Assembly (NCBI GenBank): GCA_014654775.1
Contig: JACVZW010000036.1
Coordinates: forward strand, 1 to 55,656
Length of the DNA: 55,656 nucleotides
From: Paracoccaceae bacterium
GTDB taxonomy: Bacteria; Pseudomonadota; Alphaproteobacteria; Rhodobacterales; Rhodobacteraceae
Direction of reading: 5' to 3'
Part shown: positions 1 to 55,656 of the stretch, piece by piece
How the letters are laid out: each line of letters opens with the position of its first letter
Position numbering within the stretch: the stretch's first letter is position 1
Notes under the pieces: generated by a model
What the model saw: the letters and a program-made list of their open reading frames with translations, nothing else
Databases searched by the model: none
Told to the model about the DNA's origin: nothing
Made by a program: the position numbers and the translations under genes

Positions 1-65
1 GGCACGGGGCAGGGGGCCTTTTGCAATTGCGGATGTCAGGAGCAAACGACCGTTTCGCGGAGTGG

Positions 66-1175
66 TCATAGTCCTGCGGCCTTGGTCAGGTTCACGCGGA
101 ACCTGTCGCGGCGACGCTGGTAGCGACGGGTCATCTCGGCCGAAGCATGTCCAAGCTGCTTTTGGACGTAACGTTCATCTACCTCTGCGCTAGTGGCGAG
201 GCCCGCGCGCAGGGAATGGCCGGAGAAGAGCCGCAGCCGGTCGGCTTTGGAAAGCTCCGGCCGCAAACCGGCATTTTCGACGGTTTGCTTGATGAGTCGG
301 GCGACATGCTTGTCGGACAGCCGCTCGCGAGTAGCCTTCAGACCGTTCCGCGACGTTGCGACGAAGAGCGGGCCGAAGTCGATTCTGGCGTAGTGCAGCC
401 ATTGAGTTAGGGCATGAACCGGGCAGGTCTGCTCGGAGGAGCCGCCGGCGATCTCCACCTCACGCCAACCGGTTTTGCCACGCAGAGTGAGAAGGACGCC
501 ATCGTCCATGATCTCGATCCAGCCGCCACTGTCTGGCGTGTCATCCTTGCCGTGATCGAGGCTGACGATTTCGGAGCGGCGTAGGCCCCCGGCAAAGCCG
601 ATCAGCAGGATCGCTCTGTCGCGCAAGCCGCGCAGATCGTGGGGCAGGGTGGCCAGCATAGCGCGCAGGTCATCGGGCAGGATCGCCTCTTTCTGGGCGG
701 GCGGGCGGGAGTGTTTGCGGCGAATCCCGGCAAGCACCGTGGCGATGTGGCGATCCTTGCGATCCAAGGGCTGGCCGCGTTGTGCATAGCCCCAGACGAG
801 GCCTGAGAGGCCGCGGTCGATGGACGCGACGGAAAGGGCAGGGGTCTTTCCGTCGGGAGAGGCCAGATCTGCGATGTAGAGCCCGATCATCTGCGGCGAT
901 GGGGGCAGTGGGTCTGTGCCGCGCATCCGGCACCAGCGCGCGAAGCGGGCCCAGTCCTTTGCGTAGGCTTTGAGGGTGTTTTCAGAGGCCGCGGCACGAG
1001 CATAGTCGCGCGCGGTTTCCACCAGCCTGTCGAGCGTGCCAGAGCCAGCGATGTGGGAGGGCAGTGTGATGGCACCGACCTCAGGCGCAACGCTCTCGTG
1101 CCGTTCGTTGGGATCGGAGTGCTCTGGCGGGTCGGTGGGCGATTTCTGGTGCATTTTGATCATGTCGGCGAGCAT
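66..1175 (-). CDS. Tyrosine-type site-specific recombinase (phage integrase family)
   Basis: A 369-residue recombinase expected to cut and rejoin DNA through a tyrosine-phosphate intermediate. The N-terminal third is a SAM-like core-binding domain (around residues 50-150). The C-terminal catalytic domain shows the expected set: Arg in GLRRSEIVSL, the HxxR box in GHSLRAG, the following His in LGHASAEMTRRY, and the nucleophilic Tyr of that same segment. Length is normal for an XerC/D or plasmid/island integrase. It is the first gene of the window and points away from the DUF1403-ScpB block. A near-perfect inverted repeat lies 10 bp before the start codon and may be its binding or crossover site. 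It could be an integrase of an island or a plasmid-resolution recombinase; the sequence does not decide which. Confidence 0.93.
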   Translation of the reverse strand: MLADMIKMHQKSPTDPPEHSDPNERHESVAPEVGAITLPSHIAGSGTLDRLVETARDYARAAASENTLKAYAKDWARFARWCRMRGTDPLPPSPQMIGLYIADLASPDGKTPALSVASIDRGLSGLVWGYAQRGQPLDRKDRHIATVLAGIRRKHSRPPAQKEAILPDDLRAMLATLPHDLRGLRDRAILLIGFAGGLRRSEIVSLDHGKDDTPDSGGWIEIMDDGVLLTLRGKTGWREVEIAGGSSEQTCPVHALTQWLHYARIDFGPLFVATSRNGLKATRERLSDKHVARLIKQTVENAGLRPELSKADRLRLFSGHSLRAGLATSAEVDERYVQKQLGHASAEMTRRYQRRRDRFRVNLTKAAGL

Positions 1176-1184
1176 ATCTTCATA

Positions 1185-1213
1185 GTGTCCGATAATGCAA
1201 TCTTATTGGACAC
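1185..1213. other. 29-bp imperfect palindrome, candidate recombinase core site
   Basis: Two 11-bp arms, GTGTCCGATAA and TTATTGGACAC, are inverted around a 7-bp centre (TGCAATC), with one mismatch between the arms. Tyrosine recombinases bind paired inverted sites of about 9-13 bp flanking a 6-8 bp crossover region, so the geometry fits a dif/att-like core site. It sits between the divergent recombinase and DUF1403 genes, 10 bp before the recombinase start. An operator for an autoregulator is the main alternative. Confidence 0.5.
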
Positions 1214-1289
1214 AGTGGCGTCGACAAAGATGCGGCGCTAATAGCGTATATCTCTGGCCAAAAGCGCCGCAAGGACATATCCTCCTTGC

Positions 1290-2192
1290 ATGAGAAAACC
1301 GCGCGCCATGCCCGTCGAAGCCCTGCCGGTGCTGCCCCCGCTGCCCGGCTGGATCAGCGCGGCAGCGACTGAGACCCTTGAGGTCGCGGCATTCCGGTCC
1401 GGGGCGGCACTGGCGCACCTCACCTTGGTAGCCGCCACACCGGATGTGCCATTGGCCCTTTGGCGCGACCGACTGGCGCTGGAAGCGGCCGAGATCTGCG
1501 TGGGCCTCGCAGGGCGCCGTGAGGCAGGCGGGGCCCTGCGCGATGCCCTGCATCTGACCAAGGCTGGTGATGATCCCGGTCCGGCAGGGCGGGTCCTGCT
1601 GCAGTGGTCGCGGGCAGTCGCGCGGCCGATTTCGGTCTCAAGTCTGAACCGCGCGCTGGATGGTATCGCGCCGGAACGTATTGCACTTTGCCTCGACGCC
1701 ACCGGGCAAACCCCGGTTGATTGCGCCGCGCAAGTCATCGAGGCCGTGCTGGTCGACTGCCCGCGCGGCGAAACAGCAGCCTTGATCCTTGCCGATGCAG
1801 TGTTGGCGAAGTCACTGGGAGGAAGCCATCTCCTGCCAGTTTTATCGCTCACCCTGAAGGCGCGTGATCTACGCCTGCGCGGGGATGAACTGCGGCTGGC
1901 CTGTCACCGGGCGATTGTCGATGGCGTGCGGCTGGCGCTGCCCATGGCGGGCGAACTGGCACGCGGTGCTGCGCGCCTGCGTGTGGTGGCGCCAAAGCTG
2001 CGGGCCAAGGGGGCCGAGCGAGCGGTTGATTTGTTCCTGTCGCGTGATGCGCTGGCACCTGCAGCGCTGGCCAGAGAAGTGCACGACAGCCTGTCGGACC
2101 GTGCCGCGCGGCGATTGTGTGAGCGGCTGGTGGAACTTGGCGCACTGCGAGAGTTGACCGGGCGGGGCTCGTTCCGGCTTTTCGGGGTGTGA
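1290..2192 (+). CDS. DUF1403 family protein
   Basis: A 300-residue, Ala/Leu-rich, mostly helical protein without signal peptide or membrane segment. It resembles the DUF1403 family, which I know mainly from alphaproteobacterial plasmids and islands, often directly before an ScpB-like gene as here. The N-terminal half (PLPGWISAAATETLEVAAFRSG and following) is typical of the family, and the C-terminal part (HDSLSDRAARRLCERLVELG) looks like a winged-helix-type segment. Its biochemical role is not established. The stop overlaps the beginning of the downstream ScpB frame, so the two are probably translated together and may act together in DNA maintenance. Start chosen at the first ATG after the intergenic palindrome region. 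Confidence 0.85.
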   Translation: MRKPRAMPVEALPVLPPLPGWISAAATETLEVAAFRSGAALAHLTLVAATPDVPLALWRDRLALEAAEICVGLAGRREAGGALRDALHLTKAGDDPGPAGRVLLQWSRAVARPISVSSLNRALDGIAPERIALCLDATGQTPVDCAAQVIEAVLVDCPRGETAALILADAVLAKSLGGSHLLPVLSLTLKARDLRLRGDELRLACHRAIVDGVRLALPMAGELARGAARLRVVAPKLRAKGAERAVDLFLSRDALAPAALAREVHDSLSDRAARRLCERLVELGALRELTGRGSFRLFGV

Positions 2193-2194
2193 GC

Positions 2195-2803
2195 ATGGCG
2201 CGGCGCGAAGAGGTAAGTCATGACCGGGAACTGGCTGAACTGCCGCCCGAACTGCGTTGGCGGGAATGGATGCGCCGGATCGAGGCGGTGCTGTTTGCGA
2301 GTGCGGGCCCGGTGGCGCGTGCCGATCTGTCGAGGGTCGTGGGGCAGGGGGCATCGATCGATCTCTTGATCGAAGACTTGGCGTTTGATTTGGAGGACCG
2401 CCCCTATGAGGTGGCCCAGGTGGGCGCAGGCTGGATGCTGCGCACCAGACCCGCCTATGCGTCCGCGATCCGCGCTGCGGCGGAAGTAGGGGTGCAGGCC
2501 CTGAACCTGACGCAGTTCGATCTGGCCGTGCTGGCGGCGATTGCATTTCACCAGCCGGTAAGCCGCGATGGGTTGAAAGACATCTTCGGGAAAGAGATCA
2601 GCCGTGACCTGATCGGTCGGCTGGCCGAGCGTGACCTGATCGGCACTGGCCCCAGGGAGCCAAGACGAGGTGCGCCCTATACATTTGTCACGACCGAGAC
2701 GTTTCTGGCGGCCTTCGGGATGCAGTCCCTGCGCGACTTGCCGGACCTCGAGCAACTGGATGACGCCGGGCTGGCGGGCGTTTCAGAAACCCCGGAAGGT
2801 TAG
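2195..2803 (+). CDS. scpB: ScpB-like segregation/condensation protein
   Basis: About 200 residues resembling ScpB, the winged-helix partner of the SMC-kleisin complex that condenses and segregates chromosomes. The hallmark start of the family is visible (RRIEAVLFASAGPVARADLSR), followed by a first winged helix and a second one (LTQFDLAVLAAIAFHQPVSR, then the GAPYTFVTTETFLAAFGM strand-helix near the end). The ATG at 2195 is preferred because GGGG lies 7 bp upstream; an in-frame GTG at 2189 would overlap the DUF1403 stop. No scpA or smc is nearby, so this is an accessory, island- or plasmid-type ScpB and not the housekeeping locus. It probably works with the upstream DUF1403 protein. Confidence 0.85.
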   Translation: MARREEVSHDRELAELPPELRWREWMRRIEAVLFASAGPVARADLSRVVGQGASIDLLIEDLAFDLEDRPYEVAQVGAGWMLRTRPAYASAIRAAAEVGVQALNLTQFDLAVLAAIAFHQPVSRDGLKDIFGKEISRDLIGRLAERDLIGTGPREPRRGAPYTFVTTETFLAAFGMQSLRDLPDLEQLDDAGLAGVSETPEG

Positions 2804-3019
2804 GCGGCTGACCAGGCTTCGATCGGACTTCGGCGGGCTTGATGAAGACAGATCAATGCCCCCGGTCTTGGGACGGGAGGTTCGTCGACAGCCACAGTTA
2901 GATGATAGCCTCAGGGCTCGTGTGTCCATTAACCTTTCTGTCTCGACCGACCGCAATGGGCGTGGCAGAAGGAAATTGGCGCCTGTCGCCCTTCCCCACA
3001 GTGAAGGACGGACCCATTC

Positions 3020-3493
3020 TTGCTACGACCTACCCTGACGCTCTGCCTGCTGCTGCTGCCCCTGTTGATTTTGGCGCAGACGGTCACCGGCGTTGCGATC
3101 GTCACGGATGGGGATAGTCTCGAAATTCGAGGCACGTCTATCCGCCTGCACGGGATCGCGCCCGAGAGCCGCCAACTTTGCACCCGTCCATCCGGTCGGC
3201 AGTGGCGTTGCAGCCAGCAGGCTGCACGGATTCTGTCTGACCGCATCGGACGGCGCGGTGTCGACTGCGTGGCGCGCGACATCGACTGCTACGGGCGCAC
3301 CATTGCAGTTTGCTCGCAGGACGGCGTCGATCTCAACGCCTCGATGGTCCACGAAGGCTGGGAGGTGGCCTATCGTCAGTGTTCGCGTGATTATGTGCGG
3401 GAAGAGACCGACGCCCGGCGCGCTGTGCGCACTATCTGGTCTGGCAGTTTCGTGATTGCCTGGGCCTGGCTTGGCGGCGCTCGCCTCCCATGA
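3020..3493 (+). CDS. Secreted thermonuclease-family (SNase-like) protein
   Basis: A 157-residue staphylococcal-nuclease-fold protein expected to hydrolyse DNA or RNA in the periplasm or outside the cell. It begins with a hydrophobic signal segment (LTLCLLLLPLLILAQ). The OB-fold core follows: VTDGDSLEIRG, then IRLHGIAPES with the Arg and Glu of the catalytic set, and a later YGRTIAVC with the second Arg. Several cysteines (QLC, RWRC, DCVARDIDC) suggest disulfides. No in-frame ATG or GTG precedes the signal peptide, so the start is TTG with an AAGGA about 11 bp upstream. The 216 bp before it hold no recognisable gene. Its stop overlaps the start of the RecD2 gene (ATGA), which indicates translational coupling. 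Confidence 0.85.
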   Translation: MLRPTLTLCLLLLPLLILAQTVTGVAIVTDGDSLEIRGTSIRLHGIAPESRQLCTRPSGRQWRCSQQAARILSDRIGRRGVDCVARDIDCYGRTIAVCSQDGVDLNASMVHEGWEVAYRQCSRDYVREETDARRAVRTIWSGSFVIAWAWLGGARLP

Positions 3494-5676
3494 AACCTTC
3501 AACCGACAGCACCACAGAGGTCTTGGCCGGCTTGGTGGAGCGGGTGACCTTCCACAGTCAAGAGAGCGGCTTTTGCGTGCTGCGGGTGAAGGCCCGCGGC
3601 CACAGGGATCTGGTAACCACCGTGGGCCATACTGCGATGATATCGGCAGGCGAGTGGATCACGGCCTCTGGTATCTGGCTGAACGACCGCAATCACGGGC
3701 TGCAGTTCAAGGCCCGCTTTCTCAAGACCTCAGCGCCGTCGACCGTGGACGGGATCGAGAAATACCTCGGCTCGGGCATGATCCGCGGCATTGGGCCGGT
3801 CTATGCCAAGCGGCTGGTCAAGGCTTTCGGCAAGGATGTGTTTGACATCATCGAGGCCGCGCCCGAGCGGCTGCGCGAAGTCACTGGCATTGGCCCAATG
3901 CGCGCGGCCAAGATCACGGCGGGTTGGGCCGATCAGAAGGTAATCCGTGAGATCATGGTGTTCCTGCACCAGCACGGAGTGGGCACGGCGCGTGCAGTGC
4001 GGATTTTCAAGACCTATGGCACGGATGCCGTGCAGATGATCAGCGAAAATCCGTATCGGTTGGCAAAGGACATCCGGGGCATCGGCTTTCGCACGGCGGA
4101 TACGATCGCCGAAAAGCTCGGCATCGACAAGACGGCCATGATCCGGGTGCGGGCGGGGATTTCCTTCGCGCTGACCGAGGCCATGGGCGATGGACACTGC
4201 GGCCTCCCGCGCGCCGAGCTGATCAGCCTGGCCGGCAAGTTGCTCGAGGTGCCCGGGCCCTTGATCGACAACGCGCTGCAAGAGGAACTGGCCGAGGACA
4301 CGGTGACTGCCGATCGCGTCAAAGACGCGGACTGCATCTTCTTGACGGGTCTTTATCTCGCCGAGCGCGGGGTCGCCGAGCATGTCAGGCGCATATGTGC
4401 GGGCACCCTGCCTTGGCCCGAGATTGATGGCGACAAGGCGCTGCTGTGGATCGGGCAGAAGACGGGCCTTACTCTTGCCGCCAGCCAGACCGAGGCGATC
4501 CGTCTTGCGCTGCGCTCGAAGTTCATGGTGATCACCGGCGGCCCCGGGGTGGGCAAGACCACGATCGTGAACTCGATCCTACGCATACTGGCCGCCAAGG
4601 GCGTGAAGCTGCTGCTCTGCGCGCCCACCGGGCGTGCGGCCAAGCGGATGACCGAAGCCACCGGCAGGGAGGCCAAGACGATCCATCGGCTGCTGGAATT
4701 CGACCCGAAGGCCTTTGGCTTCAAGCGCAACGACGAAAATCCCCTCGACTGCGATCTGCTGGTCGTCGACGAGAGCTCGATGGTTGATGTACTGCTGATG
4801 CAGTCGCTCCTGAAGGCCGTGCCCAGCAATGCGGCGCTGCTGATCGTCGGCGACATCGACCAACTGCCCTCTGTGGGCCCCGGCCAGGTGTTGGCCGACA
4901 TCATCAGTTCCGGCACCGTGCCCGTGGTGCGTCTGACCGAGGTGTTCCGCCAGGCAGCCCAGAGCAAGATCATCACCACGGCGCATGCGATCAATGCCGG
5001 GCACTTGCCGGATCTTGGCAAGCCGGATGGTGAGGCGGATTTCTATTTCGTGCCGGCCGCGGATCCGGAGCAGGCCGTGCCGCGCATCGTCGAACTGGTC
5101 GCCAAACGGATCCCCAAGCGGTTTGGCTTCGACCCGATCAAGGACATTCAGGTCCTCTGCCCCATGAACCGAGGTGGCGTAGGCGCGCGGTCTCTCAACA
5201 TCGAATTGCAGGCCGTCCTGAACCCAGCTGGGGACAAGAAGGTGGAGCGCTTCGGCTGGATCTTCGCGCCGGGCGACAAGGTCATGCAGATCGAGAACGA
5301 TTACGACAAGGACGTCTATAACGGTGATATCGGTATGATTGAGGATGTCGATCTCGACGATGGGGAAGTTGCCGTGGACTTCGACGGCCGGACTGTGACC
5401 TTCCTCTTTGGCGAACTTGACACGCTGGTCCCCGCCTATGCAGCGACCATCCACAAGAGCCAGGGCTCGGAGTATCCGGTGGTGGTCATCCCCATCATGA
5501 CCCAGCATTACGCCATGCTGCAGCGCAACCTGATCTATACAGGAATCACGCGGGGCAAGAAGCTCGTCGTTCTCGTTGGTCAGAGGAAAGCGATGGCGAT
5601 CGCGGTGAAGAACGTTTCCGGGCGTCAGCGCTTGTCAAAGCTGGATGAGTGGCTTCGCGGTTATCCGACGGCTTAG
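3490..5676 (+). CDS. recD2: RecD2-type SF1B ATP-dependent DNA helicase
   Basis: A 728-residue helicase of the usual RecD2 length, predicted to unwind DNA 5' to 3' outside a RecBCD complex. An N-terminal OB-like domain (residues 1-100) is followed by helix-hairpin-helix segments (GSGMIRGIGPVYAKRL and VTGIGPMRAAKI) and then the two RecA-like motor domains. Motifs seen: Walker A GGPGVGKTT near residue 347, Walker B VVDESSMVD, motif III GDIDQLPSVGPG, an SH3-like beta barrel around residues 570-650, and C-terminal ATIHKSQGSEY and YTGITRGKK motifs. The ATGA overlap couples it to the thermonuclease gene. All key motor residues are present, so it should be active. Its neighbours suggest a role in maintenance or repair of this replicon or island. 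Confidence 0.95.
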   Translation: MKPSTDSTTEVLAGLVERVTFHSQESGFCVLRVKARGHRDLVTTVGHTAMISAGEWITASGIWLNDRNHGLQFKARFLKTSAPSTVDGIEKYLGSGMIRGIGPVYAKRLVKAFGKDVFDIIEAAPERLREVTGIGPMRAAKITAGWADQKVIREIMVFLHQHGVGTARAVRIFKTYGTDAVQMISENPYRLAKDIRGIGFRTADTIAEKLGIDKTAMIRVRAGISFALTEAMGDGHCGLPRAELISLAGKLLEVPGPLIDNALQEELAEDTVTADRVKDADCIFLTGLYLAERGVAEHVRRICAGTLPWPEIDGDKALLWIGQKTGLTLAASQTEAIRLALRSKFMVITGGPGVGKTTIVNSILRILAAKGVKLLLCAPTGRAAKRMTEATGREAKTIHRLLEFDPKAFGFKRNDENPLDCDLLVVDESSMVDVLLMQSLLKAVPSNAALLIVGDIDQLPSVGPGQVLADIISSGTVPVVRLTEVFRQAAQSKIITTAHAINAGHLPDLGKPDGEADFYFVPAADPEQAVPRIVELVAKRIPKRFGFDPIKDIQVLCPMNRGGVGARSLNIELQAVLNPAGDKKVERFGWIFAPGDKVMQIENDYDKDVYNGDIGMIEDVDLDDGEVAVDFDGRTVTFLFGELDTLVPAYAATIHKSQGSEYPVVVIPIMTQHYAMLQRNLIYTGITRGKKLVVLVGQRKAMAIAVKNVSGRQRLSKLDEWLRGYPTA

Positions 5677-5681
5677 CGATT

Positions 5682-6925
5682 TCAGCCGTCCCAACCCGCA
5701 GCTCCAAGAGCCGCGATGTTCCGCACGAGCCTCTCGGTCATAGGGCCTGCCGAAAGGGCTGACCCAGCAGTTCGACGAAGCGCCTGCCGCGCCTGATCCA
5801 CCGCGTCAAGGCGTGCAGCGGCGACCATCAGGTTCCCGACAGCTTCATCAATGTCGAGCGGGGTCGGCTCATACCCGCGCCCCTCGACCAGATGCCGGAT
5901 CGCGTGAAGAGCGATCTGCAGCGCAAAGACCGGTTCTTTCAACTTCAGGTCGCGTGCTGCGCGTATCAGGGTTGCCGGGGCGGCGTCGTAATGCGCGGCA
6001 CATTCGAGCGCGATATCCAGGAACCGTGCCGTCTTCGCGGCAGCGAACCATTTGCCCTTGGAGCCATGCGTCTCGATCAGATCTTCAAGGATCCGGCGCG
6101 GCTCGAGGCCCGGGTAACGTTTCACCAAGTCGCGCCACATGGCGAGATAGGTGTGCCTGAGACCGAGAGCAGGCCAAAGCGTTGATAGGCTTCTTCCTCG
6201 CGACCCTGGCTGACCAAGATACGCTCACAGAACCACGCGATTTCAACATGGCCCCATTGGCGACGCTGATCCAAGAGCATCGCCTCAGCACGCGAGAGGG
6301 CTTCGTCTCCGCGTCCTTGGCGCAGCAGCGCTTCGGCGCCGAACTTCTCATCGAACCAGAGGCGGGTTTTTTCCCGGTCAAGAAGCGCCAACAACTCGTC
6401 AGAGCGGCCCGCCTCAAGCAGGCAGGAGAGCGTCAGCGTCGCCGTTGGCACATGGATGAAGCGAGCGTGGTCAGACCAGGCCGCCTCGACGATGTCGAGG
6501 TCCCTGTCGGCATGCAGGTTCATCAGCGAAGGGTAAGCAGAAATCTTCCCGAAGCAGTCTGCAATCGGCGCAAGATAATCCACCCCGTCATCCATGATCG
6601 CCGCGCGCAGCTGATCGAGCCAATTCGCGCGAGTCTTCTCGTCCGCTGGCGCCTCGATCAGGACTGGCAGCAATTCCTCCAGCGTTCGGCTCACGGCATT
6701 GCCGAGCGCGTCCGAGGATGTGTCCATATGCTCGGAGGCGGGCCAGATACGCTGGGCGAGCGCGATGACACCTTCAGCGGCCGTCACGGGATCGCCGCGT
6801 GCAACGGCCCGTATCTCGGAGCTGGCAGATTTCAGCCGCTCGATCGCCTTGGACGATGACTTCCAGCTATAGGCGCCCGCACGCATGCCGTGCTTGAACG
6901 CCCACTTATGTGTCGACCTCGCCAT
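5682..6925 (-). pseudogene. Frameshifted DUF6880-like gene
   Basis: Two adjacent reading frames together make one protein of roughly 415 residues. The first (267 residues from the ATG at 6925) ends in QRFGLLSVSGTP and an out-of-frame tail. The second continues with YLAMWRDLVKRYPG and KGKWFAAAKTARF, a C-terminal pattern I recall from DUF6880 proteins. The break lies near 6140-6155, where the bases read GGCACACCTATC; removing one AC of the CACAC run would restore GTYLAMW. The protein is helical and TPR-like, with no known function. The ATG directly follows the stop of the upstream HipA-like remnant (TAGATG), so the two were once an operon. A sequencing error is possible, but the decayed surroundings favour a true frameshift. 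Confidence 0.65.
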
Positions 6926-7210
6926 CTACAGCCTCCCAGCCATGCGCAGCGCGTTATCCTTGAAAGCTTCGGCGGCCTGCACGACGTATCCCTCTCTGGC
7001 ACCCGGCAGCGCGGTCACGTCAGCCGTGACCCTCGCCCTGTTTGTCACCATCGCGTCAACGATCTGTTGCACGCGGTTTTTCACATCGGTGGGACGATAG
7101 CCGATTTTGCGTGCGATGGCTTCCTAGTGACGACCCGCGATCATGTCCGGGCGCCGCCTCTTGCCATCGATGGATTGAGCATAGAGACCGGTCAATTCCC
7201 TAGGGTGCAT
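6926..7210 (-). pseudogene. C-terminal remnant resembling a HipA-family kinase toxin
   Basis: Read on the minus strand, about 94 codons encode ELTGLYAQSIDGKRRRPDM, IAGRH, an amber codon, EAIARKIGYRPTDVKNRV and a helical tail ending in ALRMAGRL. The order IGGK-like, GRHW, helix resembles the C-terminus of HipA-type Ser/Thr kinase toxins. In that reading the amber codon (7124-7126) replaces the usual Trp of GRHW. The N-terminal kinase part is missing; the sequence runs into the transposase remnant. The stop touches the start of the DUF6880-like gene. The family assignment rests on a short pattern and is tentative, but the coding character and the internal stop are clear. Confidence 0.35.
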
Positions 7211-7701
7211 AGTCTGTCGAAGCGGGTTCTATTCCGGTCCAGCCTTGGCATAGGAGCAATAGGATGCGCTGGAAAATCAGTATCGATGCTAAGGACAAAT
7301 TCCCGTTCTGGGTCTTGAGGCAGCGGCAGCTCGCATTGACGACGCTCCTGCGTATCCACTTGTACAAAGAACATGCGCTGTTCTTCTTTTTCTTCCAGTC
7401 GCTTACCTACTGCCAAAGTGCGATGCCGCGGGGTCGTGTGCCGAGGTGGTGTCTGCCCCGGCAGGAATTCGGCCAGAACTTCCGCCACTGCCCGGTAGGG
7501 CATAAGTGCGCCAAGCTTAGCAGTAAGCGTCATCAGTTCTGCAGTTGCACGGTCAGGGCAGAGCTCGGAGACCGGGGTAATTGTGAAATCAACACCGGGC
7601 ATGCAGCGGCGGCAGGGGGATAACCGCGGGCTCTCCACGGTGACAGCGCCGTAAACTGTCTGGATCGTTCTGGTCGAATAGTCCTTGATCGGCCGAGGCA
7701 T
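7192..7701 (-). pseudogene. ISKra4-family transposase fragment
   Basis: The reading frame carries a stretch typical of ISKra4-type transposases: RTIQTVYGAVTVESPRLSPC, then LCPDRATAELMTLTAKLGAL, MPYRAVAEVLAEFLP, RTLAVGKRLEEKE, and EFVLSIDT, the start of the catalytic core. These families are normally several hundred residues long; only about 140 recognisable residues remain. The N-terminal zinc-binding part is cut off by a stop upstream of the ATG, and the match ends after SIDTDF near 7275, after which the frame runs into the HipA-like remnant. It is therefore a dead fragment. I could not identify terminal repeats. Confidence 0.65.
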
Positions 7702-7840
7702 GAAGAAAGCGGATGCAATCGATCATGCGATTAGATGACAGCCTCGGCCGTTCGTCGCTTTGATCCCAGCCTGCGCGACGTCCGGTTTGTTGCCTGACGG
7801 GGCCCGTCGGTCGTGCCCATGCTGTTGGGACGACTTCGAC

Positions 7841-8527
7841 TTACACGAGGTCGAGAGACTCGCTGACAGCATGCCAGCACCAGACGGGTGCCGAATGGCG
7901 CGCGGCAACGGTGATGAGATGGGTGTCAACCTCGACACTGTCGGTCGACCACGAGGCAGTCTCACCAAAACCTTGCGGAAGCGCGACGATCCGCAGCGGG
8001 TTCCCCGAAAGCGTCAGCGTGCGAAAATCGGATTGCAGCCCTTGCCCAGCGGCCTTGGACAGGGCCTCTTTCATTACCCAATGCCGCAGGAAATCTGACG
8101 ACTGCCAGCCAGCGAGGCCAAGTTCGACCCGCTCGGCATCTGAGAGCACTTGCCACGACAGCTCTCTTGAATCGACGGGGCGCGACAGGTCCTCCACGTC
8201 AACACCTACGGGAACATCCCGGCAGACCGCCACGGCGACAAGCCCCCGGGAGTGGGTAAGGTTGAACTCGATACCGCCTGGAGGGGGCAGGCCGGGTTTG
8301 CCCATTGCGCCGCGAAGAAAGTCGCCGCGGAAGGGCGCGGCAAGCCTTTGTGCAAGGATCTTGCGCAGCAAACCGTGAGCCACGGCATAAGCGATGCGAT
8401 CCGCCTGGACTTGTAAGCGTTGCAGTCTGTCCCGCTCGGCCGAGTTGAGCAACTCCAAGCCGACAGAGGCCGCCATTTCCGTGGGCCTAGCCCAGAAGAT
8501 CTCGACCAGAGGAGCGGTCGCAGTCAC
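7841..8527 (-). CDS. 4'-phosphopantetheinyl transferase, Sfp type
   Basis: A 228-residue Sfp/EntD-type enzyme that moves the phosphopantetheine arm of coenzyme A onto the carrier-protein serines of the PKS/NRPS proteins in this window. The signature motifs are present: FNLTHSRGLVAVAV, the Mg-binding GVDVED, and WVMKEALSKAAGQGL near residue 165. The length is typical of the two-lobed Sfp type and about twice that of AcpS. The start is GTG, overlapping the stop of the thioesterase gene (GTGA), so the two are coupled. It is the last gene of the leftward accessory operon. With about fifteen carrier and releasing domains in the cluster, a dedicated activating enzyme is expected. Confidence 0.93.
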   Translation of the reverse strand: MTATAPLVEIFWARPTEMAASVGLELLNSAERDRLQRLQVQADRIAYAVAHGLLRKILAQRLAAPFRGDFLRGAMGKPGLPPPGGIEFNLTHSRGLVAVAVCRDVPVGVDVEDLSRPVDSRELSWQVLSDAERVELGLAGWQSSDFLRHWVMKEALSKAAGQGLQSDFRTLTLSGNPLRIVALPQGFGETASWSTDSVEVDTHLITVAARHSAPVWCWHAVSESLDLV

Positions 8528-9210
8528 CGCGCCCGCCCGAAAGCCGCATCGACAGTTCGGGCGATCTCGTCTGCATGCTGGAAAAGAAAGAAGTGATCCC
8601 CGGAAAACCCGTGAAGCTGGACATCGCCCGAGGTCACGTCGCGCCAGCTTTCCGCTTCAGCGATAGACATATCAGCGATGCCAAAAAAAACATGAACCGG
8701 AACGTTCAATTTCTGGTCGAGCGGGCGGCTGTCTTCGATTATCGCAAAATCCTTCCTCAGGATTGATTCGAAATAATCGCGAAAGTCTGCGACCGCGAGG
8801 ATCTCGGTTGGAACGCCGCCGTAGCGTTCCACCTCGGTCCAGAAAGCGGCGCCTGGCAAATGGGCGATCGGTTCGCGCTTGCGGGTGGCGGGCGATGGAC
8901 TGCCGGACGGTGCGAAGAAGGCGGGCATCGGCAGGCCCCGGAGCGCGCGCTGTCGGAGCACTTCGACCCCAAGGAGCGCCCCCATCGAATGACCGAAAAG
9001 AGCCCAAGTTCGGGCCAAGGGCGGATTAATCAGGCGCGAAACCTCATGAATTGCCTCATCCCACGACTGAACGCCCGGCTCTGCGGCTCTGCGGCCGCGG
9101 CCCGGAAGCTCAAGGCAACGAACATCGACCCTGTCCTGCAGCGCGTCGCGCAGAAACCTGTAGGAATGTGCAGCCCCTCCGGCGTGAGGCAAGACATAGA
9201 GGATTTCCAT
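8524..9210 (-). CDS. Type II (external) thioesterase of NRPS/PKS systems
   Basis: A 228-residue alpha/beta-hydrolase of the TEII family. These enzymes clear misprimed or stalled acyl groups from carrier proteins. Visible hallmarks are the N-terminal PHAGG(A) oxyanion segment near residue 10, the nucleophile elbow GHSMG near residue 73, an Asp in FGIADMSIAE, and the C-terminal catalytic His in FSGDHFFLF. The ATG at 9210 is preferred: it has AGGAA 6 bp upstream; an adjacent TTG at 9213 is in frame. It overlaps the phosphopantetheinyl transferase gene and is divergent from the exporter operon, sharing a 167-bp control region. A possible promoter for it is TTGCCC-18-TAATCC in that region. Confidence 0.93.
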   Translation of the reverse strand: MEILYVLPHAGGAAHSYRFLRDALQDRVDVRCLELPGRGRRAAEPGVQSWDEAIHEVSRLINPPLARTWALFGHSMGALLGVEVLRQRALRGLPMPAFFAPSGSPSPATRKREPIAHLPGAAFWTEVERYGGVPTEILAVADFRDYFESILRKDFAIIEDSRPLDQKLNVPVHVFFGIADMSIAEAESWRDVTSGDVQLHGFSGDHFFLFQHADEIARTVDAAFGRAR

Positions 9211-9298
9211 CAATCATTCCTGCCGAATCGTGCATCTTTTCAGTGGATTACCGCAATCCTAGAAGTTCGGGCAATGAAATTGCTGCGGCCGATTTGGT

Positions 9299-9330
9299 TT
9301 GACCGACTCTGGTTCCGGGTGTATTCACCC
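9299..9330 (+). promoter_or_regulatory. Sigma-70-like promoter with palindrome over the -10 box
   Basis: TTGACC (9299-9304) and TATTCA (9322-9327) are separated by exactly 17 bp, a good housekeeping promoter match, reading toward the DUF697-exporter-SPFH genes. The -10 box lies inside the inverted repeat GGGTG-TATT-CACCC (9317-9330), which may be an operator for a repressor. The downstream gene has AGGAG at 9367-9371, 6 bp before its ATG. The function is inferred from sequence only. Confidence 0.5.
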
Positions 9331-9377
9331 TTAAAGTGATTAAGTCCGGCCAAAACCCGTGGAATTAGGAGTGAAAT

Positions 9378-9869
9378 ATGTCGACTGCCGAAGCCCTTGC
9401 CGAAACGGTAACGCCTGTGACCGATAAGGCCGCTGCCGCGCACAAGATCATCAAGTCCTCCTGCATGTGGGCTGCGGCTTCTGGAGCCGTGCCAGTTCCT
9501 GTGTTGGATGCCGTCGCGATGGGCGCGGTCCAAGCCACGATGGTGAATCGTATTGCGGAACTTTATGGTCACACGCTCACCAGCGAAGCTGCCAGGTCAC
9601 TGATTGCAGTTGTGCTGGGCACCATTCTTCCTGCGGGTGTGGCGGGCGCAGCCGTCGGATCAGGGACCAAGTTCATTCCAGGCTTTGGCTGGTTTGTCGG
9701 GTCGGCGGCCATGGGCTCGCTTGGCTACGCGGCTACCTATGCGATCGGTCGGGTTTTTGTCCGGCACTTCGAAGCTGGCGGCACCCCGGCCACCTTTACG
9801 TCGAGCTCGATTGACAAAGCCAAGGCGGCCGAGGACTTGAAGAACGCCAAGCGCGCGACGGACAAATAG
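9378..9869 (+). CDS. DUF697-like membrane-associated protein
   Basis: A 163-residue protein with small-residue-rich hydrophobic helices, resembling the DUF697 domain that is found at the C-terminus of some GTPases and as a separate membrane-associated protein. Features: helix AAAHKIIKSSCMWAAASGAV, the conserved-looking VPVLDAVAMGAVQATMVNRIA, then hydrophobic hairpins (LIAVVLGTILPAGVAGAAVG and FVGSAAMGSLGYAATYAIG), and a charged C-terminal tail. The GTPase part is absent. It is the first gene of the rightward operon with the small membrane protein, the peptide exporter and the SPFH protein. A role in membrane organisation, export or self-protection is suggested by context only. A perfect AGGAG supports the start. 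Confidence 0.75.
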   Translation: MSTAEALAETVTPVTDKAAAAHKIIKSSCMWAAASGAVPVPVLDAVAMGAVQATMVNRIAELYGHTLTSEAARSLIAVVLGTILPAGVAGAAVGSGTKFIPGFGWFVGSAAMGSLGYAATYAIGRVFVRHFEAGGTPATFTSSSIDKAKAAEDLKNAKRATDK

Positions 9870-9881
9870 TAGGTCCAGGCT

Positions 9882-10049
9882 GTGCTCCCGTTCTATGCAC
9901 TTTATGCTCTGCTGTGTCTGCTGGTGGGCTATCTTGGTCGGCGGCGGGAAATCGGGTTCGCAGGATTCTTCGTGTTGTCGATCCTGCTTACTCCGGTGAT
10001 TACCTGTCTTATCCTGCTGATCAGCGGGCAACGGAAAAACCTGTCCTAG
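9882..10049 (+). CDS. Small two-helix membrane protein (55 aa)
   Basis: A 55-residue frame with GTG start fills the gap between the DUF697 gene and the exporter gene. It encodes two hydrophobic segments (YALYALLCLLVGYLG and FFVLSILLTPVITCLILLI) joined by a basic loop RRREIGF and ends QRKNLS. This hydrophobic-basic-hydrophobic pattern, co-directional with tight spacing on both sides (12 and 33 bp), supports a real gene. The predicted topology is a hairpin with a positively charged loop. The function is unknown; it could be an exporter accessory or an immunity-type peptide. No strong ribosome-binding site is seen for the GTG, so it may depend on coupling to the upstream gene. Confidence 0.5.
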   Translation: MLPFYALYALLCLLVGYLGRRREIGFAGFFVLSILLTPVITCLILLISGQRKNLS

Positions 10050-10082
10050 TGCCATCGGGACGAGCCGGGATCGACTGCAACG

Positions 10083-11810
10083 ATGACCGATGAATCCTCC
10101 GGGCCGCTTGGCGAGAAGCTAATCGACGCTATCGCCAAGTTTCGCCCTGTTGTGCCTGGGCGTGATAGCCTTAAGCGAGTGCGTCTGACAGGGCCGGATG
10201 GCGTAGGACTGACTCGTCCCTGGCAGGTGCTTGCGGTTGCAGCGTTAGGTGGGTTGGCTGGCACCTATATTGTTGCTCTCTTAAGCACCCCTATCGAGGA
10301 CATGACCGAAACAGGAGAGATCGTCTGGACAGGCGTTCTTTTCATCTTGGCCCTCCTGGCCTTCCGCCATCTTCAAATCATTGCGATGCGCTCGACATCG
10401 AGCTCGGTGGAGGCCGCGCTTAGCCGGATGCGGATCAGGCTGGCCGAACATGTCTCGCGGCTTGACCTCAAAGGGTTCGAAGGCCTGTCGAGGGCGCAAC
10501 TGCAGGGTGGGCTGGCACACCACTATGCCGCCATTTCGGATGCGACCCTTTCGATCCTTATTGGGGTCCAGTCGGCCGTGCTGTTGGTTCTGACGCTTGG
10601 CTATCTTGCGATGATCTCGGTTCTTGCGCTTGGCATGAGCGCCGTCGTTTTCATCGTGGCTGTGAAGGCATACCTGTCCCGCCAAGCCGAACTTTCGACC
10701 CGAATGCGCGAGATGGCGGCATCAGAAACCGGGCTAGCCGCGTCCATTGGGGAACTACTGGACGGATTCAAGGAGCTGCGGCTGGACGCCGGAAAACGCG
10801 CAGCGGTGATGGCGGATATCGAGAGCCAGTCGGACCGATCAGCGACCGAACGGGCGAAGACCGCGAACATCTTCGCGGGCCTGATGGTGTTTTCGAATTC
10901 GATGGCCTACATGCTGGCCGGCAGTGTGGTGTTCCTACTGCCGCTGTTTTCAGAGACTCCGCCAGAAGAGTTGGCACGGCTTGTCGCTGTGGTTCTTTTC
11001 CTTATCGGGCCCTTGGGATCTGTGGTCTCGGCCAGCAAGCAATTGGCGGCGGCACGGTTCTCGATCAACGCGCTTGCGCGGTTCGAAGCCGAAGTCGAGG
11101 AGCTGCTGAGAGTGCAGAGAGAGGCGGGGACACTGCCGGTACCCCATTTCCGGTCGCTGGAGGCTAGGGGTATCTGCTATACTCACCGCCCCCGCAGCGC
11201 CGACGAAGCGGCCTATCAAATTGGCCCAGTCGATCTGACCCTAAAGGCGGGCGAGGTGGTGTTCATTACGGGTGGCAATGGCTCGGGCAAGACCACGCTG
11301 ATGCGAGTATTGTGCGGCCTCTATCCTCCAACCTCGGGAGAGCTGGTGCTAAATGGTCAGCGGCTGGAAATCGATGGGCCCGACGGCGAGGCCTATCGTC
11401 AGCTTTTTGCAACGATTTTCGCAGAGGCGCATGTCTTCCGAAAACCCTACGCCTTGCCCGCCGACAAGTTGCCGATCCTGCGTGAGCAACTTGAGGATCT
11501 TGGGATCGGCCACAAGCTGCCCGAGGATCTAGCCTCGGGTCTGGCACCAGACAAGCTGTCGACCGGGCAGCGCAAACGGTTGGCTTTGGCATTGGCGCTG
11601 ACCGAGGACCGCCCGGTTCTATTCCTGGACGAGTGGGCAGCCGATCAGGACCCTGCCTCGCGCGAGAAGTTCTACCGCGAGCGTCTGCCGGCAATGAAGG
11701 CAACCGGAAAGGCTGTGCTGGCGATTTCGCATGATGACCGCTTCTTCGACGTCGCGGACCGTCGCTATCACATGGAAGAAGGTCGCTTGACCCTGGTGGA
11801 GGCACAATGA
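10083..11810 (+). CDS. Cyclic-peptide/siderophore ABC exporter, SyrD/PvdE type
   Basis: A 575-residue fused membrane plus ATPase half-transporter of the SyrD/PvdE type, which export nonribosomal peptides across the inner membrane. The N-terminal 330 residues hold about six membrane segments (LAVAALGGLAGTYIVALL, WTGVLFILALLAF, LSILIGVQSAVLLVLTLGYL and others). The ATPase domain carries Walker A GGNGSGKTT near residue 400, signature LSTGQRKR, Walker B VLFLDEWAADQDP with the family-typical DEWAADQDP, and the switch His in AISHDD. All ATPase motifs are intact. It overlaps the SPFH gene by ATGA and lies next to the NRPS operon, so the likely cargo is the product of that assembly line. Substrate and direction are inferred from family and context. 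Confidence 0.93.
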   Translation: MTDESSGPLGEKLIDAIAKFRPVVPGRDSLKRVRLTGPDGVGLTRPWQVLAVAALGGLAGTYIVALLSTPIEDMTETGEIVWTGVLFILALLAFRHLQIIAMRSTSSSVEAALSRMRIRLAEHVSRLDLKGFEGLSRAQLQGGLAHHYAAISDATLSILIGVQSAVLLVLTLGYLAMISVLALGMSAVVFIVAVKAYLSRQAELSTRMREMAASETGLAASIGELLDGFKELRLDAGKRAAVMADIESQSDRSATERAKTANIFAGLMVFSNSMAYMLAGSVVFLLPLFSETPPEELARLVAVVLFLIGPLGSVVSASKQLAAARFSINALARFEAEVEELLRVQREAGTLPVPHFRSLEARGICYTHRPRSADEAAYQIGPVDLTLKAGEVVFITGGNGSGKTTLMRVLCGLYPPTSGELVLNGQRLEIDGPDGEAYRQLFATIFAEAHVFRKPYALPADKLPILREQLEDLGIGHKLPEDLASGLAPDKLSTGQRKRLALALALTEDRPVLFLDEWAADQDPASREKFYRERLPAMKATGKAVLAISHDDRFFDVADRRYHMEEGRLTLVEAQ

Positions 11811-12925
11811 CCGAGGCCACAACCACGCCTGTGAAGAAGCGCCGCCTTCTGTCGCGCTTCATGAACTATGCGGCCTTTGGTATCATTGTCGTCTTGTTTC
11901 TCATCGCGCTCTTGTGGCGAAGCATCTTCATCACGATACCACCAGGTTCGGTCGGGGTTCACTGGCTGCGCTTTTTCAATGGAACACAGCTGGATACCTA
12001 TTTCGGCGAAGGCACCAAGATCATCTTTCCCTGGGACCGGGTCTACGTCTATGACACCCGCCTGAAGCGAACCGACGCAACCGTTGTTGCGCTTTCGGCT
12101 GAAGGTCTTGAAATATCGACCCAGGTCAACGTGTTGTACGAAGTGCAGCCAGAGCAGGCCCCATATCTGCACGCGAATGTTGGCCCGGATTTTGAGAGCC
12201 AGTTCGTCATCCCAGTCGTGGCGACGGCAGTGCGCGAACAGATTGCCGCTGCCGTCGACCTTAGTGATCTCAGTAATGATCTGACCTCGGGGATCGAAAC
12301 GAACATCCTCGAATCCATCCAGACAAAGCTGGATACCTCAAGCACGCGGATGGTCGACGGTGAAAGCTATGTTCATGTGATCGACTTCAATATCGCGCAG
12401 ATGAAACTGCCCGTGAGTGTCAACGCTGCGATCGAGGCCAAGGAGGCGGCGAAGCAGTCGCTTTTCCGCTACAAGTACACGCTTGAAGAGGCCCAGCTTG
12501 AGGCGCAGCGGCGCGAGATCGAGGCGCAGGGGATACGAAAGTTCCAGGAGATTGTAACACCCGCAATTTCGGACAGCTTCCTGCGTTGGCGCGGGATCGA
12601 GGCAACGCTGGCACTGGCGCAGTCTCCGAACTCGAAGATCGTAGTCATCGGTGGGTCGGATGGTCTGCCGCTGATCCTTGACGGGCGTACTGATACGCCA
12701 GTGGATACTTCCGCTGCCGCTGCCGCGGCGGCGGGGGCCACGAGCGCGGCTCCGATGATGAATCCTTCATACTGGAACCGGCTGTTCGACAACAGCTTGA
12801 CCTTCACCCCATCCTACAAGGACGGGAATGTCCCGCACGGTCTACCGGTCCCCAAGCCAAAGGTGGACGCAATGGCCGAGCCGGGTGGCGAAGATCCGGC
12901 CAAGACCCCGGTTGCGAAGCCCTGA
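11807..12925 (+). CDS. SPFH/band-7 (prohibitin-like) membrane protein
   Basis: A 372-residue protein with one N-terminal membrane anchor (YAAFGIIVVLFLIALLW) followed directly by a band-7/SPFH domain (ITIPPGSVGVHWLRFF to about residue 200). A helical, probably coiled-coil stretch comes next (AAIEAKEAAKQSLFRYKYTL and EEAQLEAQRREIEAQGIRKF). The C-terminal tail has an Ala run near residues 304-314 and is Pro/Lys-rich. SPFH proteins form large membrane-bound scaffolds and microdomains. It is translationally coupled to the peptide exporter (ATGA) and ends 6 bp from the convergent NRPS operon. A band-7 protein in such a cluster is not usual; it may organise the exporter or the megasynthases at the membrane, or protect the membrane from the product. 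Confidence 0.85.
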   Translation: MTEATTTPVKKRRLLSRFMNYAAFGIIVVLFLIALLWRSIFITIPPGSVGVHWLRFFNGTQLDTYFGEGTKIIFPWDRVYVYDTRLKRTDATVVALSAEGLEISTQVNVLYEVQPEQAPYLHANVGPDFESQFVIPVVATAVREQIAAAVDLSDLSNDLTSGIETNILESIQTKLDTSSTRMVDGESYVHVIDFNIAQMKLPVSVNAAIEAKEAAKQSLFRYKYTLEEAQLEAQRREIEAQGIRKFQEIVTPAISDSFLRWRGIEATLALAQSPNSKIVVIGGSDGLPLILDGRTDTPVDTSAAAAAAAGATSAAPMMNPSYWNRLFDNSLTFTPSYKDGNVPHGLPVPKPKVDAMAEPGGEDPAKTPVAKP

Positions 12926-12931
12926 CGCTGG

Positions 12932-15900
12932 TCACGCAAGGGAGAGGGGCAGCAGGCTCTCCAGCTTGGCGACAAACTCGCTGATACGGGCCGGAGCAAG
13001 CAGGCTTGCGTGGGTGCCGGGAAGTGTCGTGAGCCGGGTTGGGCCGACCGCCTGCCAAGCGGCAAGCATTGTGGCGACTGTCTTGGCATCATGTTCATCG
13101 GCAAGGATCAGATCAACCGGAACGGGCCGGACTGGGCGCGGGCCATAGGCCAGATGAGCGCGGGTATTGGCGCTGAAGAGGCCCACCATCTGGTGCAGGC
13201 GGTCAAGGCCGACATCCTGCGGCACGAGACCTGCCTGCACGAGCGCGTCACGGACCGCCGCCATGCGCCCGGCCGTGGAAAGCGGCAGGAGCCGGGCCCT
13301 TTCGTCGTCTATTGCCTCGCCTGCATAGTCGGCACCCGTCCGCAATAACCCTGCAAGAAGATCAAGGTCGTCCCAGCTGTCGAGTTGATCCTTGCCTACG
13401 TAGAAGGGCAAGGCATCGACGGCGATCAGCCGTTCGACCGTTTGGCCCAGACCGATCAGGTCCTGAGCGATCTGAAGCGCGACCTTGCCGCCCAACGAAT
13501 GACCGATGAGGAGGTAGGGACCTTCGGGCTGCACCTGGCGGATCAGTGGAAGATATGCCTCGGCCATGTCCTCGATCCGTGAGAAGGGCGCGCTGTGGCC
13601 ATCGGTGGCAGGGGACTGCAGCACATAGACTGGTCTATCCCCGGTCAGGGCGCGGGCGAGGTGGTGGAAATAAAGACCGTGCCCGCCTGACCCGGGGAAA
13701 CAGAACAGTGGCGTTTCCGTGCCCGTTGCACGCAGAGGCACCAGCATCGTGCCCTTTCCACCCGTTGCATTCTGATCGCGCAGCAGAGTGGCCTGCATTT
13801 CAATCGTGCCATTGCGAAAGATTTGGTCGAGTGACAGAGCGAGGCCGAAACGCCGTTCGACCTCGGTGGCCAGTCGCACGGCAAGCAGGGACTGCCCGCC
13901 GAGGTCGAAGAAGTTCTCGGTCACGCCGGGGGTTCCGGGCAGCGAGAGCACAAGTTGCCAGAGCTCGGCCAGATTCTGTTCGACCAGATCGCGAGGGGGG
14001 ACATAGCTGGCCGAGGGCCGAGACAGCTGACGTGTGGCGGCTGTCAGGGCAGCGCGGTCGATCTTGCCGTTGGCCGAGAGGGGCAAGGCAGGCCAGAGCA
14101 CGACCTGATCGGGAACCATGTAATCAGGCAGCTTTTGCCGGACGGCGGATCTGATCTGCTCGTCAAGCGGCGGGGCGGCCTCTGGTTCTTCCGGCCATGC
14201 GCCGGCTTCGGCGACGCGGCCACCGACGACGATATGAAGCAGGGTCTGATCGTCCTCCAACCGGAAAGCGGGCCGGACCGCATCGAAGTCCATGCCGCCA
14301 AGGGCGCAAAGGCCAAGCTCCAGCGCCGGTGCTGTTTCCTGCAAGAGCTGCGCGAGATAGCCTGCCTCCAAGAGGGCGAACTTTTCGGCGAGGTTGGTGC
14401 CGTAGACTGGGTGGATGGCTGCGGGCCGCGAGATCAGCAGGATGGCAAACCCAGCGCTGTCGGCAATGCGCCGGTTGAAGCCGTGATCAGGCCCCCAGAC
14501 CGCGCCGGGAACTGTCAGCTTGGGAGACAGACTGCGCAGCTGGTGCCCGGACGGGTCATACCAGTAGAGGCCTGCCTCCAGCCCGTCGACTGCGCCGGGC
14601 TTGACAACGAGGTAGACCTGGACCGGGTAGAGATTTCCCGCCGAAGGATAGCTCCGACGGGTAAGGCCGCCTTCGAGCTCGATCGTCGCGAGGGGGGCGA
14701 GAAGATTGCCAAGGGCTTTGACGGGAACCGGGGAGGAGAGAAAGCGCCTTCGGCTTTGGCGGGAAAGCCAGTGTTCCGGCTCGATCTCTGGCCGGTCAAG
14801 GCCGATGGCGGGAAGAGCGGTCCGGTCGGGGCGGAGTCCGGGCTGACCCAGCTTGAAATTCGCCTGATCGGCCTTGGCCGAGGCCGGTTCGCCGACCACA
14901 TGCGCGACCAGACGGTCGCCACCTTCGGCCAGCACGATGGCAGAGCTGATGCCGGGCAGCGCATTCAAGGCGGCACTGATGTCGCCAAGTTCGATGCGAT
15001 GGCCGCGGATCTTGACCTGAGCATCGCGGCGACCCAGGAACTCGATCTCTCCGTTCGGGAGGTAACGGCCGAAATCGCCGGTTCGATAGATGCGGTTGCC
15101 GCTGCGCGGATCGGTGACGAAGCTTGCTTCTGTCTGGGCCGCATCGCCAAAATACCCCATGGCGACGCCGATACCGCCGATGCACAGCTCGCCCGGGACA
15201 AGGATCGGTACGGGGGCGCCGTGGTGGTTGCGGATGTGATAGCTCTGGTTCGCAAGGGGCAGGCCATAGGGAACCGAGGTCCAGTCCGGGTCGATGGTGC
15301 CGATCTCGTGCCAGTTCGACCAGATCGACGCTTCGGTCGCCCCGCCCATTGCGATCTGCCGAGCCGCGGGCCAGAGCGCGCGAATGCGAGGCGGAAGGGT
15401 CAGGGGAATCCAGTCGCCGCTTAGCATGACGAGGCGCAGATCCGGTGGCGGTGCGGCACCGCTGGAGAGATGGTCGGTCAGCATCTGCATGAGCGCGGGA
15501 ACCGTGTTCCAGACAGTCACGCGGTTTTCCCGCCCGAGATCGGCCCAGTGGCCGGGTTCCAGCCTTAGGGATGGGTCTGGCAGAACGAGCGCGCCTCCGG
15601 CGCCCAGGACGCCGAAGATATCCCAGACCGACAGATCGAAATGCAGGACGGAAAGCGCCAGAACCCGGTCGCGGGCAGAGATGTCGAACCGTGCGTTGAT
15701 GTCGAGAACGGTATTGCGGGCGCCACGATGGTCGATCATCACGCCTTTCGGTACGCCGGTCGAACCGGACGTGAAGATGACATAGGCAAGATCCGTGGGT
15801 GCGAGCGGCGCGGGATCCGGATCATGGGTTGGCAGGCTCGCAAGCGCGTCGCCGTCAATGATGACAAGCCGGGCCCTGGTATTGCCTGCCTGGGCGGCGA

Positions 15901-18900
15901 ACCTGTCGCGCGTCAGGATCAGGCGCGCGGAAAGGCGTTGCAGGATTTGGCCGATGCGCTCGGCCGGTTGGTCTGGATCGACGGGGACATAAGCGCCGCC
16001 CGCTATGAGGATGCCAAGAACGGCGGCGATCTGGTCGGGGGATTTCTCGATCAGGACCACCACAGGTTCGGCCTTGCGGATCCCTTGGTCGCGCAGCGCA
16101 TGCGCGATCCTGTTGGCCTGTGCCCGAAGCGCGCCATGGCTGAGCGCGCCGCCCTGCCAGAGGATTGCCTGGCTGTCGGGCGCGTCATGTGCGACCCGAA
16201 GCCAGCCTTCATGCAGAAGGCCCTGACTGAAATCGGTCTCGGTCGCATTGGCCTTGCCGATCAGCGCCCACTGGTCGGGCGGGGGCAGGCGTCCGGCGTT
16301 CATGTCCTTCCAGGCGGCATCGGTCTCGGCCAGGGAGGTCAGCTGCTCGGTGTAGGCGGCGAACATCGCGTCAAGCAAGCCATCGGGAAAGACATCGTCC
16401 AGCGCATCCCAATCGACTTGCAGTGCGCCTTGCCGTTCCGAGACCTTGTGATCAAGCCATACCTGCGAGGTCTGAGTGATGGAATAGACGACCTCGCCCA
16501 TCGGTGCGCCAGAGGCGGACTGCGCCGCAAGGCCAAGGGTCGAGGTGAAGACGATCGGCATTGCCGCCCGTGGCACACCGCCCGAGTTCTGGCGAGCAAG
16601 TTCGCGCAGGACACGGACACCGTTGACGCGGGCATGTTCCAGGTCACGCCACAACTGCCCCTGTAGCCGTTTTGCCCGGTCGAGGAAGCGGTCGATGGGC
16701 CGGTTGTCGACTTCAAGCAAGATCAGCGAGGTGAAATCGCCGATCACTCGGTTTAGGTCGGGATGCACGGGCTGGCGGTTGAAGAGGGTGAGGTTGAGCG
16801 CAAAATGCGGCTCGTCCGACCAATAGGCCAGCACATCGGCAAAGGCTGCAAGGAGCACACCTGAAGGGGTAAGCCCAAGCCGCGCGGCGCGGCCCTTCAG
16901 CGCTGACCACTGTGCGGCGGGCAGCGTGAACGCGCGGCGCCTGAACTCTGGCGGCTTGTGACTGCCCCCCCGGCGGCGCAGGGGCAGGGCTGGGGCGGCA
17001 GGAAACGCGGGCAGGCGATCGGTCCAGTATGCAAGGGAACTGGCGTATGCTTCGCCCGCGCGCGCCGTGGTTTCTGCAAGCACATAGTCGCGGAAGGAGA
17101 GGCCGATGGGTGGCAGTTCAGTTTCAGGACGGGCGTACAGTGTGAAGAGCTCACCCAAAAGGATGCGCAGGCTGTGGGCGTCTGCCCAGAGCGCGTCGAT
17201 GCTGAAGAAGATGCGTGTCACGTCGCCGGGCAGCGTTGCGGCCCGGATGTCGAAAAGCGGCCCCGTCGTTGCATCAAGAATCTGGTGCGACATGTCCTGC
17301 CGGATGCGGGCAAGGCGTTCGTCGGTACCGCTTGCAGCGTCGATCAGCTGGATGGTGTAGGGGGCGTCGTCTGGGAGAATCCGTTGTTGGCCGCTTTCAG
17401 GCAGAACGACCATTCGCAGCATGTCATGGCGCGAGACCAGGGCCCGCCAGGCCGCCTCAAAGCGCGGCAGGTCAAGCGACTGGCAGTCAACCTCGATATA
17501 GCCGTGCGTCGCGATGTTGCCGAGATCGAAGGCACTGCTGCGGCCAAGCCAGTAGGCTTCCTGGATTTCGGTCATCGGGAAAGGCGAAAAGCGCTGGTCC
17601 GGGTCGGGGTGAATCTGGAATTCGGCCGCTTCCGGCGCGGCCCCCGGTCTCCGGTCGGCCTCGATCCGGGCGGCGAACTGATAAAGCTGCGGCGCCTCGA
17701 ACAGGGCGTGGACGGGCAGCCGCAGGGCAAAGACGTCGCGGATACGGGCAATGACCCTGGTGGCCAGAAGGGAATGGCCACCGAGCAGGAAGAAATCGTC
17801 TTCGGGACCGATGGGGCGATCGGAGGCGATGCCAAGTGCAGCGCGCCAGATTTCGGCGAGGAGTTGCTCGACCTCGGTCAGGGGGCGCGACATTACCGTC
17901 TCGGGCGCACGGTCAAGCGCCATCAGCTGCAGGGCCGCCAGATCGGCCTTGCCGTTGCGGGTCAGGGGAATGCGGCGGACCGGAACCAGATCAGAGGGAA
18001 CCATGTAAGCGGGAAGTGAGGCCGAGCAGAACTCACGCACAGTGGCTGCCCAGACCGCAGGGGTCATCTGCGGTGCAGGTGGGGTCGCCTGGCGATGGTC
18101 CATCTCGGGTCGGCGGGCATAGAGATTGACGAGCGCCACGGCATCGCCGCCGCCGAAAGCCTTTTCGTGGACGACGGTAAAGCCGCGCGCGGCAAGGTCC
18201 TTTGCCAGCGCCTGAACCCGTCCTTCGATGTCGTGGACTTCGACAACGATCTGCCGGATCAGCGGCCAGTGTTCGTCCTCCAGCCCGGCGAAGACGGCCA
18301 TTTCCGCCTTTTCGACGTCGATCTTCAGCAAGTCGATGCGGGTGATACCCTGGGCCCGGATTACAGAGGACAACGTCTCGATCCGGGCGGGCACCTCGAC
18401 CGATTGCATCCGCCAGGCGATGGCATCGTCCTGCCCCCCACCCTGGCTTTCGGCAAAGCTTGCCACGGACTGGCGCGCTTCGGCTTCGGCCACGTCCTGT
18501 CCGGACACGATGGTCAAGCGGGGGAAATGCCGCATTTGCACCTGGCCAGGGGCGCCTCCAAGACCAAGATTGTGGGCCTGCCCGCGAAGCCCGTGGAGAT
18601 CGAAGTTCTGCTGCAATATGGCGTAGACAGGGGCGATCGGCTCAAAAGCGTGTACTGTCAGGTCGAAGCCAGCCTCCCGCGCGAAGAATAAGGCGGCCAT
18701 GCCGATATTGGCACCGACGTCGAAGACGACATCTCCGGGGCAGAGCGTGATCCCGTGCCGCAGATAGGACCGGTCGCGGAAGATCTCGTCATAAAGAAAC
18801 CGCGTCTCGTTCAGGTTCAGATGTGCAACCCTCGTGCCATCGGGAAGATCGGTGGTTGCGCCGTCAAAAGGCAGGCGTCCAAGAACGCCCGGGGCGGATC

Positions 18901-21640
18901 TCGCATCGGGGACGATCCAAGCCACCAGACGCCGCGCGCCGCTGGTGCTGTCTTCCGCAGTCGAGACGATGCAATTGGCCACTCCCGGCGCCAGTCGCAG
19001 GGCGGCGGCGATCTCGCCCGTCTCGATCCGGTAACCGCGGATCTTGACCTGGTCATCGCCGCGTCCGCAGTAGTCCAGATCGATCGTCGCGCCGGTGTGG
19101 TCCAGAACTTGCCGCGCGATGTCACCGCTTTTGTAAAGACGCCCGAAGACCGGGTGATCCACGAACCGCTCGGCTGTCAGCGTGGGACGGTTGAGATAGC
19201 CCTGCGCGACGCCTGCGCCCGCCACGTGAAGCTCACCCGGCAGGCCGGGCAAGACGGCATTGCCGGCGGCGTCCAGCAGCAGGAGCTGAAGGTCGTCGAT
19301 TGGCACTCCGACCAGGCTGTGGGGCCGGTCGCAGTCGGCAGCGGTGACCCGCCGATACGTGACATGGACAGTGGTTTCGGTGATGCCGTACATGTTCACA
19401 AGCACGGGCCGGGTATCGCCGTGCCTGGCGAACCAGGGCCGCAGCATCGCGAAATCCAGGGCCTCGCCGCCAAAGATCACCCAGCGCAACCCCAAGGGTG
19501 GCAGCCCTTCGGTTGTTTCGTGCTGCACCAGCTGGCCAAAGGCCGAAGGGGTCTGGTTCAAAACGGTCACGCCCTGATCCGCAAGCATCTGGCGAAACTC
19601 CGGCACCGAGCGGCACAGAAGTGCAGGCGGCAGGACCAGCCGCCCGCCGTGGAGGAGGCAGCCAAAAATCTCCCACACCGAAAAGTCGAAAGCCGCAGAG
19701 TGGAACAGCACCCAGACGTCGGCCGGGCCGAAGTGAAATTGCGAGGCCGTCCGGGTCAGGAGCCGGTCGACGTTCCGGTGGCTGACAAGAACACCCTTGG
19801 GCTTTCCGGTCGAGCCGGAGGTGTAGATCACATAGGCCGGGTCGTCCGGCGTGGTGGCAACGTTCGGGGGATCGTCCGAAACGGTGCCGTCAGGCATGAG
19901 AAGTTTGCAGCCGCCAAGGTCAATGCCCGACATCTGGTCGGGATAGGAGATCAGGAGCGGCGTTGCCGCGTCTTGCAGGATCATGGCAATCCGGTCCGGC
20001 GGGCTGGTCGGATCAAGCGGGACATAAGCGCCCCCGGCCTTCAGGATTGCAATGATGGCGATGATCAGCTCGGGTCCCGGTGGTAGGCAGAGGCCGACAA
20101 GAGTTCCCGAGCGGCAGCCTTCGGCGAGAAGCCGGTGAGCAAGGCCATTGGCGCGGGCGTCGAGTTGGCCGAAGCTGATGCCCTTGCAGCTTTGCCCGCC
20201 ATGGAAGGCGAGCGGGGTCAGCGCAATAGCGTCGGGCTTACGAAGGGTTATGTCCCTCAGGCGGTGATGCAGGCAGTCAGCCTGAGCGGGCAGCAGCGTC
20301 GCGGGGGCAGGCAAGGGGGCCAGTGGAAGGTTAAGCGATGTCGCCGATGGATGGGCGACCATTGCCTGAAGGATGGCAACCAGCATCTCGCCTAGACGGT
20401 GGGCGACGGGGCTTGCGATGCCCTTGCCGTGATAAAGCCGCAAGCCGATACGCTCGACACCGGGCAGAACCGCGATGGCGAGCGGGTAGTTGGTGTTTTC
20501 GACAATCTCCAACGTTCGGACGCGGGGCGCCCCGGCAATGCTTGCGCCAAGGTTTGCGTCCGAGACGGGAAAGTTCTCGAAGACGAGAATGGTGTCGAAA
20601 AGAGCGCGCGTTTCAATCTTCGCGGCGCCTTGAACCTCGGCAAGGCTTGAATAGGCAAAGGCGTCCTGAGCTTGGGCCTGTTGCATCAGCCCTTGCAACC
20701 ATTCGGCCAGCGGCTGGTCAGTCAGGTCGACCCGCATCGGCAGTGTGTTGATGAAAAGGCCGACCATGGTCTCGACTCCCGGCAAATCCGCCGGACGGCC
20801 AGAAACGGTGGCACCGAAGACAATGCTGTCCTGGCGGCAGGCGCGGGAGAGGAGGATCGCCAGCGCACCTTGAAACAGGGTATTCAGCGTCAGGCGGTGG
20901 TCGCGGACGAAATCGCCGAGGGACCTGGCGAGGCCTGCATCGATTTCAAGATCGGCCGGGCCCTTGCCTTCGGGGCCCCAGACTACCGGCAGCGATCCCG
21001 ACAGCAGGGTTGGCGCGTCGATATCGCCCAGCCGCTCTTCCCAGTAGCGTCTGGCGGCCTGCCGGTCCTGCTGGCTGATCCAGGCAAGATGGTCGCGGTA
21101 CTGACGCACCGGAGGCAGAATGGCCGTTTCCCCCTTCAGCGCAGCATTGTAGCAGGCGACCAGTTCGCGCACGAGAATGGGGACGCACCAACCATCCAGA
21201 AGAAGGTGGTGATGGGTCCAGACAAAGACGTGGCGATCGGCCGCCAACCGGATGAGCCGCAGCCGCATCAGCGGTGCCTGCTCGAAGCGGAAGCCTTCGC
21301 GACGGAGGGCGTCGCGCAGAGTGCCAAGCTTGGCCTCCTGCTGCGAAGTCTCACAGTCGCTCCAGTCCAGAAGCTGCCAGTCAAGCTCGACCGACTTGCG
21401 AACGACCTGAACCGGTGCGTCAAGACCTTCCCAGTGAAACGACGTGCGCAGGACGGTGTGACGCGAGGTCAACTGCGACCAGGCCGACCGGAAGCTGTCA
21501 GGATCAAAGGAACCGTCGAAAGAATAGGCAAACTGTTCGACATAGAGACCCGCTTGCGGATCAGCGGCAAGGCATTCGAAGAGGATGCCCTGCTGCATTG
21601 GCGACAGCGGATAGATGTCCTGGACATTTTCCATCTTCAT
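12932..21640 (-). CDS. NRPS, C-A(Thr)-FkbM MT-T-Cy-A(Cys)-Ox-T-TE, terminal modules
   Basis: A 2902-residue synthetase that adds the last two residues and releases the product. Module 1: condensation (HHLLLDG near 145, D-donor type, fitting the upstream E domain); adenylation (TSGSTGKPKG near 605) with pocket DFWNIGMVH, the Thr code; a FkbM-type methyltransferase (FDVGANIG near 977, spanning about 950-1170) inserted between A8 and A9; NGKAD near 1232; carrier LGGHS near 1290. Module 2: cyclization domain with intact DALWADAHS near 1483; adenylation (TSGSTGVPKG near 1960) with pocket DLWNMSMIW, close to Cys; an FMN-dependent oxidase (YPSAGNLYPVQ near 2333) inserted in the same place; carrier LGGQS near 2583; thioesterase GHSLGG near 2713. 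Expected output: O-methylated Thr followed by a thiazole. The start directly precedes the condensation domain and overlaps the upstream stop by ATGA. Confidence 0.97.
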   Translation of the reverse strand: MKMENVQDIYPLSPMQQGILFECLAADPQAGLYVEQFAYSFDGSFDPDSFRSAWSQLTSRHTVLRTSFHWEGLDAPVQVVRKSVELDWQLLDWSDCETSQQEAKLGTLRDALRREGFRFEQAPLMRLRLIRLAADRHVFVWTHHHLLLDGWCVPILVRELVACYNAALKGETAILPPVRQYRDHLAWISQQDRQAARRYWEERLGDIDAPTLLSGSLPVVWGPEGKGPADLEIDAGLARSLGDFVRDHRLTLNTLFQGALAILLSRACRQDSIVFGATVSGRPADLPGVETMVGLFINTLPMRVDLTDQPLAEWLQGLMQQAQAQDAFAYSSLAEVQGAAKIETRALFDTILVFENFPVSDANLGASIAGAPRVRTLEIVENTNYPLAIAVLPGVERIGLRLYHGKGIASPVAHRLGEMLVAILQAMVAHPSATSLNLPLAPLPAPATLLPAQADCLHHRLRDITLRKPDAIALTPLAFHGGQSCKGISFGQLDARANGLAHRLLAEGCRSGTLVGLCLPPGPELIIAIIAILKAGGAYVPLDPTSPPDRIAMILQDAATPLLISYPDQMSGIDLGGCKLLMPDGTVSDDPPNVATTPDDPAYVIYTSGSTGKPKGVLVSHRNVDRLLTRTASQFHFGPADVWVLFHSAAFDFSVWEIFGCLLHGGRLVLPPALLCRSVPEFRQMLADQGVTVLNQTPSAFGQLVQHETTEGLPPLGLRWVIFGGEALDFAMLRPWFARHGDTRPVLVNMYGITETTVHVTYRRVTAADCDRPHSLVGVPIDDLQLLLLDAAGNAVLPGLPGELHVAGAGVAQGYLNRPTLTAERFVDHPVFGRLYKSGDIARQVLDHTGATIDLDYCGRGDDQVKIRGYRIETGEIAAALRLAPGVANCIVSTAEDSTSGARRLVAWIVPDARSAPGVLGRLPFDGATTDLPDGTRVAHLNLNETRFLYDEIFRDRSYLRHGITLCPGDVVFDVGANIGMAALFFAREAGFDLTVHAFEPIAPVYAILQQNFDLHGLRGQAHNLGLGGAPGQVQMRHFPRLTIVSGQDVAEAEARQSVASFAESQGGGQDDAIAWRMQSVEVPARIETLSSVIRAQGITRIDLLKIDVEKAEMAVFAGLEDEHWPLIRQIVVEVHDIEGRVQALAKDLAARGFTVVHEKAFGGGDAVALVNLYARRPEMDHRQATPPAPQMTPAVWAATVREFCSASLPAYMVPSDLVPVRRIPLTRNGKADLAALQLMALDRAPETVMSRPLTEVEQLLAEIWRAALGIASDRPIGPEDDFFLLGGHSLLATRVIARIRDVFALRLPVHALFEAPQLYQFAARIEADRRPGAAPEAAEFQIHPDPDQRFSPFPMTEIQEAYWLGRSSAFDLGNIATHGYIEVDCQSLDLPRFEAAWRALVSRHDMLRMVVLPESGQQRILPDDAPYTIQLIDAASGTDERLARIRQDMSHQILDATTGPLFDIRAATLPGDVTRIFFSIDALWADAHSLRILLGELFTLYARPETELPPIGLSFRDYVLAETTARAGEAYASSLAYWTDRLPAFPAAPALPLRRRGGSHKPPEFRRRAFTLPAAQWSALKGRAARLGLTPSGVLLAAFADVLAYWSDEPHFALNLTLFNRQPVHPDLNRVIGDFTSLILLEVDNRPIDRFLDRAKRLQGQLWRDLEHARVNGVRVLRELARQNSGGVPRAAMPIVFTSTLGLAAQSASGAPMGEVVYSITQTSQVWLDHKVSERQGALQVDWDALDDVFPDGLLDAMFAAYTEQLTSLAETDAAWKDMNAGRLPPPDQWALIGKANATETDFSQGLLHEGWLRVAHDAPDSQAILWQGGALSHGALRAQANRIAHALRDQGIRKAEPVVVLIEKSPDQIAAVLGILIAGGAYVPVDPDQPAERIGQILQRLSARLILTRDRFAAQAGNTRARLVIIDGDALASLPTHDPDPAPLAPTDLAYVIFTSGSTGVPKGVMIDHRGARNTVLDINARFDISARDRVLALSVLHFDLSVWDIFGVLGAGGALVLPDPSLRLEPGHWADLGRENRVTVWNTVPALMQMLTDHLSSGAAPPPDLRLVMLSGDWIPLTLPPRIRALWPAARQIAMGGATEASIWSNWHEIGTIDPDWTSVPYGLPLANQSYHIRNHHGAPVPILVPGELCIGGIGVAMGYFGDAAQTEASFVTDPRSGNRIYRTGDFGRYLPNGEIEFLGRRDAQVKIRGHRIELGDISAALNALPGISSAIVLAEGGDRLVAHVVGEPASAKADQANFKLGQPGLRPDRTALPAIGLDRPEIEPEHWLSRQSRRRFLSSPVPVKALGNLLAPLATIELEGGLTRRSYPSAGNLYPVQVYLVVKPGAVDGLEAGLYWYDPSGHQLRSLSPKLTVPGAVWGPDHGFNRRIADSAGFAILLISRPAAIHPVYGTNLAEKFALLEAGYLAQLLQETAPALELGLCALGGMDFDAVRPAFRLEDDQTLLHIVVGGRVAEAGAWPEEPEAAPPLDEQIRSAVRQKLPDYMVPDQVVLWPALPLSANGKIDRAALTAATRQLSRPSASYVPPRDLVEQNLAELWQLVLSLPGTPGVTENFFDLGGQSLLAVRLATEVERRFGLALSLDQIFRNGTIEMQATLLRDQNATGGKGTMLVPLRATGTETPLFCFPGSGGHGLYFHHLARALTGDRPVYVLQSPATDGHSAPFSRIEDMAEAYLPLIRQVQPEGPYLLIGHSLGGKVALQIAQDLIGLGQTVERLIAVDALPFYVGKDQLDSWDDLDLLAGLLRTGADYAGEAIDDERARLLPLSTAGRMAAVRDALVQAGLVPQDVGLDRLHQMVGLFSANTRAHLAYGPRPVRPVPVDLILADEHDAKTVATMLAAWQAVGPTRLTTLPGTHASLLAPARISEFVAKLESLLPLSLA

Positions 21641-24600
21641 CCCCGGTCTCCCTCGTCGGCAATGAGGTCCTGAAGGCGGGCGAAATCGTCTTCGCTCATG
21701 CCCGACAGGCCAAAGTCGTGAATCGATGCCAGCGGAGCGGCACCGGCGGCTGTCAGAAGCCGAAGCTCGGCCAGAATGCAGTCGCGCAGCTCGTCGATGC
21801 TTGCAGGGCTGTAGAGGTCGGGGTTGTGTTCGATCAGCAACCGAAGCTGGCCATCGACCAGCATCGCGACCACCTCCAGCGGATAGGGCCGGACCATCCG
21901 GGGGCTGCGGGCTGGGCCGGTTTTCAAGTCATGGTCGCTCGCCCCGCCATCGAGGCGCCCGAGATAGTTCAGTACGATCGCGCCCTGCGGTGCGGATCCA
22001 AGGCGTGGGTCCGCCGCCATGTCACGCAGGACACCATAGCCAAGGCCTCCGTTCGGGATCTGCCCAAGCGCTTGCCGAACGATCGTAAGCTCGGAGGCCG
22101 GCTCATCCGCAGCGGTCCGCGGAAAGCCCACGCGCAGCGGGTGGATGGCCGTGAACCATCCGACCGTGCGGCTGATGTCGAGATCGGGGTCAAGGGTGGC
22201 GCGTCCGTGCCCCTCAAGATCGATGCGCAGGTCGTGAAGGCCGGTGATCGCCTTAAGGGCGCGCATCAGGGCGGTGACGATCAGGTCAAGCAGGGGGATT
22301 TTCGAGGGCTGCCCGGAAAGCGCCGAAGTTTCGGCTTCCGTCAGGCTGGCCTCGCTGCGACGGACATCGCCAACGACATCCGGACCGTCGCGGTGGGGCA
22401 GGTCGGTCACGAGGGCAGAGGCATGACGCCAGTGTGCGAGTTCGTCGGCAAAACGGTCTGGCGCGGCCAGGTGCTGGGTCCAGGCTGCGAAGGAATGTGC
22501 CTTGGCCGGCAGGCGGGGCGTCTCACCGGCCGCGATCTGCCGACAGGCGGTCGACAGGTCTTCCAGAAGAATGCGCCAGGACACGGCATCGACCGCGAGG
22601 TGGTGGATGACCCACAGAACGAGGGGGTCTGCCCCCGCCCTGCGCCGCACCAGAGCGACGCGCTGGATCGGTCCGGCCGCAAGATCAAGCGAGGCCTGCA
22701 ACCGTGCGGCATGCGGGGCAAAGGTGGCGGGCTGGTCCGGTTCTGGGCAGTCGGAAAGGTCGATCACCTCAACCGCGACCGAGGCCGCATCGGAGAGGTC
22801 CGCAAGCTGCAGCGTCGCCCCCCGCAGCCGCAGGCGCAGCATATCGTGCTGCGCGGTGATCAGGGCAAGGGCCTGTTGCAGGACGGTTTCATCCGGGGAG
22901 GGGGATGGGAATAGCAGGGCCTGGTTGTAATGCGAGAGGTCGGCGTCGCGGCGCCGCAGGAAACGGGCCTGAATCGGACCGGGTTGGAACGGGCCCGAGG
23001 TCTGAATCGCTGCCGCAGCATCGGAAACAGCGCGCGCGCAGAGCGCCAGTTCAGCGGGTGACTGGTGCGCGAAGACATCGCGCGTCGTCAACCGGAACCC
23101 GGCCTCGCGCGCGCGGGCCACGACCTGGATTGCCACGATGGAATCACCGCCGAGGTCAAAGAAATTGTCATCTGGACCGACCTCTGCGCGACGCAGGACA
23201 TCGGCGAAAATCTGGCAAAGCCGGATCTCTGTTTCGGATTGCGGCGTGCGGGCCGCTGGCCGAGACGCGTCTGTCCGCAGCAGAGCACGCAGGTCGATCT
23301 TGCCGTTTGCCAGCCGGGGCAGCGAGGGCACCGAATTGACTTGTGCCGGAACGTAGGCATCGGGGAGGCGGTTACGGACCCAGTCGCGCAAACCCTCGAC
23401 CGGGCCGACGACCCAGGCCAGAAGCTGCGCGCCGCCGCCGGGGCCCGGGTGCACGGCGACATGACAATCGCTCACCAGCGGATGGCCGCGCAGGCAAAGC
23501 GCCACCTCGGCCGGTTCGACGCGGAAGCCGCGGATCTTTGCCTGACCGTCGCGACGCCCCATGAAATGAACCTGGGCCTGGTCATCGACGAAGCCCAGAT
23601 CGCCTGTCCGGTAAGCTGGGTTTGCACCCTCGGCGTCGTCGACAAACCCTCCCGGCTGAGAGCCAAGGTATCCGGGCGAGATTGTCGCGCCTGTAAGGCA
23701 GATCTCGCCGACAAGGCCGTCTGGCAAGCGATGGCCCGCCGGGCCAAGGATCGTGACGCCGACACCCGGAAAGGGCTGGCCGAGGGGCACGAAGTCGCCT
23801 GGGCTGGCCGGGACCTCGCCGCAGATCGCGCCGATGGTCGCCTCGGTCGGGCCATAGTGGTTGAAGATCGAGAGGTCTGGCCTCAGCGCGCGGATGCGGT
23901 GCACGAGCCCCGCCTCCAGCCGGTCACCGCCGAAAACGAGGCGCTGGCGCGGAAGCAGGGAGCGGGCATTCTCGGTCGACAGAAGCGCCGCAAAATGCCC
24001 CGGCACGGTCTTTAGCACATCGACAGGATGGGTCTGCAGATGGTGCGCCAGGGCATGGGCGTCGGTGACCAGCGCTTCGGGCAAGAGATGCAGGCGTCCC
24101 GTCGTCAGCGCGGGGAAAAGCGCGGTATAGCCAAGATCGGCCCCGAAGCCCGAGGTCGTTGCGAAGACATGACCGGGCATCAGATCAAGTCGGTCGGTGA
24201 TACCCGCCACATAGGCCGCCAGATTGCCCTGTGTGATCCGCACACCCTTTGGCGTGCCCGTCGAGCCCGAGGTGAAGATGATGTAGGCCAGATCGTCCGC
24301 GGCAAGCGGCAAGGGTGGAATGGGCGCGCCCGCCGCGTCAGGTGGCACGATCGTCGTGGGCAGATCGGACAGGTTCCGTCCGATGGCGAATTGCGCCTGT
24401 GCGAGGGTCAGGATCTGTGCCTGACGTTCGGGCGGCCATGCCGGCTCGACCGGAACGAAGGGCGCGCGGCGGCGCCATGCGGCCAGCAGGCCAACGACGA
24501 AGTTGATCCCACGGTCGACGATCAGCGCAACGGGCGCGGTCTCTGGATGACCCGCTGCCGCGAGGGCACCTGCGAGAGCAACTGCGCGTGCGTCCAGTTC

Positions 24601-27600
24601 GGCGACGGTCAGGTGCTGCGTCCCATCCGACAGCACGATGTCGGATGGTGACTGAACAAGGCGGTGGGCAAGTAACGTCGGCACAAGCGCATGGGACTGG
24701 GGCGCGGGCTCCGCCCCAGGGTCGGTACAAGGCAGCCAGTCGCGCATCGGGCGGGAAAGGTTTTCGGTCAGCCCCAGAAGCAGGACGCGGTAGGTCTTCG
24801 CCAGCGCTGCCACCCGCACCGCGTCCCATGCGGCGACGTCGTAGGTCAGGCGCAGCGACAGGACTTGCCCCCGCAGACTGGCTACGGCTGTCAACGGGAA
24901 ATTGGTCTCGCCGCCCGTCTCGATCCCGGTCAGCGCAAGGTCGTCGGCGAGCGGAGACCGGGCCAGGTTTTCGTCGAAGGGGAAGTTCTCGAAAACGAAA
25001 AGGGTGTCGAAAAGGGCGCCGTCGCTGCGGGGAATGTCGCTCCAGCCGCGCAGGTCGCGCAGCGAGACATGCCCATGGGCATCAAGCCCGGCCATATCGG
25101 CGTGCTGAGCCAGAAGCCAGTCGGCAATGGGGATGTCCCAATCGATCCGAGCGCGGTGGGGGAGGGTATTGATGAAAAGCCCGACCATATCTTCGATGCC
25201 GGGGACCGAGGGGGGCCGACCGTTGATCGTGGTGCCGTGAACCACGTCGCTTCGACCGGTGGTATGGGCCAGAAGGGCCGACCAGGCGCCCTGCAACAGG
25301 GTGTTGAGTGTGACGCGATGCGCCCGGGCCATGGCCTGCAACATGGCGCCGACCTGGGATTCAAGCTCGATCCGCTGGTGATCGCAGCGGCGCGGTCCGG
25401 GCTGGGTATCGCGGGCCAGACGGGTTGGTTCATCAAAGCCGGAGAGCTGCTGGCGCCACCAGGCCTCGGCTGCCGGGGCATCGACGGTCTGGCGAAAACG
25501 CAGATAGTCGCGCCAGTCGGGGGCGGGCAGCAGGGGGCTGGGTAGCCCCTGCCGTTCGGCCGCATAGAGGGCGCGGAGGTCATTGAAGACGATCTTGATG
25601 CACCAGCCGTCCATCAGGATGTGATGGCTGGTCCACAGCAGGTGCCAGCGTTCGGGACCAAGTTGGAGAAGGTGCAACCGCATGAGCGGTGGCGCGGTGA
25701 AGTCGAAGCCACGCTGACGGTCGCTGATGCGCAACGCAGCGACGTGGTGTTTTGCGGCGTCCTCTGGCAGATGGCGCAGGTCGGCGCAGGCAATGTCAAG
25801 CAGCGCGGTCCGGTGCAAGATCTGCCTAGCGCGGCTCTGGCCCTCCAGCTGGAAGCCGCAGCGTAGAATGGCATGGCGCGCAATCAGGCCGTTCCAGGCG
25901 CGTTCAAGAGCGGCTGGATCGAGCGGACCCTGCAAATCGAAACCAACCTGTTCGATATACTGCCCGGCTTGAGGAGCGGCGAGGCATTCGAAGAGCATGC
26001 CCTCTTGCAAGGGCGTGGCGTCGAGAATGTCTTCGATGTCGCGTCCGTGCGGCAGCAGGGCCAATGCGTCGGATGACAGACTGGCAAGGGGGAAGTCGCC
26101 CAGCGTCGCAACCCTTTCGGGGATGGACTGGCAATGGTCCAGAACCATCTCAAGGTCATGAAGGATGGCATCGGCAAGCGTCGCGATGGTTTCGGCCCGG
26201 TGGCACTGCGCGCCGTAGGTCAGCGCCAGCACAAGCCCGCCGTCCGCGAAGGCGGTCGTGAGTTGCAGCCCATAGGGTCGCCTCTGGTCCGGCGAATGGA
26301 TCGGGCCGGGATCTAGCGGGGCCGGGCCGACGACCGGCCAGCTTGCCTCGGTGGATGCGCCGGTCTGGCCCAGGTGGTTGAAGACCAGCTGGGCGGGGCT
26401 GCATTGCAGGTCCGCCGTCTGGCCAAGATAGCGCAGCTGGCCATGGATTTGTGGCAGCGCAGTCGAGGTTCGGACATTGTCTTTCACGGTCGGAATCAGC
26501 GTGCCAAGCGGCGCCGGTGTGATGGTCAGAGGCACCAGCGCAGTGAACCAGCCGACCGTGCGCGACAGATCGCTGTCACCGTCACGGCCCTGGGTTTCAA
26601 GATCGATTCGAAAGGCCGGTTCGGAGCTGTGGCGGGCCAGGGCAGATGCGAGGGCGGCCAAGATGAGCTCTTGCGGGCGGGTGCCATAGGTGGCGTTCGC
26701 AGCAGTCAGAAGCCGGTCAGCCAGCACGGCGGGCAGAATGCGCCGCTCGGTGCGCGCCAGGGCGGCGGTGTCGGGACCTGAACCTTCCGTCGGCAGGACG
26801 AACGGAGGGGTGGCCGCGGTGGTCTTCCAGTGGGGCAGGTGGCGCTGCACCGCCCAGGTCGCAGTGGCCGTATCCGTTGCCCGTGCCCAGTCGGCGAAAG
26901 ACAGCGTCCGCGCGCCAAGGTCGATTGCCCGCCCCTCGGCCAGCTGTGAGCAGGCCCGAACGAAGTCGGTCTGCAGGATGTGCCAGCTGACCACATCGAC
27001 GACCAGATGGTGAACAGTCCAGAAGAAAAGTCCACCGGCCGCACCGCGGTCGAACAAGATCGGGCAGGACATGCGACCCGAGGCAGGGTCGAGCGCGGCT
27101 TGTGCCTCGGCACAGAGCCGGGAAATCTGTTCGGGATCGTCGCAGGCCACAACCCGCAGCTTCGGTGCAGGAGCTCCGCCGAACAGCATCTGCCAGCCGT
27201 CGGAGCCGAAGAAGAAGCGTGCGGTCAGCGCGTCATGCATCTCGTGCAATGCCGCAACCGCCGCAGAAACGATCTCTGGCGGGCAATCCGGTTCCAGCGC
27301 CACGAAGATCGACTGGTTGAAGTGATGCGGGGCAAAGCCGATGTGTTCGGCAAACCAGTGCTGGATCGGCGTAGCGGGCGCGGTCCCGGTGGCGCTTTCC
27401 TGGGAGACCGCAGCCCTTTCGCCAGGGAGTGCGGCGCGGGCCAGCGTTCCAACTGTCTGATGCTTGAAGATATCTTGCGGCGTAAGCGCCAGGCCAATTT
27501 CCCGCGCTTTGGCGATAACCTGGACTGAGCTGATGCTGTCGCCGCCGATCTCGAAGAAGTTGTCGTCGCGTCCCACGGAGTCGAGCCGCAGCACCGCGCA

Positions 27601-30600
27601 CCAGATGGCGGCGAGGGCGGTTTCGGCCGGTGTTTGAGGCAATGCGGGTGAGGACGTGGCGGTGGGCGCGATCCGCTCGGGTGGGGGGAGGGCGCGGCGG
27701 TCGATCTTGCCGTTGGGCGTCAACGGCAAGCGTTCAAGAACGACGAACGCGGTTGGCATCATGTATTCCGGCAAACTGTCGCGGAGACGGACGCGCAGGC
27801 GCTCGACCAGCACGCGGCGATACTTGCCGAAGAGCGGCGTGTTGCTGAGGGGGCCGATCGGAGGGATCGCGACAGCAGGGACTTCGGACCCGCGATAGAT
27901 CAGTGCCTGCATCTCACCCGCCTTGGGGCCAGGCAAAAGCTGGACATTCAGGCCGCGACGGCCGATCCCATCCAGGATATCGGCGGGATCGATGGCCTTG
28001 GGGTCTGCGGTCCCGTTCCACTGGCTGATCGGTTGCGTCTGCGCAGGACTAAGCCAGTCGGTCAGCATTACATCGGCTGATGTCCGGGCGTCGCGAAGGC
28101 CGGTAATGAGGATGGGGTCCTGCCCGGGCAGATGGGCAAGAATGTCTTCCAGTCCGAAGCCGTCTCCGTCAAGTTGCAGAGGCGGACTCGCCGAGGGACG
28201 ACCGTCCAGCAGGACCTGATAGCGAAAAGCATTCAGTTCGTTCCGGTAGCGGCCATCCTTGAGGAAGACCTGCGCGCTGCAAAGGCCTGGGATGTCTGCA
28301 ATGAGCGCGGCAAAAGCGGCTGGATCGAGATAGAGCTCTTCGTCATCGCGCAGGCTTTGGGCGGCGCGGGCTGCGACATCTGCCGCAAGCCGGTGCGGTG
28401 GAGCGCGGAAGGCCTGTATCGCCGCATGCAGCGTATGGGCCAACCTGAGGTTGCGTATGTCGCCGAAGAAGATGGCCCCTCCTGCCGCGAGGGCCGGTGC
28501 AAGTCCGGCAAGCACGCGCCGCAGATAGGCAAGGCTGGGGAAATACTGCACCACCGAATTGAGTATGATGAGGTCGTAAGTGCCATTGGCCATCGGGCCG
28601 GGATCATCAGCCTCGCGCCGTTCGACCCTGACATGGCGCAGGGCGTGGTTTGCGTCACAGAGGGCCTGGATCCGGGCCACGGCCCGGGCCGAGATGTCGG
28701 TTGCGTCGTAGACTGCGACCTCTGGTGCGATCTGCGACAGGATCAGACCGGACCCGCAGCCGATCTCAAGCACCCTGGTGGGCGCGCGCGACCGGATCGT
28801 GGCCAAGGTGTCGTCCAGCCAGGCCCGCATCTCTGCGGCGGGCAGGGCAGAGCCGTCAAAGCTGGAGGCCCAGCCCGAAATGTCGAAGACGGGATCGGCG
28901 GCAATTTCGCTGGGTGCATAGACGCTGTCGAAGAGACTCTGCCATTCGCCGGTCCGGTCCAAGGTCTCATCTTCGGTTAGCGGATGGGGTTGCACATAAG
29001 CGACCAGCCGCTTTTCGCCAGGGCGGTCTTCGCGGGCAAGAACGACGGCGTTCTGAACCGCGGCGTCGGCAGACAGCACCGTCTCGATCTCGCCGGGGTC
29101 AATGCGGTGCCCTCGGATCTTGGTCTGATGGTCGATCCGACCGAGAAAAAGGATTTCACCGTCAGCACTGTAGCGAACCTTGTCGCCTGTCCGGTAGATC
29201 TGCCCTGGCCCGAAAGGGTTCGGGGCAAACGCCGCAGCCGTCAGGTCAGGCCGCCCGCGATAGCCAAGGCCGACGCTGAGCCCGCCGATCACAAGCTCGC
29301 CCTCTGCCCCGGGCGGCAAGAGCGCGTCACCTCGAAGCACGTAAGCCTGAACACCGTGGACAGGCCTGCCGATTGTCACGGGCCGATCGGGATCAAGGAC
29401 CGCAAAGGTGGCGCAGACGGCGGCTTCGGAGGGGCCATAGGCGTTGACGATCCGTCGTCCGCTGGCCCAAGTCCGCAAGAGGCCCTGCGGACAAGCTTCG
29501 CCTGCAAGGACCAGTTCACGCAGGTCGGGCAGCGGTGTCGCGGGCAAGGCGGCAAGGAAGCTGGGGGTGAAAGTGGCGTGGGTGATCCGGGCCGCCTGAA
29601 GCCAATCGGCAAATTTCCGGTCCGGCAATCTTGATGTTTCGGGGATCAGGTAAAGCGTCGCGCCAGAGGCAAGGGGGATCAGAATCTCCCAGATGGAACT
29701 GTCGAAACTGAAGGAGGCGAAATGCAGGACCCGGTCGCCCGGTCCGGCCTGGAAGATCCGGCGCACGACCTGCGCCAGATTGCCCAGCCCCGCGTGACTG
29801 TTCATCGCGCCCTTTGGCCGACCCGTCGAGCCTGAGGTGTAGATGATATAGGCCAGATCATCCGGCGCATGGTGCTGTCTGCGCGGGGGCTGATCCGGCG
29901 TAGCGGGCGCGGCAGCGATGTCGAGGATCGTGAAGTCACTTGTGTCCAGCCGGTTCTTGGTATCCTCGTCCGAAAGCACGAGCCGCATCCCGCTGTCCTG
30001 CGCGATATAGGCAAGGCGATCTGCCGGGTAGGCGGGGTCAAGCGGCACAAAGGCGCCGCCTGCCTTCAGGATACCCAGCATCGCGATGATCATGCCAAAG
30101 CCGCGGGGCAGAAGGATGCCGACCGCTCCCTGGTGGTCCAGTCCCGCTGCAATCAGCTGGGCTGCAACTGAGTCTGTCGCCCGGTCGAGCGCGGCATAGC
30201 TGAGCGTCTCGCCATTGAAGTGCAGGGCAGGCGCATCTGCGAAGGTGGTGGCGAGGTCGCGGAAGAGGTCGGGAAACGGGGTAACCGAGTTGGGCGGGTC
30301 GCAAGGGCTGTTGAACAGGGTCAGCTGCTGGTCGATCTCGGCCTGCGACAGAAGCGGGAGGTGGCCGATTCCCGTCGCCGGGTCCGCGATCGCCCCGGTC
30401 AGCAGGCGTTGGTAGTGATCGGCCATCTGCGCGATTGTGGCTGTATCGAAGAGGTCGGTTGCGTATTCCCAGGTGCAACGGAGGTGATCTTCCTGCTCTT
30501 CGACAGAGAGGAAGATGTCGAATTTGGAGGTTCCGTTGTCGAGCGGCACAGGCCGCAGGGTAAGCCCGGCAAGCTCTAACGCGCTGCGCGGTGCGTTCTG

Positions 30601-31905
30601 AAGTGCGAAGGCGGTCTGGAAGACGGGGGCATGGGCCTGGTCCCGGTCGGGCGCAAGATCGTCGACGACGCGTTCGAAGGGCATGTCCTGATGGTCGAAT
30701 GCATCGCGCGCGGTGGCGCTGTGCTGAGCAACAAGGCTTGCAAAGGGAAGATCATCGGACAGGCTGCGAAGCCGCAATGCCAGGGTGTTGACAAAAAACC
30801 CGACCAAAGGTTCCAGTTCGCGCCGATTTCGGTTGGCGATCGGACTGCCGATCACGATGTCGTCCTGGCCCGAGTACCGGTAGAGAAGCGATGCAAACCC
30901 GGCCATCAGGACCGAATAGAGCGTGGTTTCCAGCTTCCGGGCAAGAGCGCGGAGCTGGCCGGTCAGCCCCGCTGGAATTGTGAAGACCGCGTGGGCCCCG
31001 GCAAAGCTTTGCCGGTCGGGGCGCGGACGGTCGGTGGGCAGCAGAAGCAGCGGTGGGGCATCCCGCAACTGGTTCCGCCAGAATTCAAGCTGCGCATCAA
31101 GCGCTGGTCCGGTCAGAACTTCGCGCTGCCAGAGGGCAAAATCGGCATAGTGCAGCGGAAGAGACGGCAGATCATGTGCCTGTCCCGCTGAAAGTTGCGC
31201 ATAGAGCTGGGCAAGTTCGCGCGTGAGGATGCCGATCGACCAACCGTCACCGGCAATGTGATGCAGAAGCAAAACGAGAAGCCAGTGCCCGGCACCCAGC
31301 CTGATCAGCGTGGCCTTGATCATCGGATCGCGGGACAAGTCGAAGCTTTGGGACAGGCAGGCCGTCAGCGCGTCCTGCCGGGCCTGGACAAGGGCCGCTC
31401 CGTCCAGATGCGAAAGATCGACGAGGGGCAGCGAGAAGGCGACCTGCCGGGCTATGACCTGATGTGGCAGGCCATGGTCGGCGGCAAAGGTGGTGCGCAG
31501 GACTTCGTGCCGGTCAACGAGAGCGTTCAGTGCGGCTTGCAAGGCAGAGTGTTGCAGCGGGCCTTCGATTTCCAGCGCACTTGAGATGTTGTAGGTTGGG
31601 CCCCCGCCTGTGAGCTGATCGAGAAACCACAACCGGCTTTGTGCGAAAGAAAGTGGAATCTGGGTAGGCCGGGGGTGGCGAGGCGTGATCCGGTTGCCTG
31701 CACGCTCGATCCCCTGCAGGTAAGCGAGGACGGCAGGCTTGCGCCGGGCGAGGTGGTCCTGCAGTTCGGGCGTTAGGGCACCCTTCGCGGCCGACAGCCG
31801 AAGATTTTCGCCTTCAAGCGTCAACGAGACGCCCCGTTGGGCGAGAAAAGCCAGCAGCGCGGCGGGCTGCTCTGGCAGCGAAGAAAGCTCGGCCATGTGT
31901 GTCAT
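21637..31905 (-). CDS. NRPS, C-A(Phe-like)-N-MT-T-E-C-A(Asp)-T-E, two D-residue modules
   Basis: A 3422-residue bimodular synthetase. Residues 1-70 form a TubC-type docking domain (GVSLTLEGENLRL). Module 1: L-donor condensation (HHIAGDG near 215); adenylation (TSGSTGRPKG near 691) with pocket DSWTVAAVC, one change from Phe codes; an inserted N-methyltransferase (VLEIGCGSG near 1045 and NSVVQYFP); carrier IGGDS near 1453; epimerase HHLVVDVVSW near 1632. Module 2: D-donor condensation (HHILMDG near 2093); adenylation (TSGSTGTPKG near 2548) with pocket DLTKVGHIG, the Asp code; uninterrupted; carrier LGGDS near 2918; epimerase HHLAVDAVSW near 3101. The C-terminus (FGLSGMSEDDFARLQDLI) resembles the communication helix that follows epimerases. 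Expected output: N-methyl-D-aromatic residue, then D-Asp. Start and stop both overlap neighbours by 4 bp. Confidence 0.97.
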   Translation of the reverse strand: MTHMAELSSLPEQPAALLAFLAQRGVSLTLEGENLRLSAAKGALTPELQDHLARRKPAVLAYLQGIERAGNRITPRHPRPTQIPLSFAQSRLWFLDQLTGGGPTYNISSALEIEGPLQHSALQAALNALVDRHEVLRTTFAADHGLPHQVIARQVAFSLPLVDLSHLDGAALVQARQDALTACLSQSFDLSRDPMIKATLIRLGAGHWLLVLLLHHIAGDGWSIGILTRELAQLYAQLSAGQAHDLPSLPLHYADFALWQREVLTGPALDAQLEFWRNQLRDAPPLLLLPTDRPRPDRQSFAGAHAVFTIPAGLTGQLRALARKLETTLYSVLMAGFASLLYRYSGQDDIVIGSPIANRNRRELEPLVGFFVNTLALRLRSLSDDLPFASLVAQHSATARDAFDHQDMPFERVVDDLAPDRDQAHAPVFQTAFALQNAPRSALELAGLTLRPVPLDNGTSKFDIFLSVEEQEDHLRCTWEYATDLFDTATIAQMADHYQRLLTGAIADPATGIGHLPLLSQAEIDQQLTLFNSPCDPPNSVTPFPDLFRDLATTFADAPALHFNGETLSYAALDRATDSVAAQLIAAGLDHQGAVGILLPRGFGMIIAMLGILKAGGAFVPLDPAYPADRLAYIAQDSGMRLVLSDEDTKNRLDTSDFTILDIAAAPATPDQPPRRQHHAPDDLAYIIYTSGSTGRPKGAMNSHAGLGNLAQVVRRIFQAGPGDRVLHFASFSFDSSIWEILIPLASGATLYLIPETSRLPDRKFADWLQAARITHATFTPSFLAALPATPLPDLRELVLAGEACPQGLLRTWASGRRIVNAYGPSEAAVCATFAVLDPDRPVTIGRPVHGVQAYVLRGDALLPPGAEGELVIGGLSVGLGYRGRPDLTAAAFAPNPFGPGQIYRTGDKVRYSADGEILFLGRIDHQTKIRGHRIDPGEIETVLSADAAVQNAVVLAREDRPGEKRLVAYVQPHPLTEDETLDRTGEWQSLFDSVYAPSEIAADPVFDISGWASSFDGSALPAAEMRAWLDDTLATIRSRAPTRVLEIGCGSGLILSQIAPEVAVYDATDISARAVARIQALCDANHALRHVRVERREADDPGPMANGTYDLIILNSVVQYFPSLAYLRRVLAGLAPALAAGGAIFFGDIRNLRLAHTLHAAIQAFRAPPHRLAADVAARAAQSLRDDEELYLDPAAFAALIADIPGLCSAQVFLKDGRYRNELNAFRYQVLLDGRPSASPPLQLDGDGFGLEDILAHLPGQDPILITGLRDARTSADVMLTDWLSPAQTQPISQWNGTADPKAIDPADILDGIGRRGLNVQLLPGPKAGEMQALIYRGSEVPAVAIPPIGPLSNTPLFGKYRRVLVERLRVRLRDSLPEYMMPTAFVVLERLPLTPNGKIDRRALPPPERIAPTATSSPALPQTPAETALAAIWCAVLRLDSVGRDDNFFEIGGDSISSVQVIAKAREIGLALTPQDIFKHQTVGTLARAALPGERAAVSQESATGTAPATPIQHWFAEHIGFAPHHFNQSIFVALEPDCPPEIVSAAVAALHEMHDALTARFFFGSDGWQMLFGGAPAPKLRVVACDDPEQISRLCAEAQAALDPASGRMSCPILFDRGAAGGLFFWTVHHLVVDVVSWHILQTDFVRACSQLAEGRAIDLGARTLSFADWARATDTATATWAVQRHLPHWKTTAATPPFVLPTEGSGPDTAALARTERRILPAVLADRLLTAANATYGTRPQELILAALASALARHSSEPAFRIDLETQGRDGDSDLSRTVGWFTALVPLTITPAPLGTLIPTVKDNVRTSTALPQIHGQLRYLGQTADLQCSPAQLVFNHLGQTGASTEASWPVVGPAPLDPGPIHSPDQRRPYGLQLTTAFADGGLVLALTYGAQCHRAETIATLADAILHDLEMVLDHCQSIPERVATLGDFPLASLSSDALALLPHGRDIEDILDATPLQEGMLFECLAAPQAGQYIEQVGFDLQGPLDPAALERAWNGLIARHAILRCGFQLEGQSRARQILHRTALLDIACADLRHLPEDAAKHHVAALRISDRQRGFDFTAPPLMRLHLLQLGPERWHLLWTSHHILMDGWCIKIVFNDLRALYAAERQGLPSPLLPAPDWRDYLRFRQTVDAPAAEAWWRQQLSGFDEPTRLARDTQPGPRRCDHQRIELESQVGAMLQAMARAHRVTLNTLLQGAWSALLAHTTGRSDVVHGTTINGRPPSVPGIEDMVGLFINTLPHRARIDWDIPIADWLLAQHADMAGLDAHGHVSLRDLRGWSDIPRSDGALFDTLFVFENFPFDENLARSPLADDLALTGIETGGETNFPLTAVASLRGQVLSLRLTYDVAAWDAVRVAALAKTYRVLLLGLTENLSRPMRDWLPCTDPGAEPAPQSHALVPTLLAHRLVQSPSDIVLSDGTQHLTVAELDARAVALAGALAAAGHPETAPVALIVDRGINFVVGLLAAWRRRAPFVPVEPAWPPERQAQILTLAQAQFAIGRNLSDLPTTIVPPDAAGAPIPPLPLAADDLAYIIFTSGSTGTPKGVRITQGNLAAYVAGITDRLDLMPGHVFATTSGFGADLGYTALFPALTTGRLHLLPEALVTDAHALAHHLQTHPVDVLKTVPGHFAALLSTENARSLLPRQRLVFGGDRLEAGLVHRIRALRPDLSIFNHYGPTEATIGAICGEVPASPGDFVPLGQPFPGVGVTILGPAGHRLPDGLVGEICLTGATISPGYLGSQPGGFVDDAEGANPAYRTGDLGFVDDQAQVHFMGRRDGQAKIRGFRVEPAEVALCLRGHPLVSDCHVAVHPGPGGGAQLLAWVVGPVEGLRDWVRNRLPDAYVPAQVNSVPSLPRLANGKIDLRALLRTDASRPAARTPQSETEIRLCQIFADVLRRAEVGPDDNFFDLGGDSIVAIQVVARAREAGFRLTTRDVFAHQSPAELALCARAVSDAAAAIQTSGPFQPGPIQARFLRRRDADLSHYNQALLFPSPSPDETVLQQALALITAQHDMLRLRLRGATLQLADLSDAASVAVEVIDLSDCPEPDQPATFAPHAARLQASLDLAAGPIQRVALVRRRAGADPLVLWVIHHLAVDAVSWRILLEDLSTACRQIAAGETPRLPAKAHSFAAWTQHLAAPDRFADELAHWRHASALVTDLPHRDGPDVVGDVRRSEASLTEAETSALSGQPSKIPLLDLIVTALMRALKAITGLHDLRIDLEGHGRATLDPDLDISRTVGWFTAIHPLRVGFPRTAADEPASELTIVRQALGQIPNGGLGYGVLRDMAADPRLGSAPQGAIVLNYLGRLDGGASDHDLKTGPARSPRMVRPYPLEVVAMLVDGQLRLLIEHNPDLYSPASIDELRDCILAELRLLTAAGAAPLASIHDFGLSGMSEDDFARLQDLIADEGDRG

Positions 31906-34900
31906 ATCAGCACGATCTCCTGATCGGCGGCTGGCTCCGAATAGCCGGTGGCAAGGGCGGAAATCGTCGGGGCCTCAAAAAAGGCGCGCAAGGTGGGTGC
32001 TTGGCCGAACCGATCCTTCAGCCGCGAGACGACTTGGGTGGCAAGAAGGGAGTGGCCGCCAATGTCGAAGAAGCGATCGTGAATGCCGAAAGAGCTTGTC
32101 CCCAGCACTTCGGCCCAGATGGCGTGGATGATCTGCTCGGCCTCGGTTTGCGGCGCGCTGTGTCCGGACTTGTCCGCAAGGTGCAGATCGACGGAGTTGG
32201 GCGAGGGTAGCAGCGCCCGCGCGATCTTGCCGTTCGAAGTTAGGGGAAACTGTGCCAGAAGCACGATTGCTGCCGGTACCATATGCTCGGGCAATAAGTG
32301 GCGCGCATGCCGCCGCAAGTCCGTCCGCAAGCTGCGCGCAATACGGGCCAAAGCCGGGGTGTTGCCGAGGCTGGCTGGCGCGGCGGGGGCGGGGCCAAAT
32401 CGGCCTGTCGCCAATGCAGTCGCAGATCGGGTGAACAGCGCGTCCATCCAGCGTGCATTCCGCGCGAAGGTCAGATGCAGGGTACAGCCCGCCCTTTCGG
32501 CAAGGGCATGAAGATCCTCCGGATCGATGGCCGCGCCCGATGCGCCAATCGCGTCATGGACCCGGGCATTCGGGATCGAAGACAGGGCGAGTTCTGCCCC
32601 GGCCTGCTGCAAGAGGGCTTCGATACCCGAAAGCTCTGCGCGGCTGTCTTGCCAGTCCTGCCAGTGGTGCGGCAGGGTGGCTTGGGCTGTGGCAGTCAGG
32701 TCGACGCTGTAGCGAAAGACCGCCATTTCATTGCGCCCACGTCCGCGTTTCAGGGCGACGCGGTGGCAGACAAGACCGGGGACGAGGGACTCGATCCGGC
32801 GGAAGAGGTCCGGCGACAGCACCAGCTCGCTTTCGTCGGCCACCGACACGCTGACCAGGTCCTGCACGGCATGGGGGTCAGCGTTTGGCCCCAGACGTTC
32901 GCGGGCGATCCAGGTGTGAAATTCGGTCAGAAGATCAAGATTTCGAAGGTCCCCAAGATATATCCGCCCGCCAGCGCGAAGGAGCGGGCGAAGCGCGCCA
33001 AGGACCTGCAGAAGGTAGCCGGTGCCAGGGAAGTATTGCACCACGGAATTGAGGATGATCAGGTCGTAGCCCTGGCCCTGGTCAAGCCCCGCGACCACAT
33101 GGGCAGGTTGGTGAAGCAGTCGGACATGCGCGAGATCGGGCTGCGTGGCGCGGCGCAGAGCCAGTCGGTCCAGCGCGGTGCGGGAGATGTCGGTCGCGAC
33201 ATAGCTTGCAGCGTCAGGGGCCAGGGCGGCAAGCAGAAGTCCTGTCCCGGCGCCGATCTCAAGAATGTGGCGCCCCTTCGCGCCTTTCAGTTCGGCCAGC
33301 GTACTTGCCAGCCATTCGCGCATTTCGGGCAGCGGAATAGGGGCATCGGTGGCCGAACTGACCCAGCCGTCGAAATGTTCAGCACGGATGGGAGAACTGT
33401 CCTTCGTCGCGGCGTAGGTGGTATCGAACAGTTCGGTCCAGCTGGTGAGGGTCTCGTCCTCTCCGGAGTCGACGAGATGCGGAACGACATAGGCCGTGAG
33501 GCGCAGCGTTTCGCCATCGCGGCGCGGGATGACCAGCGCGTCTGACACCCGGGGGTGGGACTTCAGCGCCTGTGCCACTTCCTCGGGCTCGATCCGGAAT
33601 CCACGCAGCTTCACCAGATCATCGGTCCGGCCGAGGAGATCGATGCGCCATTCATCGCGAAGCCGGGCAAGGTCGCCGGTCCGATAGAGCCTTCCGGGGC
33701 CAAAGGGGTTTACGATGAACCGGTTGGCGGTCTGTGCCGGGTCGTCGTGGTAGCCAAGCGCAAGGGCGTCGCCCCCGATGTATATCTCGCCGGGTACTCC
33801 GGGAGGACAGGGGCGCAGCTGGCCGTCAAGGATCCAGAGGGTCGTGTTGGCGATCGGCCCGCCCAGCGGAACGCGTTGGTTGGGCGCGTCAGGCAGGTCG
33901 ATTTGGCTGACGACCGCAAAGGTCGTGCATTCGGTGGGGCCATAACCATTTCGCAGGTTTGCCGGAGGGCTGCCTGATTGCAGGACCCGACTGACATGGC
34001 GGGCTGAAGGCGCTTCACCCCCGACAAGCAGACTGTGGAGCCCGCCAAACGCCGTGGGACAATCCTCGGCAATGCGGTTGAACAGGGCGGCCGTGAGGAA
34101 GAGGTTGTCGATCCTGCGGTGCCGGAGCGTCTGGGCAAATGCTGCAGGAGAGAGCAGGGTCTCGCGGTCTATCAGGTCCAATCGACCTCCGGTCAGCAAC
34201 GCCCCCCAGATTTCGAAGGTTGCTGCGTCGAAGGCGGGGTTCGACACGCCGGCAAAGCGTCTGCCAGGACCGAAGGCCGCGAAATCCTGTCCCAGCACCA
34301 GCCGCAGGATGGCGCGGTGCGGCACGACGACACCCTTGGGCAGGCCGGTCGAGCCGGATGTGTACATCATGTAGGCGGGTTGCATGGGGTCGATCGTGGG
34401 CAGGTCATCAAGCGGCCGGACGGCAAGCATCTGGGTGAAGTCCATGATTGCAAGCGCGCTCGCGGCAAGCCGCCCGATCACCAGGCGGGCGCCGGATTGC
34501 TTGAGAAGGGCGGCCGTCCGTTCAGGCGGGTGGTCGGGATCGAGCGGAATGTATATCGCCCCTGCCATGAGCACGCCCAGGCTGGCCACCACCATGGGGA
34601 TCGACCGGTCAAGCCCCAGCGCAACCCGGTCGCCCGGCGCAATTCCTTCGTTTCGCAGAGCGCTGGCAATGGATCGCGCCTGTGTCATCAGGGTCTGGTA
34701 GTCAAGCTCGGTGGTGCCGTCGCAGACCGCCACCGCCGATGGCATCCGCGCCGCAATCTGCGCGACTTGTTCGGGTATGCCCAGATCGCGGGGGAATGGG
34801 GTTGCGGGCCCGATGCCGGCCGCAAGAAGGCGCGCCTCCTCGCCGGGTTCAAGCAGGGAAAGATGCGCGACCGGGATGTCGGGCGATGCAAGGGCCGCCT

Positions 34901-36356
34901 GCAAAAGCCTGACGTAAAGCCTGCCAAGCCGGGTCACGGTCTTGGAATGAAAGAGCGCAGTACGGTATTCGAAGGTTCCGGTGTAGCCGTCCTTGCCGGG
35001 GCGCAGGAACAAGGTCAGATCGAACTTCGAGGTGAAGCAGGGCAGGGGCACCCGCGTCACCCGCAGCCCTGCAAGATCCACCGCCGCGCCGGGGGCGTTC
35101 TGCAGGCTGAACATGACCTGAAACAGGGGGGCATGGGCCTTGGCGCGTTCAGGCATCATCTGGGTGATCAGCTGATCGAAGGGCAGCGCCTGATGGGCAA
35201 AGGCGCCATGAGCAATATCGACCACCCGCCGCAACGCTTCGGTGAACGAGGGCATGCCGGACAGATCAACGCGCAGCGCCAAGGTGTTGACGAAGAAGCC
35301 GACAAGGGGTTCGATCTCCGGCCGGTCGCGGTTGGCGATGGCCCCGCCGATGACGATGTCCTCGTCCCCGCCCAGGCGACCAAGCAGGGCGTAGAAGGCG
35401 GTCAACAGGACCATGTAGGGCGTTGCATGATGATGTCGGGCAAGCTCGGCAACCCTGGCGGCCAGATCGGGCGGCAGCGCGAAATCGACCGAGCCGCCTG
35501 TGGTATCTTCGCCGATCCGGGGCAAGTCGGTCGGAAGGCCGATGCGTTCCGGCGCGCCTGCAAGGTGATCGTGCCAATAGGCAAGGTCCGCCGTTTCATC
35601 CTGCCGCCGCTCGGACGCGGTCTGCCAGATCGCGTAGTCGGCATACTGGATCGCCAGGGGCGGCAGCGGGTCGGGCTGACCGGCGGAGAAGGCGGCATAG
35701 AGGTCTGACAGTTCAGAGACAAGCACGCCGGAGGACCAGCCGTCACAGGCAATATGATGCATCACCAGGCAAAGGTGATGCGAGTCCGCGCCAGTGCGGT
35801 ACAGCACGCCGCGCACCATGGGGCCCAAGGCAAGATCGAAGGGGCGCGCGATCTGCGCCCGGACTTCGGCTTGCAAGCGCACGTCAACCTGGATGCTCTG
35901 CCCCGTGAGGTCGATCCGATCGATCCGGAAGGCTTCGGCAGGATGTATGCGCTGGAACGGCAGGCCAGACCGGTCATGATAGGTGGTGCGGAGGATTTCG
36001 TGGCGGGCGATGATGCGTTCGATGGCCCGTGACAGAGCTTGATCATCCAGAGGGCCGTCGAGCCGCAAAAGCGCGGCCTCGTTGTAAAGTGCGCCTGGTC
36101 CGTGCCAGCGTTCGAGAAACCACAGGCGGCGCTGTGCGAAAGAGAGCGGCGCCTCGGTCCTGTGAGCCTCGCTGCGGGGACGGGGGCCGGCGCTTTGCCG
36201 CAGGTAGGCTAAAACCTCATCGCGCCGCGCCTTGAGTTCCAGGCGGGTGGCATCGTCCATGGCCTGGGTGCCACGCAAACGGATCTCGTCCCCGTCAAGC
36301 GACAGCCGGATGCCAGCCAGACGCAACTTCTGCACAAAGCGGGCGATATCGGCCAT
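31902..36356 (-). CDS. NRPS, C-A(Val/Ile-like)-N-MT-T, single module
   Basis: A synthetase of 1484 residues. A TubC-type docking domain (about residues 1-60, LAGIRLSLDGDEIRL) precedes an L-donor condensation domain (HHIACDG near 202), an adenylation domain (TSGSTGLPKG near 670) and an inserted N-methyltransferase (ILEIGAGTG near 1032, NSVVQYFP). The A10 motif is NGKIA, keeping the catalytic Lys, and the carrier motif is IGGHS near 1432. The pocket reads DAFFLGGTF, between known Val (DAFWIGGTF) and Ile codes. Expected residue: N-methyl-Val or N-methyl-Ile. The ATG at 36356 is preferred over one at 36374 because it aligns with the start of the sister docking domain of the 1339-aa protein and gives a TAATG overlap with the upstream stop. 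The C-terminus ends DQEIVLI, a possible docking tail for the 3422-aa protein. Confidence 0.96.
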   Translation of the reverse strand: MADIARFVQKLRLAGIRLSLDGDEIRLRGTQAMDDATRLELKARRDEVLAYLRQSAGPRPRSEAHRTEAPLSFAQRRLWFLERWHGPGALYNEAALLRLDGPLDDQALSRAIERIIARHEILRTTYHDRSGLPFQRIHPAEAFRIDRIDLTGQSIQVDVRLQAEVRAQIARPFDLALGPMVRGVLYRTGADSHHLCLVMHHIACDGWSSGVLVSELSDLYAAFSAGQPDPLPPLAIQYADYAIWQTASERRQDETADLAYWHDHLAGAPERIGLPTDLPRIGEDTTGGSVDFALPPDLAARVAELARHHHATPYMVLLTAFYALLGRLGGDEDIVIGGAIANRDRPEIEPLVGFFVNTLALRVDLSGMPSFTEALRRVVDIAHGAFAHQALPFDQLITQMMPERAKAHAPLFQVMFSLQNAPGAAVDLAGLRVTRVPLPCFTSKFDLTLFLRPGKDGYTGTFEYRTALFHSKTVTRLGRLYVRLLQAALASPDIPVAHLSLLEPGEEARLLAAGIGPATPFPRDLGIPEQVAQIAARMPSAVAVCDGTTELDYQTLMTQARSIASALRNEGIAPGDRVALGLDRSIPMVVASLGVLMAGAIYIPLDPDHPPERTAALLKQSGARLVIGRLAASALAIMDFTQMLAVRPLDDLPTIDPMQPAYMMYTSGSTGLPKGVVVPHRAILRLVLGQDFAAFGPGRRFAGVSNPAFDAATFEIWGALLTGGRLDLIDRETLLSPAAFAQTLRHRRIDNLFLTAALFNRIAEDCPTAFGGLHSLLVGGEAPSARHVSRVLQSGSPPANLRNGYGPTECTTFAVVSQIDLPDAPNQRVPLGGPIANTTLWILDGQLRPCPPGVPGEIYIGGDALALGYHDDPAQTANRFIVNPFGPGRLYRTGDLARLRDEWRIDLLGRTDDLVKLRGFRIEPEEVAQALKSHPRVSDALVIPRRDGETLRLTAYVVPHLVDSGEDETLTSWTELFDTTYAATKDSSPIRAEHFDGWVSSATDAPIPLPEMREWLASTLAELKGAKGRHILEIGAGTGLLLAALAPDAASYVATDISRTALDRLALRRATQPDLAHVRLLHQPAHVVAGLDQGQGYDLIILNSVVQYFPGTGYLLQVLGALRPLLRAGGRIYLGDLRNLDLLTEFHTWIARERLGPNADPHAVQDLVSVSVADESELVLSPDLFRRIESLVPGLVCHRVALKRGRGRNEMAVFRYSVDLTATAQATLPHHWQDWQDSRAELSGIEALLQQAGAELALSSIPNARVHDAIGASGAAIDPEDLHALAERAGCTLHLTFARNARWMDALFTRSATALATGRFGPAPAAPASLGNTPALARIARSLRTDLRRHARHLLPEHMVPAAIVLLAQFPLTSNGKIARALLPSPNSVDLHLADKSGHSAPQTEAEQIIHAIWAEVLGTSSFGIHDRFFDIGGHSLLATQVVSRLKDRFGQAPTLRAFFEAPTISALATGYSEPAADQEIVLI

Positions 36357-39300
36357 TACAGCGTCTCGGTCCATTCTTCGGTGTCTTCTTCCAGATGGGC
36401 TGCAAGGAGGGCGGGGGTCGACAACTGGAAGAGATGCCTCAGGTCCAAGTCGGCAAAGAGGTCACGGCGCATCCGCGACAGGGCCTGGGTTGCGGACAGA
36501 GAGTTGGCACCTAGCGTGAAGACGTCGCAGTCTGCCCCGACCGGCAAACCGAGAACCTCGGTCCAGATCGCCGCCACCTTTGCCTCGGTCTCGGTTCTGG
36601 GTGGCACCGGCGTCCGCTGGTTCTCAGTCGGGGTGATCAGCGCAGATCGGTCGACCTTGCCATTCGGCAAGAGCGGGGCGGCTGTCAGGACGGCAATGCC
36701 ACGCGGAACGAAGGCCGGTCCGAGTCGGGCGAACAGTTCGCGCCGTAGACGGGGGACCAAGCTGGCGGGCGGGTCGGCCGAAATCACCCAGGCGTAAAGC
36801 TGGGGCGTGCCATCGGCGCCCGTGCGGGTCAGGACGACGCTGTCGGCCACGCCGGTCTGCTGATCGAGAACCGATTTCACCGCAGCGGGAACCACGCGGA
36901 CACCATTGATCTTGACCTGATCGTCCATACGACCAAGGACCTCGATCCTGCCGTCCGACAGCGCGCGCCCAAGGTCGCCGCTGCGATATAGCCAGTCATC
37001 CGCAAGATGCGGATTTGGCACAAAGGTGGCCGCAACTCCGCCCTTAAGGGCGCCGAGCGTCCGATAGGGGGTACGGACCACGACTTCGCCGGCTTCACCG
37101 ATCGCGCAGGGCAGGTCGCCCTTCATGACATGCAGTTCCGTGCCGTCAATGGCCGAGAAGACACTTGTCGCGCCACGCCCATCCACAGGTGCAAAGGCCC
37201 GGATCATCGTGGTTTCGGTACTGCCGTAGAAGTTCACAAGCTGCGCATGGCTCCCGAACTGACTCTGCCAGCGCTGGATCAGCGACGGCGACAGGGGTTC
37301 GCCGGACATGAAAAGCCAGCGTAGCGCAACAAGGTCCGCCGCCGGGGCGGAAAGCCAGCTTTGCACCCGCGACGGCACTGCATGCACGATGCTGGCCCGT
37401 TCCCGCGCCAGCCAGCCGGGGACGAGGGCAGGCTCTTGCAGAAGACCTTCGGGCGGAATGAGGACTGCAGCCCCGTGGCAGAGGGGCAGGAAGATGTCGC
37501 GCAGGACGGCGTCGAACGAAACGGCGGTGAGTTGTGCTACGCGGTCTGTGCCGGTCACCCCGAACGCCTTGCACTGCCAGTCGATGAACTGGGCGATGGC
37601 ACCATAGCTGCCGACCAGCCCCTTGGGCGTTCCGGTCGATCCCGAGGTGAAGAAGATGCAGGCCGAGTCGCCGCTTCCCGCAAGCTCGGGTAACCGCGTC
37701 TTCTGCGCCTGTGGGGTTTGCGGCCAGTGCAGCACCGGCCCGATATCCTTTGGCTCGCGGTCAAGGGAAAGGACGGCTTTCGCCTGGCTTTCGACGATGA
37801 TGGCGCGATGCCGGTCGGGTCCGTGAGCCGGATCTAGCAGGACAAACGGCGCGCTGATCCGTTCCGCAGCTAGGACCGCCGCGATGAACCGGGCCGACGA
37901 CGGGCCGCAGATCGCCAGCACGTCGCCCTTGCCAAGCCCCTCGGCCACCAGAGCGCGGGCCATCGACTCGACCTCGGCCAGGAGGTCGCGGTAGGTGGTC
38001 TGGCGATCCGGGGCGATCACTGCGATGGAGTCGGGCGCAGCCTTTGCCGCCGCCACGATCCGCTGGAGGCAGGTGCCATGATCCTCCACCGCCATCGGCG
38101 CGGAAAGTCGGCTCAGCGTCGTCTTGCAGTGATCGTCCAGCGGCACAGCCTGGACGGCAATACCGGGATCCGCAGCAACGGCCGCAAGAAAGGCCGTGTA
38201 CTGGTCAAGCAACCGGGCCACAATTGCGGGATCGTAGACTGCGGTCTGGAAGCGGCCCTCGAGCAGGAAACCTTCGGGCAGGTCGGTCATGTTCAGGGCC
38301 AAGGGATAGCTGGCATAGCGCTGGTCGGGCGGAATCGACCGAAAGGAGACCGCTGCCATCGCGGGCATGGGGGCGGGCTGATCCATGTTGAACGTCACTG
38401 ACAGCAGCGGCGGGCGCGAGGGATCATGTGGCAGGTTCAGGCAGTCGAGAATCTCGGCGAAGGGCAGGTCCTGATGGGCCATTGCCGCGTAAAGGGCGCT
38501 GCGTGAAGCGGTAAGATAGTCGGCGAAAGACATTCCACCGGGATGTGTGCTGCGCAAAGGGAGAAGATGGGTACAGAACCCGATCACCTCACGCGAAGCC
38601 GGGTCAGTACGTCCGGTGACGGGCGTGCCGATGATCAGGTCGTCGTCGCCCGACACCCTGTGCAGAACCGCTTGCGCCGCAGCGAGGGTCAGCGCGAAGA
38701 CGGTGGTCCCATGGGCCTTTGCGGTACGCTTCAGCGCGCGCGAAAGGTCTAGCGGCAGAAGAAGCCGCAGGCAGTCGGCCGCATGATCGGCGGGAAGATC
38801 TGACCGCGCGGGCAGCGATATCCCCTGCGGCGGGGCGCGCAGCCGATCCTGCCAGAATGCCAAATGCCCGGCCCAGGCCGGAGTCGATCTTTGAGCGTCA
38901 AGCCAGGCTAGATGGGCTGAAAAGCCAGGGGCCGACGGACGGTAGCCAGCCTGACCTTCCGCGAGGTCCGCATACTCGGCCGCGAGATCGCTGAGCAGGA
39001 TATCCAGCGAGATTCCGTCCGCCACAACGTGCCGCAGAGCAAGCATGAGAAGCCAGCGGCCGTCGGTCAGCCCACACAGCAGCGCCTTCAGGGGAGGGGT
39101 GCCCGCGGCAAAGCCCTGATCGATGACGGCGGCCATCTTCAGACTGGCTTCGGCCTCGGTAAGGCCCTCCTTGATCGTTAGGTCAGGCCAGACATGCGGC
39201 AAGATGCGCGCCGGTTCGTCGGCTGTGCCGAAGACGGTCCGCAGCGCTTCGTGCCGACTGACAACCTGCGCCAGAGCCAGTTCCAGCCATGCGCTGTCGA

Positions 39301-42300
39301 GGCTGCCGCCTGAAATCTCGACCACCAGAGGGATCGTGTAGGCCTGCGCGGCGTGGGTTGCGGTCGCTTCCGCGACCAGAAGCTGGGCCTGGCTGCGGCT
39401 GAGGTCCAACTGCGCTGCTCTGGGTGGGGCAGGCTCGAAGAAGCCTCCCGCGCGAAGGGCCTGAGCCGCCTCTTCGGCTGCCCGGCAGATCGCGTCAATG
39501 TCGGCGTCGGTGTGGGCGTCGGACAGAAAGCAGTTCCGCCCTTCCCAGACATAGATGCCGCGAAGGATCAGATGCAGGAAAAAGAGATCGGCGTTGCTGG
39601 TGATCCGGAAACGGAACAGCGAGGCGAAATGCACCACTTCGATCGGGAAGCCATTGGCCGCAAAGTAGGCGTTCAGTCGACTGGCCAGACGCGCTGTCTT
39701 CATGTTCAGTGCGGCGTAAAGCGCAGGTCCGCGGGCTTCGATCTCGGTAAGGGTTGCGGCGGCGGCGGCCATCGACCAGGGGTTCTTGTTGAAGGTGCCG
39801 GCATAGAAGATGCTGGGCTTGTCCGGGGCGCTGTTGTCGCCAAATCCCCATGCGCCGCCGTCCAGATAGTCAAGCCAAGCCGTCTTGCCCGCTATCACAC
39901 CGATTGGCATACCGTTGCCGAGGATCTTGCCGTAGGTCACGAGGTCGGCCTGAACCCCGAACCAACGCTGCGCCCCACCGGCCCCGATGCGGAAGCCGGT
40001 GATCATCTCGTCGAAGATCAGCGCGATGCCCAGCCGGTCGCAGAGCGCGCGCAGCTTGTGCAGGAAGGGACCCGGCTGGCGATCCGGAAAACGGCTCTGC
40101 ACCGGTTCGACCAGGACGGCGGCAAAGCTGCCGGCCCCGGCTTCGATCCGGGCAAGCGCTTCGTCGGCGCCATAGTCAAGGATAGTAAGCTTGCCGACGA
40201 CATCCGCCGGTATCCCGGCGGAAAGCGGTGCCACTTGGCCATCCTTCAGCCCCATGCCAAGCACAAGGTCAGAATGGCCGTGGTATGATCCCTTGAACAG
40301 GGCGATGCCATCGCGCCCGGCCTTGGCCCGGGCGACGCGCAGGGCGGTCATCACCGCTTCGGTTCCGGTCGAGAATATCCCGATCCGCTCGGCCCCGGTT
40401 AGGCGGGTGATGAGTTCGGCAACGCGACCGGTATCGGCGTTTTCCGGACCAAGCGGCGCGTCGCGGTCGAGTTGCGCCTGCATGGCGGTACGCATGAAAG
40501 CGGCGTTGTGGCCGAACATGCGACAGCCAAAACCCATGGTGACGTCGACATAGGTGTTGCCGTCCACATCGGTGACATGGGCACCTTCTCCGCGGTCGAC
40601 GACGATCGAATAGAGCATCTCCTTGAGATACATCTTGAATCCCGCAGACGAGCGCGTATCGGCGAGGATCGGACGCTTGTTGCTGGAAAGCCGTTTCGAT
40701 CCGGCGGTTCGCGACTGATAGGCCGCGATCAATGCGTGCAGATGCTGCGTCTTCCGGGCATCAAGCTGCGGTTCCGGTTCGCGCGTGCGCGGCTGCGGCG
40801 CGATGGGAAACAGCGTGACAGGAAGCCGGGCCGGAACGGTGGCAACCGGCACAGCCTTGGGCGGCTGCGATTGGATGTCGGGCGCAGGACGGCTGACTTG
40901 CGCCGCCACATATGCCGCCAAGATCCCCGTGTTGGTCAACGTCTCGAAGAGTTGCGCCACGCTGACGTCAACGCCAAAGCGGCGCTTCAGGCTTTGGCAG
41001 ATCTCGATCAGAACCAGTGAGTCCGCGCCGAGATCGATGAAACTGCGATGGATCTCAAGCCGGTCGACCGAGATCAGCAGGGCCTGCGCCACGATTTCGC
41101 GCACCGCAACCGGGACATCGACGGGCAGAGGCGCAGGCGCGGCAGGTGCGGGTTCCACCACCGCGGGTGCGAGTGCGACCGACATGGCGGGCGGCACCTC
41201 GACAGTCGCGTGCCAGTAGCGGCTGCGCTGGAATGGATAGCCCGGCAGCGGGCGGCGACGCGCCATGGGCTCAGCGCACAAGGCTTTCACATCCACCGAT
41301 CCACCCAAGGACCAGCTCCTGCCCGCCAGCTGCAAAAGCTGATGGCGGCCCGGGGCCGGGCTGTCGGCCCTGAGGCCCGGTAACATGACCCAGCTGACAC
41401 CAACGGCTGGCAGCGCGGTATCGGTGACCAAGGCCCGAACCGCATCGGGCGCATCATGGCCAAGACGAAGCCGGTCGGGCGCGAATCCGCCGGATGTCAG
41501 CCAGTCCGCCAGTTCGGTGGAGATCTGCCCCGAAAGGTCCAGGCCGATGGTCGGGTCGGGCGCGGCCTGACAAGGAGGCTCTTCGGACAGTGCGAGCAGC
41601 GCCTCTTTCAGGCTTGCGGCGTCATGGGCGACGACAGCGCGCCGCCAGTCAAAGGTACGGCGGCCGGTTGCCAAGGTCAGGGCGATGTCGGCCAGCGGAA
41701 TGTCCGGGTGCGCGCGGACATGCGCTGCCAGGCGTTGTGCTATCCTGGTAAGGGCGGCGGGGCTGCGGGCCGACATTAGAAACAGGGTCGGGCGACGTTC
41801 GGATTGATCGCAGAATTCGACCGCCGGAGCCTCTTCAAGGACCGCATGGGCGTTTGTCCCTCCCATGCCGAAGGAACTGACACCTGCGCGGCGGGGCTTG
41901 GCCTGTCTTGGCCAGCTTTGTGGCCGCGCATCGATCCTGAACCGGGTTGCCGCAAGACCCAAGTGGGGGTTCGGCGTCTGGAAGTGCAGGGTCGGCGGCA
42001 CTATCCCGGCCTCAAGCGCCAAGACGGTCTTGATGAGACCGGTGATCCCGGCGGCCGTCTCAAGATGCCCGACGTGCCCCTTGACCGCGCCAAGCGCAAT
42101 CGGCTCCTGTCCTGGCGCGGCTGGGCCAAACACGCGCGCTAGTGCCGCAAGCTCGACTGGGTCGCCAAGCGCCGTGCCAGTGCCATGTGCTTCGATGTAG
42201 GAAATATCATCGGCCGTCAGCCCGGCGGAGCCAAGGGCCTGAGCGATGACGCTGGCCTGACCTTCAAGCCCCGGAGCTGCAAAACCCGCTTTCAGGCTGC

Positions 42301-43102
42301 CATCGTTGTTGACAGCCGTCCCGCGGATCACCGCCCGGATCGGATCACGATCGCGAAGGGCCGCTCGCAAGGATTTCAACAGAACCACTCCGACGCCGCT
42401 GCCAAAGACCGGCCCGCTGGGGGCGACGTCGAAGGGGCGGCAATGACCGTCGGGCGAAAGGATGCTGCCCGGTTCGTGCAGATACCCCTGGCCGTGCAGA
42501 ACCCGAACCGCCGCTCCCCCGGCAAGCGCCTGCTCGCAGCTTCCGCCTGCAATTGCCTGGCAGGCCATATGCACCGCGACCAGCGAGCTTGAACAGGCGG
42601 TCTGCACCGAAATCGCCGGCCCTTTCAAGTTCAGCCGATAGGCAACCTGACTGGCAATGTAATCCTTGTCATTGCCAAGGATCGCTTCAAGCGAGGGGTC
42701 GAAGGCATTGCTGCCAAGCCGCCAATACTGGCTGAGGTTGGCACTGGCGAAGACGCCGGTAAGAGCCCCATCGGGTTTGACACCCGCGTTTTCAAAGGCC
42801 TCCCAGGCGCATTCCAGAAACAGCCGGATCGCCGGGCTGAGAGCGGTGGCGTCACGGGGCGACAGGCCGAAGAACTCGGCGTCAAAGAGGTCGATGTCGT
42901 CCAGGACCGGCTCGGCAGCGACAAAGTTCGGCTGCGTGCGCAACGATTGGGGAACGCCGGCGGCGTCCAGCTCATCCGGGCCAAGTCGACGGATGCCTTC
43001 GCGCCCGGTCATCAGCATGTCCCAGAACTGGGCGACATCCGCCGCGCCTGGAAAGCGGCCGGAGAGGCCAATGATCGCGATCGGCTCCATCTCCTTGGTC
43101 AC
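36356..43102 (-). CDS. PKS-NRPS hybrid, KS-(no AT)-ACP-aminotransferase-C-A-T
   Basis: A 2248-residue protein. The ketosynthase is complete (TACSSS near 170, HGTGT near 307, KGHVGH near 347). Where an acyltransferase of about 300 residues should follow, only the KS-AT linker and the post-AT linker (PLPGYPFQRSRYW near 625) remain, joined by a short stretch without GHSxG. ACP LGADS is near 695. A PLP aminotransferase of the glutamate-semialdehyde type spans about 790-1230 (YGKILGNGMP with the likely PLP lysine near 1060), as in MycA/ItuA. Then condensation (RHVVADG near 1357, second His kept), adenylation (TSGSTGTPKG near 1820, pocket DARHFSFMI, unassigned) and carrier LGANS near 2200. Expected output: a beta-amino acid built on the upstream thiazole, plus one residue. 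The acidic tail EEWTETL may dock the next protein. Start overlaps the upstream stop (ATGA). Confidence 0.96.
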   Translation of the reverse strand: MTKEMEPIAIIGLSGRFPGAADVAQFWDMLMTGREGIRRLGPDELDAAGVPQSLRTQPNFVAAEPVLDDIDLFDAEFFGLSPRDATALSPAIRLFLECAWEAFENAGVKPDGALTGVFASANLSQYWRLGSNAFDPSLEAILGNDKDYIASQVAYRLNLKGPAISVQTACSSSLVAVHMACQAIAGGSCEQALAGGAAVRVLHGQGYLHEPGSILSPDGHCRPFDVAPSGPVFGSGVGVVLLKSLRAALRDRDPIRAVIRGTAVNNDGSLKAGFAAPGLEGQASVIAQALGSAGLTADDISYIEAHGTGTALGDPVELAALARVFGPAAPGQEPIALGAVKGHVGHLETAAGITGLIKTVLALEAGIVPPTLHFQTPNPHLGLAATRFRIDARPQSWPRQAKPRRAGVSSFGMGGTNAHAVLEEAPAVEFCDQSERRPTLFLMSARSPAALTRIAQRLAAHVRAHPDIPLADIALTLATGRRTFDWRRAVVAHDAASLKEALLALSEEPPCQAAPDPTIGLDLSGQISTELADWLTSGGFAPDRLRLGHDAPDAVRALVTDTALPAVGVSWVMLPGLRADSPAPGRHQLLQLAGRSWSLGGSVDVKALCAEPMARRRPLPGYPFQRSRYWHATVEVPPAMSVALAPAVVEPAPAAPAPLPVDVPVAVREIVAQALLISVDRLEIHRSFIDLGADSLVLIEICQSLKRRFGVDVSVAQLFETLTNTGILAAYVAAQVSRPAPDIQSQPPKAVPVATVPARLPVTLFPIAPQPRTREPEPQLDARKTQHLHALIAAYQSRTAGSKRLSSNKRPILADTRSSAGFKMYLKEMLYSIVVDRGEGAHVTDVDGNTYVDVTMGFGCRMFGHNAAFMRTAMQAQLDRDAPLGPENADTGRVAELITRLTGAERIGIFSTGTEAVMTALRVARAKAGRDGIALFKGSYHGHSDLVLGMGLKDGQVAPLSAGIPADVVGKLTILDYGADEALARIEAGAGSFAAVLVEPVQSRFPDRQPGPFLHKLRALCDRLGIALIFDEMITGFRIGAGGAQRWFGVQADLVTYGKILGNGMPIGVIAGKTAWLDYLDGGAWGFGDNSAPDKPSIFYAGTFNKNPWSMAAAAATLTEIEARGPALYAALNMKTARLASRLNAYFAANGFPIEVVHFASLFRFRITSNADLFFLHLILRGIYVWEGRNCFLSDAHTDADIDAICRAAEEAAQALRAGGFFEPAPPRAAQLDLSRSQAQLLVAEATATHAAQAYTIPLVVEISGGSLDSAWLELALAQVVSRHEALRTVFGTADEPARILPHVWPDLTIKEGLTEAEASLKMAAVIDQGFAAGTPPLKALLCGLTDGRWLLMLALRHVVADGISLDILLSDLAAEYADLAEGQAGYRPSAPGFSAHLAWLDAQRSTPAWAGHLAFWQDRLRAPPQGISLPARSDLPADHAADCLRLLLPLDLSRALKRTAKAHGTTVFALTLAAAQAVLHRVSGDDDLIIGTPVTGRTDPASREVIGFCTHLLPLRSTHPGGMSFADYLTASRSALYAAMAHQDLPFAEILDCLNLPHDPSRPPLLSVTFNMDQPAPMPAMAAVSFRSIPPDQRYASYPLALNMTDLPEGFLLEGRFQTAVYDPAIVARLLDQYTAFLAAVAADPGIAVQAVPLDDHCKTTLSRLSAPMAVEDHGTCLQRIVAAAKAAPDSIAVIAPDRQTTYRDLLAEVESMARALVAEGLGKGDVLAICGPSSARFIAAVLAAERISAPFVLLDPAHGPDRHRAIIVESQAKAVLSLDREPKDIGPVLHWPQTPQAQKTRLPELAGSGDSACIFFTSGSTGTPKGLVGSYGAIAQFIDWQCKAFGVTGTDRVAQLTAVSFDAVLRDIFLPLCHGAAVLIPPEGLLQEPALVPGWLARERASIVHAVPSRVQSWLSAPAADLVALRWLFMSGEPLSPSLIQRWQSQFGSHAQLVNFYGSTETTMIRAFAPVDGRGATSVFSAIDGTELHVMKGDLPCAIGEAGEVVVRTPYRTLGALKGGVAATFVPNPHLADDWLYRSGDLGRALSDGRIEVLGRMDDQVKINGVRVVPAAVKSVLDQQTGVADSVVLTRTGADGTPQLYAWVISADPPASLVPRLRRELFARLGPAFVPRGIAVLTAAPLLPNGKVDRSALITPTENQRTPVPPRTETEAKVAAIWTEVLGLPVGADCDVFTLGANSLSATQALSRMRRDLFADLDLRHLFQLSTPALLAAHLEEDTEEWTETL

Positions 43103-46100
43103 TCCGGCGTCCTTGCGGCAAGGCCGCGGAGCACGCCGGCAAGACTGCGCAGCGTGGGTGCGCCGAAAAGCTCGGCCATGGGCAGCTCGACCCCCAGAGC
43201 TTGCGTGATCTTTCCGCGCAGCTGCACAAGTGTCAGCGAGGTGGCGCCCAGCTCGAAGAAGGGTCGCGTCGGATGTGGCGAGACCCCGCCCATAAGCTCG
43301 GCCAGCAAGGCTGCTACGGTCTGCTCCATGTCATCCGCCACAGGTGGAAGGGGTGCTGTGGGCGGCGTTGTCAGTGCGGCAGCAAGGGCCTTTCGATCGA
43401 CCTTACCGTTCGCTGAAAGGGGAAGACTTGACCAGCGGCGGAACCTTTGCGGCTCCATGTGCCGGGGCAAACGCGTCCGCAGCGCTTGCCTGAGACCGGC
43501 TTCCCAGTCGTGCTGTCCGGCCGTGTATTCGCGCCACTCCTGCGACCAGTCCGCAGAGATCAGCCCCCCGGCAAGCATGTAGACCGGATCGTCCGCCTCG
43601 GGCAGGCGAAGCGCCATCCGAAGTTCTGCCAGATCGACGCCCGCGCCAAGCGGGCACAGCCCGATACCCTGAGCCGGTGCCGCGCGCGCCAGTTCCTGGG
43701 CCATGTGGCCCGCCTCGATCAGGCAGAAATCGCGCCCTGCTCCGGGATAGGCCGGTTCGATGAACGCGCCTCGACCGATCAGGAACAGGGTGAAGCGCGC
43801 GGCGGAGAGCAGGGGCAGATTGACCCCACTGTAAAGATTGACCTCTGGGTCGGCCGCGACGGGATGCAAGGCGAAAGCCTGGGGATCAAGAAAGTATAGC
43901 CCGGGAGGCAGGCCGGTGACCCCATCCTTGCGAACATGCAGCCAGGTCTGCACGGGGTAAAGCGAACCGGCCGAAGGGTATTGACGCTTGGGCAGCGGTG
44001 CCCCCGGCGCCACGGTTGCGGCAAGGCAGGAGAGCAACCCGGAAAGTCCGGCCAGCGGGATCGGCGCATCAAGGAACTGCCGATGGCTTTGCCGCGCGAA
44101 AGGGTTGGGCGATGGCGACAAGGGCAGGGCTATGGCCGGGCCCGTGCTGGCAGGCGGACGCAGCGGTGCCTGCTCCAGCTTCATTTCGGTCGCTCGGCCC
44201 GGTAAGGCAGTTGTGTGTGCGACGGCTGCGACATGGGCGGTCAGAACCGGCGGGTTGCCCTCTGCCGTGACGACGGCGCGCGCGACACCGGGCAGACTTT
44301 CGAGCGAGGCTTCGATCTCGCCGATCTCGATCCGCTGCCCGTTGATCTTGATCTGGAAATCGCTGCGCCCGAGGATGGCGATGGTGCCGTCGGGCCGCCA
44401 GTAGCCCAGATCGCCCGAAAGATATAGCTGTTCGCCCGTCTGTGGATGGGTCACGAACTTCTGTGCCGTCAGGTCGGGGTCGCCGATGTAACCGCGGGCG
44501 AGTCCTGTGCCCGAGATGCAAAGTTCACCCGGAACCCAATCGGGTCGGGGTGCCAGATCCGGCCCCAGCACATGGTAGCGCGCATTTGCCATCGGACGGC
44601 CATAGGGGATCGAAGGCAGCGAGCGATCCACCTCTTCGACCCTGTGGCAGATATCCCAGACGGTGGTTTCCGTCGGACCGCCTGCCGAAATGATCTCGAC
44701 CGGGCCGAACTTGCTGCGGATGCGGTCGGGCAGGTTCAGCGGAATGAAATCGCCCGACAGGATAACCCAGCGCAACCCCTGCGGCACGTCCCTTCCTGTC
44801 GCGAGATGGTCGGTCAGCATGCTCATGAAGGCCGGGACCGAGTTCCAGAGCGTCACAGCCTGCGCCTGCATGAGCGCAGCCCAGGCCGCAGGCTCGCGCA
44901 GGTCCTGAGGGGCGGGCAGCACCAGCGTTCCGCCGGCAAAGGCAAGAACCGCAAAGATGTCGAAGACTGAAAGGTCGTGATGCAGGGCGGTCAGGCCAAG
45001 GGCACGGTCCGTCTCGGTCAGCCCGAACCGCGCAACGACTTCCGACATCCGGTTCACGACGCCCTGATGCGTGATCATTGCACCCTTCGGCTCTCCGGTG
45101 GAGCCCGAGGTGAAAAGCACATAGGCCAGCTGGTCCGGAGAAAGCGCAGGCAGCGCGACCGTTCCCACTGGCTGGGCTGTGGGGTCGACCTCGATCGTCA
45201 CCTGGCCCAACCCCGCTGCGCCCAGGACCACGCGGGCACCGGCGCGTTGCAGGATGCGTCGGTTCCGCTCTACCGGGGCGTCGGGATCCAGGGGGAGGTA
45301 TGCCCCACCCGCCATGAGAACCCCGAAAACCGCGATGCATTGCCCCGCACCCTTGGGCAGGCAGATCGCGACCGGTTCTTCTGGCCTCACCCCGGCAGCC
45401 AGGAGGTCCTGCGCCACCGCAAGCGACGCGGCTTCCAACTGCCGGTAGCTCAGCTCTGCTTCGGCACTGTGGACCGCGGTAGCTTCGGGGGCACGGGCCA
45501 CCTGCTGGCGGAAGGCCTCGACAAGCGTTACCGGCGGTATCGGCGCGTCAGTGGCGTTCGCTGACGCATGCCGCTGCGCCTGACTGGCGGGAACCGGGAT
45601 AGCAAACGGACGGTCGAACGCCGTCTCGTCCCGGAGGAGCAGGGCCAGCACGCCGTCGTAGGCGGCCAGCATGTCCTCTATCAGGTCGAAGGGGTAGACC
45701 CCTTCGGCGACGTCCCAGTGGTAGATCAGCTCGCCCTGATCCTCCATTATCTGGTGGTCGAGATTGCATTGCGGCGTCTGACTGATTGCGTCGACGAGCT
45801 TGCCGCCGAAGAGATGGTTCAGGCTGAAGTCCGCTGCGGTATCCAGAACGAGCGTGCTGGAAAAGACCACTGGCGCCAAGGGGCGGCCGGTCGCGCCCAG
45901 GTGACGCGCCCAGTCCCGCAGCACGGCAACCCCGGGATAGGACCGTTGGTCCAGATCGTCCTGGAGCTGACGATTCAGTGCCCGGGCCTGGGCGACAAAA
46001 CTGTCGCCTTTGGTCAGATCGACTGACAAGGGCGTGACCGAGGTGAAGTCGCCGACGATTCCGTTCACGCCCGGCCCCAGAGGCAGGCGATTGAACAGAG

Positions 46101-47118
46101 TCAGGTTAAGGGTGAACTGTCGGTTGCGGCCGAAGGCGGCAAGCACCTGGGAAAACGCGGTCAGCAGCAGCCCGGACGGCGTGATCCCCCGATGCTGCGC
46201 GGCGGATTTAAGCCGGGCCCAGTCCGGCGCTGCGACACGGCCCCCCAGACGGTAGAAGCGTCCGTTGCCCCCCTTGCCCGAGTTGACCATCGGCAGATCG
46301 GGTGCAGGGGGAAGCTTGGCGATCCGCTGCTGCCAATAGGCCTGCGCCTCCCGGTAGGCGGGGCGTGTTGGAAGCTGGCGTTCGGCCAGGACATAGTCGC
46401 GGAAGGTCAGTGCCAGCGTTGGCAGGGCTGTGTCGGGATCTTGGTAAAGCTGCTGCCATTCCCGGAACAGGATCATCATGCTGAAACTGTCAAGCACGAT
46501 CAGCCCGAGGCTGACATGGATATGACAGGTCCCGCCCGGTAGCCGTGTCAGCTCAACCCAGGACACCGGCCAGCGCCCCAGATCAGGCATGCGATGGGCC
46601 AGTCGGGTGCGGGTTTCGGCAAGACGCGACGCAGGATCGGGAACGCCCGAGAGGTCGTGACAGACAATCCGATAGGGCGGCAGGCCAGAAAGAACCTGCT
46701 GTCGCCCATCGGCCAGCATGACCGCGCGCAGCATGTCATGACGGTCGATCAGGGCCTGCCAGGCTGCCTCAAGCCGACCCAGATCGATGTTTTCACAAGC
46801 AAATTCAAGATAGTAGTGATAGCTGCCGCCGCCCTCGATCCCCGAGGTCGCGCCGATCCAGTAGGCTTCCTGGATTTCGGTAAGCGGGAAGGGCTCATGG
46901 CGACCAGCGGGATCAGGGAAGGCGACAGGCAGGGCCGTGGCCGGACCATCCTGCTGCAAATGGGCAAGCAGGGCCGGTTTTGCCAGTTGCAACCTGTCGC
47001 GCAGCGCCTCGTCCATCGCACCTTGGGCGGCACGGATGCGCAACTGGCTGCCATCCGCCGTGATCTTGATGCCCCGCTCGGCAAGAATGTCCAGCAATTG
47101 GGCGATGTTGTCGTTCAT
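43099..47118 (-). CDS. NRPS, Cy-A(Cys)-Ox-T, first thiazole module
   Basis: A 1339-residue synthetase. Residues 1-60 form a TubC-type docking domain (GIKITADGSQLRI). The cyclization domain follows (FPLTEIQEAYWIG near 79; late motif SQTPQCNLDHQ), but its DxxxxDxxS signature reads GLIVLDSFS near 202, so the first Asp is Gly. Adenylation (TSGSTGEPKG near 672) has pocket DLFNISAVW, nearest to Cys (DLYNLSLIW). An FMN oxidase domain (YPSAGSLYPVQ near 1050) is inserted between A8 and A9. NGKVDRKAL is near 1236 and the carrier motif LGATS near 1290. Expected role: condense the polyketide with Cys, cyclize to thiazoline and oxidise to thiazole. The Gly change raises doubt whether cyclization is done by this domain. 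The protein starts at an ATG overlapping the upstream TGA. Confidence 0.97.
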   Translation of the reverse strand: MNDNIAQLLDILAERGIKITADGSQLRIRAAQGAMDEALRDRLQLAKPALLAHLQQDGPATALPVAFPDPAGRHEPFPLTEIQEAYWIGATSGIEGGGSYHYYLEFACENIDLGRLEAAWQALIDRHDMLRAVMLADGRQQVLSGLPPYRIVCHDLSGVPDPASRLAETRTRLAHRMPDLGRWPVSWVELTRLPGGTCHIHVSLGLIVLDSFSMMILFREWQQLYQDPDTALPTLALTFRDYVLAERQLPTRPAYREAQAYWQQRIAKLPPAPDLPMVNSGKGGNGRFYRLGGRVAAPDWARLKSAAQHRGITPSGLLLTAFSQVLAAFGRNRQFTLNLTLFNRLPLGPGVNGIVGDFTSVTPLSVDLTKGDSFVAQARALNRQLQDDLDQRSYPGVAVLRDWARHLGATGRPLAPVVFSSTLVLDTAADFSLNHLFGGKLVDAISQTPQCNLDHQIMEDQGELIYHWDVAEGVYPFDLIEDMLAAYDGVLALLLRDETAFDRPFAIPVPASQAQRHASANATDAPIPPVTLVEAFRQQVARAPEATAVHSAEAELSYRQLEAASLAVAQDLLAAGVRPEEPVAICLPKGAGQCIAVFGVLMAGGAYLPLDPDAPVERNRRILQRAGARVVLGAAGLGQVTIEVDPTAQPVGTVALPALSPDQLAYVLFTSGSTGEPKGAMITHQGVVNRMSEVVARFGLTETDRALGLTALHHDLSVFDIFAVLAFAGGTLVLPAPQDLREPAAWAALMQAQAVTLWNSVPAFMSMLTDHLATGRDVPQGLRWVILSGDFIPLNLPDRIRSKFGPVEIISAGGPTETTVWDICHRVEEVDRSLPSIPYGRPMANARYHVLGPDLAPRPDWVPGELCISGTGLARGYIGDPDLTAQKFVTHPQTGEQLYLSGDLGYWRPDGTIAILGRSDFQIKINGQRIEIGEIEASLESLPGVARAVVTAEGNPPVLTAHVAAVAHTTALPGRATEMKLEQAPLRPPASTGPAIALPLSPSPNPFARQSHRQFLDAPIPLAGLSGLLSCLAATVAPGAPLPKRQYPSAGSLYPVQTWLHVRKDGVTGLPPGLYFLDPQAFALHPVAADPEVNLYSGVNLPLLSAARFTLFLIGRGAFIEPAYPGAGRDFCLIEAGHMAQELARAAPAQGIGLCPLGAGVDLAELRMALRLPEADDPVYMLAGGLISADWSQEWREYTAGQHDWEAGLRQALRTRLPRHMEPQRFRRWSSLPLSANGKVDRKALAAALTTPPTAPLPPVADDMEQTVAALLAELMGGVSPHPTRPFFELGATSLTLVQLRGKITQALGVELPMAELFGAPTLRSLAGVLRGLAARTPE

Positions 47119-50100
47119 AAGACGAACTCGACTTCTGTCGCCGCCGCAGGCCCGGCAAGCGCGGCCTTGGCGGCATCGAGTTCTTGTGACAGCTGCATAA
47201 GCGGCGTTTCCATCATCGTTCCAAGGCTGAGCCTGATGCCGAAATCGTCATTGATTCGGCCGCGCAAGTCGATGCACATCAGGCTGTCGAGACCCAGTTC
47301 CGGCAGCGTCCTTCCGGTATCCAGGGCTGCCGATCCGCCCAAAAGCCTCCCGATCTGCTGTTTCAGGAAATCCACAGCCGCACCGGTTGCACCGTTGGTT
47401 GCGGCGGCCGGTGCAGGGTTAGGGGCGGGGGTCCTTGGTTGCGTCGGCTCTTGCTTCCAGTCGCCCGGCAGAACGCCCACTTGGCCAAGATCGGTGGCCA
47501 TAAGCCTGAACAGAAGCGCAATGCCGTCATCAGGGCGGATCGCAGCTGCATCGCGCGCACTGCCCACCATCCCGACCTCGGCCCATCTGCCCCAGTTCAC
47601 CGACAGTGCCGGAAAGCCGCGGCGCCGCCGCTTCAAGGCAAGGCCATCCAGCGCGGAATTGCCAGCGGCATAGGCGCCCTGACCGGGCAGACCAAACCAG
47701 GCGGCGGCCGAGGAGAACAGGACGAAATGCCGGAGTTCGGGCACCTCGGCGCAAAGCCGGTCAAGAACCTCGCCCCCGCGCAGCTTTGCTGACATGTTGG
47801 CAAGAAGGTCGCCTTCGGTCTCAAGAAGGGCGGGCTTCAGGATACCGGCCAGATGGAACACACCATGCAGCGGGTGCCGTGCAGTGATGTCGCGGACAAC
47901 TCGGCCCATCGCATCAAGGTCGGTAACATCGGCGAGGTGTACGGTCACGTCTTGTTCGGCCTGTAGCTTCGCCAATTCGGCGCTATCGCGCAGGGTCCGA
48001 CCAACGAGCGCGACATGACGGGCTCCCTGGGCAATCAATCCATGGGCAAGGCGGAGTCCGATGCCACCCATTCCTCCAGTGATCAGATGGACGCCTTCGT
48101 GGTCAAAGCACACCGGCTCTGGCAAAGCGAGCCGAAGCGGGGCAAGGACGGGCGACACTGAGCCATCGGAAGTCAGGACCAGTTCGTCGGGCAGCAGCGG
48201 GTCGACAAGTGCGGTGGCGATCCGATCCGCCGGGGTGTCGGCCGTTACCGAGAGGATGCGGCCGGCCCGGTCGGGCAATTCGTGCCGCAAGACCCGCATA
48301 AGTCCCCAAAGCGCCGCAGTGCCAGCGGTCTCGTCCATCACGACATGAAGCTTTCCACCCGGCCCGGTCGTCGCAAGCTTGCGGAGGCGTTCGGCATCGT
48401 CTGCGTCCCGGGCGATCAGGACGGTGTCGGAGGAAGGTTCGTCCGCGCCCGTCCCAAAGGCCCGAAGCGCGGCTGTCAGACCGAACTCATCCTCTCCAAC
48501 GACACGCAATGCGCTGCTGGAGGGGCCTTCGGGCATCTGGGCGACAAAGACCGTTTGAAGGCCACCCGGTGTCGGGATTTCAAGATCCGCCGCGCTGGCA
48601 CTGGCGAACCCGGCCGCCTCAAGCGCGGTCAGCCACTGTGAGCGGGACAGAAGCGGGTAGTCCGGGCGAAGATCGTGGTCGGCAAAGCGCCACCAGCCCT
48701 TGAGCAGCCCGAAGGTCAGGTCCACCGGTACGGTCGGCTCATTGACCTCAAGCAGGATCAGATAACCGCCGGGTCGCAACAGGCGGCGAGCATTGGCCAG
48801 CGTCTCAGTGATCGAGACGGTTGCGTGCAGGACGTTTGAGGCGATCACCAGATCGAAATCCGCTTTCAGCCCTTGCGGGCCGGGGTCCTTCTCGACGTCG
48901 AAAAGCCGGAACTCCATGAAAGAGGCGTCGGCAAAGCTTTCGCGCGCGGCTTTCAGGAACAGGTTGGAGATGTCGGTGAAGACGTAGGTGCTGCGATCTG
49001 GCGCCAGATGCGGTAGCACGTGGTGGGTGGTAGCACCGGTGCCCGCACCGATTTCAAGAACGCGCAACACATAATCCGGGGGCGCGGCCGAGGCGATCTG
49101 GGCCACAAGCCGCCCGACGAGCGTGTTCAGCACCGAGAACCCGGCGCTGTCGCGATAAAGTGCGGTTGCAGCCGAAAGATCGCCACCGGGAAACAAGGCC
49201 TCCAACGGATCGGTCTTGCCAGAGAGAATGCTTCCCAGACGACTGCCCGCAGCTTCCAGAAGCGCCACTTCGCTGATCACCGCTTCGCCATGTTTGGCCC
49301 GGATGCGCCGGGCCTGCTCGGTTGAGGCCAAGGCGTCTGGTAGCAACACCCCTTGCCAGAGCCCGGGCCCTGCATCCAGCAGCCTGCCGTGGCGGACCAT
49401 CAGTTGCAGCAAACGGTCGAGCGCCTTGTCAAACTCGGGCGCAAGCGACAGGCTGGCGACGATCTTGCCGCGGTCTATGACCTGGCCTGCGGCCGGAATT
49501 GCCCCCGCGCCGTGCAGGGCTTCGGCCAGATAGGCAAGCGCCAGTTCCTCAAGCTCTTCGGTACGCTGCAGATCGCGTGGGCCAGCAATGGCGGCGATGC
49601 GCGCCTGAAACGCGTCATCCTTGATAGCCGGACCGGCAAGATAATCGGCGGGAGAGGGGCGCTTGCGCCAGTGTGAGGTACTTTCGTTCGGCAGCCACCG
49701 AACCTCGACCAGCGCCTGGGCCAGATCATCGCCATGGGTCAGGCGGCGTAGTTCGAAGCCTTCGGCAACCAGTACCGGACGGCCCACGGCATCTCGCACC
49801 TCCAGATCGACGATCTGGCCGCCTTCGGGCCGACGGCGCATGGTTCCGAGCAGGGGAAAGGCCTCGGGCAAGCGGTGAAGGGCGAACCGCTGCAGCGCAA
49901 CCGGGACAAAGGTTTCATGCGACGCACCAAACGACAGAAGCGTCAGGGCGGGCTGCAGAAGCGAGTCCACCAGTCCGGGATGTAGGCCCAAGGCCGTATC
50001 GACATGGAGCCCGTCCGGCGGCGCAAGCACGTAACGGGCGCAATCCGCATTGAATTCGACAGAGCGCAGCCAGGAAAAGGACGGGCCAAGCGCGATCTGC

Positions 50101-53100
50101 CGGGCCGCAAGCTGGTGCCGCAGCTCATCGCCGGTGACACGCCCTGCCAAAGTGTCTGGCGCTGCTTGGCCAATCGCCGGGTCGGCCCCGGGATCGGGCG
50201 CCATATCTGCCGAAACGTGGCGGCTGAAACCGTCCTGATCGAGGGCATAACTGACGATCTCGGCCCCGGACCCCGACAGGCGTAGTTGAACCCGGCGGGG
50301 CCTGTCGGCAAACAGCGGCCCGACGAACCGGATATCCGAAAAGGCGGGCGTTGCGGTTCCGGCAAGGCTTGCCGCAGCGACCAGCATGGCCAGATGTGCC
50401 GCACCCGCCACCAGCGGACGGCCTTGCACCACATGGTCTGTCACCCAGTCTGGCAAGGGGTCGGTCAGGTCGGTCTCGAAAACCGCCATCTCAAGACCCG
50501 GCAACGCCACGGCCCGATGCACCAAGGGATGCAGGCGCGGGGTTTCGGATATGCGTTCAGCCGGTGCCGGGGGTTGAAGCCAGTAGCGGGTCTTCTTGAA
50601 CGGATAGGTCGGAAGCTCTACCCGCTGACAATTCCGTCCTTCGAAGAGTGGCGCGAAGTTCAGGTCGTGTCCGGCTTCGAACAGCCGGGCGGTTGCCGTC
50701 AGAATCTGCCGCAGGTCAGAGCGACCCTTGCGCAGCGTCTCGACTGTGTCTCCCCCAAGGGTGCGGACAAAACCGGACAGTACCGGATGCGGGCCGATTT
50801 CCAGAACCCGAGTTAGCCCCTCGGCGCGCAAAGCCTGAACTCCGCCACGGAAGTCCACCGGCTCCAACATGTGGCGCAGCCAGTAATCGGGCGAGGCAAA
50901 GAGGCCGCTTTCGAACTTGCCAGTCAGGTTTGACACCAGCGGGATGTCCGGTTCAGCCAACGAAACCCAAGCAAATGCCTGACGGAACGCCTCTGCCGCG
51001 CCCGACATCTGCTGCGAATGGAAGGCGTGCGAGGTCGCGACGTGGCGGCAGTCGATCCCTGCGGTCTCCAGTGCGGCCTTCAAGGCGGCGATCTGGTCGC
51101 TTGGGCCGGAAATGACGGTGTTCTCGGGGCTGTTGCGGGCAGCAACCTGCAACTCCCGGTGGGCTGACAGGTCCACGTCGCCCTGCATCACGGCCAGCAT
51201 GGCCCCGTCACCCGGCTGGGCGGCCATCAACCGGCCGCGCGCGACGACAAGGCGGAGGGCATCCTCAACTGAGAAGACGCCAGCCAAGGTCGCGGCAACA
51301 TATTCGCCGAGGCTGTGGCCGATCAGGGCAGCAGGGATGAGCCCGCAGGCCATCCAGAAGCGGGCGAGGGCATATTCGACGGCAAAGAGCACCGGCTGGG
51401 TCACCGCCGTGTTGGCGAGCGTTGCATCATCCCCGCGCAGAAGATCCAGAAGTGATGTGTCCAGCAGATCGGCCAGCAGATTGGCGCAGTGATCCAGTTC
51501 GCGGCGGAAGGCGGGCTGATCGCGATAGAGCCCCAGCGCCATACCGGAGTATTGTGACCCCTGCCCGGTAAAGGCAAAGACAAGCCGCGGCGAGGGCTCG
51601 GCGACCACCCCCTGTAGATTTATCAAAGCCTCTGGCAAGGAGGCTGCCGTGTCGATAACCAATGCCTTGCGCGTCTGAAACTGGTGCCGCCCCGTACAGA
51701 GGGTAAAGGCGACATCTGCCAGATTTTCCGATGTTGCCGCATGGTCGCGCAGCCGGGCTACGGCCCGATCGAAATCTTCCGCGTCGCGCGCGGACAGGAC
51801 CATGAGCTCGGCCTCGGCAGGGGCGGGATGCAAGGTTCGTGGCGGGGCTTCCTCGACGACCAGATGGGCATTCGTGCCACCTATTCCCAGCGAGTTGACG
51901 CTTGCCCGCCGGGGTCCTTCGGTCAGGGGCCAGTCCATGGTTCTGGTGGGGATGAAGAAGGGTGAACTGGCGAAGTCGATCTGCGGATTTGGCCGCGAGA
52001 AATGCAGGTTGGCAGGCACTTTGCCGGACTGAACCGCCAGCGCGGCCTTCATGAACCCTGCCATCCCGGAACTGATCTGCAGATGCCCAACATTGGTCTT
52101 CACCGCACCCAAAGCGCAGAACTGCTTGGCATCTGTGTCCTGCCGGATCGCCTGAGACAGGCTTTCCACCTCGATCGGGTCGCCAATCAGGGTTCCGGTG
52201 CCATGGGCCTCAACCAGACCAATGGTGGAAGGAGAAACGTCGGCCGCTTCAAACGCGGCTAGCGTCACATCGGTTTCGCCGTCCTGCGAGGGGGCCATGT
52301 ATCCGACCTTGCGCCGCCCATCATTGTTCACCGCCGACCCCTTGATGACGGCAATCACCCTGTCGCCATCGGCAAGCGCCTCGTCCAGTGGCTTCAAGAG
52401 CACGGTCCCGACACCGGATCCAAAGATCGTTCCACTGGCCTCAGCGTCAAAGGCGCGGCATCGGCCATCCTGCGAGACGATCATCCCTTCACGGTAAAGA
52501 TGGCCGGCCATCTCGGGTGCCTTGACGGAAGCGGTGCCGGCCAGGGCCATCCGGCAATCACCGGCGAGGATCGCCTTGATCGCCTCATGGATCACCACCA
52601 ACCCGGAAGAGCAGGCTGTCTGCAGGTTTACTGAGGGACCTCGCAGGTCCAGTTTGTAGCTGACCCGCGTTGCCAGGTAATCCTTGTCATTGGCCACCAT
52701 GGCCTGAAAACCGGCCATGGAATCAAGGGTGAAGGCGTCCTGTCCTGCCTTGGGATCCAGCTCGGACAGGTTCGGCAGCACATTGTTGACCAGATAGGTG
52801 TTCATGGCGGCGCCTGCGTAGACGCCTACCGATCTGTCCAGCGCCAGCGGATCATATCCTGCCGCTTCAAAGGCCTCCCAGGCCACTTCCAGAAACAGCC
52901 GATGCTGTGGGTCCATCACGGCGGCGTCGCGATCGGAATAGCCGAAGAAACCGGCGTCGAAGGCGGCAGCATCCGCAAGCCTTGGCGTGGCCTTCACGTA
53001 GTCGGGATGTTCCACAAGCGACCGGCTCACCCCGGCCAGGATCGCCTCGCTGGCCGAAAACCGGGAGATCGAATCCACGCCGCCCAGAAGATTGGCCCAG

Positions 53101-55073
53101 AACGCCTGGGGCGTGTTGGCCCCGGGAAACCTGCAGGCCATCCCGATAACGGCAATGTCGCGGTTCTGCGGCTTTGGACGGGGCGTGATACGAGCGGATT
53201 TCCGTGCCGGATCGACCCTGGTGCCGTTTTCCCGGCGGGCCAGGTACGCCGCCTGCGTCTCCACCGTCGGATGCAGGAACAGATCGGAAAGAGGAAAACT
53301 GCCGAAGCGTTCCGCAAGACGGACCTGCATCCGAGCCAGCAGAATGGACTGTCCGCCAAGATCGAAGAAGTTCTCGCTGCGGCCGATCCTGTCGGTCTGC
53401 AGGATCTCTTGCCAGATCGATAGCACGTCGCTTTCGATGGCGCTTCGCGGCCTTGCGGGCGGGGCTGGCGAATTGGTGCCTTCCACAACGAAATCGTTCA
53501 GGCCGCCGGCGAGATAAGCCTCTTTCAGCTTTCGCCGCTGGATCTTGCCGATCGAGGTCCGCGGCAGGTCTTCAACCGCAACACAGATGGTCACCGACCC
53601 TTGCGCGCCAAACTCGGCTGCAATCCGGCGCCGGATCTCGGTTGCAACAGAGGAAGTGTCATGGCTTTGCCCGGACTTGCAGAACACCAGACCCAGACGC
53701 TCGGTCGCGCCGTGCGCATCATGGACCGGGAAGGCACAGCTGTGGTTGGCAAGAACGCCCTCGACGCCCTCGGCGCATTTTTCGATGAGATGAAACGGGA
53801 TGTTGCGACCATTGAGGACGATCTCCTCCTTGCTGCGTCCGGTCACATGAAGCTCGCCGTCCTGCAGATAGGCCAAATCCCCGGTCCGGAACCAGCCATC
53901 GCTGGTAAAGGCAGCAGCGTTCGCGGCGGGATTGCGGAAGTATCCGCTGGTAATTGACGGCCCAAGCATCTCAAGCTGGCCGACCGTTCCCTCCGGCAAT
54001 GGCGCGCCAGTATCGTCGGTGACACGCAGACTTGCCCCAGGGATCGCTCTGCCAAGCGAGATGAACGCGGGATCATTTTCCAGGACTGCTCGGGTGAGCC
54101 CGCTTGACCAGGTGATGCCCGAACAGCTTTCCGCCATTCCGAAGGCTGGTCGCAAGGCGCCATCGCGCAACCCAAGCGGCATGAGCGCGTCGAGAAAATC
54201 GAGGACGGTGCGCGACTTGACCTGTTCGCCCGCGTTGACGAGAAAGCGCAGTTTCGACAAGTCGATCCCCGTCGGCTCATGCGCCTTGATCGCATCGCTG
54301 ACCATCGAGAAGGCGAAGTTCGGCGCCCAAGAGACGGCTGTTTCATGCCGTGTCATCAGGCGCAGCCAAAGCAGAGGGTCCGCCAGAATCCGACTGGTCT
54401 TCACATGCACTTGCGATACGCCGAGATAGGCTGGAAGGACCCCAAGAAAGACGGCCGCTCCGGGGTGTTCCGGCGGCATCCAGTTCAAGCAATGGTCACT
54501 GTCCGAAAAGCCATTCATCTCGATGGTCCCGCGCACCATCGACAGGATGTTCCGGTTCGTCAGAAGAATGCCTTTCGGGAGACCCGTGCTGCCCGAGGTG
54601 AAGGGAAACAACGCTGGGTCGTCCGCCCGGATCGCTGGCAAGACCGCTCTGGGCCCGGCGCGGAGGCACCCGTCCGCAGGCAGGACACGGTCAGGCCTGG
54701 TGGCCTCGCCAATCTGCAACAGACCGCCATCACAAATGATCAGCGGCTCGTCGCAGAGGTCCCAGACCGTGCGGATCAACGCAACCCGCGCTGGCGATCC
54801 GGCACCCGGCGCAACAGGTGAGGCGACAATGCCGCCCAGAAAGCAGGCCCAGAGAAGGATGAAGAATGCTTCGGGATCTTCGACCGACAGGACGACGGTA
54901 TCACCCGGTTTCAGTCCGTTCTGCTGAAGAACGCCGAGCGCCGAGGTCGCGCGGGAGTAGAGCTCTGCGAAGGTGAGAGTGGAAACGTCGTCCTTTTCGC
55001 CAAGAAGTGCTGCTGCCAAACTGTCCTGCTCCCTGCGGAGAGACAAAACTTCGGCAATACTGAGTGCGCCCAT
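47115..55073 (-). CDS. Loading and first PKS module, AL-ACP-KS-AT-DH-cMT-KR-ACP
   Basis: A 2652-residue protein that starts the assembly line. An acyl-AMP ligase (residues 1-520; TSGSTGLPKG near 158, SIGKIQRRKL near 497) loads a carboxylic acid on ACP1 (LGGQS near 573). Then KS (TACSSG near 817, HGTGT near 956, NVGH near 994); AT (GHSLGEY near 1253, HAFH near 1350, malonyl type); dehydratase-like domain (HVVQGRPLVA near 1550, where the usual Pro is Ala; DSLLQ near 1706); C-methyltransferase (VLEIGAGTG near 2007); KR (TGGMGGIG near 2331; SS...GAY..GN catalytic residues); ACP2 (LGLDS near 2594). No enoylreductase. Output: starter plus one C2 unit with alpha-methyl and beta-hydroxyl or a double bond. 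The tail TEVEFVL may dock the 1339-aa protein. The starter cannot be read from the sequence; no starter-biosynthesis gene is present. Confidence 0.97.
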   Translation of the reverse strand: MGALSIAEVLSLRREQDSLAAALLGEKDDVSTLTFAELYSRATSALGVLQQNGLKPGDTVVLSVEDPEAFFILLWACFLGGIVASPVAPGAGSPARVALIRTVWDLCDEPLIICDGGLLQIGEATRPDRVLPADGCLRAGPRAVLPAIRADDPALFPFTSGSTGLPKGILLTNRNILSMVRGTIEMNGFSDSDHCLNWMPPEHPGAAVFLGVLPAYLGVSQVHVKTSRILADPLLWLRLMTRHETAVSWAPNFAFSMVSDAIKAHEPTGIDLSKLRFLVNAGEQVKSRTVLDFLDALMPLGLRDGALRPAFGMAESCSGITWSSGLTRAVLENDPAFISLGRAIPGASLRVTDDTGAPLPEGTVGQLEMLGPSITSGYFRNPAANAAAFTSDGWFRTGDLAYLQDGELHVTGRSKEEIVLNGRNIPFHLIEKCAEGVEGVLANHSCAFPVHDAHGATERLGLVFCKSGQSHDTSSVATEIRRRIAAEFGAQGSVTICVAVEDLPRTSIGKIQRRKLKEAYLAGGLNDFVVEGTNSPAPPARPRSAIESDVLSIWQEILQTDRIGRSENFFDLGGQSILLARMQVRLAERFGSFPLSDLFLHPTVETQAAYLARRENGTRVDPARKSARITPRPKPQNRDIAVIGMACRFPGANTPQAFWANLLGGVDSISRFSASEAILAGVSRSLVEHPDYVKATPRLADAAAFDAGFFGYSDRDAAVMDPQHRLFLEVAWEAFEAAGYDPLALDRSVGVYAGAAMNTYLVNNVLPNLSELDPKAGQDAFTLDSMAGFQAMVANDKDYLATRVSYKLDLRGPSVNLQTACSSGLVVIHEAIKAILAGDCRMALAGTASVKAPEMAGHLYREGMIVSQDGRCRAFDAEASGTIFGSGVGTVLLKPLDEALADGDRVIAVIKGSAVNNDGRRKVGYMAPSQDGETDVTLAAFEAADVSPSTIGLVEAHGTGTLIGDPIEVESLSQAIRQDTDAKQFCALGAVKTNVGHLQISSGMAGFMKAALAVQSGKVPANLHFSRPNPQIDFASSPFFIPTRTMDWPLTEGPRRASVNSLGIGGTNAHLVVEEAPPRTLHPAPAEAELMVLSARDAEDFDRAVARLRDHAATSENLADVAFTLCTGRHQFQTRKALVIDTAASLPEALINLQGVVAEPSPRLVFAFTGQGSQYSGMALGLYRDQPAFRRELDHCANLLADLLDTSLLDLLRGDDATLANTAVTQPVLFAVEYALARFWMACGLIPAALIGHSLGEYVAATLAGVFSVEDALRLVVARGRLMAAQPGDGAMLAVMQGDVDLSAHRELQVAARNSPENTVISGPSDQIAALKAALETAGIDCRHVATSHAFHSQQMSGAAEAFRQAFAWVSLAEPDIPLVSNLTGKFESGLFASPDYWLRHMLEPVDFRGGVQALRAEGLTRVLEIGPHPVLSGFVRTLGGDTVETLRKGRSDLRQILTATARLFEAGHDLNFAPLFEGRNCQRVELPTYPFKKTRYWLQPPAPAERISETPRLHPLVHRAVALPGLEMAVFETDLTDPLPDWVTDHVVQGRPLVAGAAHLAMLVAAASLAGTATPAFSDIRFVGPLFADRPRRVQLRLSGSGAEIVSYALDQDGFSRHVSADMAPDPGADPAIGQAAPDTLAGRVTGDELRHQLAARQIALGPSFSWLRSVEFNADCARYVLAPPDGLHVDTALGLHPGLVDSLLQPALTLLSFGASHETFVPVALQRFALHRLPEAFPLLGTMRRRPEGGQIVDLEVRDAVGRPVLVAEGFELRRLTHGDDLAQALVEVRWLPNESTSHWRKRPSPADYLAGPAIKDDAFQARIAAIAGPRDLQRTEELEELALAYLAEALHGAGAIPAAGQVIDRGKIVASLSLAPEFDKALDRLLQLMVRHGRLLDAGPGLWQGVLLPDALASTEQARRIRAKHGEAVISEVALLEAAGSRLGSILSGKTDPLEALFPGGDLSAATALYRDSAGFSVLNTLVGRLVAQIASAAPPDYVLRVLEIGAGTGATTHHVLPHLAPDRSTYVFTDISNLFLKAARESFADASFMEFRLFDVEKDPGPQGLKADFDLVIASNVLHATVSITETLANARRLLRPGGYLILLEVNEPTVPVDLTFGLLKGWWRFADHDLRPDYPLLSRSQWLTALEAAGFASASAADLEIPTPGGLQTVFVAQMPEGPSSSALRVVGEDEFGLTAALRAFGTGADEPSSDTVLIARDADDAERLRKLATTGPGGKLHVVMDETAGTAALWGLMRVLRHELPDRAGRILSVTADTPADRIATALVDPLLPDELVLTSDGSVSPVLAPLRLALPEPVCFDHEGVHLITGGMGGIGLRLAHGLIAQGARHVALVGRTLRDSAELAKLQAEQDVTVHLADVTDLDAMGRVVRDITARHPLHGVFHLAGILKPALLETEGDLLANMSAKLRGGEVLDRLCAEVPELRHFVLFSSAAAWFGLPGQGAYAAGNSALDGLALKRRRRGFPALSVNWGRWAEVGMVGSARDAAAIRPDDGIALLFRLMATDLGQVGVLPGDWKQEPTQPRTPAPNPAPAAATNGATGAAVDFLKQQIGRLLGGSAALDTGRTLPELGLDSLMCIDLRGRINDDFGIRLSLGTMMETPLMQLSQELDAAKAALAGPAAATEVEFVL

Positions 55074-55360
55074 TTCCCGTCCACGCCAATCATCAGCCCC
55101 GACCCAACCTTGAACTCAGCTTTGGGCAGAGCATGGCAGAGCACTGGCGAAAGTTTGTGACTTTTCGCACATATAGCGTCGCAGACGCCGGTCTGACTCG
55201 TCAATTCATTTATGCGCCACACTTTCTTGGAAGATCGGGGCCGGGAAACCAGGCCCTGTCCGACGGATTGACCCATCGTCATCAGGGAACCTGGGGTCAG
55301 ATGGGGTATTCAGCTTGCGCCCCATTCCCGACGACGGCGTTCGTGGAGATCCTGCGCTTC
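55074..55360 (-). promoter_or_regulatory. Upstream region of the biosynthetic operon
   Basis: About 290 bp between the operon start and the IS256 end; I see no gene in it. It must hold the promoter for some 42 kb of coding DNA unless transcription enters from the insertion element. An imperfect inverted repeat, GCGAAAGT-TTGTG-ACTTTTCGC (55147-55168, one bulged base), lies 75-95 bp before the start codon and could be an operator or leader hairpin. TATATG (minus strand, 55175-55170) just upstream of it may be a -10 box, but no -35 box at proper spacing is evident. The start has only a weak GGACGGG very close to the ATG. Confidence 0.35.
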
Positions 55361-55429
55361 GATGCTGTCCCATGGAATGGTGTAGCTGGCGCTGATCGTC
55401 ACCGTGATGCTTGGCGCGGGCCTGCTTGA

Positions 55430-55656
55430 TCAGGATGCCGCGGCGGGCAGGCTGATGACGGCATCTTCGCCCATCGGCGCGATGGTTTCCAGCGTCATGT
55501 AGCGAGCGCGTTGGACGGCCCATTCATCATTCTGTTCCAGCAGCAAGGCGCCGACGAGGCGGAGGATGGCCTCATCGTTGGGGAAGATGCCGACGACCTC
55601 GGTGCGGCGCTTGATCTCGCCGTTCAGCCGTTCGATCGGGTTCGTCGAATGCAGCT
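55430..55656 (-). CDS. IS256-family (Mutator-type) transposase, C-terminal part
   Basis: The last 75 codons of a transposase that continues past the right edge. The sequence [20 protein letters not shown], then [20 protein letters not shown] and MTLE, is the conserved C-terminal signature of IS256/Mutator DDE transposases, including the catalytic-region Glu in the [10 protein letters not shown] segment. The stop is TGA at 55430-55432. The element end probably lies near 55360-55375, where the minus strand reads CACCATTCCATGGGACAGC, similar to the terminal segments I associate with alphaproteobacterial IS256 elements; the exact inverted repeat cannot be fixed without the other end. It lies directly upstream of the biosynthetic operon in the same orientation. 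Confidence 0.9.

What the first reader, a model, noticed from the sequence alone, without database searches (positions are those of the whole stretch)
12932..55073. Apparently undescribed hybrid PKS-NRPS line for a bis-thiazole, N-methylated, D-residue-containing peptide
Six giant genes form one minus-strand operon in which every gene overlaps the next at stop/start (five junctions). Domain order and pocket residues predict: acid starter, C2 with alpha-methyl, thiazole, beta-amino C2 unit, X, N-Me-Val/Ile, N-Me-D-Phe-like, D-Asp, Thr with a FkbM methylation, thiazole, TE release. Gene order, E domains followed by D-donor condensation domains, and a single terminal TE are all consistent with collinear assembly. 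I do not recognise a known compound with this order, although parts recall MycA/ItuA (aminotransferase module) and myxobacterial thiazole pathways. Absence of a match in memory is not proof of novelty.
Basis: partly seen in the sequence, partly recalled or inferred. Interest (0 to 1): 0.88.

Follow-up and report, generated by a model that had tools for sequence, protein, structure and literature searches.

The report
Two-thiazole peptide assembly line
Six giant bacterial genes appear to build an unidentified, probably ring-shaped peptide with two thiazoles; the same six-gene line sits in a distantly related bacterium beside the same three accessory genes.

Summary
Four additions.
(1) The starter domain is closest to McyG, the microcystin loader (PDB 4r0m, E 4.6e-122), so an aryl/phenylpropanoid-type acid is a better guess than a fatty acid.
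(2) The PKS module before the aminotransferase has no acyltransferase (AT); malonyl must arrive in trans, as FenF serves MycA, but the window holds no separate AT gene.
(3) Algicola sagamiensis carries the same six genes in order (35-44% overall identity) with matching predicted residues where both could be read, 9 of 9 pocket letters for the unassigned residue X, and an eroded AT relic.
(4) DUF697 protein, peptide-type ABC exporter and prohibitin-like SPFH protein flank both clusters. Of 29 further loci with this SPFH type, 13 have a PKS/NRPS within about 10 kb, against 0 of 19 around other Band_7 genes and 1 of 20 arbitrary regions.
The product is predicted, not shown. MIBiG could not be searched, so novelty of the compound is untested. 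I read the line as a new variant of the AMT-type PKS-NRPS; the cassette is the more original lead.

The parts
47115..55073 (-). NP1: starter ligase-T-KS-AT-DH-cMT-KR-T (2652 aa)
53514..55010 (-). NP1 starter acyl-adenylating domain, McyG-like
   Evidence: Pfam AMP-binding; best PDB match McyG 4r0m 4.6e-122
51999..53162 (-). NP1 ketosynthase
50766..51581 (-). NP1 acyltransferase, the only AT found on this contig (HAFH motif, malonyl type; motif meaning recalled)
49728..50531 (-). NP1 dehydratase, first motif altered (P to A)
48759..49058 (-). NP1 C-methyltransferase core
47577..48095 (-). NP1 ketoreductase
43099..47118 (-). NP2: TubC_N-Cy-A(Cys-like)-Ox-T, first thiazole module
45643..46890 (-). 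NP2 Cy domain; motif reads GLIVLDSFS, first Asp changed
   Evidence: Pfam Condensation; sequence; groups with the other Cy domains
43567..44097 (-). NP2 oxidase (nitroreductase fold) embedded in A
36356..43102 (-). NP3: KS-(no AT)-T-AMT-C-A(X)-T
41831..43090 (-). NP3 ketosynthase with active-site Cys and both His motifs
41183..41590 (-). NP3 stretch where an AT would sit: none detectable, post-AT linker motif YPFQRSRYW kept
39452..40609 (-). NP3 aminotransferase (AMT, class III, HemL-like), Lys motif TYGKILG
36833..38050 (-). NP3 adenylation domain, code DARHFSFMI (residue X)
31902..36374 (-). NP4: TubC_N-C-A(Val/Ile)-nMT-T
21637..31905 (-). NP5: TubC_N-C-A(Phe)-nMT-T-E-C-A(Asp)-T-E
26095..27387 (-). 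NP5 first epimerization domain
21724..22977 (-). NP5 second epimerization domain
12932..21640 (-). NP6: C-A(Thr)-FkbM-T-Cy-A(Cys)-Ox-T-TE
18197..18721 (-). NP6 FkbM-type methyltransferase embedded in A
14222..14764 (-). NP6 oxidase (nitroreductase/SagB-like)
12962..13711 (-). NP6 thioesterase, GHSLGG
11807..12925 (+). SPFH/Band_7 protein, prohibitin-like; 40% identical to the Algicola counterpart
10083..11810 (+). ABC exporter resembling the cyclic-peptide type (TIGR01194 278.7 bits, just under its cut-off 286.2)
9378..9869 (+). DUF697 protein, 35% identical to the Algicola counterpart
8524..9213 (-). type II thioesterase
7841..8527 (-). 4'-phosphopantetheinyl transferase

Best explanation
A working, plasmid- or island-borne, hybrid PKS-NRPS line. 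NP1 activates an aryl or short acid (McyG-like loader), adds one malonyl unit, C-methylates and reduces it (dehydration uncertain). NP2 adds Cys and makes thiazole 1. The NP3 ketosynthase adds a second C2 unit from malonyl that is loaded in trans onto its ACP (by the NP1 AT or by the cell's own malonyl transferase), and the AMT turns the beta-ketone into a beta-amine: a thiazolyl beta-amino acid. Then X, N-Me-Val/Ile, N-Me-D-Phe, D-Asp, (O-methyl-)Thr and thiazole 2 follow. The TE most likely closes a ring on the free beta-amine, as in iturin- and microcystin-type pathways (recalled). The ABC exporter with DUF697 and SPFH proteins exports the product or anchors and protects the machinery at the membrane. 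Shown here: gene and domain order, kept motifs, conservation of the whole design in Algicola, loss of the AT in both, recurrence of the trio. Inferred: every substrate, the trans loading, cyclization, export and the compound itself.
For: Domain order. Pocket letters shared with the Algicola orthologues at 35-44% overall identity: X 9 of 9, Thr 9 of 9, Val/Ile and Asp 8 of 9, Phe 7 of 9, terminal Cys 6 of 9 (the Algicola NP2 pocket was not read). Donor-stereochemistry tree. NP3 lacks an AT: no Pfam AT at E<=1 in NP3 or in Algicola A10; an AT profile from 62 sequences (NP1's among them) gives 362 bits on the NP1 AT, 11.2 on the Algicola relic, 0.9 on the best of 20 shuffles and no match on NP3. 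Distance from the KS HGTGT motif to the AMT motif is about 724 aa here and 838 in Algicola (read); in the 44 other loci where both motifs were found in one frame it is 870 or more, in 43 of them 983 or more (13 rows without the KS motif set aside, Algicola's L018 among them because its motif reads HGTAT). FenF loading MycA ACP2 is reported in PMC3039948 (passages). TubC_N docking domains on NP2, NP4 and NP5 fit the order. PPTase and TEII beside the operon.
Against: No metabolite data. The NP2 Cy motif has Gly for its first Asp, so thiazole 1 is less certain than thiazole 2. The DH motif is altered in both clusters. Pocket positions were read from motifs, not by antiSMASH. NP4_C is outside the D-donor clade, so X is probably L although Algicola has two Asp/Glu racemase genes beside its cluster. 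No dedicated trans-AT gene was found on the contig. The N-MT motif search found no hit in Algicola NP5.
Confidence: 0.75

Rival explanations
1. The AT-less KS module of NP3 is skipped or dead: the thiazolyl intermediate passes without elongation and no beta-amine is made, so the product is linear or closes elsewhere.
For: No AT in the module; the only AT match on the contig is that of NP1; no AT family among the nine Algicola flank ORFs scanned.
Against: KS Cys and His, ACP Ser and AMT Lys motifs are kept in both clusters, with HGTAT for HGTGT in Algicola; the KS is the best kept part of NP3 (52% identity to Algicola); AT-less KS-ACP-AMT with malonyl loaded by a separate protein has a reported precedent (PMC3039948 passages).
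Confidence: 0.12
2. The starter is a medium or long fatty acid and the product is an iturin-like lipopeptide with a thiazole next to the lipid.
For: NCBIfam ranks fatty acid CoA/AMP/ACP ligase models first for the NP1 loader, among the 25 of 101 shown, all far below their cut-offs.
Against: McyG is the closest solved relative by a wide margin (4.6e-122 against 1.3e-50 for the first fatty acyl-adenylate ligase), and by my reading its pocket letters largely match.
Confidence: 0.25
3. The TE hydrolyses and releases a linear acid instead of a ring.
For: TE sequence alone does not tell cyclization from hydrolysis; only the family and the GHSLGG motif are shown.
Against: A free beta-amine from the AMT and an exporter resembling the cyclic-peptide type favour a ring, by analogy only.
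Confidence: 0.25
4. The compound is already characterised and the cluster is a known MIBiG entry or a close homologue.
For: MIBiG and most subscription journals could not be searched.
Against: Paper searches, seen as listings only: six domain terms together, 0 papers; four of five terms, 1 paper, a Pseudanabaena genome-mining study; four of five terms, 25 papers of which 15 were listed, none evidently this line by title; Algicola sagamiensis with nonribosomal peptide, one listed paper holds both, on cyclodipeptide synthases (PMC5816076).
Confidence: 0.15

Closest known systems
Algicola sagamiensis DSM 14643 uncharacterised cluster (NZ_KB894507.1, G459:C17 19017-66572)
   Same: Six megasynthases in the same order, 35-44% overall identity, matching pocket letters, same AT loss, same DUF697-ABC-SPFH trio
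   Different: Trio lies upstream and codirectional; an Asp/Glu racemase gene overlaps the last NRPS gene and a second lies nearby; no counterpart of the PPTase or free TEII among the ORFs of the fetched stretch; larger AT relic
Mycosubtilin/iturin synthetase (MycA, ItuA with FenF, ItuD)
   Same: Acyl ligase start, AT-less KS-ACP-AMT before an NRPS module, malonyl loaded by a separate protein (PMC3039948 passages)
   Different: MycA loads fatty acids and has no thiazole module (recalled); here the KS acts on a thiazolyl intermediate, an AT relic in Algicola points to loss of a cis AT, and no FenF-like gene adjoins
Microcystin/nodularin type lines (McyG, McyE)
   Same: McyG-like loader; aminotransferase module leading into an NRPS module (recalled for McyE); X code begins DxRH, like recalled codes for acidic residues
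   Different: One complete PKS module and a thiazole instead of the Adda polyene; two N-methylations, D-Phe, Thr and terminal thiazole; not a microcystin
Epothilone and bleomycin type thiazole modules (EpoB, BlmIII oxidase domains named in PMC10127204 passages)
   Same: Cy-A-Ox-T thiazole formation with an FMN-dependent oxidase domain
   Different: Different surrounding line and product

Membership tests
Hybrid PKS-NRPS with in-line AMT domain (MycA type) | KS-ACP-AMT-C-A-T order with an intact class III aminotransferase | tested here: met
Hybrid PKS-NRPS with in-line AMT domain (MycA type) | AT-less KS module served by a separate malonyl transferase gene in the cluster | tested here: not met
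   AT absent from the module, but the only AT match on this contig is NP1's own; others in the genome are a second PKS (C74), C71 and one weak hit under the cut-off. None among nine Algicola flank ORFs
Microcystin/nodularin synthetase family | McyG-like loader | tested here: met
Microcystin/nodularin synthetase family | Several PKS modules building the Adda chain | tested here: not met
   One complete PKS module plus one AT-less module
Thiazole-forming NRPS module, NP6 | Cy DxxxxDxxS motif, Cys-type A pocket, embedded oxidase | tested here: met
   DALWADAHS, DLWNMSMIW, nitroreductase/SagB-type domain
Thiazole-forming NRPS module, NP2 | Cy DxxxxDxxS motif, Cys-type A pocket, embedded oxidase | tested here: inconclusive
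   A pocket and oxidase present; motif reads GLIVLDSFS, canonical in the Algicola counterpart
D-residue modules | E domain followed by a D-donor-type C domain | tested here: met
   Two of two E domains: NP5_C2 and NP6_C lie in the C-after-E clade
trans-AT polyketide synthases proper | Free-standing AT in the cluster serving AT-less modules | tested here: not met
   NP1 has a cis AT and no other AT lies on the contig; NP3 keeps the post-AT linker and Algicola an AT relic. KS descent was not tested by a tree
Known MIBiG cluster | Same domain order and product | not testable with these tools
   No MIBiG or antiSMASH access

The most novel reading that the evidence does not exclude
DUF697 protein, peptide-type ABC exporter and a distinct prohibitin-like SPFH protein form a dedicated cassette that travels with diverse PKS/NRPS lines in Proteobacteria, either building a membrane microdomain that couples the assembly line to its exporter or protecting the producer's membrane from the product. 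In this window it serves a new thiazolyl beta-amino-acid macrocycle made by a line whose second AT was lost and replaced by trans loading.
Probability: 0.4. Interest if true: 0.75.

Novelty: new variant of a known kind. Interest (0 to 1): 0.56.

Why it matters
The same predicted peptide in two distant bacteria, with 35-44% overall protein identity but nearly unchanged specificity pockets, suggests long selection for one product and gives two producers to grow. The AT lost in both, with a relic left in one, is a natural case of an assembly-line module that gave up its own loading enzyme. The recurring SPFH-exporter-DUF697 trio makes a standing idea testable by gene deletion: that peptide assembly lines sit in membrane microdomains with their exporters. 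A balhimycin study reported an SPFH paraslipin in proximity labelling with its ABC exporter and speculated so (PMC11960670, passage).

Tried and rejected
An orthologous cluster elsewhere: NP6 hit 1 of 19 genomes of the genus, the own one. In 394 genomes of the family the NP3 segment hit 20 at E<=1e-90, own genome included; the best other, G360, proved to be a different ligase-PKS-AMT pathway. Among 147 relatives of Algicola NP6 hit 2 at E<=1e-250, Algicola itself and G1191, a 5.8 kb contig with one ORF matching NP6 1205-2506, not shown to be the same line. Megablast of 25 kb of the megasynthase region against PLSDB found one 42-base match.

Naming X: of 43 A domains next to an AMT in other genomes that could be aligned (Algicola's two rows and two window rows aside; loci without the motifs dropped), none shares DARHFSFMI. 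The resemblance to recalled acidic-residue codes could not be confirmed: 0 papers for those strings. The closest solved A domains did not settle it. X is left open; its C-domain context argues for L.

Naming the host: not possible; plasmid matches point to Rhodobacteraceae-like plasmids. Circularity: no exact end overlap. Rfam and tRNA scans of the window and a promoter/terminator scan of 54800-55656 found nothing. Structure prediction was not used.

Limits of the survey: the 29 loci are not independent (three from one genus, two from another, two genomes with two loci each). The ABC link holds only in the window's class (15 of 19 loci; 0 of 10 in Algicola's class); DUF697 is 15 of 19 and 2 of 10, megasynthase 10 of 19 and 3 of 10. 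Several contigs are short, so absences are weak. Of the three other genomes in the family search, G133 has the whole trio, G033 has SPFH with two ABC genes and no DUF697, G225 is a 5.9 kb contig with SPFH alone. My DUF697 and ABC profiles were built from three sequences each; Pfam confirmed DUF697 only in the window and Algicola. The Band_7 control covers 19 of 46 other Band_7 matches in the 16 genomes, chosen by me.
Full report
WHAT IS THERE. Six open reading frames on the minus strand between 12932 and 55073 encode 2652, 1339, 2248, 1490, 3422 and 2902 aa without internal stops. Neighbours overlap by 4 bp at four junctions and 19 bp at NP3/NP4, where the stop also overlaps an ATG as TAATG. 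Pfam scans of 15 pieces give NP1 AL-T-KS-AT-DH-cMT-KR-T; NP2 TubC_N-Cy-A-Ox-T; NP3 KS-T-AMT-C-A-T; NP4 TubC_N-C-A-MT-T; NP5 TubC_N-C-A-MT-T-E-C-A-T-E; NP6 C-A-FkbM-T-Cy-A-Ox-T-TE. Both oxidase domains, both N-methyltransferases and the FkbM domain are embedded in adenylation domains.

PREDICTED BUILDING BLOCKS. Nine pocket positions were read from a MAFFT alignment with positions set by motif (numbering of GrsA recalled): NP2 DLFNISAVW (Cys-like), NP3 DARHFSFMI (no match known to me), NP4 DAFFLGGTF (Val/Ile), NP5 DSWTVAAVC (Phe) and DLTKVGHIG (Asp), NP6 DFWNIGMVH (Thr) and DLWNMSMIW (Cys). The residue assignments rest on recalled code tables. In a tree of 228 condensation-superfamily domains all 11 C domains that follow an E domain in the same protein (nine from other genomes, NP5_C2 and its Algicola counterpart) form a clade of 21 with support 0.999. 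The clade also holds NP6_C and its Algicola counterpart, whose E partner ends the preceding protein, and it excludes NP3_C, NP4_C and NP5_C1. So Phe and Asp are predicted D; X and Val/Ile are not.

WEAK POINTS IN THE MOTIFS. The NP2 Cy motif reads GLIVLDSFS, while its Algicola counterpart has DLIVLDSGS and NP6 has DALWADAHS. The DH motif HxxxGxxxxP has A for P in both clusters, and in Algicola H for G as well. The Algicola NP3 KS has HGTAT for HGTGT.

STARTER. The NP1 loader's best solved relative is McyG (4r0m, 4.6e-122), then a protein I recall as a keto-acid A domain (6ulx, 3.4e-85), then fatty acyl-adenylate ligases from 1.3e-50. A paper on microcystins says phenylpropanoids are activated and truncated by McyG and that its Val227 is thought critical (PMC11209926, passages). 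At what looks like that position Algicola has Val and the window Pro (my reading), so the exact acid may differ.

THE MODULE WITHOUT AN AT. NP3 runs from KS to ACP with no AT between: Pfam finds only KS-AT linker and KS-extension families there, and no AT in the Algicola stretch. The post-AT motif YPFQRSRYW is kept. In Algicola the same stretch is about 120 aa longer and still scores 11.2 bits (E 1.6e-4 among 26 sequences, search space set to 22) against a profile of 62 ATs. The NP1 AT, itself among the 62, scores 362; the best of 20 shuffles scores 0.9; NP3's stretch gives no match; and the GHSxGE motif is gone. In the 44 other loci where both motifs were found in one frame the KS-AMT distance is at least 870 aa (43 of 44 at least 983, 13 rows without the KS motif set aside); here it is about 724 and in Algicola 838 (read). 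L044, at 870 with no GHSxG, may be another case. Malonyl must come in trans. FenF loads malonyl onto MycA ACP2 (PMC3039948, passages), but the only AT match on this contig is that of NP1, and nine Algicola flank ORFs show none. Candidates are the NP1 AT and the other AT matches of the genome, on C74 (a second PKS) and C71.

THE SAME LINE IN ALGICOLA. A scan of one genome per species with part of NP3 ranked Algicola sagamiensis DSM 14643 first (capped list). Its contig carries all six genes in order: NP1 38%, NP2 44%, NP3 52% over the KS and 39% over most of the rest, NP4 38%, NP5 35%, NP6 42% identity. Pocket letters agree 9 of 9 for X and Thr, 8 of 9 for Val/Ile and Asp, 7 of 9 for Phe and 6 of 9 for the terminal Cys; the Algicola NP2 pocket was not picked up. 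FkbM, AMT, both E and both Cy motifs are present in Algicola; the N-MT motif was found in its NP4 but not in its NP5, which the alignment covers end to end. I did not run Pfam on the Algicola megasynthases. An Asp/Glu racemase gene overlaps the last gene by 4 bp and another lies upstream. The own genome shows one such match, outside the window.

THE FLANKING CASSETTE. Beside the operon lie DUF697, an ABC exporter (TIGR01194 278.7 bits, cut-off 286.2) and an SPFH/Band_7 protein whose PDB matches are prohibitins. All three have Algicola counterparts next to its cluster (35, 31 and 40% identity). The SPFH type is rare: 4 of 248 genomes of the family at E<=1e-15, 18 of 385 of the class and 11 of 369 of Algicola's class at E<=1e-40, the two producers included. 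G133, one of the four in the family, has the trio beside a different AMT-type PKS-NRPS with an NP1-like loader. I fetched up to about 10 kb on each side of the 29 further matches: ABC exporter 15, DUF697 17, PKS/NRPS megasynthase 13 of 29. Controls: 20 arbitrary regions of the same genomes 0, 0 and 1 (Fisher p 3e-3 for megasynthase); regions around 19 of 46 other Band_7 matches of 16 of those genomes 0, 0 and 0 (Fisher p 5e-4 for megasynthase, 8e-5 for ABC). Loci are not independent, several contigs are short, and in Algicola's class the ABC count is 0 of 10. Papers: none held has SPFH, 'nonribosomal peptide' and 'ABC transporter' together (the hyphenated spelling is not caught). A wider search, 191 papers of which 15 were listed, led to a balhimycin study that found an SPFH paraslipin near the exporter Tba and speculated on a membrane microdomain (PMC11960670, passages). 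A survey that sorts prokaryotic SPFH proteins into 12 subfamilies has no occurrence of polyketide, nonribosomal or DUF697 and says that one member, YqfA, is reported to give resistance to toxic peptides (PMC2636767, passages).

SETTING. The window is a whole contig of 55,656 bp. Its left part resembles Rhodobacteraceae plasmids (96 plasmid records, best Fuscovulum ytuae, 76% over 21% of the query). Its right end reads as part of an IS256-type transposase (my reading). None of 18 other genomes of the genus has NP6 at E<=1e-100. The cluster looks mobile.

VERDICT. The assembly line is real, open throughout and conserved in a distant bacterium. Its parts are known kinds, combined in an order I do not know from any compound. 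It is a new variant of the AMT-type PKS-NRPS. Whether the compound is new is untested. The flanking cassette is the more general and less expected lead.

Noticed in passing
window 66-1175 -, 1290-2192 +, 2189-2803 +, 3490-5676 +: Integrase, DUF1403, ScpB and RecD2-like helicase; the first three also stand together on several Rhodobacteraceae plasmids.
   Followed up: partly
window 7192-7701 -: Partial match to an ISKra4-family transposase, below the model's cut-off, apparently a remnant.
   Followed up: no
window 55597-55656: Contig end reads as the C-terminal part of an IS256-type transposase on the minus strand, so the contig probably breaks at an insertion element (my reading).
   Followed up: no
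window 5682-6140 -, 6122-6925 -: Two overlapping open frames without Pfam match.
   Followed up: no
L121 (G000:C74, about 20830): A second type I PKS in the same genome, open frame 1827 aa.
   Followed up: no
L131-L132 (G133:C59): Another AMT-type PKS-NRPS cluster with an NP1-like loader, an asparagine-synthase gene, TEII and the SPFH-ABC-DUF697 trio.
   Followed up: partly
L044: Alphaproteobacterial MAG with a KS-ACP-AMT module that may also lack an AT (KS-AMT 870 aa, no GHSxG).
   Followed up: no
L116 6661-7482 -, L118 16569-17339 +: Two Asp/Glu racemase genes flank the Algicola cluster, one overlapping its last NRPS gene; the window has no match to that family.
   Followed up: partly
L175, L188, L186, L191: Large PKS or PKS-NRPS genes close to the same SPFH type in other Proteobacteria; products unknown.
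   Followed up: no
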